A stretch of 22,471 nucleotides of DNA. Source: a virus. Positions 1-22,471 of the stretch are shown here, in pieces. Positions within the stretch are counted from its first letter, which is position 1. The number at the start of each line of letters is the position of its first letter. The stretch lies in the IMG/VR virus record IMGVR_UViG_3300042507_006812, positions 1 to 22,471 of that record, one strand, 5' to 3'. The position numbers were made by a program, and so were the translations under genes. The notes beneath the pieces were generated by a model. It saw only the letters and a program-made list of their open reading frames with translations. It ran no database searches and was not told the origin of the DNA.

Positions 1-480
1 TCAGTCGGTTTTTCAAAAGGACAAGAACTCTATCATACGGAAGGAGATACTTGGACCGAAGGAGATAAGACGTGGACAATTAAGGATGGTATTAAACAAA
101 ATGTTACCAAACTTGATAAAGCACGTGAAGCGGTCAATTTCCCGATTTTTTGTCCGTCTTGTAAAAAAACGATGAAACCCCATCTGGATAAAAAGTGGTA
201 TAGCATGTTTAATCACTGCTATAATTGCCATATAGATTTTGAGCACAACCTCCGAATCAAAGGACTTTGGGGCGAATATACCAAAAATATTATCAATACA
301 GACTTGGATGGTATTATAAATGATTTCGAATCTTGGGTAGATGATCAAATACAAGAAAATAATACATCTTATATAACCGAAGCTGGAGATGTTGAAAATT
401 GGGTAGGGTCTAATAAATCGCTACTTCTTAAATCTAAAGAAGAAACCGTTAAATATTTGCAAAGTTTAAAGAAAGACTAA
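1..480 (+). CDS. Zinc-ribbon protein, 5'-truncated
   Basis: The reading frame is open from base 1, so the N-terminus lies outside the window; about 159 codons are visible. The protein has two Cys pairs, CPSC (just before an internal Met at base 172) and CYNC about 22 residues later, a four-Cys arrangement typical of a structural zinc ribbon. The residues before it (WTIKDGIKQNVTKLDKAREA) and the spacer between the pairs resemble a conserved hypothetical protein that I recall from marine T4-like phages, but no function is known to me. The C-terminal third is acidic and helical. An internal start at 172 is possible but would cut off the first Cys pair, so the longer frame is preferred. The stop codon is followed at once by a TATTTATA motif before the next gene. 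Confidence 0.82.
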   Translation, partial: SVGFSKGQELYHTEGDTWTEGDKTWTIKDGIKQNVTKLDKAREAVNFPIFCPSCKKTMKPHLDKKWYSMFNHCYNCHIDFEHNLRIKGLWGEYTKNIINTDLDGIINDFESWVDDQIQENNTSYITEAGDVENWVGSNKSLLLKSKEETVKYLQSLKKD

Positions 481-488
481 TATTTATA
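481..488 (+). promoter_or_regulatory. TATTTATA motif directly after a stop codon
   Basis: The motif starts on the base after the TAA of the zinc-ribbon gene and lies 22 bases upstream of the next ATG (511). Similar sites occur at 2005, 7294, 9123, 18447 and 20734. It is the reverse complement of the T4 late promoter core TATAAATA, so it could be a late-promoter variant, an mRNA processing or translation signal, or simple AT-rich spacer. No experimental support is visible. Confidence 0.35.
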
Positions 489-510
489 ATCATATTTAAA
501 AAACATCTCA

Positions 511-1014
511 ATGGATTTTGACGTAGCAAAATGGAATAAAAAACGATATCTTGAAGAGGCTACCGGTGAGGACCAATTCAATGATGACCCCAATAAAGCT
601 GCTCAAGCCATTGATCAAGCTTTAGAAACAGCTACCCCATTTATACTCCCAGAAGATTTAGCTAAAGCTTTTATTATTGTAGCTCGCACGGGGTATCAAA
701 ATGAGCAATACTCTAAATTTGTTGAAGCTATGGTTTCTGAACTGAAATCTGTACTTCAAGAAATTAAAGTAAAACCTCCAACCAATTCACCCGAGGAAGT
801 AGTTAGAGTTTTACAAGATTACTCAAATAAAAACTACCCTCCTAATTTATATGATATTACTATCACTCCTGGAGCTAATTACGTGTCAATAGGAGGACAG
901 CATAAAGCAATGCTCGATGATCCAAAATTAGAACAATTGACAGGATACCAAATCTTCTCAGATCAAGATGAAGATCGTGGATATATTGTAAGATTTTACG
1001 CCCCTCAAAAATGA
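511..1014 (+). CDS. Putative internal virion protein with two (L)xE processing sites
   Basis: This 167-residue protein has no recognised domain. Its N-terminus, MDFDVAKWNKKRYLEE|A, ends in L14-E15-E16 followed by Ala, which fits the (L/I)-x-E cleavage consensus of the T4 prohead protease. A second site, L82-Q83-E84|IKVKPP, divides it into an N-terminal helical half and a C-terminal half that looks like a small alpha/beta domain. The same LQEIKVK string occurs as a leader in the gene at 12211, and LNEIKVK in that at 12616, so this ORF looks like two leader-plus-cargo units joined in one frame. It overlaps the next gene by four bases (ATGA). Packaging into the head is inferred from the leader only. 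Confidence 0.8.
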   Translation: MDFDVAKWNKKRYLEEATGEDQFNDDPNKAAQAIDQALETATPFILPEDLAKAFIIVARTGYQNEQYSKFVEAMVSELKSVLQEIKVKPPTNSPEEVVRVLQDYSNKNYPPNLYDITITPGANYVSIGGQHKAMLDDPKLEQLTGYQIFSDQDEDRGYIVRFYAPQK

Positions 1015-1997
1015 AAGATCTAGACCAAATAAAGGAATTTTTTTCCAAATCTATAGAAGAAGCTATGGGTGGGGAAATTAACGAGCAGCTTTACATTAAA
1101 ATATCTCCTGAAGATAAAATAAAAGCTTTTCAAATTTTTCAAAATAATGGTTATATTAAAATTGATCCCTCTGATATGGGGCACATCAAAAGATACGCTT
1201 CAAAATTTGGTAGCGATGTATACGCTTCAAATTCTATAGAAGACATTTACGATTTTTATTACGATTTAGCTGCTAAAGGTATTCGAGTTGAAGATGAAAA
1301 CGTAACCGATATAGATTACGATGTACCTCTTAGAGAAGAAGAAATTGAAGCTTTAGATTTTAAACTCCAAGAACTTTTTACCAAATTATCCCCATCTCAA
1401 GAAATAAATGAAGATGCTTTTGAAGATACTTGGATTGAAAATAAAAAAAAAGCTAAAGAATTTATAGAAAAATATCCTAATGACCAAGGCATTAATTACG
1501 TTAAAGCCTACTTGGATATAAATGATTTTGTTGAAGCAAATAGATATTGGACTGATTTTGTTAGGAAAATTATTAATAAGTCTCCTAATAATGAATCTTT
1601 AAAAGAAAAAATCAAAGAAATTCTTTTAGAGAAAAAAAAAAAGAGAGACCGCTGCCTTAAAATAGCTGATCGTAAATTTGATAAACCATCCGCTTACAAG
1701 TCGGGGGCAGTTACAAGATGTAGACAAGGAGAAATTTGGAAAAATCTTAAAGAAGAAACTCTAGAAGAAAAAGAAAAAGAAACTCTCCGTACTTGGTTCA
1801 AACGTAAAGGCGCTCCGGGTAAAACCGGAGGTTGGGTTGATTGCAACTCACCTATCTACAAAGATGGTAAAAAAGTTGGATACAAACCTTGTGGAAGATC
1901 AAAAGGCGAAACCAGATCAAAATATCCATCTTGCAGACCTACTGCAGCCAAGTGTAGCGACCCAGGAAAAGGCAAAAAATGGGGAAAAACAAAATAA
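1011..1997 (+). CDS. Modular putative virion protein with basic Cys-rich C-terminal modules
   Basis: The 328-residue protein starts in an ATGA overlap. A leader ends in I15-E16-E17|A. Residues 30-200 are acidic and helical. After L205-L206-E207 comes a basic module (about 208-245, C215 and C237, with the string SAYKSGAVTRCR), then L246-K247-E248 and L251-E252-E253, then a last basic module (about 258-328) with GKTGGWVDCNSP and KYPSCRPT and Cys at 278, 294, 308 and 315. I recall both C-terminal modules as recurrent in marine phage proteins of unknown function; basic charge and paired Cys suggest nucleic-acid or metal binding. The module borders coincide with predicted prohead-protease sites, which suggests that processing would release them. 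An A11 run at 1632-1642 lies on the first border. Confidence 0.83.
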   Translation: MKDLDQIKEFFSKSIEEAMGGEINEQLYIKISPEDKIKAFQIFQNNGYIKIDPSDMGHIKRYASKFGSDVYASNSIEDIYDFYYDLAAKGIRVEDENVTDIDYDVPLREEEIEALDFKLQELFTKLSPSQEINEDAFEDTWIENKKKAKEFIEKYPNDQGINYVKAYLDINDFVEANRYWTDFVRKIINKSPNNESLKEKIKEILLEKKKKRDRCLKIADRKFDKPSAYKSGAVTRCRQGEIWKNLKEETLEEKEKETLRTWFKRKGAPGKTGGWVDCNSPIYKDGKKVGYKPCGRSKGETRSKYPSCRPTAAKCSDPGKGKKWGKTK

Positions 1998-2004
1998 TTT
2001 TATA

Positions 2005-2012
2005 TATTTATA
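2005..2012 (+). promoter_or_regulatory. TATTTATA motif upstream of the 2016 gene
   Basis: This sits in the 18-base gap after the 1011-1997 gene and ends three bases before the ATG at 2016. It matches the motif found after several other stop codons in the window. The spacing to ATG is much shorter than at 481, 9123, 18447 and 20734, which weakens a promoter reading here. Confidence 0.25.
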
Positions 2013-2015
2013 ACT

Positions 2016-2381
2016 ATGAAACTATCAGCATTTAAGAAAATTATCAAAGAAGCCATTGAAGAAGAAATGGTTGAAGAAGTATTTGAACCCATTGACGAAA
2101 TTGGTCCTATAGTTGTTGTTAAAAAACCTAAGGGTAAAATGACAGCTGAAGATCTTATCCAAGAAATGTCAATATACGATAGTATCGTTAAAGAAGATAT
2201 TCTAGCAGTCCTCCCAGGAAACAGCAAATCAAAGGCTAGAAGCATAGCTAAAGAAGCTGTTAAAAACTATGAAACACAACAGGAAGCTCTTAAGACTCAA
2301 ATGGAAGAATATAGAGCTGCTAAAAAAGCTGTTGATGATAAAAGACAACTAGCTAAAAAAACAATTAGTCAACTACAATAA
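2016..2381 (+). CDS. Small helical putative internal virion protein
   Basis: This 121-residue protein begins MKLSAFKKIIKE|A, with I10-K11-E12 before Ala, an (I/L)-x-E|A site as in T4 capsid-targeting leaders. Further acidic helical residues follow, and the last 60 residues are rich in Lys, Ala and Gln and look like a single long helix or coiled coil. No catalytic motif is seen. The next gene (2400) opens with the closely similar MKLSEFKKLIR, so the two leaders are probably related. The start is the first ATG in frame, shortly after an AT-rich gap; there is no Shine-Dalgarno sequence. A role as a head-internal or scaffold-associated protein is inferred. Confidence 0.75.
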   Translation: MKLSAFKKIIKEAIEEEMVEEVFEPIDEIGPIVVVKKPKGKMTAEDLIQEMSIYDSIVKEDILAVLPGNSKSKARSIAKEAVKNYETQQEALKTQMEEYRAAKKAVDDKRQLAKKTISQLQ

Positions 2382-2399
2382 TTAAACCTCTCTTAACAA

Positions 2400-3767
2400 A
2401 TGAAACTTTCAGAATTTAAAAAACTTATCCGCCAGAGTGTTATGGAGGAAGTGAATGAAGATCAGAATATATCTAATGTTGATTCATATTATGGCTTTCT
2501 TTCAGAAGAACCAATTGACGAAAACGCTCTTGATAGAATAGAACAAGCTATAAAATCAGGAAAAATTAACCCCAAAACTGTAGAAGCCGCTGCCAAAAAA
2601 GCCCAAAGTGGTGATTCCTCAGAATTAGCAGCTCTTATGGTAATTGGTCAAGGTTTTACCAAACTCGAAGAAGCAGAGGAAGAAGAAGAAATAACTGATA
2701 CCGAAGTCGACATCACTGAACCCGCTCCAGAAGCCCCAGATATGGGAGCAGGAGATATGACCTCTTTTGCAAGTGAACCTACATACACCCCAGAAGAAGC
2801 TGAGGTTATGGATAGTCTTGACAACGCATTAAAGCAAGCCCAAGATTTAGGTGACGAAAAATTATCAACTTTAATAGGAAACATTATTACCTACTTTACA
2901 AGACAGCACGTTGTAAAAGAAGGTAGCGCTGGTAGAAAAAAACACTATAAAGGTGCTGTTAAAGACGATAAAGATCAAATTTCAAAACTAAAAAAAGACA
3001 TGAAATTCGATAAAAAGCAATTACAGAAAGAATCACTTGAAATTCTTAAAATGAAAAAACTAGCTGGCCTTTTAAAGGAAGGTGAGTATGCTAAAGCATT
3101 ATTGAGAGAAAATTTAGATTATACTTTTGAAGAATTAAAAGGAAAAACAGTTATCTTAGCTTTAATTGAAGACGGAGATGAAAACAAAGAATTTATTGTA
3201 ATCAACACTCCTGAAGACTATAGAGAATTAGAAAAAACCGTTAAAGAATACGAAGATGAGGGTATCTTAGATGAGTATTATCCTGTATTAAATAAAGGAC
3301 AACGTTTAAGAGAAGAAAAAAATCTAACCCCTCTCCAGCAATATATCTATGATTATGAAATAGAAATAAGTGATAAAGAATTTGTTGATCAAGAATTAGA
3401 AAATATTAAAAAATTAAATACTCCTCAGGATGTATATAATTACTATGCTGTTTATAGAGGTTGGGAACAAGATAAAGATTTCAAAAATGATCTAAAAAAT
3501 ATTTACAGACAAGTAAGTAAAAAATTTATAAAAGAAGAAAACAGTGATGTTTACATGAGCTTTGATAAAGAAAACTGGTTTGATAAAGAAGATAAACCTT
3601 ACGCAGGTGGCTTTGATTTTGATTATGATGAAGAAACATTTGATGATTTTGATTCATTTATATCAAAATACAGTGATAAACAAAGATCATTCAGACCCTC
3701 TGACAAATCTATATTTGATACTTATAAAAACAAGTACAATAACATGATGATGCGTAAAAGAAAATAA
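2400..3767 (+). CDS. Putative two-part precursor protein with an internal targeting/cleavage leader
   Basis: This 455-residue protein starts MKLSEFKKLIRQSVMEE, similar to the gene before it. Residues 1-205 form an acidic first part, including a Glu/Asp/Pro-rich linker and a helical stretch (about 138-175). At 210-238 lies an internal copy of the leader that opens the gene at 3800: KESLEILKMKKLAGLLKE|GE, with L225-K226-E227 before Gly, a good prohead-protease site. Residues 239-455 form a second acidic, aromatic-rich domain of unknown function. The internal leader suggests either fusion of two leader-bearing genes or a precursor cut into two cargo proteins. No enzymatic motif is visible. Confidence 0.8.
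   Translation: MKLSEFKKLIRQSVMEEVNEDQNISNVDSYYGFLSEEPIDENALDRIEQAIKSGKINPKTVEAAAKKAQSGDSSELAALMVIGQGFTKLEEAEEEEEITDTEVDITEPAPEAPDMGAGDMTSFASEPTYTPEEAEVMDSLDNALKQAQDLGDEKLSTLIGNIITYFTRQHVVKEGSAGRKKHYKGAVKDDKDQISKLKKDMKFDKKQLQKESLEILKMKKLAGLLKEGEYAKALLRENLDYTFEELKGKTVILALIEDGDENKEFIVINTPEDYRELEKTVKEYEDEGILDEYYPVLNKGQRLREEKNLTPLQQYIYDYEIEISDKEFVDQELENIKKLNTPQDVYNYYAVYRGWEQDKDFKNDLKNIYRQVSKKFIKEENSDVYMSFDKENWFDKEDKPYAGGFDFDYDEETFDDFDSFISKYSDKQRSFRPSDKSIFDTYKNKYNNMMMRKRK
3027..3113 (+). repeat. Direct repeat copy A (internal KKLAGLL leader)
   Basis: These 87 bases encode residues 210-238 of the 2400-3767 protein and align without gaps to 3803-3889. I count about 10 mismatches in 87 positions. Five of them leave the residue unchanged, so the peptide is nearly conserved. 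It encodes the KMKKLAGLLKE|GEYAKALL leader-like peptide. Confidence 0.88.
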
Positions 3768-3783
3768 AAAAAATTTAAAAATT

Positions 3784-3791
3784 TATAAAAT
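3784..3791 (+). promoter_or_regulatory. Weak T4-late-like TATAAAAT box
   Basis: TATAAAAT lies in the 32-base AT-only stretch before the ATG at 3800 and resembles the T4 late promoter core TATAAATA. Only eight bases separate it from the ATG, and the whole gap is A/T, so a chance match is quite possible. Confidence 0.2.
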
Positions 3792-3799
3792 AAAAAATC

Positions 3800-4333
3800 A
3801 TGAAAGAATCACTCGAAATCCTTAGAATGAAAAAATTAGCTGGCCTTTTAACTGAAGGTGAATATGCTAAAGCATTATTAAAAGAAACTGAACTAGTAAA
3901 TGAAGGTATGAGACCTGAGGATGCTAATGGTTTAGTTAATGCCCTCGAAGCCTATTTAGCAAGACCTGCACTTAAAAGTTTTAGAGGAATACCTGGTATG
4001 CCCATGACAAATGGTAAATTTAGCCCTTTTGATATTGAAGATTTTAAAAGATTTTTACAAAATCCTGGAGGTTCTTTTTCAAAGTCAGCTGAAACCAATA
4101 ATTTTCTTAGCAAGGTCTATAAAGCACTTTCAAGGCCCCCCTTTAGTGAAGATAAAATGATAGATGATATTATAACTCCTCTTATTTCAAAATGGCTTAC
4201 CTATAAAGATCAACGAGGTATGAAAACAGATACCGAAAAATATCAAGTCCAACAATGGAAGGATGAACTTGAAGATTACGCAAGAAATAATCCTGATGAT
4301 TATGTTTTCCAAATCACAGGTAGATATTCATAA
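3800..4333 (+). CDS. Putative internal virion protein with KKLAGLL-type leader
   Basis: This 177-residue protein begins with 29 residues nearly identical to an internal segment of the preceding protein: ESLEILRMKKLAGLLTE|GE. L17-T18-E19 before Gly fits the (L/I)-x-E|G/A prohead-protease consensus. Another candidate is at L27-K28-E29. The remaining 150 residues are a mixed helical domain with several Pro/Gly turns and no motif I recognise. The start is the ATG that opens the repeat. I recall similar leaders on marine phage proteins, but no known function. Head targeting is inferred from the leader. Confidence 0.8.
   Translation: MKESLEILRMKKLAGLLTEGEYAKALLKETELVNEGMRPEDANGLVNALEAYLARPALKSFRGIPGMPMTNGKFSPFDIEDFKRFLQNPGGSFSKSAETNNFLSKVYKALSRPPFSEDKMIDDIITPLISKWLTYKDQRGMKTDTEKYQVQQWKDELEDYARNNPDDYVFQITGRYS
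3803..3889 (+). repeat. Direct repeat copy B (N-terminal KKLAGLL leader)
   Basis: This is the partner of 3027-3113, about 88% identical by hand count, with the two copies 776 bases apart. Here the repeat forms the N-terminus of a separate gene, which supports the idea that it is a leader module. A 14-base piece (aaaaaattagctgg) recurs at the very end of the 10007-12214 gene. Confidence 0.88.
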
Positions 4334-4343
4334 TATATTTTAG

Positions 4344-4351
4344 TATAAATT
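4344..4351 (+). promoter_or_regulatory. T4-late-like TATAAATT box upstream of histone-like gene
   Basis: TATAAATT differs from the T4 late promoter core TATAAATA at the last base and lies 14 bases before the ATG at 4366. It is on the coding strand and in the gap between genes. The surrounding sequence is almost all A/T, so confidence is low. Confidence 0.3.
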
Positions 4352-4365
4352 AAATAATAAAAACT

Positions 4366-4539
4366 ATGACATCACAAGAACTACACGATAAAATGGTAGA
4401 GGTTTTAGAAACCCTAACTATCGAACACCACAAAACAACTAAAGCAGCTCACGGGCGCGCTCGTAAAGCTGCTGGTGAACTCAAAAAATTAATTACCGAA
4501 TATCGTAAAGCATCTACTGCTGAAGATAAAGCGAAATAA
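4366..4539 (+). CDS. Histone-H1-like small DNA-binding protein
   Basis: This short frame encodes 57 residues. It starts MTSQELHDKMVEVLETL, and its core is GRARKAAGELKKLITEYRKA, a Lys/Arg/Ala-rich helix. It resembles the small histone-H1-like (Hc1-like) proteins common in Bacteroidetes, which have the pattern G-x-RARKA-x-ELKKL-x-E-x-RK. Such proteins bind and compact DNA. In a phage it could coat genome DNA in the head or act on the host nucleoid. It has no (L/I)xE leader, unlike its neighbours. The start is preceded by an A-rich leader and possibly a TATAAATT box; six bases separate its stop from the next ATG. It is one of the clues to the host group. Confidence 0.78.
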   Translation: MTSQELHDKMVEVLETLTIEHHKTTKAAHGRARKAAGELKKLITEYRKASTAEDKAK

Positions 4540-4545
4540 AATAAA

Positions 4546-6786
4546 ATGAAACCTTTCAACTTTAATCTTATTGTAGAAAATCATTCTCTTAAAAACCTAC
4601 GAGAGATTAAAGCTGTCTCTGGTACAGATAGAGAATACATTATAAAATCTGTAGATAATAAGCTTCAAGCTTATTTTGATAAACTCGTACCCACTTCAGG
4701 TAACTCCCAGTTTCTTGAAGGTGAAATGCTCAGAGCTATCAATAGAATAATCTACAGAAGTTATAATGATGGTGACTATTTTTATCAAGGGTATGGAGCC
4801 GAAACCGTAGGCCCCGCAATGGCTTTTTTAACTAATCATAGAGAAATTCCTATTGAAATAAGAAGGCAAATTATAGATATTGAAAGAGAAGCTGTAGGAT
4901 CTGTTGATAAAAACTATGAGGATTATCTATATCAAATAGCTGAAATTATATTAGATTATCTTAATAGTAAAAATGGAGAATTTACTCCTTCTACTGCTGA
5001 TTTATTTGATTATGATTCTGAATATGATTCTTCTGAAGAAGACGATGAGGATGATGACCCAGGCTTTGACTATGATGATGAGGATGAAGAAGATGAGGAT
5101 GATATGTACGAATCTATCTCTGAAGCTTTAACTCCAAAACAGGAAAAATATAAAGATTACTATTTAAAATTCCTAAAGGAAAATAAAAAGAACTTTATTA
5201 AACTTTATGGTCCTGTAGCTGAACGTGTAATGTATGGTAGAGCTATAGAAATGGCTAAACTAAAATCAGAAGAAACACTTCAAGAAATCAAACCTGTAGC
5301 AGCTGATGCTTTTCTTTCAGCTAAAGAAGTAATAAAATTGATTGGGAAGCAAGGTGAAGCTTCTATAGGTGATACTTTCACTTATGGTGGGGTTGAAATG
5401 CAAGTTCAACTTACTCCTAATGGCGGTTTAATAGCAGTATCTCAAACAGACCCTAATAAATCTATTCCTATTATATTTGGGGAAGATCCTGAAAAACAAA
5501 AGGTAAGAGAAATGGTTAAAAATGTTTTGAGAAATCCTGAACTAGCTGATAGAAATAGAGATGGAGAACTATCATCTTGGGAAAAAAAAGTAGGGGCTGC
5601 AATTGAAAAGAACACAGCTCAAAATGAAATTAGAGTAGTTTCCCCTTACGAACCTGAAGATGATGATGATGAATTTTACCAAGGAGATTGGGGTTCTTCA
5701 GATCAAGCTATAATGAATCGATCAATCCACCGAAACCTAAATGAACCAACAGAATTTCCAGGTCTAACTCAAACTTTATCAGCTGTAGAAGAAGCAGTTG
5801 ATTTTTATTGGGATGATTGGGAAGAATACCAAACTGAAGAAGGTAGAGAAAACTTAATAAGAGATGCTTTCCAAAGATACATGGGAAGATATTTCCCTGA
5901 CTTTTTTAGAGATATGCAAGCTTTTCTGACCCCTATTGATGAAGATAATACTAATATGATGGAAAATTATACAAATGAAGACCTTGATTTAGGTCACGAA
6001 GACAACGAACCACACATGATTAAAGGCGAACTATATCGTATTGGAAAATACGCTATGGAACTCTATCAAATGGTAGATGAGTTTGAAGGTATGGGTGAAG
6101 TAGACTTCCCTGCATGGTGGCAAGCTATGATTACAGACTCAGCTTCTAAAATGGTCAAAGCAAAACATTACCTTGATTTCGAAACCAAAGAACCCGAAAT
6201 TGATGCTATGGTAGGTGCTATTGATATGTCAGGTGCTCTAGACAATGTAGGTGTAGACGAAGCTCTACCCCCAGGATATTTTAAAAAGAAATACCCTAAA
6301 AAACTTAAAGAAGAATCTCCACTAACCCCAGGTCTAGGAGAAGGAATTGGTGATGCTTTTACTAATCTAAAAAAGATAATTAAAATCATAGTATCTGATG
6401 ATCAATACCTAATTCCACCTGATGTATCAGATAATTTCTTTGATAAACTAGACAAAGCAACTGACTCCAAATCTTTAGAAGACCTTGCAAAAGTTGTAAA
6501 CAAATCAATAGCAGGCAAAGGAAAGCCAGGAACAAACGTTGGCAGTGGAGGCACCGGAGTTACAGAAACTAGGAAACTGAAAGAAGAATCACCTAAAGAT
6601 AAAACTGGTCTTCGCTATGCTCTAGCTACAAATTTAGCTAAAACTGGAAAGCCCCAAACTCAATCCGGAGCTAAACCTGCAAAGTTAACCCCAGGTTTAG
6701 AAAAGAAAAGAGAAGCTAATGTTAAAAAGTTAAAAAAATACATCAAAGAAACCATTATTTCTCAGTCTTTAAAAAATAAAAAATAA
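4546..6786 (+). CDS. Large modular putative virion protein with EF-hand loop and multiple LxE sites
   Basis: The 746-residue protein starts MKPFNFNLIVE|N, with L18-R19-E20|IKAV just after. Residues 159-186 are a Asp/Glu tract. I191-S192-E193|A precedes a helical module (LTPKQEKYKDYYLKFLKENK, then ERVMYGRAIEMAK) of a type I recall from marine phages. L245-Q246-E247|IKP opens another module. Residues 335-346 (DRNRDGELSSWE) fit a canonical EF-hand calcium loop. Near the C-terminus, LKEESP occurs twice (587-592 and 678-683), each followed by a basic or Gly-rich stretch. The candidate processing sites fall between differently composed segments, as expected for a precursor. Its stop overlaps the next start (TAATG). 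No enzyme signature is seen; a structural or packaged role is inferred. Confidence 0.82.
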   Translation: MKPFNFNLIVENHSLKNLREIKAVSGTDREYIIKSVDNKLQAYFDKLVPTSGNSQFLEGEMLRAINRIIYRSYNDGDYFYQGYGAETVGPAMAFLTNHREIPIEIRRQIIDIEREAVGSVDKNYEDYLYQIAEIILDYLNSKNGEFTPSTADLFDYDSEYDSSEEDDEDDDPGFDYDDEDEEDEDDMYESISEALTPKQEKYKDYYLKFLKENKKNFIKLYGPVAERVMYGRAIEMAKLKSEETLQEIKPVAADAFLSAKEVIKLIGKQGEASIGDTFTYGGVEMQVQLTPNGGLIAVSQTDPNKSIPIIFGEDPEKQKVREMVKNVLRNPELADRNRDGELSSWEKKVGAAIEKNTAQNEIRVVSPYEPEDDDDEFYQGDWGSSDQAIMNRSIHRNLNEPTEFPGLTQTLSAVEEAVDFYWDDWEEYQTEEGRENLIRDAFQRYMGRYFPDFFRDMQAFLTPIDEDNTNMMENYTNEDLDLGHEDNEPHMIKGELYRIGKYAMELYQMVDEFEGMGEVDFPAWWQAMITDSASKMVKAKHYLDFETKEPEIDAMVGAIDMSGALDNVGVDEALPPGYFKKKYPKKLKEESPLTPGLGEGIGDAFTNLKKIIKIIVSDDQYLIPPDVSDNFFDKLDKATDSKSLEDLAKVVNKSIAGKGKPGTNVGSGGTGVTETRKLKEESPKDKTGLRYALATNLAKTGKPQTQSGAKPAKLTPGLEKKREANVKKLKKYIKETIISQSLKNKK

Positions 6787-7292
6787 TGACCTCTAGCGAA
6801 TTAAGAGATAAAATTCAAGGTGCTGTACGTAAGGTTTACGGTGTTCGTAAACCTGGTATGGGTGGGGAGGAAACTTTTTCAGACGAATTAACTAAATTTC
6901 CTGAGTTAAGTAAAGTTCTAAGAGAACTATTAACGGATGATTATAAAGTTTTTGTTGAGAGTATTGATTGGGTAGCCCCTAAACCTACTACTTTTAGAAT
7001 TAACCTTAAAAACGGTCAAAATTTTTATTTAATATATACTTTAAGAAGTTGGATAGCTCAAATTGAAGGTAAAAAATATTATCTTCTTAATTTAAATGAA
7101 AAAGAAAATGCAACTAATGCTATATCTCGTGTTTTGAGATATGGTCCTAAAGCAACAGAAGAAATACCTTCTGAACCTTCTGATTCTTCATCTAAACCTA
7201 AACCTTCAAGTTCATCTTCTCCATCCCCAACTCCTCCTCCAACTCCATCTCCTACCGCTCCTGAAACCCCAACGACTCCAGAAGAGGCTTAA
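6786..7292 (+). CDS. Hypothetical protein with Pro/Ser/Thr-rich C-terminal tail
   Basis: This 168-residue protein starts in a TAATG overlap with the gene before it, which suggests translational coupling. Residues 1-125 look like a compact alpha/beta domain with a central strand-rich section. From about residue 128 the protein becomes a low-complexity tail of Ser, Pro and Thr ending in PETPTTPEEA, which is likely disordered and a flexible tether. The leader lacks a clear (L/I)xE site, so it may not be processed like its neighbours. I do not recognise the family. Confidence 0.75.
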   Translation: MTSSELRDKIQGAVRKVYGVRKPGMGGEETFSDELTKFPELSKVLRELLTDDYKVFVESIDWVAPKPTTFRINLKNGQNFYLIYTLRSWIAQIEGKKYYLLNLNEKENATNAISRVLRYGPKATEEIPSEPSDSSSKPKPSSSSSPSPTPPPTPSPTAPETPTTPEEA

Positions 7293-7293
7293 A

Positions 7294-7300
7294 TATTTAT
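7294..7300 (+). promoter_or_regulatory. TATTTAT motif just after a stop codon
   Basis: It begins one base after the TAA that ends at 7292 and ends four bases before the ATG at 7305. It belongs to the set of post-stop TATTTAT motifs at 481, 9123, 18447 and 20734, but has shorter spacing to the start. Confidence 0.28.
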
Positions 7301-7304
7301 TACC

Positions 7305-7826
7305 ATGGATTTATCAAAATTACGTAAAATGATTCGCGAAGTTAAGGTTGAAGACCCTGAACTAGCAGCTCAAATCAAGGAATACGCTGAACTCTCAGAT
7401 AGTATAGATAGAATTAAATCCGAGTTAAAAAAACTTGAGGTAAAATATAAAGGATTAGAAGAAGTGATTCGTCCTCTTCTTGAAGAGTTAGAAGAAACTC
7501 AAGATAAAGCTCTTGAAGTTGAAGATATTTTAGTTACGATTAAAAGAAAAGGGTATGAAAGAACATCCATAGCCTATAAAGAAGCTTTAGAATGGGTAAG
7601 AGACAGAATCAATCCAGCAATGAGAAAAATTGTTGACGATTCTTTAGAGGCAACTAAAAAGCCAACTTACATTGCTTCTCAAATTGGTGTTCAAAAACTA
7701 AAAGAAGAAAAAAATAGTTCAAAATTAAAAATGTATTTTGATAAATTAGCTAAAGTATTTTCTTTTAGAAATAATAAACTTTCACAAGATATAAATGTTC
7801 TCAAAACCAAACTTCAATCGATTTGA
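7305..7826 (+). CDS. Coiled-coil putative internal virion protein
   Basis: The 173-residue protein begins MDLSKLRKMIRE|VKVEDPE. I10-R11-E12 followed by VKV resembles the LxE|IKVK leaders elsewhere in the block. Residues 25-75 have a regular heptad-like pattern of Leu, Ile and Val with many Glu/Lys and should form a coiled coil. A second helical part follows (about 90-170). No enzymatic motif is visible. The 3' end overlaps the start of a small frame at 7795 by 32 bases. A rod-like structural or scaffold-associated role would fit, but this is inference. Confidence 0.77.
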   Translation: MDLSKLRKMIREVKVEDPELAAQIKEYAELSDSIDRIKSELKKLEVKYKGLEEVIRPLLEELEETQDKALEVEDILVTIKRKGYERTSIAYKEALEWVRDRINPAMRKIVDDSLEATKKPTYIASQIGVQKLKEEKNSSKLKMYFDKLAKVFSFRNNKLSQDINVLKTKLQSI

Positions 7827-7989
7827 AGTTGATATCTATAGCCGAATTTTAGATTATTGGTTAACTCTCTCAAACGGTTATATAGATTTTGACAGTACAT
7901 CAGATCGCAATCTAATTAAACACTTAGGATTACTAGAATCAGATTATCCGATTTTAGAAAAATTTTACAAACAAAGGTTGGAAGGGTAA
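7795..7989 (+). CDS. Small hypothetical protein, overlapping start
   Basis: This 64-residue frame starts 32 bases inside the 3' end of the preceding gene, in another frame, and fills the space before the phosphoesterase. It is rich in Asp, Tyr and Leu and has no recognised motif. The overlap is longer than the usual ATGA overlaps here, but without this frame about 160 bases would be noncoding in an otherwise packed region. No Shine-Dalgarno sequence is evident. It could be expressed by translational coupling. Confidence 0.55.
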   Translation: MFSKPNFNRFEVDIYSRILDYWLTLSNGYIDFDSTSDRNLIKHLGLLESDYPILEKFYKQRLEG

Positions 7990-8027
7990 TTCTTTGTTTA
8001 TAACTTCTAAGTTAAAACATATATCAT

Positions 8028-9122
8028 ATGGCTAATAAAGAATTATCATCTCATATAACAGATAGAATAGTCACTGTAGACCAGTTGCTTAACGCACACG
8101 ACATTTCTCTCGAATATTGGGAAATAGAAAAACAAATCGTTAACTCATGGGAGGTTGGGGCTAAAACACCAGATGGTGTAATCGCTACAACTCCTCTTTT
8201 CCAAGTAAAGGTTTGGCTTAAAAGTAAAATCGAATCTAAAAGATTAGATGAAATTAAAGCAGAATTTATCCAAGACCTTCAACTTTTATCTCCAGTAGTT
8301 AAAAAAATTGAATACAAAAACGTAAGCGATAAACCTAAAAAAATGGTTGAAATTAATATTTTCGATCTTCACTTAGGTAAATTTGCTTGGAGAGAGGAAA
8401 CTAACCACGATTACGATTTAAAAATTGCAATGGGTATCTTCAATGATTGTATTGATCATTTTATTGAGTCTGTTAAAAATGTAAACGTTGATAAATTTCT
8501 TATTCCAATCGGAAACGATTTCTTCAACTCAGACTACTCTTACCCTTACAACAGAACTACAAAAGGTACACCTCAAGAAAATGATACTCGTTGGCAACAT
8601 ATCTTTAGAAAAGGCCGCCAGCTTTTAATTGATAATATCAATAAACTAGTTCAAATTGCTCCCGTTGATATTGTTATGATTCCGGGCAATCACGACTATG
8701 AAAAAATCTTCTACTTAGGTGATTCTTTACAGGGTTGGTTCCACAACAATGAAAACGTAAACGTAAACAACTTAGCCGCTCCTAGAAAATACTACAAATA
8801 CGAAGATGTATTTTTAGGTTTTACTCACGGAGATAAAGAAAAGGTAAACGATTTACCTCTAATTATGGCTCAAGAAAATCCAATGGATTGGGGTTTAACT
8901 AAATTTAGAGAGTTCCATTTAGGACATATCCACCACAAACAGGAAATCAAATACAAATCAGCCCACGAATATAGCGGTGTTATAATTCGTTATATGAGCT
9001 CACTCTCAGGAACCGACGCTTGGCATTTCAGCCACGGGTACGTGGGTTCTAAACGCTCAGCTGAATGTCTCGTTTGGGATGGAAAAAAAGGTTTAGATCA
9101 GCAAATTTATTATACTTTATGA
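8028..9122 (+). CDS. Calcineurin-like metallophosphoesterase
   Basis: This 364-residue protein carries the full metallophosphoesterase signature: D113-x-H115 (DLHLGKF), GND with D164, GNHD (220-223), HGD around H267, and GHIH (299-302). These residues bind the two metal ions in the calcineurin/SbcD/Mre11 superfamily. The first 90 residues form a separate helical part (QIVNSWEVGAKTPDG) that I cannot assign, perhaps DNA-binding. The substrate is unknown; a phosphodiesterase or nuclease acting on DNA or nucleotides is plausible for this fold, but SbcD identity is not claimed. It has no (L/I)xE leader. The stop is followed directly by a TATTTAT motif. Confidence 0.92.
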   Translation: MANKELSSHITDRIVTVDQLLNAHDISLEYWEIEKQIVNSWEVGAKTPDGVIATTPLFQVKVWLKSKIESKRLDEIKAEFIQDLQLLSPVVKKIEYKNVSDKPKKMVEINIFDLHLGKFAWREETNHDYDLKIAMGIFNDCIDHFIESVKNVNVDKFLIPIGNDFFNSDYSYPYNRTTKGTPQENDTRWQHIFRKGRQLLIDNINKLVQIAPVDIVMIPGNHDYEKIFYLGDSLQGWFHNNENVNVNNLAAPRKYYKYEDVFLGFTHGDKEKVNDLPLIMAQENPMDWGLTKFREFHLGHIHHKQEIKYKSAHEYSGVIIRYMSSLSGTDAWHFSHGYVGSKRSAECLVWDGKKGLDQQIYYTL

Positions 9123-9129
9123 TATTTAT
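9123..9129 (+). promoter_or_regulatory. TATTTAT motif directly after a stop codon
   Basis: It starts on the base after the TGA at 9120-9122 and lies 15 bases before the ATG at 9145. The stop-TATTTAT arrangement is the same as at 481, 18447 and 20734. Confidence 0.33.
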
Positions 9130-9144
9130 GGCATATTATCAGCC

Positions 9145-10005
9145 ATGGATAAAGTAGATGTAAAAGCCACTATCAAAAAACATAACATTGGACCTGGATC
9201 TCGTCTTGTTTTCAAAAAAGATCCTCAAGCATATTATGTAAAAAGTTGGGTAGGAGACATACAAAATGTTCCCGACGACAAAATAGCTGTGTTTGTAACT
9301 ACTAATAGTGGAGATACTTATAAAAAATTTTTAAGGAATCTAGTAAAAGTAGGAAACAGTGAACCTATTATGAAAACATTAAATGAAGGCAAATGCAACT
9401 GTGGATGTGGTGGTTGTTCTAAAGCACCATTATTAAACGAACAGCTTGTATCACGTCAAGGGTTGTCTGAGGGTATACTCTATCATATAGACAATAAAAA
9501 ACCGCTTACAGAACATTTATACCGTGCCGGTTCGGAAAAATACTTTCAACTTTGGTCTGAAGCTAGAATGCTTTACTCTCGTGATCTTTTAGAAGTAAAA
9601 GGTGACGATTTAGATATTCTTTTAGAAACAGATTTGGGCCATTTTGGCCTCTATGAAAATCAACAAGTTCCCTTAGATTTTATTTTTGAAGAAATCGAAG
9701 AAGAACTAGACGAAGCCAAAAAGGAAAAAAAGAAAAACCCACCATTAAACAAACCAAAACGTGGTGGTTCTAAAAAATTCTATGTTTACGTAAGAGACCC
9801 AAAATCAGGTAACATTAAAAAGGTATCCTTCGGTCAAGAAGGTATGTCTGCTAAAATCAATAATTCAAAAGCAAGAGCTGCTTTCTCAAAACGCCATAAT
9901 TGCCCCGCTAAAAAGGACAAAACTAAAGCTTCATATTGGAGCTGCCGTCTTCCAAGATACGCTAAACAATTAGGTCTTAAATCTAACTTTTCAGGATTCT
10001 GGTGA
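9145..10005 (+). CDS. Modular putative virion protein with CxCxCxxC cluster and basic C-terminal module
   Basis: The 286-residue protein has four visible parts. Residues 1-75 are a small basic domain. A tight Cys cluster follows: C84, C86, C88 and C91 (CNCGCGGC), a possible metal site. Residues 124-185 contain LYRAGSEKYFQLWSEARMLY and an acidic stretch. The last part (about 191-286) is a basic module beginning GGSKKFYVYVRDPKSG with KRHNC and YWSCR. I recall the last two parts as recurrent in marine phage proteins of unknown function. Predicted prohead-protease sites lie between them: L79-N80-E81|G, L107-S108-E109|G and L188-D189-E190|A. The leader itself has no such site. A packaged DNA-binding precursor is an attractive but unproven reading. 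Confidence 0.83.
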   Translation: MDKVDVKATIKKHNIGPGSRLVFKKDPQAYYVKSWVGDIQNVPDDKIAVFVTTNSGDTYKKFLRNLVKVGNSEPIMKTLNEGKCNCGCGGCSKAPLLNEQLVSRQGLSEGILYHIDNKKPLTEHLYRAGSEKYFQLWSEARMLYSRDLLEVKGDDLDILLETDLGHFGLYENQQVPLDFIFEEIEEELDEAKKEKKKNPPLNKPKRGGSKKFYVYVRDPKSGNIKKVSFGQEGMSAKINNSKARAAFSKRHNCPAKKDKTKASYWSCRLPRYAKQLGLKSNFSGFW

Positions 10006-10006
10006 T

Positions 10007-12214
10007 ATGATCAAATTAATCAACATACTACACGAAATAAAAATTTTTTCTTCTTTTTTTCAAATAGCTAAAGATGAAGATGAAGAATCTCAATTTTATG
10101 AAGAAACTGATTATGTAGGCTCAGGCTTAACAGGGTATATTCTTGGTAAGATGTCTTATAATGAGTTAGCTCGAAAATTAGGCGCTGAAGCTACTCTCGA
10201 AAATGATGAAAGTTATTCAGATGGAGGTTCTAAAGTATCAGCTGAATGGATAATTAAAGTAGGTGAGCAGGGAGCAACACCTCAAATTGTTAGAATATAT
10301 GATTATAAAGGAGATGTTGCTGCTCCCATAGAAAGAGATGAAAAAATAATATGGCATGTTGGGGGTAACAAAGAAGCTGCTCAAAAACTATTTTCGAGTT
10401 TAGGGTTAAAATTTACTGATGATTTTAGAGAAGCTTATGATTTAGGTTTATTTGAATCTTTACTCTTAGAAATTTCTGAAAAGGTTATCAAACAAAAATT
10501 TGAAGAATATAAAAACCAAGTTGTCAATCTAGATTACGATGCTGTAAGGTATTACGTTGAAAGATTTGACCAAATTAAAAGTGGTTTAAAAAGTAGAGTT
10601 CAAAGAGGAGACGAATTAGTTTTAACTCTTTTACCTAAAGAATTAAAAACTGAAGAAGCTCTAAATAAATTATTTTATATTGATATTCTTAAATGGCGAA
10701 AGTTTAGAGATCTAGAAAAACTTATTGATGGTGCTTTCTCAAAACAAATAGCTAAAAAGAAAGAAGAAGAATTAGTCAATTCAGTAGAAACTGATGCTGA
10801 CTTAATTTATTCTAAAAATGGCATCGAAATATATAAAGGAGATGCTGAACATAAATGTATCAAATACGGAAAAAGTGGATATTACTCATGGTGTATCTCA
10901 CGCCCCCAAGGAAGTCTATATGGATCCTACAGATTTGGGGGTACCGGTGGTAGTAGAATGTTCTATTTTGTATTTGATAGAAATAGACCTGATAGAAAAA
11001 CAGATGGAAAGTTTGAAGATCCCTACCATGCAATGGTAATTCATAAATATGAGAATGGTACTTATGCTTTAACCCTTGCACCTAATACAGGTGATAAACC
11101 CTTTAAAACCTACCAAGATCTAGTAAATTCCCTCCCAGAAGACTTAAAAAATGCTTTAAAAGATAAAGAAAATTTATTTAGTTACATTCCTCCTAGTAAA
11201 GAAGAAATTGAAGTTCAAGCATTAGCAGGTAAAGAGTTAACCCCTACCCAATTTGCAGAGTTAAGTTATGAAGGAAAAAAACTTTATGTTAGAAACAATG
11301 CTAATGATTATAGAAAATTAACTCCAGCTATAGTAAAGTTTTTAGACCTAGATTTAAAAAATGAAGCTATTAACAACAATAGAAAATTTACTTTTGATGA
11401 GTTAAAATCTAATCTAGGGTTAGTAAAAAGATATGCAGATTATAGATATACAAGATACCCTGATGAACCTCTTCCATACAAATTTTTACCTTACCTAAAA
11501 CCTGATTTACAACAAACTTATTACGATAAATTTGAGGAAGATTATTTATCTTTTGATGAAATTGAAGAATATTTTTCTAAAGACATTTTAAATCAATATA
11601 TAGAAAAACAAATAAACAATCTTGATTTCTTACCTAAAGAGGCTGTTAAATACATGACTCCGCAGCAAAAAGAAATCTATGATATATATTCAAAAAGTTT
11701 TTCTGATATTGAATACAATCTTGATTCTAATCACAATTCAAGTGAAGATAGAATGGCCCCACAAAGGACAGTAAGAATCCGTCCTATATCTACTAAAAAT
11801 TTCCTTAGCCTCTCCCCAGAAGAAAGAAATGAGTATATAAATTTCCTTAAAGAATATATTACAGATCCCAATTCTCAAAATCAGTATTTAGCAGTATCAT
11901 TAGGTATTCCTACAAGTTTTGAACAAAACGGTAAATTATATTTTATTACTCCTAATGGAACAACCTATAATGCCGACTTTAATATTATAGATTCTGAAGG
12001 GAATGTTGTTAAAAACAAAGTTAAAAAGATTTCTTTCTCTAAAGATGGTAAACCAGCCGATATCCGATCATCAGGAACGTCACTTAAAGGTTCTGATTCA
12101 TTTTACTTAAAGCCTGGAGTTGATTATGATAAAATTGAAATAGATGGTCAACCCTTAGAATTACAGGAAAACCAGGTCTATCAGAGATTTAAAAAATTAG
12201 CTGGATTATTATGA
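10007..12214 (+). CDS. Large putative packaged protein with MIKLxxIL leader
   Basis: The 735-residue protein starts MIKLINILHE|IKI, a leader with L8-H9-E10 that matches the MIKLxxILxE family in this block. Residues 1-270 are mixed helical. A central conserved-looking core has C284 and the string GYYSWCIS (C296), followed by YRFGGTGGSRMFYFVFDRN and a strand-rich segment. I recall a W-C core of this sort in other phage proteins without known function. The middle third is helical and acidic; the last 100 residues look like a beta-rich domain. It ends VYQRFKKLAGLL, matching the start of the KKLAGLL leader at 3800. It overlaps the next start by four bases (ATGA). The size and leader would suit a T4 Alt-like injected protein, but there is no ADP-ribosyltransferase signature. 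Confidence 0.82.
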   Translation: MIKLINILHEIKIFSSFFQIAKDEDEESQFYEETDYVGSGLTGYILGKMSYNELARKLGAEATLENDESYSDGGSKVSAEWIIKVGEQGATPQIVRIYDYKGDVAAPIERDEKIIWHVGGNKEAAQKLFSSLGLKFTDDFREAYDLGLFESLLLEISEKVIKQKFEEYKNQVVNLDYDAVRYYVERFDQIKSGLKSRVQRGDELVLTLLPKELKTEEALNKLFYIDILKWRKFRDLEKLIDGAFSKQIAKKKEEELVNSVETDADLIYSKNGIEIYKGDAEHKCIKYGKSGYYSWCISRPQGSLYGSYRFGGTGGSRMFYFVFDRNRPDRKTDGKFEDPYHAMVIHKYENGTYALTLAPNTGDKPFKTYQDLVNSLPEDLKNALKDKENLFSYIPPSKEEIEVQALAGKELTPTQFAELSYEGKKLYVRNNANDYRKLTPAIVKFLDLDLKNEAINNNRKFTFDELKSNLGLVKRYADYRYTRYPDEPLPYKFLPYLKPDLQQTYYDKFEEDYLSFDEIEEYFSKDILNQYIEKQINNLDFLPKEAVKYMTPQQKEIYDIYSKSFSDIEYNLDSNHNSSEDRMAPQRTVRIRPISTKNFLSLSPEERNEYINFLKEYITDPNSQNQYLAVSLGIPTSFEQNGKLYFITPNGTTYNADFNIIDSEGNVVKNKVKKISFSKDGKPADIRSSGTSLKGSDSFYLKPGVDYDKIEIDGQPLELQENQVYQRFKKLAGLL

Positions 12215-12609
12215 AAAAATCTCAACTAAATAAAATCATTAGATCAGCTTTACAGGAAATTAAAGTAAAACCAAGCTTAAGTCCTACTGAACTATTTAAA
12301 GAAGTAAGTTCTGAACTAACCCCATTCCATGTATATTTTCTCCTGGACTCAGCAAATGTAGATGATTTTTTGGATGATTGGATTGATGATTTTGAGGGCC
12401 AATTTAACTTAAACCTAAACTCATATAGACCTAAACTTGAAGCACTTTATAGATTAGCAGAACAAAATGAAATTGCCCCATTATTTTTAATGGGTGAAGA
12501 TGTAGAGCTTGGAGATCATCAATTTAACATATCAGATTATAGTTATCTAACAACAATTAAAGATAGTGATTATAATTACGTTTATGTTTCAAAATTTCCT
12601 TTAACATAA
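12211..12609 (+). CDS. Putative internal virion protein with LQEIKVK leader
   Basis: This 132-residue protein begins MKKSQLNKIIRSALQE|IKVKP. L14-Q15-E16|IKVK is identical to the internal site at residues 82-88 of the 511-1014 protein. After the leader comes an acidic domain with many Asp, Leu and aromatic residues and no recognised motif. It starts in an ATGA overlap with the large gene before it, so it is probably translationally coupled. Cleavage after E16 would leave a mature protein of about 116 residues. Packaging is inferred. Confidence 0.78.
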   Translation: MKKSQLNKIIRSALQEIKVKPSLSPTELFKEVSSELTPFHVYFLLDSANVDDFLDDWIDDFEGQFNLNLNSYRPKLEALYRLAEQNEIAPLFLMGEDVELGDHQFNISDYSYLTTIKDSDYNYVYVSKFPLT

Positions 12610-12615
12610 TAGGGT

Positions 12616-13131
12616 ATGTTTGACTTAAAAAAATATCTTTCTAATAATCCTCTCTTAAATGAGATTAAAGTAAAGGCCCCCAATACATTCTCTCAGGACG
12701 ATATCGAATTTTTAAACATTTTAGCCGATGAATCTTATGGAGAAGGTGTTAGTGTGATCGACATTTACCAACCTCTGAGTGAAACATATGATCTAGAAGA
12801 TTTTGAATACATCTCAGACGAAGACTATGATAGTAAAAAACATATAGCTATAAAACATTTTCTTAAAAACTTTAGCAGTGGGGTATATATTTTACCTGAC
12901 ACAAATTCTAACCTATTTGGACGAGAATGGGAAGCTCCGGGGGCCCCAGCCAACAATGCATATTACACTAGAGTAATTATTGATCAAGATAACGAATTAG
13001 TACAAATAGAAACCCCCCATATAGATGACGATGGGGAATATTATGTAGGTTGGTTTGACTCTGATACAAACTATCATCCAGATACAGCTAATTTTACTGA
13101 AGATGGAGAATATACTGGAAACGCTGAGTAA
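12616..13131 (+). CDS. Putative internal virion protein with LNEIKVK leader
   Basis: The 171-residue protein starts MFDLKKYLSNNPLLNE|IKVKAP. As in the gene before it, the predicted cut is after E16, and IKVK follows. The mature part is very acidic, with many Asp, Glu and Tyr, and seems to hold a strand-rich domain around residues 85-150 (for example YYTRVIIDQDNELVQIE). I do not recognise it. The final 29 bases overlap the start of the nucleotidyltransferase-like gene in another frame. Confidence 0.77.
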   Translation: MFDLKKYLSNNPLLNEIKVKAPNTFSQDDIEFLNILADESYGEGVSVIDIYQPLSETYDLEDFEYISDEDYDSKKHIAIKHFLKNFSSGVYILPDTNSNLFGREWEAPGAPANNAYYTRVIIDQDNELVQIETPHIDDDGEYYVGWFDSDTNYHPDTANFTEDGEYTGNAE

Positions 13132-13480
13132 ATTTCAAAAAAGACACCCTAATATTTATATTGGGGGAAGTGTTTCTTTAATTTTACAAAACGTAATCCC
13201 ATATAGAATACCTAAAGACATAGATATTATTTCAACTAATCGTATTCATATTTACGATTTATTTGAAGTTAAAAAAGAAAAACATAGGTTAATAAAAAAG
13301 TTTAAACATGATGGATTAAAATTTGATTTATTTATTAATCCAAATGCCCAATATATTGAATATATTTATAATGGATGTGTTTTAAAATTATCTCCCATTG
13401 ATGAAATTTATGAATGGAAATTAAAAGAAAAAAACATTCAAACAGAAAAACATATAAACGATTTACAATATTATACATGA
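13103..13480 (+). CDS. Minimal nucleotidyltransferase-like protein
   Basis: This 125-residue protein has a compact nucleotidyltransferase signature: G21-G22-S23, then D39-x-D41 (PKDIDII), then D75 (LKFDLFIN). This Gly-Gly-Ser plus three-Asp pattern is the catalytic core of the pol-beta-type superfamily, including the MNT and AbiEii-like groups. The start chosen is the ATG at 13103 (MENILETLSKF), because the frame upstream of it overlaps acidic coding sequence of the previous gene and looks non-native. It overlaps that gene by 29 bases and the next by four. Possible roles include transfer of a nucleotide to a protein, RNA or small molecule; the substrate is unknown. It has no clear (L/I)xE leader. 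Confidence 0.72.
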   Translation: MENILETLSKFQKRHPNIYIGGSVSLILQNVIPYRIPKDIDIISTNRIHIYDLFEVKKEKHRLIKKFKHDGLKFDLFINPNAQYIEYIYNGCVLKLSPIDEIYEWKLKEKNIQTEKHINDLQYYT

Positions 13481-13794
13481 TTAAGTTAACTGATATTCTA
13501 CAAGAAGCAAAAGAATCATTTGAGGATTTTGCTGTAACACGAGGTAAAGGAGCAGCTAAAATTGCTGAAAACGCTGAAGAAAAAGGTGGTTTATCTCTAT
13601 TAACATGGCATCACTTTAAAGTAAAAGCTCCATATTATAAAAAAGCAGCTGAAGGTAAATTCGATAAAGAAGCAGCTAAAAAAGAATTCGATCAAACCCT
13701 AAAGAAAATATCACTAGGAATGACCCAAACAGAATTTCAACGTGAAGTTGGACGTTTAGAGGTATTAGGTGAACTATTAATTAGAGAAAAATGA
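13477..13794 (+). CDS. Small putative internal virion protein with MIKLTDILQE leader
   Basis: The 105-residue protein begins MIKLTDILQE|AKES. L8-Q9-E10 before Ala closely fits the T4 capsid-targeting leader and (L/I)-x-E|A cleavage rule. The rest is basic and helical, rich in Lys, Ala and Glu (for example RGKGAAKIAENAEEKGG). I recall similar proteins in marine T4-like phages, with no known function. The start is the ATG in the ATGA overlap with the nucleotidyltransferase-like gene, not an upstream ATG at 13414 that lies inside that gene. Its stop again overlaps the next start (ATGA). Confidence 0.82.
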   Translation: MIKLTDILQEAKESFEDFAVTRGKGAAKIAENAEEKGGLSLLTWHHFKVKAPYYKKAAEGKFDKEAAKKEFDQTLKKISLGMTQTEFQREVGRLEVLGELLIREK

Positions 13795-14216
13795 TAAAAC
13801 TAGCAAACATACTAAGTGAAGCTGAACTAAATAAATGCCCAGCCCCAACCCAAAACATTGAACTTAACCTTCAAAACAGACAGAAGGCAATCAATGAATA
13901 CGGGTATGGTCCTCTAAACCCTAACGAACCAAACAACAAATTCTGGCAAGCTAAAGTAGACATGTGGAAGCTTGATTCTGTAGAAGAAGCTAAAACATCA
14001 CTCTGTGGTAATTGTGCTGCATTTGATATTACTACTAAAACATTAGATTGTATAGCTAAAGGAATAGGTAATGATGGTGGATCAGAAGACCCATTTGATG
14101 TTATTAAAGCTGGTAAATTAGGATATTGTAGATTCTTAAAATTTAAATGCGCAGCAGCTCGAACTTGCGATGCTTGGGTTGTTGGTGGTCCTGTTACAGA
14201 TGATAAAACCACATAA
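13791..14216 (+). CDS. Cys-rich putative packaged protein with MIKLANILSE leader
   Basis: This 141-residue protein starts MIKLANILSE|AEL, a leader with L8-S9-E10 before Ala. It has seven Cys, including CGNC, LDC and a final CRFLKFKCAAARTCDAW. The spacing recalls small Fe-S or zinc proteins, and the C-terminal part has a weak resemblance to high-potential iron-sulfur proteins, but I cannot assign a cofactor. The segment NRQKAINEYGYGPLNP and the Cys-rich tail are conserved in T4-like marine phages as I recall them. It lies between two other MIKL-leader genes, joined by an ATGA overlap upstream and one base downstream. Confidence 0.82.
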   Translation: MIKLANILSEAELNKCPAPTQNIELNLQNRQKAINEYGYGPLNPNEPNNKFWQAKVDMWKLDSVEEAKTSLCGNCAAFDITTKTLDCIAKGIGNDGGSEDPFDVIKAGKLGYCRFLKFKCAAARTCDAWVVGGPVTDDKTT

Positions 14217-14217
14217 A

Positions 14218-14775
14218 ATGATTAAACTATCAGACATATTAAAAGAAATAAATATCCAACAAAAAGATCAGTTAGGATCAGGACAAAGAAGCTCAGTATA
14301 TCCTTATAACAAAGATCCCGAAAAAATAATAAAAACTGTTTCTGATTATGAGGATGATAATGAATTTGATTTAGAACAAATTAAAATATTCCAAAAACAT
14401 CCTGATATATTTCCTTTAGTATATAAAGTAACTGATAAATATGCTATATTAGAAAAATTAAATGTAGGTAAAGCATATGATGAAATGGTATCATTAGAGC
14501 TTCAAGTAGAAAAAACAAATAATGTTTTATCTAAGTTTATGCAAGATGAAAAATATGAATACGATGATTTAGCAGGTGTTTTATATAATTTTTTAAAAGA
14601 ATATCCTGAAAGTGAATTAAATTCTTTATATAGTAAAATTAAAGATAGTAATAAACTTAAAACTTGGGTTTCTTTAATAAAAAAAGCTATAAATTTAATA
14701 AATAATGATTTAGATATTCATGGTGAACAATTTGGTTATAGTAAAGATGGTAAATTAAAATTATTAGATTTTTAA
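14218..14775 (+). CDS. Minimal protein-kinase-like protein with MIKLSDILKE leader
   Basis: The start is the ATG at 14218, one base after the previous stop; an upstream in-frame ATG lies inside that gene. The 185-residue protein begins MIKLSDILKE|INI. Kinase-like elements then appear in order: a Gly-rich loop (LGSGQRSSVYPY, 19-30), a candidate beta-3 lysine (K39 in IIKTV), a hinge-like YAILEKL, a catalytic-loop-like D166-I-H-G-E-Q171, and LLDF at the very end (D184). The 18-residue gap between D166 and D184 equals that between the catalytic and DFG aspartates of PKA. The chain stops at this Asp-Phe, so most of the C-lobe is missing; Gln replaces the usual Asn at D+5. It could be a very small kinase or a pseudokinase. 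Confidence 0.68.
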   Translation: MIKLSDILKEINIQQKDQLGSGQRSSVYPYNKDPEKIIKTVSDYEDDNEFDLEQIKIFQKHPDIFPLVYKVTDKYAILEKLNVGKAYDEMVSLELQVEKTNNVLSKFMQDEKYEYDDLAGVLYNFLKEYPESELNSLYSKIKDSNKLKTWVSLIKKAINLINNDLDIHGEQFGYSKDGKLKLLDF

Positions 14776-14810
14776 TAACCTCTTGTAAATGGTGTTCAAA
14801 TTGATTTATG

Positions 14811-14822
14811 TCTAAAGGAGAA
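14811..14822 (+). promoter_or_regulatory. Shine-Dalgarno site AAAGGAG
   Basis: The sequence tctaaaggagaa places AAGGAG seven bases before the ATG at 14827. It is the clearest Shine-Dalgarno sequence in the window; most other starts have only A-rich leaders or rely on overlap with the previous stop. It fixes the start of the cupin-like gene. Confidence 0.7.
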
Positions 14823-14826
14823 TAAA

Positions 14827-15129
14827 ATGATTAAACTATCCGAGAAGATAAAGAATATAAAATTTAATATAACTCCATACACTGACATAGAAGTTACAGA
14901 CAAATACATCATCCGAGAATTTACCGAAAACATTGACCCAATAGAGTTAATGTGGCATAGAGATGATGAAGATAGAACAATTGAGATTCTAGGAGAAACA
15001 GACTGGTTAATCCAATTAGACGATCAGTTGCCATCTCAAATAAAAGGCCCTATATTTATACCCCGACATATGTGGCACCGAACCATAAAAGGAACAGGAC
15101 CACTTAAAGTCAAAATACATTTAGACTGA
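14827..15129 (+). CDS. Small cupin-like protein
   Basis: This 100-residue protein carries WHRDDEDRTIEIL near the middle, followed by GPIFIPRHMWHRTIKGTG, an arrangement of His residues and beta-strand-forming segments typical of a single-domain cupin-like barrel. I recall similar short proteins in cyanophages and other marine phages without an assigned function. Its N-terminus, MIKLSEKIKNIK, shares the MIKL opening of its neighbours but lacks the (L/I)-x-E site, so it is probably not processed in the same way. It has a good Shine-Dalgarno sequence and is followed by a terminator, making it the last gene of its transcription unit. Confidence 0.78.
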   Translation: MIKLSEKIKNIKFNITPYTDIEVTDKYIIREFTENIDPIELMWHRDDEDRTIEILGETDWLIQLDDQLPSQIKGPIFIPRHMWHRTIKGTGPLKVKIHLD

Positions 15130-15157
15130 TTCATAGCCAGTCGCTAAAACAATTTTT

Positions 15158-15197
15158 AGAGAGCTGTGGCCTCAATTTTGAGTCCCGGCTCTCTTTA
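15158..15197 (+). terminator. Stem-loop transcription terminator
   Basis: AGAGAGC (15158-15164) pairs perfectly with GCTCTCT (15188-15194). Inside the loop, CTCAA (15171-15175) pairs with TTGAG (15178-15182), and a GG/CC pair lies between the two stems. The 3' side runs into tctttaatt, a short T-rich tail. This fits a factor-independent terminator after the 14827-15129 gene and separates the leader-bearing block from the metabolic cassette. Confidence 0.72.
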
Positions 15198-15225
15198 ATT
15201 ATCTTTATATGTTAAATTTGTGAAA

Positions 15226-16581
15226 ATGAAAGAAAAACTAATCGTAATCGTAGGTGCAGGTGTGGCAGGTGTTAATGCTGCTACTAAACTTGTAGATCAA
15301 GGTTATCCTGGTGAATATATTACTATCATCGATATGGGTAAAGACCCATACAAACGTAAACCTGAAGAAGTAATGACAGGTTTCCTAGGTGCTGGAGGAT
15401 GGTCAGATGGTAAATTGACTTATCACACTGCAATTGGAGGTCAATTGTCTAAGTATTGTGGTGAGGATAAAGCCATGCAATTAATGGATCAAGTAATCAC
15501 TAACTTTAAGCGTTTCCATCCTAAACCAGAAGAAGTACAATGTTCAAATCCTGACACAGAACCTGATTTTATTAAACCATATTTCGGTTTGCGATTATTC
15601 CCAGTATGGCACGTAGGTACAGATTATCTATCTGAGATCGCTAAAAACTGGTACGATTATTTGCTTAGTAAAGGTGTTCGATTTGAATGGGAAACCAAAG
15701 TATACGATATCGATTTCCAAAACAATTACCTTAGCGCTAAAAATGTTAGCTCACAAGAAGTAAGAGTATCATACGATGAACTTATCTTTGGTGTAGGTAA
15801 ATCAGGTATTGATTTTGCCCAACAACTCGCTCAACAATATGAACTACCAGATGAACCCAAATCAGTTCAAATCGGAGTACGTTTTGAAGCACCACAAAAA
15901 CACTTCCAAAAGTTGATTGACATCAGCTATGACTTTAAATTGTATCGCAAATTTGAAGATAAAGGTGTTTCGCTTCGCTCATTCTGTACAAATAACAATG
16001 CTGCTTATGTTGCTGTAGAAGAAACATATGGTGATCATAGTTACAATGGTCACGCTAAAAAAGATATGCGTTACCGAAACGACATGACCAATTTTGGCAT
16101 CTTGATGGAAATCAATGGTATCGAAGATCCGTTTACTTGGTCACGTGATGTAGTGAATAAACTTCAATTTAATGGTACTGGTTTGTACTATTCACCAACT
16201 CGAGTTCCATCCACTACAGCAGAAGGAAACAACGTTACATCTTTCCAAATCGATAATTTGAGTGGAGTAGAAAATGTAATGGGTGAGTATTGGACTTACA
16301 TTATGGACTTTATCGAGGACATGAAAAAAGTATTTCCAACACTACAAGATGATTGGGGTATGTACATTCCTGAGGTAAAATATCTTTCACCTGAACCACT
16401 TGTAAGTTACCGCAACTTATCTTTAACCAAGTTCCCAAATGTTCACTTTGTAGGAGATGCTTTATCAGCTAGAGGCATAACTGTTTCAGGAGCCCAAGCA
16501 ATATATGTTGCCGAAGACATTCTTTCTTATTATCTTCGCGATACCGAATATCCGGAATTTTTAAGCCATTATGCTGTATGA
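15226..16581 (+). CDS. FAD-dependent oxidoreductase, COG2509-like
   Basis: The 451-residue protein has a Rossmann GxGxxG at residues 10-15 (VGAGVAGV) for FAD. Other stretches resemble uncharacterised FAD-dependent dehydrogenases of COG2509: GAGGWSDGKLT, then IGVRFEAPQ, RSFCTNNNAAYVA, TNFGILME, and a final VGDALSARGITVSGAQA segment that would contact the flavin. The reaction is unknown. I chose ATG at 15226 over a GTG at 15220 because it sits closer to the GxGxxG region and gives a typical short N-terminus. It follows a terminator and an AT-rich leader (atctttatatgttaaattt), so it probably has its own promoter. The gene overlaps the next by four bases. Such an enzyme is unusual in a phage and may modify host metabolism. 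Confidence 0.9.
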   Translation: MKEKLIVIVGAGVAGVNAATKLVDQGYPGEYITIIDMGKDPYKRKPEEVMTGFLGAGGWSDGKLTYHTAIGGQLSKYCGEDKAMQLMDQVITNFKRFHPKPEEVQCSNPDTEPDFIKPYFGLRLFPVWHVGTDYLSEIAKNWYDYLLSKGVRFEWETKVYDIDFQNNYLSAKNVSSQEVRVSYDELIFGVGKSGIDFAQQLAQQYELPDEPKSVQIGVRFEAPQKHFQKLIDISYDFKLYRKFEDKGVSLRSFCTNNNAAYVAVEETYGDHSYNGHAKKDMRYRNDMTNFGILMEINGIEDPFTWSRDVVNKLQFNGTGLYYSPTRVPSTTAEGNNVTSFQIDNLSGVENVMGEYWTYIMDFIEDMKKVFPTLQDDWGMYIPEVKYLSPEPLVSYRNLSLTKFPNVHFVGDALSARGITVSGAQAIYVAEDILSYYLRDTEYPEFLSHYAV

Positions 16582-16847
16582 GACAAGAAAAAGTTTTTGA
16601 AACCCGAACCATTAGATCGCAAGGATCCTTAATTTATTTATTTAAAGAACAAGGTCAAGAAAGTTGGAAAATCCACAATTGGGATGGTCCTGCTATTGAA
16701 CCTATAGAATCTGATAGTACTTTAAAAGAAAGTTACTTCTTATACGGTAGAGAACTTACAGAACAAGAATGGACTCAAGCACGTAAAGACAGAGAAGGTT
16801 TACCTTGGTATAAAAATCCTTCAATGAGAGGAACTACTAGATTTTAA
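16578..16847 (+). CDS. Small DGPA-motif protein
   Basis: This 89-residue protein starts in an ATGA overlap. Its centre, WKIHNWDGPAIEPIES followed by YFLYGRELTEQEW, matches the pattern H-x-x-DGPA ... Y-x-x-G-x-x-L-(S/T)-xx-xW of a short repeat seen in many phage and bacterial proteins of unknown function. Only one repeat is present. The C-terminus (GLPWYKNPSMRGTTRF) is basic. Its place between the oxidoreductase and the methyltransferase suggests co-expression with them. Confidence 0.75.
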   Translation: MRQEKVFETRTIRSQGSLIYLFKEQGQESWKIHNWDGPAIEPIESDSTLKESYFLYGRELTEQEWTQARKDREGLPWYKNPSMRGTTRF

Positions 16848-16848
16848 T

Positions 16849-17919
16849 ATGGAATATAAATCGTTACCCATACCCCGTAAAGGAGATATTTACCCTAAAG
16901 GATGGGGGTATGAACTTTGGATAGCTAATTCACCTGAATATTGTGGGAAACTATTAGTCTTTAATAAAGATAAAAAGTTTTCAATGCATTACCATATGAT
17001 TAAAAGTGAATCTTGGTATGTTGCTAAAGGTGAATTTCAATATAGATGGATTAATACTGAAACTACAGAGGTCAATACAAATTATCTTAAAGAAGGAGAT
17101 GTAGTTGATCTAGAAAGAGGCCAACCCCACCAGTTAACAGCTTTAACTGAAGGTGCTACTATATTTGAAATTTCTACCCAACATTTTAACTATGATAGTT
17201 ATAGAATTATCAAAGGAGATGTTTTAGATGATTCAACCCCTAGTAGAGATTTAACTCGATTTTGGTCTTTAAACGATACCCAAATTGATTTTACTCAAAT
17301 GGATATGAGTCTTTCTCAAAGTGAAGTAGAATCAACCTATGGTTGGGAAGCTTGCATGTATTGGGCTAACATAGTCCATACTGAACTTGACAATGAATTT
17401 TTCCAAATCAACCCCGGAGATGTTTATGTAGATCTAGGATCTAATGTAGGAATGAATTGCGCTTATGCTGAAACCAAAGGAGCCTCTAAAATTTATGCTA
17501 TTGAACCTGACCCAGATGTTTTTAAAGCTTTGGAAAAGAATGCAGGTGATAATTGGGTTTTAGAGAACATAGCAATTTCTGATAAAGTAGGATTTATGGA
17601 AATTAGCATGTGGCCCAACTGGCAAGTTAAAAGAATTCTTCGTTGCACTACTTTAGATGAGATTGTTAAAAAACACAACATTGAAAAAATTGATTATCTA
17701 AAAATAGATATTGAAGGGGGAGAAAAAGAAGCAATTCATGGTATAAGTCCTGAAACTTGGGCTAAAGTTGATAAAATTTTTATTGAATTTCATGAAGATG
17801 TTTTTGGTTATAGCAATGAAGCTAGAACTGAGTTTATTAAAAATATTCAACAACATGGCTTTAATTTTCATGTGAAACTTGGAAATCCACAAAGCTTTTT
17901 GTATTTTTGGAAATCATGA
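16849..17919 (+). CDS. Cupin-FkbM methyltransferase fusion
   Basis: This 356-residue protein joins two domains. Residues 1-125 are a cupin with metal-ligand candidates H47, H49, E54 and H94 (MHYHMIKSE and QPHQL), similar to the cupin of mannose-6-phosphate isomerase-type enzymes. Residues 165-350 form a class I methyltransferase of the FkbM type, with the SAM-binding VDLGSNVG (194-201), E219 in AIEPDPD, and DYLKIDIEGGE further on. FkbM-type enzymes methylate sugars and related hydroxyl groups, so modification of a surface sugar or small metabolite is plausible. The start is the first ATG after the previous stop. The stop overlaps the next ATG by four bases. Confidence 0.9.
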   Translation: MEYKSLPIPRKGDIYPKGWGYELWIANSPEYCGKLLVFNKDKKFSMHYHMIKSESWYVAKGEFQYRWINTETTEVNTNYLKEGDVVDLERGQPHQLTALTEGATIFEISTQHFNYDSYRIIKGDVLDDSTPSRDLTRFWSLNDTQIDFTQMDMSLSQSEVESTYGWEACMYWANIVHTELDNEFFQINPGDVYVDLGSNVGMNCAYAETKGASKIYAIEPDPDVFKALEKNAGDNWVLENIAISDKVGFMEISMWPNWQVKRILRCTTLDEIVKKHNIEKIDYLKIDIEGGEKEAIHGISPETWAKVDKIFIEFHEDVFGYSNEARTEFIKNIQQHGFNFHVKLGNPQSFLYFWKS

Positions 17920-18446
17920 AGATAGGTTTTTGCGGAACAATGTCAGTAGGTAAAACAACGCTAGTCAATGCGTTAAAAGAATTACCTGAATTTAAAGATT
18001 ATACATTTAGAACAGAACGTTCAAAATACTTAAAGGAATTAGGTATTCCTCTAAACACAGACTCAACATTGAAAGGTCAATGTGTGTTTCTAGCTGAACG
18101 TGCTAGTGAATTAATGCAAGAAAATATTATTACAGATCGTACTATTATTGATGTTATGGCGTTTGCTAGGGTCTCCAAATCTATGGACTTCCCAGATAAA
18201 GAAGACTTTGCTATACTAGCCAAACGACTAATCCCAGAATACGATTATATTTTTTATGTTGACCCTTTTGGAGTTAAAATGGAAGATAATGGTGTTCGTG
18301 AAACTGATCTTGAATATCGTGATTTGATTGATTTTAGTATCCGCAACCTCATTAATAGCAATAAATTTAGAATGAAGAATTTTCATATTCTTTCGGGAAC
18401 TACTGAAGAACGGATCAAACAATTAAAAGAGGTGCTTTCTCTATAA
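17916..18446 (+). CDS. P-loop NTPase/kinase, AAA_28/NadR-like
   Basis: The 176-residue protein has a Walker A P-loop at its start (GTMSVGKTT, 7-15), a TER string (FRTERSKYL), and ITDRTIIDVMAF, a possible Walker-B-like or substrate-binding segment typical of small nucleotide or nucleoside kinase-type NTPases. The last part contains an Arg-rich, lid-like section (GVRETDLEYRDL). I chose the ATG at 17916 (MKIGFCG), which makes a four-base overlap with the preceding stop, over a TTG at 17907. The substrate is unknown; nucleotide or cofactor phosphorylation is plausible. It ends the metabolic cassette, and its stop is followed by TATTTATA. Confidence 0.87.
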   Translation: MKIGFCGTMSVGKTTLVNALKELPEFKDYTFRTERSKYLKELGIPLNTDSTLKGQCVFLAERASELMQENIITDRTIIDVMAFARVSKSMDFPDKEDFAILAKRLIPEYDYIFYVDPFGVKMEDNGVRETDLEYRDLIDFSIRNLINSNKFRMKNFHILSGTTEERIKQLKEVLSL

Positions 18447-18454
18447 TATTTATA
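18447..18454 (+). promoter_or_regulatory. TATTTATA motif directly after a stop codon
   Basis: It starts on the base after the TAA at 18444-18446 and lies 15 bases before the ATG at 18470. It belongs to the post-stop motif set also seen at 481, 9123 and 20734. Confidence 0.33.
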
Positions 18455-18469
18455 TTAAAATATTTCCCA

Positions 18470-18826
18470 ATGTTGACTTGGATTAAAAATAACCCTCAGT
18501 TATCAGTAATTTTTACGTTGTTGGGAATTGTTCTTTTTCAATTGTTTTTTATTCCTAACACATATAAAAGAGCCTTTAAAAAGCAATTAGAAAATCAAAG
18601 AATAGAAAGTGAAGCTAGGATAAAAGATTTAGAAGCACATTCTGATTCTTTAGCTTTGGTAAATATTAAACTACGTGCTGAAGCAGATTCTATTTTAGTG
18701 GAGTTAGATAAAGAGGAAAAACGACGTAAAAAAGCAAAAGATGAATACGATAAAAAGATTTCTGAGCTTGGCAAGCTTTCTACTGCTGAGCTTCCCGGCT
18801 ATTTCTCAAAGCGTTACAGTCGTTAA
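18470..18826 (+). CDS. Putative inner-membrane spanin-like protein
   Basis: This 118-residue protein has one N-terminal transmembrane segment (about residues 12-29, VIFTLLGIVLFQLFF), preceded by a short cytoplasmic end, and then a long charged helical or coiled-coil region rich in Glu, Lys and Arg. This is the layout of an i-spanin (Rz-type). In phages of Gram-negative hosts, spanins disrupt the outer membrane during lysis. The next gene starts inside this one in another frame, as Rz1 does in Rz. No endolysin or holin is visible nearby, so the function is inferred from topology and gene order. Confidence 0.65.
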   Translation: MLTWIKNNPQLSVIFTLLGIVLFQLFFIPNTYKRAFKKQLENQRIESEARIKDLEAHSDSLALVNIKLRAEADSILVELDKEEKRRKKAKDEYDKKISELGKLSTAELPGYFSKRYSR

Positions 18827-19160
18827 CGGAGATACTCTTATTTGTTTTCCTGAAACTATGGTCCGCCAAATAATGGTAGATCTAGAAACAGGTGATTTTT
18901 GTCAAAAAGAAAAGCAAAGTTATTTACGTGATATTGAAAATCTTCGTAAACTTATTTCAATTAGAGAAAAAGAACATGAAAATACTGCGGGTCGTTTAAG
19001 CGATTGTCAAGGTGTAGTTAAAGAAAAAGATTTACAAATCAAATTAAAAGAAGACGAAATTAAAGCTCTTAAAAAAGAAAAAGGAGCTAAATTTTGGAAT
19101 GGGATAGGTATAGGAGCTGGTGGTAGCTTAGCTGTAGTAGCTATCTTTCTTCTCCTATAA
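18741..19160 (+). CDS. Putative secreted/membrane-anchored spanin partner
   Basis: The 139-residue protein starts 86 bases inside the preceding gene in another frame. It has a signal peptide of about 22 residues (MNTIKRFLSLASFLLLSFPA, cut near AIS-Q), a middle coiled coil, and a C-terminal transmembrane segment (about 120-139, ending LAVVAIFLLL). There is no lipobox Cys, so it is not a classical Rz1-type lipoprotein. Bacteroidetes phages often carry signal-peptide proteins with this C-terminal anchor, as I recall. The nested arrangement suggests a spanin-like pair acting together. The Ser-Gln after the predicted cleavage site is a minor clue to a Bacteroidetes host. Confidence 0.65.
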   Translation: MNTIKRFLSLASFLLLSFPAISQSVTVVNGDTLICFPETMVRQIMVDLETGDFCQKEKQSYLRDIENLRKLISIREKEHENTAGRLSDCQGVVKEKDLQIKLKEDEIKALKKEKGAKFWNGIGIGAGGSLAVVAIFLLL

Positions 19161-19164
19161 CCCT

Positions 19165-20733
19165 ATGAGTGAAGATCTAAGACAAATAATCCAGCAAGAA
19201 TTTGTTAAGTGTGCTACTGACCCAGCACACTTTATGCGTAAATATTGCTATATTCAACACCCCCAAAGAGGTAGAGTCCAATTCAATTTATACCCTTTCC
19301 AAGGTAAAGTATTAACTCTTTGGAGAGATAATCCATACTCAATTGTACTTAAATCTCGCCAGTTAGGTATATCAACTTTAGCTGCTGGTTATTCTTTATG
19401 GTTAATGTTATTCCATGAAGATAAAAATATACTTTGTATAGCTACAAAACAAGAAACAGCTAAAAACATGGTAACGAAGGTTAAGTTTATGTTTGATAAC
19501 TTACCTTCCTGGTTAAAAATTGGGGCCGATGAAAACAACAAGTTAACCTTAAGATTAACTAATGGCTCGCAAATTAAAGCCACCTCAGCAAGTAGTGATG
19601 CTGGTCGATCAGAAGCAGTATCTCTACTAATAGTGGATGAGGCCGCGTTTATTGAAGGAATTGGAGAAATCTGGGCTTCAGCACAACAAACCCTAGCAAC
19701 GGGTGGTGGTGCTATTGTATTATCTACTCCTTATGGTACAGGTAACTGGTTCCACCAAACCTGGGTTAAAGCTGAAGCTGCTGATAATGATTTCCTTCCT
19801 ATTAAATTACCTTGGTATGTTCACCCTGAACGAGATGAAGCTTGGAGAAAACGACAAGATGAACTTTTAGGTGATCCTAGAATAGCTGCTCAAGAATGTG
19901 ATTGTGACTTTAGTACATCAGGTGATGTAGTATTCTACCCTGAATGGATAGAATTTGTAGCTCAAACCACAATTAAAGATCCTTTAGAACGAAGAGGAGC
20001 AGACCAAAATTATTGGGTTTGGGAACCTGCCGATTATAGTAGAGACTATATGGTTGTAGCAGACGTAGCTCGAGGTGATGGTAAAGACAGTTCAGCATTC
20101 CACGTAATTGATATTGAAACTAATACACAAGTTGCTGAATATAAAGGACAACTTCCACCTAAGGAATTTGGATACTTTTTAGTAGGAGTAGCTTCTGAGT
20201 ACAATAACGCACTTTTAGTAGTAGAAAATGCTTCTATAGGTTGGGCAACTTTAGATGCTGTTAGAGAAAGAGGGTATAGAAATTTATATCATTCACCTAA
20301 AAGTGACTCCCTAACAGCTGAGTCGTATCTTAAAACATGGGAAGGAGATTCAAATCTAGTTCCTGGTTTTACTATGTCATTAAGAACTCGACCTTTAATT
20401 GTGAATAAGTTTAGAGAATTTGTAGGCGATAAAAGTGTAACTATACGTTCAAAACGTTTACTTGAAGAAATGAAAGTATTTGTTTGGAAAAATGGTCGAC
20501 CTGAAGCCCAAACCGGATATAATGATGATTTAGTAATGTCATTTGGTACCGGAATGTATTTAAGAGACACTTCCCTCAAATTCCAGCAACAAGGTTTAGA
20601 TATGACTCGAGCAGCTTTAAATAATATGAGAAAAGGTGATTCAAGCGTAGGAGTATATAACCCTTTAGGAGCAAAAAATCCTTATACTCAAATGATAAAC
20701 GGACAAGCAGAGGATCTTAAATGGTTACTTTGA
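19165..20733 (+). CDS. Terminase large subunit, T4 gp17-like
   Basis: This 522-residue protein is the DNA-packaging motor: an ATPase that drives DNA into the prohead and a nuclease that cuts it. The ATPase part has a Walker-A-like KSRQLGIST (63-71) and Walker B LLIVDEA (154-160, D158/E159), followed by a coupling motif region LSTPYGTGNWF. The C-terminal RNase-H-like nuclease has D300 (MVVADVARGDG), E354 (LVVENASIGW) and D454/D455 (YNDDLVMSF), the usual acidic triad. The Walker A lacks the usual GK(S/T) lysine; K63 upstream may do its job, as in deviant phage versions. The length is usual for the family. The start is an ATG four bases after the previous stop. The portal follows directly, as expected in a head module. 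Confidence 0.96.
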   Translation: MSEDLRQIIQQEFVKCATDPAHFMRKYCYIQHPQRGRVQFNLYPFQGKVLTLWRDNPYSIVLKSRQLGISTLAAGYSLWLMLFHEDKNILCIATKQETAKNMVTKVKFMFDNLPSWLKIGADENNKLTLRLTNGSQIKATSASSDAGRSEAVSLLIVDEAAFIEGIGEIWASAQQTLATGGGAIVLSTPYGTGNWFHQTWVKAEAADNDFLPIKLPWYVHPERDEAWRKRQDELLGDPRIAAQECDCDFSTSGDVVFYPEWIEFVAQTTIKDPLERRGADQNYWVWEPADYSRDYMVVADVARGDGKDSSAFHVIDIETNTQVAEYKGQLPPKEFGYFLVGVASEYNNALLVVENASIGWATLDAVRERGYRNLYHSPKSDSLTAESYLKTWEGDSNLVPGFTMSLRTRPLIVNKFREFVGDKSVTIRSKRLLEEMKVFVWKNGRPEAQTGYNDDLVMSFGTGMYLRDTSLKFQQQGLDMTRAALNNMRKGDSSVGVYNPLGAKNPYTQMINGQAEDLKWLL

Positions 20734-20740
20734 TATTTAT
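20734..20740 (+). promoter_or_regulatory. TATTTAT motif directly after the terminase stop codon
   Basis: It starts on the base after the TGA at 20731-20733 and lies 17 bases before the portal ATG at 20758. The same stop-TATTTAT arrangement occurs at 481, 9123 and 18447. Confidence 0.35.
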
Positions 20741-20757
20741 TACAATAACATTACACT

Positions 20758-22471
20758 ATGGCCCAAACAGATATATTTAGTAGATTAAAAAGACTCTTCT
20801 CAACTGATGTAATCATTAGAAGTGAAGGAGAGGGTCAGTTGAAAGTTATTGATCCTGATAGAATACAAACTACAGGGGAATTTCAAACCAACTCTTTAGT
20901 TGATAAATTTGGTAAAATCTACCAAAACCCAGCTGCTACCTCTCTTTTAGGTCAGCAATTCAACCTGCAATATCAGTATCTTAGAACTTATCTATATAAT
21001 GACTATGATACAATGGATACCGATGCGATTGTAGCATCTGCACTCGATATTATATCTGATGAATGTACTCTTAAAAATGATCAAGGTGAAGTACTTCAAA
21101 TCAGAAGTAGTGATGATGATATCCAAAAAATCCTCTATAATTTATTCTATGATGTTTTAAACATAGAATTTAACTTATGGTCTTGGATTCGCCAAATGTG
21201 TAAATACGGTGATTTTTTCTTAAAGTTAGAAATCGCAGAAAAATTTGGCATTTATAATGTAATCCCTTACACAGCTTACCATATTCAAAGACGCGAAAAC
21301 TTTGATATGAAACATCCATCTAAAGTAGAATTCCTTTATTCTCCTGATGGATATTACACAGGGGGATCAGGTTATTATTCAACACCTAACACTAAACCTA
21401 CAGACAATCAAATTGTATTTGATAATTATGAAGTTGCCCACTTTAGATTAATTACAGATGTAAACTATCTTCCTTATGGTCGTTCATATCTAGAGCCTGC
21501 TCGTCGTTTGTTTAAACAATATGTGTTGATGGAAGACGCGATGCTTATCCACAGAATTGCCCGCGCCCCAGAAAAACGTATTTTCTATATTAACGTAGGT
21601 AATATTCCACCTCAGGATGTTGATGCATTTATGCAAAAAACTATCAACACGATGAAGAAAACTCCGTTGATGGATGAAAAAACAGGTGAATACAACCAAA
21701 AATATAACATGCAGAACATCCTTGAGGATTTCTACATCCCAGTAAGAGGTAATGATACTGCAACCAAAATTGATACTACAAAAGGTCTAGAATACAACGG
21801 TATCGAAGACGTAGCTTATCTAAGAGACAAATTGTTTGCTGCCCTTAAAGTACCTAAAGCGTTTATGGGTTATGAAAAAGATTTGACTGGTAAAGCAACA
21901 TTAGCTGCTGAAGATATTCGTTTTGCTCGCACAATTGAACGCATTCAAAAGATTGTATTATCAGAGTTAACTAAAATTGCTTTAATCCACTTATACACAC
22001 AAGGATACGATGGAGAACAGCTAACTAATTTTGAGTTAAATTTAACTACTCCCTCAATCATATACGACCAGGAAAGAATAGCACTTCTTAGAGAAAAAGT
22101 AACTTTAGCTACTGATATCATCAACACTAAACTACTTCCTACTGATTGGATTTATGATAATGTCTTCCATTTCAGTGAAGATCAGTACGATGAATACAGA
22201 GATCTATTAATGGAAGACCAAAAACGTTCCTTCAGAATGCAACAATTATCTGATGAAGGAAATGATCCATTAGAAACAGGTAAATCCTATGGTACTCCAC
22301 ACGACTTAGCTTCTTTATATGGTAAAGGAAGATATGAGGCTAATTCAGTACCTGATGGATACGATGAAAAAGCACCTTTAGGAAGACCCGAAGAAAAAGC
22401 TTCAGATAGAAATACTCAAGACAATGCTTTTGGTAAAGACCGAATTGGTTCTATAGGAATGAAAGTGGATA
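20758..22471 (+). CDS. Portal vertex protein, T4 gp20-like, 3'-truncated
   Basis: The frame runs from the ATG at 20758 to the end of the window with no stop (571 codons seen). Portal proteins form the dodecameric ring through which DNA enters the head and start head assembly. The clearest match to T4 gp20 is in the centre: RIARAPEKRIFYINVGNIP, then MQNILEDFYIPVRG and TKIDT, and a downstream ALKVPKAFMGYEK segment. The N-terminal part (DYDTMDTDAIVASALDIISD) is also typical. The last 80 residues seen look like a flexible acidic tail. It is 24 bases downstream of the terminase. The prohead protease and capsid genes expected after a T4-like portal are outside the window. Confidence 0.96.
   Translation, partial: MAQTDIFSRLKRLFSTDVIIRSEGEGQLKVIDPDRIQTTGEFQTNSLVDKFGKIYQNPAATSLLGQQFNLQYQYLRTYLYNDYDTMDTDAIVASALDIISDECTLKNDQGEVLQIRSSDDDIQKILYNLFYDVLNIEFNLWSWIRQMCKYGDFFLKLEIAEKFGIYNVIPYTAYHIQRRENFDMKHPSKVEFLYSPDGYYTGGSGYYSTPNTKPTDNQIVFDNYEVAHFRLITDVNYLPYGRSYLEPARRLFKQYVLMEDAMLIHRIARAPEKRIFYINVGNIPPQDVDAFMQKTINTMKKTPLMDEKTGEYNQKYNMQNILEDFYIPVRGNDTATKIDTTKGLEYNGIEDVAYLRDKLFAALKVPKAFMGYEKDLTGKATLAAEDIRFARTIERIQKIVLSELTKIALIHLYTQGYDGEQLTNFELNLTTPSIIYDQERIALLREKVTLATDIINTKLLPTDWIYDNVFHFSEDQYDEYRDLLMEDQKRSFRMQQLSDEGNDPLETGKSYGTPHDLASLYGKGRYEANSVPDGYDEKAPLGRPEEKASDRNTQDNAFGKDRIGSIGMKVD

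Follow-up and report, generated by a model that had tools for sequence, protein, structure and literature searches.

Short exchangeable leaders resembling T4 capsid-targeting propeptides on a candidate head-cargo gene set of an uncultured T4-like phage

The DNA analysed here (hereafter the window) is a stretch of 22,471 nt from an uncultured T4-like phage and corresponds to positions 1 to 22,471 of IMG/VR record IMGVR_UViG_3300042507_006812; all features described below lie on the plus strand. Its 3' part encodes a T4-type terminase large subunit (19165-20733; PF03237, E 6e-14; phrog_2; 58% to the cultured relative, Flavobacterium phage immuto) and the portal protein gp20 (20758-22470; Portal_T4, E 2e-71; 61% to immuto). 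The latter is cut by the contig end, and the window contains no protease, scaffold or capsid gene. The block 511-15129, a putative head-cargo gene locus, contains about a dozen unrelated proteins that each start with a short, swappable tag, which probably directs them to the interior of the virus head and is then cut off. Eleven leaders end in (L/I)-x-E. All those listed in an earlier note on this DNA were found at the starts it had given, one of them (ORF 4546-6786) being weak.

Four leader classes were recognised, namely A (MIKLxxILxE), B (MKKSQLxxIIKE), C (MxxFDLKKYLAE..LxE) and D (RMQKLAGIITE); in what follows, an arrow marks the predicted cut. Class A occurs in the window as MIKLINILHE↓I in the 735-aa ORF 10007-12214 (leader 10007-10036), MIKLTDILQE↓A in ORF 13477-13794 (13477-13506), MIKLANILSE↓A in ORF 13791-14216 (13791-13820) and MIKLSDILKE↓I in ORF 14218-14775 (14218-14247). 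These four share the register M-x-x-[hydrophobic]4-x-x-[hydrophobic]7-[hydrophobic]8-x-E10, and P1' in this class is frequently I or V instead of A. As the earlier note had remarked, codon use varies among the MIKL leaders, which are 70-80% identical in DNA over 40 nt. The 13477 and 14218 starts sit within longer open frames and their orthologues begin at the same MIKL. The leader is retained in the nearest relative of the 10007 protein (TKLINILKE↓I, in L293) and, as class A, in 25 of 26 homologues of ORF 13477-13794, while bodies homologous to ORF 13791-14216 bear a leader of class A, B or C. A broken class A copy, MIKLSEKIKNIKF (14827-14868), which is 80% identical in DNA to positions 14213-14252, stands ahead of a short ORF that is conserved and begins, in its homologues, at MTPYTD.

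Class B leaders are found in ORF 2016-2381 (MKLSAFKKIIKE↓A, KKIIKE↓A; 2016-2051), whose body bears class A leaders in G002 and L198, in ORF 7305-7826 (MDLSKLRKMIRE↓V, RKMIRE↓V; 7305-7340) and in ORF 12211-12609 (MKKSQLNKIIRSALQE↓I, SALQE↓IKVK; 12211-12258). The last is followed by a class C leader in ORF 12616-13131 (MFDLKKYLSNNPLLNE↓I, LLNE↓IKVK; 12616-12663); IKVK stands directly behind the E in both, and their likeness therefore has no sharp stop at the site. ORF 511-1014 has a class C-like leader (MDFDVAKWNKKRYLEE↓A, KKRYLEE↓A; 511-558) that is retained in its orthologue in contig G001 (position 26955) as MGFDVSKWNKQRYLAE↓A. ORF 1011-1997 starts with MKDLDQIKEFFSKSIEE↓A (SKSIEE↓A; 1011-1061) and has a DUF5872-like C-terminal part, the fusion point being marked by an internal IKEILLE↓KKKKRDRC; in relatives, the DUF5872 body occurs on its own with its own leader. 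Two candidates are weak: the class B-like MKLSEFKKLIRQSVMEE of ORF 2400-3767 (2400-2450), which has V-M-E and not (L/I)-x-E, and ..NLRE↓IKAV of ORF 4546-6786 (4546-4605), which does not match the window profile described below.

The class D leader of ORF 3800-4333 (MKESLEILRMKKLAGLLTE↓G, KKLAGLLTE↓G; 3800-3856) has an internal counterpart, KMKKLAGLLKE↓GEYAKALLRE, inside ORF 2400-3767. This copy lies in the first unit of a direct repeat of 127 nt (2985-3111 versus 3761-3887, 79% identity). In addition, the 10007 protein ends in a scaffold-tail-like ..YQRFKKLAGLL-stop (12185-12211), modelled at low confidence as a C-terminal helix. The model of the whole 735-aa protein is of low confidence and gave no PDB structure match below E 0.09. 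The weak 2400 leader, the internal class D copy, the FKKLAGLL end and the broken MIKL copy at 14827 were absent from the earlier note.

Database censuses indicate that such leaders are nearly always located at ORF starts and occur on dozens of unrelated bodies. The pattern MIKxxxILxE was found at 141 places in the viral collection; in 136 of these it begins with the first in-frame ATG, and the bodies attached form 58 unrelated clusters. Class B is at offset 1 in 53 of 62 cases (34 bodies), and class C lies within 12 residues of the first ATG in 129 of 141 cases (65 bodies), with LxE within 9 aa in 121 of 127. Leaders are also exchanged on one and the same body: L066 (class C) and L500 (class B) have bodies 87% identical over 149 aa, and the P-loop bodies of L451 (class A) and L400 (class C) are 77% identical over 253 aa. 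Genes with leader-like starts are also seen close to baseplate genes, both in immuto (gp157, class B-like) and in relatives.

A profile was trained on the window leaders, a match being an N-terminal score above the 99th percentile of internal segments. N-terminal matches were in excess in seven related genomes, such as immuto (12 of 226 proteins, 2.3 expected), G001 (11 of 62, 0.6 expected), G004 (17 of 239, 2.4 expected) and G002 (10 of 177, 1.8 expected). In immuto, 10 of the 12 fall in gp154-204 (p 4e-6). The same profile ranked the T4 gp21 substrates over other T4 proteins (AUC 0.88, p 2e-4); this transfer holds for ranking alone, most T4 leaders being under the absolute threshold. When 879 dereplicated proteins, selected without the motif, were scanned for [LIVF][LIVF]-x-E, peaks appeared at E10 (25 versus 5.7, Poisson p 2e-9) and E12 (30 versus 5.7, Poisson p 8e-13), and the matching ..D control gave no such peaks. 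The search of related phages for the bare leader pattern, advised in the earlier note, proved non-specific, a similar pattern (^M.{2,16}[LI].E) being matched by 54 of 233 immuto genes and rejected as a test.

The earlier note had expected a gp21-like protease gene after the portal. A Peptidase_S77 gene (PF03420) indeed closely follows the portal gene in immuto and in 10 of the 11 related contigs, the Pfam cut-off being exceeded in 11 of these 12 records, and that of the window phage is expected directly past the portal gene within which the window ends. Absence of such a gene, named in the earlier note as grounds for refutation, is thus not observed in the relatives. The columns of H85 and S140 of T4 gp21 are invariant in the relatives' proteases, and (L/I)-x-E↓(G/N/S/T) precedes the catalytic domain in 42 of 42; the predicted propeptide of these gp21-type proteases ends in the same (L/I)-x-E as the leaders. 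No S77 protease was found in 10 of 20 MIKL-bearing records; all ten are ca. 102 kb or shorter and may be fragments. The likely cleavage site of the relatives' major capsid protein is L-V-x-E, with V and not L/I at P3.

In sequence, the class D leader copies the C-terminal scaffold tail of this lineage, a relation that is new. RMQKLAG matches the C-terminal end of a protein in 91 of 120 cases and, where genes were called, 84 of 90 proteins with this terminus are encoded no more than 3 genes upstream of the gene for the major capsid protein. A further 30 matches are on 26 unrelated bodies, with an E within 4 residues in 29 of 30; the M of RMQ, an apparent start of class D proteins, was rejected as such because other in-frame starts exist upstream. 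Such mimicry was not seen in T4 and P-SSM4, whose gp22 tails differ, and class D has therefore so far been seen in this lineage alone. Class A also resembles the scaffold tail above other starts, a suggestive likeness that consists mostly of the hydrophobic pattern.

Several of the leader-bearing bodies are enzyme-like, with similarities to a kinase fold, zeta-toxin/AAA, RNase_T exonuclease, deoxyribonucleotidase and lysozyme, while several others are small, acidic and without known domains. The body of the 14218 protein (14248-14775) is predicted to adopt a protein kinase-like fold: it matches phrog_18305, a kinase family (E 1.9e-6), its AlphaFold2 model has a mean pLDDT of 83.6 (ca. 53 in the leader), and the top solved structures retrieved by Foldseek are all kinases (protein kinases and aminoglycoside kinases; E ca. 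4e-4, TM ca. 0.35-0.45). G22, K39 and D184, corresponding to the glycine loop, Lys and Asp of kinases, are invariant. No Pfam or PHROGs match to the IP or Alt families was found for the mature bodies of the window.

It is very hard to credit that the leaders are alike through biased codons or composition of gene starts (rich in A, Lys and Ile), through recent duplication, or by chance because the pattern is loose. The high base rate of the bare pattern and the duplicated DNA of some window leaders (127 nt and 40 nt) would fit such an origin, but a scrambled version of MIKxxxILxE gave 7 stretches, none of which starts an ORF over 51 aa, versus at least 119 for the real one, and in 257 Gb of contigs from bacteria and archaea the real DNA pattern was met in only 43 stretches, few of them long leader-bearing ORFs. 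The peptide is moreover kept on unrelated bodies, and the ..D control is without the E10 and E12 peaks. It is also improbable that the leaders are docking helices for the portal or neck, the tail, a membrane or another site, with an L-x-E unrelated to the prohead protease. Short amphipathic leaders can serve many addresses and the class B-like gene lies beside the baseplate genes in immuto and relatives, but LxE is kept in four otherwise different classes and equals the self-site of the protease, and class D is the tail of a scaffold that is active only in the prohead.

A less distant alternative, though still an unlikely one, accepts the leaders as signals for prohead-core targeting and cleavage and regards the proteins as core assembly factors, like T4 gp67 and gp68, that work in the prohead or are degraded there, and are not injected. 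All the leader evidence fits it equally, and the small, acidic bodies without known domains and the identity of class D with the scaffold tail speak in its favour; it accords poorly with the large number of bodies, most of them unrelated and exchanged for others from relative to relative, and with the enzyme-like nature of several. The leaders are very likely T4-style capsid-targeting propeptides on a large, exchangeable set of head cargo, of which one in the window is kinase-like. This capsid-targeting, gp21-cleaved reading, proposed in the earlier note, has passed the available sequence tests, namely the protease past the portal in relatives and its matching self-site, the T4 IPIII register, a strictly N-terminal position, the swapping of leaders on a single body and the copying of the scaffold tail by class D.

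In T4, IPI, IPII, IPIII and Alt have capsid targeting sequences that are cut by gp21 (PMC9026906, PMC3012670); in the IPIII leader, targeting depends on residues 4 and 7 and processing on residues 8 and 10 (PMC9026906). The proteins described here resemble them in an N-terminal leader of 10 residues in which positions 4, 7 and 8 are hydrophobic and position 10 is E, a predicted cut after (L/I)-x-E, unrelated mature parts and, in relatives, a gp21-family protease. They differ in having at least four leader classes where T4 has one main type, bodies from dozens of families, leaders swapped between classes, an internal leader copy, fusions, and a class that copies the scaffold C-terminal tail, not seen in the gp22 of T4 or P-SSM4. 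The claim of the earlier note that the leader count is far above that of T4 stands against the internal proteins (IPI-III, Alt) and less so against all T4 gp21 substrates (ca. ten). In the T4 stretches examined, the sole class A match is the gp24 propeptide (MAKINELLRE↓S), also of 10 residues and ending in LLRE↓S; gp24 is a shell protein, unlike the cargo proposed here. Removal of an N-terminal propeptide from gp24 by gp21 is documented (PMC5694885).

In phage P1, the first 30 residues of DarB suffice as a packaging signal (PMC9024508); Dar proteins are injected and have N-terminal signals, as is proposed here, yet they share no N-terminal consensus whereas that found here is strong. Head ejection proteins of phiKZ and SPN3US also have N-terminal propeptides (PMC5694885, PMC10052503), several head proteins being cut after x-x-E by a related protease, but several of these propeptides are long (over 100 aa in SPN3US), with S/A-x-E or A-x-E sites, and do not form a portable short leader family. 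In P22, cargo has been enclosed by fusion to the scaffold, and capsid assembly depends on a helix-turn-helix at the C-terminus of that scaffold (PMC9962691). That fusion is man-made, whereas the short scaffold-tail copy found here is natural and mostly N-terminal to the cargo, with a predicted protease site behind it. Searches of the open-access literature met papers on T4, P1 and giant phages and no earlier notice of such leaders; notice elsewhere is possible.

We infer that the amphipathic propeptide of 10-25 aa would, like that of T4 IPIII, attach to the core or shell of the prohead as it grows, and the cargo protein would therefore be enclosed in the prohead. The gp21-type protease would then cut after (L/I)-x-E, and the freed cargo would stay with the DNA and be ejected into the host. 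The four or more leader sequences may serve the same role and are exchanged between bodies; since it copies the scaffold tail, class D probably docks where that tail docks. On balance, we lean slightly towards a broader view in which the T4-like phages of this lineage, one relative of which has been cultured on Flavobacterium, draw injected effectors from a wide common pool, exchange them and load them by several interchangeable leaders. One of these leaders would be a naturally occurring copy of the C-terminal scaffold tail that lets cargo enter via the scaffold docking site, and further tail copies could be placed C-terminally or within cargo fusions to be separated by the protease.

These data suggest that such phages load a large and changeable set of proteins and inject it into their bacterial hosts. 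If so, the leader sequence alone would be enough to pick out candidates for packaging into the head across thousands of uncultured T4-like phages, and otherwise anonymous genes could be assigned to a moment and a site of action, within the head and first into the host. The scaffold-tail copy would explain, in concrete and testable terms, how a T4-type prohead recruits its cargo, and the availability of immuto in culture makes testing practical.

All leaders listed in the earlier note, which had described a series of ORFs starting with a short stretch ending in (L/I)-x-E, are present in the window. Near the protein start this bare pattern is frequent, being matched by 54 of 233 genes of the Flavobacterium phage vB_FspM_immuto, and stricter tests were therefore used. 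Eleven window leaders were used to train a profile, which was run on seven other genomes and judged against internal segments taken from the proteins being scanned. It matched 12 of 226 proteins in immuto (2.3 expected), 11 of 62 in the related genome G001 (0.6 expected) and 17 of 239 in G004 (2.4 expected), and 10 of the 12 immuto matches fall within gp154-204, the structural half of that genome (p 4e-6). A further set of 879 dereplicated proteins from relatives was assembled irrespective of the motif, with portal or genome as the criterion. In this set the glutamate of [LIVF][LIVF]-x-E peaks at residue 10 (25 proteins) and residue 12 (30) versus 5.7 per position, and no peak appears when the pattern ends in D. 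These data confirm the leader-bearing ORFs.

Immuto, the nearest cultured relative found (58% for the terminase, 61% for the portal), provided the outside reference in the form of its complete annotated genome. The window comprises an entire viral contig of 22,471 bases; all its called genes are on the plus strand and include a T4-type large terminase and a T4-type portal truncated by the contig end. Between the putative cargo block and the terminase lie genes (15226-16581 and 16849-17919) for two proteins, a conserved oxidoreductase-like one and a cupin-like one that has an additional C-terminal methyltransferase-like part missing in most relatives. Immediately ahead of the terminase, two short overlapping ORFs (18470-19160), of which one bears a membrane segment at its N-terminus and the other a signal-peptide-like start, resemble a spanin pair.

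The leaders form portable units at the protein N-terminus. For class A (MIKxxxILxE), the viral collection gives at least 141 matches; among those listed, 136 of 141 are at the first in-frame ATG, and the 138 longer proteins, once stripped of the leader, fall into 58 unrelated body clusters. Scrambled class A residues gave only 7 stretches, none starting an ORF of more than 51 residues. Of the 141 class C (FDLKKYLAE) matches listed (at least 141 exist), 129 are N-terminal; they span 65 body clusters and, among the matches listed, LxE is no more than 9 residues away in 121 of 127. Of 62 class B matches, 53 start at residue 2, and this class has 34 body clusters. The class A pattern occurs in 43 stretches across 257 Gb of bacterial and archaeal contigs, mostly not long leader-bearing ORFs; among the rest, some resemble phage contigs. 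One of these, L582, is binned as Rickettsiaceae and carries two tandem MIKL leader genes (1377-1705), one almost a member of the family of window ORF 13791; it is probably a phage contig inside that bin.

Comparison of relatives indicates that leaders are exchanged between bodies. Depending on the relative, the 13791 body carries a class A, C or B leader and the 2016 body a B or A leader. Bodies are 87% identical over 149 residues between loci L066 (class C) and L500 (class B), and 77% identical over 253 residues between L451 (A) and L400 (C). Among the matches listed, 25 of 320 body clusters bear at least two classes; a few clusters combining A and D are an artefact, the class A pattern matching the end of the class D leader. 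At the start of a small conserved ORF (14827), a broken MIKL leader copy (14822-14861), missing in homologues and with 80% DNA identity to 14213-14252, is perhaps a recent leader capture, failed or ongoing.

For most bodies no family is known. PHROGs, the conservation of glycine, lysine and aspartate residues, and a predicted fold (mean pLDDT 83.6, leader near 53) all identify the body of 14218 as kinase-like; the top structural matches of this fold are all kinases, with TM-scores of only 0.35-0.45. Elsewhere, zeta-toxin/AAA, RNase_T, deoxyribonucleotidase and lysozyme-type domains are among those on class A bodies. A fusion is seen in the 1011 ORF: its DUF5872-like part bears its own leader in relatives, and IKEILLE remains at the joint. 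Leaderless ORFs also occur in the window: a nucleotidyltransferase-like one (13091-13480; GGSVSLILQN..PKDIDII) amid leader-bearing genes, of which a 56% identical homologue adjoins the 10007 homologue in L263, and, inside the putative cargo block, a phosphoesterase/DNA repair exonuclease (8028-9122; phrog_704, E 3e-72) with no homologue in the related loci compared. In relatives, YHFT/YHYT motifs shortly after the leader (L266 5016-5903, plus strand; L262 7606, plus; L506 11135-11167, minus) resemble by eye ADP-ribosyltransferase-like domains; profile searches matched none of these proteins to a family of that kind.

Class D, with the core RMQKLAG, links leaders to the scaffold. Among the matches listed in the viral collection (at least 120 exist), the core lies a few residues from the C-terminus in 91 of 120, and 84 of 90 such C-terminal proteins in gene calls are at most three genes ahead of the major capsid gene and are therefore scaffolds. 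The other 30 called proteins listed have 26 unrelated bodies, nearly all with an N-terminal motif, followed in 29 of 30 by E within four residues. Likewise, immuto gp204, sited between the protease and capsid genes, ends in RWQKLAGIIK, gp188 and gp41 start with the leader form of this motif, and the scaffold of L003, the nearest portal relative of the window, ends in RWQKLAGIIKS. In the window, the motif is a leader in ORF 3800, internal in ORF 2400-3767 and C-terminal in ORF 10007-12214. The scaffold tails of T4 and P-SSM4 that were compared differ from it. Class D cargo probably docks where the scaffold tail docks, a principle shown to be workable by engineered loading via scaffold fusion in P22 (PMC9962691).

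In immuto and in 10 of 11 related contigs, Peptidase_S77 lies immediately beyond the portal, where the earlier note expected the protease; all four MIKL-bearing records above 150 kb also carry it. Columns H85 and S140 of the T4 protease are invariant across the family alignment. Ahead of the catalytic domain, all 42 proteases of relatives share with the leaders the ending (L/I)-x-E, here with G, N, S or T as the next residue. The location of this motif in the protease suggests a self-cleavage site; the capsid-protein site is likely L-V-x-E, departing slightly at P3.

In T4 IPIII, residues 4 and 7 mainly govern targeting and 8 and 10 processing (PMC9026906); class A leaders are similarly hydrophobic at 4, 7 and 8, with E at 10. 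The window-leader profile ranks ten known gp21 substrates of T4 above thirty other T4 proteins (AUC 0.88) with low absolute scores, and gp24 (MAKINELLRE|S) is the only T4 protein in the stretches examined to match the class patterns. N-terminal portability, exchange, the probable protease self-site, the T4 register and the scaffold-tail class thus support, at the sequence level, the earlier reading of these leaders as protease-cut, capsid-targeting signals on putative head cargo. The system would share its register and protease type with T4 capsid targeting but would differ in its several leader classes, the exchange of leaders, the breadth of its cargo and the presence of a scaffold-tail class.

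Follow-up and report, generated by a model that had tools for sequence, protein, structure and literature searches.

A minimal kinase-like phage protein with a capsid-targeting-like leader and a conserved end at the DFG-type aspartate

The window, the whole 22,471-nucleotide (22.5 kb) virus record analyzed here, is a fragment of a phage genome. An open reading frame on its + strand (14218–14775) encodes a protein of 185 amino acids that starts MIKLSDILKE, has E79 as its hinge residue and finishes with the stretch ...DIHGEQFGYSKDGKLKLLDF, of which LLDF forms the end. The elements listed by the first-pass annotation (the MIKLSDILKE leader, a Gly-rich loop, a candidate Lys at K39, D166-x4-Q171 and the terminal LLDF) are all present in the translation. 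The ATG at 14218 lies one base past the stop codon of the upstream gene (14214–14216). A second copy of the gene, in contig L002, is 98% identical; it departs from the window sequence upstream of this ATG and terminates at the same codon. We place the start at 14218 because of that upstream stop and because the identity with L002 begins at this ATG; for the latter reason an upstream in-frame ATG at 14170 is not supported. The window also encodes a T4-type terminase. Its nearest isolated relative is that of Flavobacterium phage immuto (58% identity), which points to a Bacteroidota bacterium, of the Flavobacterium type, as the probable host. A search of 36 related records with phrog_18305, the family that matches the 185-residue protein, gave no match, and the gene therefore looks accessory in its clade.

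Table 1. Features of the mini-kinase locus and of window genes with the same type of leader
Feature	Position	Strand	Evidence
Unrelated 735-aa protein, leader MIKLINILHE	10007..12214	+	leader comparison
Unrelated protein, same leader type, MIKLTDILQE	13477..13794	+	leader comparison
Unrelated protein directly upstream of the mini-kinase, leader MIKLANILSE	13791..14216	+	leader comparison
Leader MIKLSDILKE, resembling a capsid-targeting sequence; cleavage predicted after Glu10	14218..14247	+	h4/h7/h8/E10 fit; leader common to unrelated proteins; exchange
Predicted mature mini-kinase, residues 11–185	14248..14772	+	AlphaFold2; PDB fold matches; phrog_18305
Gly-rich loop and strand 2, residues 20–29, GSGQRSSVYP	14275..14304	+	G22 and Y28 in 20/20 hinge-selected rows
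K39, beta3 lysine	14332..14334	+	20/20 family rows
PDIFPLVYK...AILEKLN, end of helix C to hinge, residues 62–82	14401..14463	+	family signature
DIHGEQFGYSKDGKLKLLDF: catalytic loop with D166 and Q171; DFG-type D184-F185 as last two residues	14713..14772	+	conservation; TTK/PRPK alignment
Double stop TAA TAA	14773..14778	+	same position in L002
Small HxWHR protein, cupin-like by eye, conserved downstream neighbor	14827..15129	+	synteny

The HxWHR protein also lies directly downstream of the kinase-like gene in L002, L090, L125, L126 and L131, and further downstream in L099; in L125, L126 and L131 its start overlaps the stop of the mini-kinase gene (TAATG). By eye, immuto gp098 is a relative of it. 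Several other genes merit a brief description. A small protein at 13103–13480 has a Pol-beta nucleotidyltransferase-like motif (GGSVSLIL...PKDIDII; phrog_33731, E = 3.7e-8); nucleotidyltransferases of this kind are also found as cargo in polyvalent proteins. The product of 16849–17919 is a cupin fused to an FkbM methyltransferase, of which the L002 counterpart (2623–3081) is a cupin alone. Overlapping genes for a membrane/coiled-coil protein and a signal-peptide protein (18470–18826 and 18741–19160) resemble a spanin pair and have no PHROG match. Contig L097 (7833–11677) carries at least six tandem paralogues that start MT[RQ]EEFIExLE..GYSYEIxGDKIVVT.

The only library family that scored well against the 185-residue protein was phrog_18305, annotated "kinase" (E = 1.9e-6, residues 3–115); its profile is 284 positions long, and the match ends before the catalytic loop. 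Single-protein searches of Pfam, NCBIfam and the sequences in the PDB gave nothing above threshold. A profile built from nine relatives matched mainly kinases in the PDB, weakly (E = 0.25), in a register that ends at the DF. The canonical kinase family PF00069 matched 1 of 22 members, below the Pfam cut-off (E = 0.25), and a defense-system library matched a single family member (E = 0.023).

Structure prediction and a fold search, both suggested by the first-pass annotation, were carried out. AlphaFold2 gave a pLDDT of 85.6 and a pTM of 0.79 with 13 relatives in the alignment, and 89.1 and 0.84 with 22. Both models predict a two-lobed kinase fold around an ATP site, and the PDB matches listed, which span model residues 1–185 or 6–185, are all protein or small-molecule kinases. 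PRPK was the best (Z = 8.9, rmsd 3.0–3.2 Å over 137–141 aligned residues), with TTK at Z = 8.7. Residue 185 of the model aligns to TTK 665 and PRPK 184, which we take to be the Phe of DFG. The predicted site contains the Gly-rich loop, the beta3 Lys, the catalytic Asp, the residue at position 171 (Gln in the window protein in place of Asn) and the DFG-type Asp. Between the hinge and the catalytic loop, where kinases usually have short helices, residues 83–160 form an all-helical block. The activation segment, the APE motif and helices F–I of canonical PF00069 kinases are absent, as the chain ends at F185. The 18-residue distance from D166 to D184 does equal the spacing in PKA, as had been pointed out earlier, but such spacing is common among kinases and weak evidence by itself. 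On the strength of an independent family, the predicted structure and the leader exchange described below, a kinase fold with the full predicted set of ATP- and Mg-binding residues, behind a capsid-targeting-like leader, is well supported.

Relatives were sought in 2.9 million viral contigs and 84,980 prokaryote genomes. Scanning the viral contigs for DxHxx[NQ]xG followed by DF and a stop found a divergent family, but this pattern presupposes the end. With the stop requirement removed, 13 loci were recovered, most of which end at the DF and the rest 7–8 residues later. A third scan relied on the hinge pattern alone (P[KEDN]xF[PA]...EKL[ND]), without catalytic motif or stop, so that G22, K39, D166 and D184 played no part in the selection; the pattern occurs once in the window, where none is expected by chance. 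It returned 23 viral stretches, of which 21 belong to the family and two are by eye chance matches (IspD and transaldolase). Among the prokaryote genomes it gave 34 matches and no relative; the open frames read, all but those of five near-duplicate Micromonospora matches, were unrelated proteins or short chance frames. Another scan of genome contigs gave no matches, and tblastn with three family members as queries against 50,697 phage genomes turned up no convincing relative in any isolate.

The hinge-selected relatives share 24–48% identity with the window protein. In each of the 19 with a complete C terminus, the chain stops one residue past the DFG-type Asp, with Phe (8), Ile (10) or Tyr (1) as the last residue. 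G22, Y28, K39, G173, K181, L183 and D184 are each present in 20/20 rows; D166 is present in 19/20, the exception being shifted by one residue, and position 171 reads as Asn or Gln in every row. Estimates of dN/dS were approximately 0.16–0.43 in 8 of 9 pairs (the ninth had too few changes), which indicates a coding sequence under purifying selection; the comparison of the window with L002, with six changes, was uninformative. The other two frames downstream of the gene hold nothing common to all relatives, and frameshifting or readthrough into a hidden C-lobe was rejected for want of a shared downstream frame. The shared end, the selection and the lack of a shared downstream frame lead us to regard the chain as complete as it stands. 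The stop at the DF to which the first pass had drawn attention is an end that the family conserves, not a defect.

The leader resembles the capsid-targeting sequence (CTS) of T4 internal proteins, a ten-residue stretch that the prohead protease removes; its positions 4 and 7 are used for targeting, and 8 and 10 for processing (PMC9026906). T-even internal proteins are diverse, and the CTS alone is conserved among them (PMC3012670). MIKLSDILKE is hydrophobic at positions 4, 7 and 8 and has Glu at position 10, and so fits position by position; it is modeled as a helix, the least confident block of the AlphaFold2 model. As annotated, 3 of the 28 window genes fit this h4-h7-h8-E10 pattern against 0.08 expected, and none of 5000 shuffles reached three. 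A fourth protein fits once its start is set at 13477. The gp21-type prohead protease (PF03420) was found in all six related records searched; its gene was not seen in the window fragment. By eye, the capsid, scaffold and protease proteins of immuto have [ILV]xE sites near their N termini. A separate observation concerns three proteins (window 9145–10005; L095 1015–1683; L099 1485–2681) in which a second leader-like site, LNE/LNES, lies internally, after a CNCGCxxC motif.

The leader behaves as a unit distinct from the protein that carries it. In L099, MIKLIDILKE stands on the kinase and on two unrelated neighbors, and in L092 the kinase-like protein and two neighbors share a different leader, MRDQYKILAE. 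The 14 leaders of the MI[KR]L type all have Leu8 and Glu10. Two relatives (L137 and L138) start MKKSxLxxxIKEEIxKVLNE and five others (L127, L128, L134, L136 and L140) start MI[KR]LxxLLKE, on bodies that are 77–84% identical in the cross pairs compared; the leaders are joined to these bodies exactly after the Glu, and on the tree the leader must have changed inside supported clades. The sequences thus give good support for an exchangeable module of capsid-targeting type. T4 IPI–IPIII and Alt likewise combine a short leader with hydrophobic and Glu positions, removal by a gp21-type protease and diverse cargo. They differ in that no kinase is among them. The comparison with injected T4 Alt made in the first-pass annotation concerns delivery only, as Alt is an ADP-ribosyltransferase. 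We found no virion-packaged phage kinase in the open-access literature.

Phage immuto has a related short protein, gp093 (NC_055915.1 103366–103806; 146 residues, annotated as hypothetical), with the leader MISIYNILKE, a Gly-rich loop and the end GKIKIIDV*. Its N-lobe is similar to that of the window family (hhalign E = 1.7e-5, probability 79%), but it is shorter and lacks an Asp at the position of D166. Relatives of gp093 occur in 32 viral loci (among them L085 8367–8804 and L175–L205), and the complete ones read end [IV]DV*. Proteins of this type in immuto-like phages have Ser, Leu or Arg at the D166 position, so not every such protein would be a catalyst; kinase-like proteins reduced to this size, with the metal-binding Asp at the end, exist in at least two forms, one of them probably non-catalytic. 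A third type (L088, L089 and L096), found with the stop in the pattern, consists of open frames of 257–394 residues that end FDVMDF*. A hypothetical protein of jumbo phage RaK2 (NC_019526.1 241615–242199) is also short and kinase-like, with about 30 residues after an RDYG motif.

The closest precedent is Kinase-PolyVal (PF18762), which lost the whole C-terminal subdomain and kept the active site (Iyer et al., 2017; PMC5512222), a feature that the window family shares. It occurs in (pro)phages of the Verrucomicrobia-Chlamydia group and Bacteroidetes, also as a stand-alone protein, and is predicted to be injected (PMC5512222). We compared members fetched from Bacteroidota genomes (L208–L211 among them). 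They end 7–14 residues after the Asp, whereas the window family ends at D184+1 and carries a T4-type leader. None of 21 records scored above the PF18762 cut-off (best single member E = 0.017), and hhalign of the window family against a three-member Kinase-PolyVal profile gave a probability of 0.4% (E = 0.16) and nothing beyond the Gly-rich loop and beta3. Signature residues also disagree: the Gln of the last N-lobe strand is Lys80 in 20/20 rows of the window family, which lacks both the HRD-type His two residues before D166 and the insert between a conserved His and the Asp. The Glu before strand 2 is absent from the window protein (GSGQRSSVY), unlike L090, L094, L097 and L125, which carry GxGxEHxVY. 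Membership in Kinase-PolyVal was rejected on the cut-off, the profile comparison and these residues. In sequence terms it is a new and unnamed family, restricted to phages, of an already known kind, the C-lobe-less phage kinases.

Other known kinases offer partial likenesses. YrbL (PF10707) is a short bacterial kinase-like protein with weak matches in 5 of 22 members (best E = 0.005); the window protein scores 13.7 bits against a cut-off of 31.5, and its catalytic region is unmatched. OspG, NleH2 and SteC have a reduced C-lobe and are delivered into a target cell, and the first two also appear among the structural matches, but all three keep a residual C-lobe after DFG and have another delivery route and host. 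Among fold matches, PRPK/Bud32 and the RIO kinases (Z = 7.3–7.7 for RIO) rank first or nearly so, but these proteins extend far past DFG and are 9–14% identical to the window protein.

Our preferred interpretation, to which we give a probability of roughly 55%, is that a T4-superfamily phage carries the protein in its head as an accessory internal component and delivers this minimal kinase together with its genome. We infer a route of docking in the prohead core, cleavage after Glu10, ejection and phosphotransfer to a host target. In this view the first ten residues are a capsid-targeting sequence by which the protein would dock in the prohead core, and the gp21-type protease would cut after Glu10. 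The released core (residues 11–185: N-lobe, helical mini C-lobe at 83–160, catalytic loop and metal-binding Asp) would be packed with the DNA and ejected; small size may, speculatively, suit passage through the portal. In the new host, ATP-Mg would be bound through K39, Q171 and D184, and D166 would serve as the base for phosphorylating a host target early in infection, with the inserted helices or the target itself replacing the missing substrate lobe.

That the packaged protein is also catalytically active, as an N-lobe, helical mini C-lobe and catalytic loop ending at the DFG Asp plus one residue, is a tentative proposal to which we give less than even odds. Several points count against the preferred interpretation. 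The segment after DF, which forms the substrate site in full-size kinases, is missing. Helix C has no conserved Glu column to pair with the beta3 Lys, as judged by eye in a gappy alignment. All matches of the family to curated sequence families fall below cut-off. The structural Z scores of 8–9 are modest, yet every row listed is a kinase. SteC loses its activity when truncated at residue 375 or 377, and OspG needs an E2-ubiquitin partner (PMC13395416); with the C-lobe missing, these precedents leave activity uncertain.

The absent substrate lobe and the unconserved helix-C Glu would suit a packaged pseudoenzyme or decoy that binds nucleotide and blocks a host kinase, toxin or defense protein, in the manner of T4 IPI, an injected inhibitor of a restriction enzyme (PMC9026906). 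So would gp093, in which D166 is lost while the N-lobe motifs and an end of this type are retained. We nevertheless consider this reading rather improbable, as a pure decoy would not need D166, N/Q171 and D184, and these are kept in essentially all hinge-selected relatives. Activity could instead depend on a partner, or on a dimer that supplies the C-lobe, as the presence of partner-dependent OspG (PMC13395416), together with NleH2, among the structural matches might suggest. No conserved neighbor is C-lobe-like, the one that is conserved being the small cupin-like protein, and we regard such dependence as distinctly unlikely.

Similarly low is the chance that the leader is a shared helix with some other purpose and that the kinase acts in the infected cell after late expression. 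L104, L094 and L129, which have no clear ten-residue leader, could be read in this way. The position-by-position fit to the T4 CTS, the exchange exactly after Glu, the gp21-type protease in relatives and the proximity of the genes to the terminase speak for capsid targeting. From an end that falls just where the activation segment should begin, one might imagine what is left of a full-length kinase after decay or a frameshift; this we regard as refuted for practical purposes by the same end in 19/19 independently found complete relatives, by purifying selection and by the lack of shared downstream coding.

The family is a phage-only kinase family that lies above the cut-off of no curated protein family, and its fixed end raises the question of how little of a kinase still transfers phosphate. 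Leader exchange after Glu offers a sequence-only way to read the head-loaded, injected proteins of uncultured T4-like phages, proteins that would be host-takeover or anti-defense cargo. Packaging is testable in the culturable phage immuto, whose related protein has a leader and an end of the same kind. If the proposal is correct, few natural kinases would be smaller than these proteins, and a kinase would serve as capsid-targeted cargo that swaps packaging tags.
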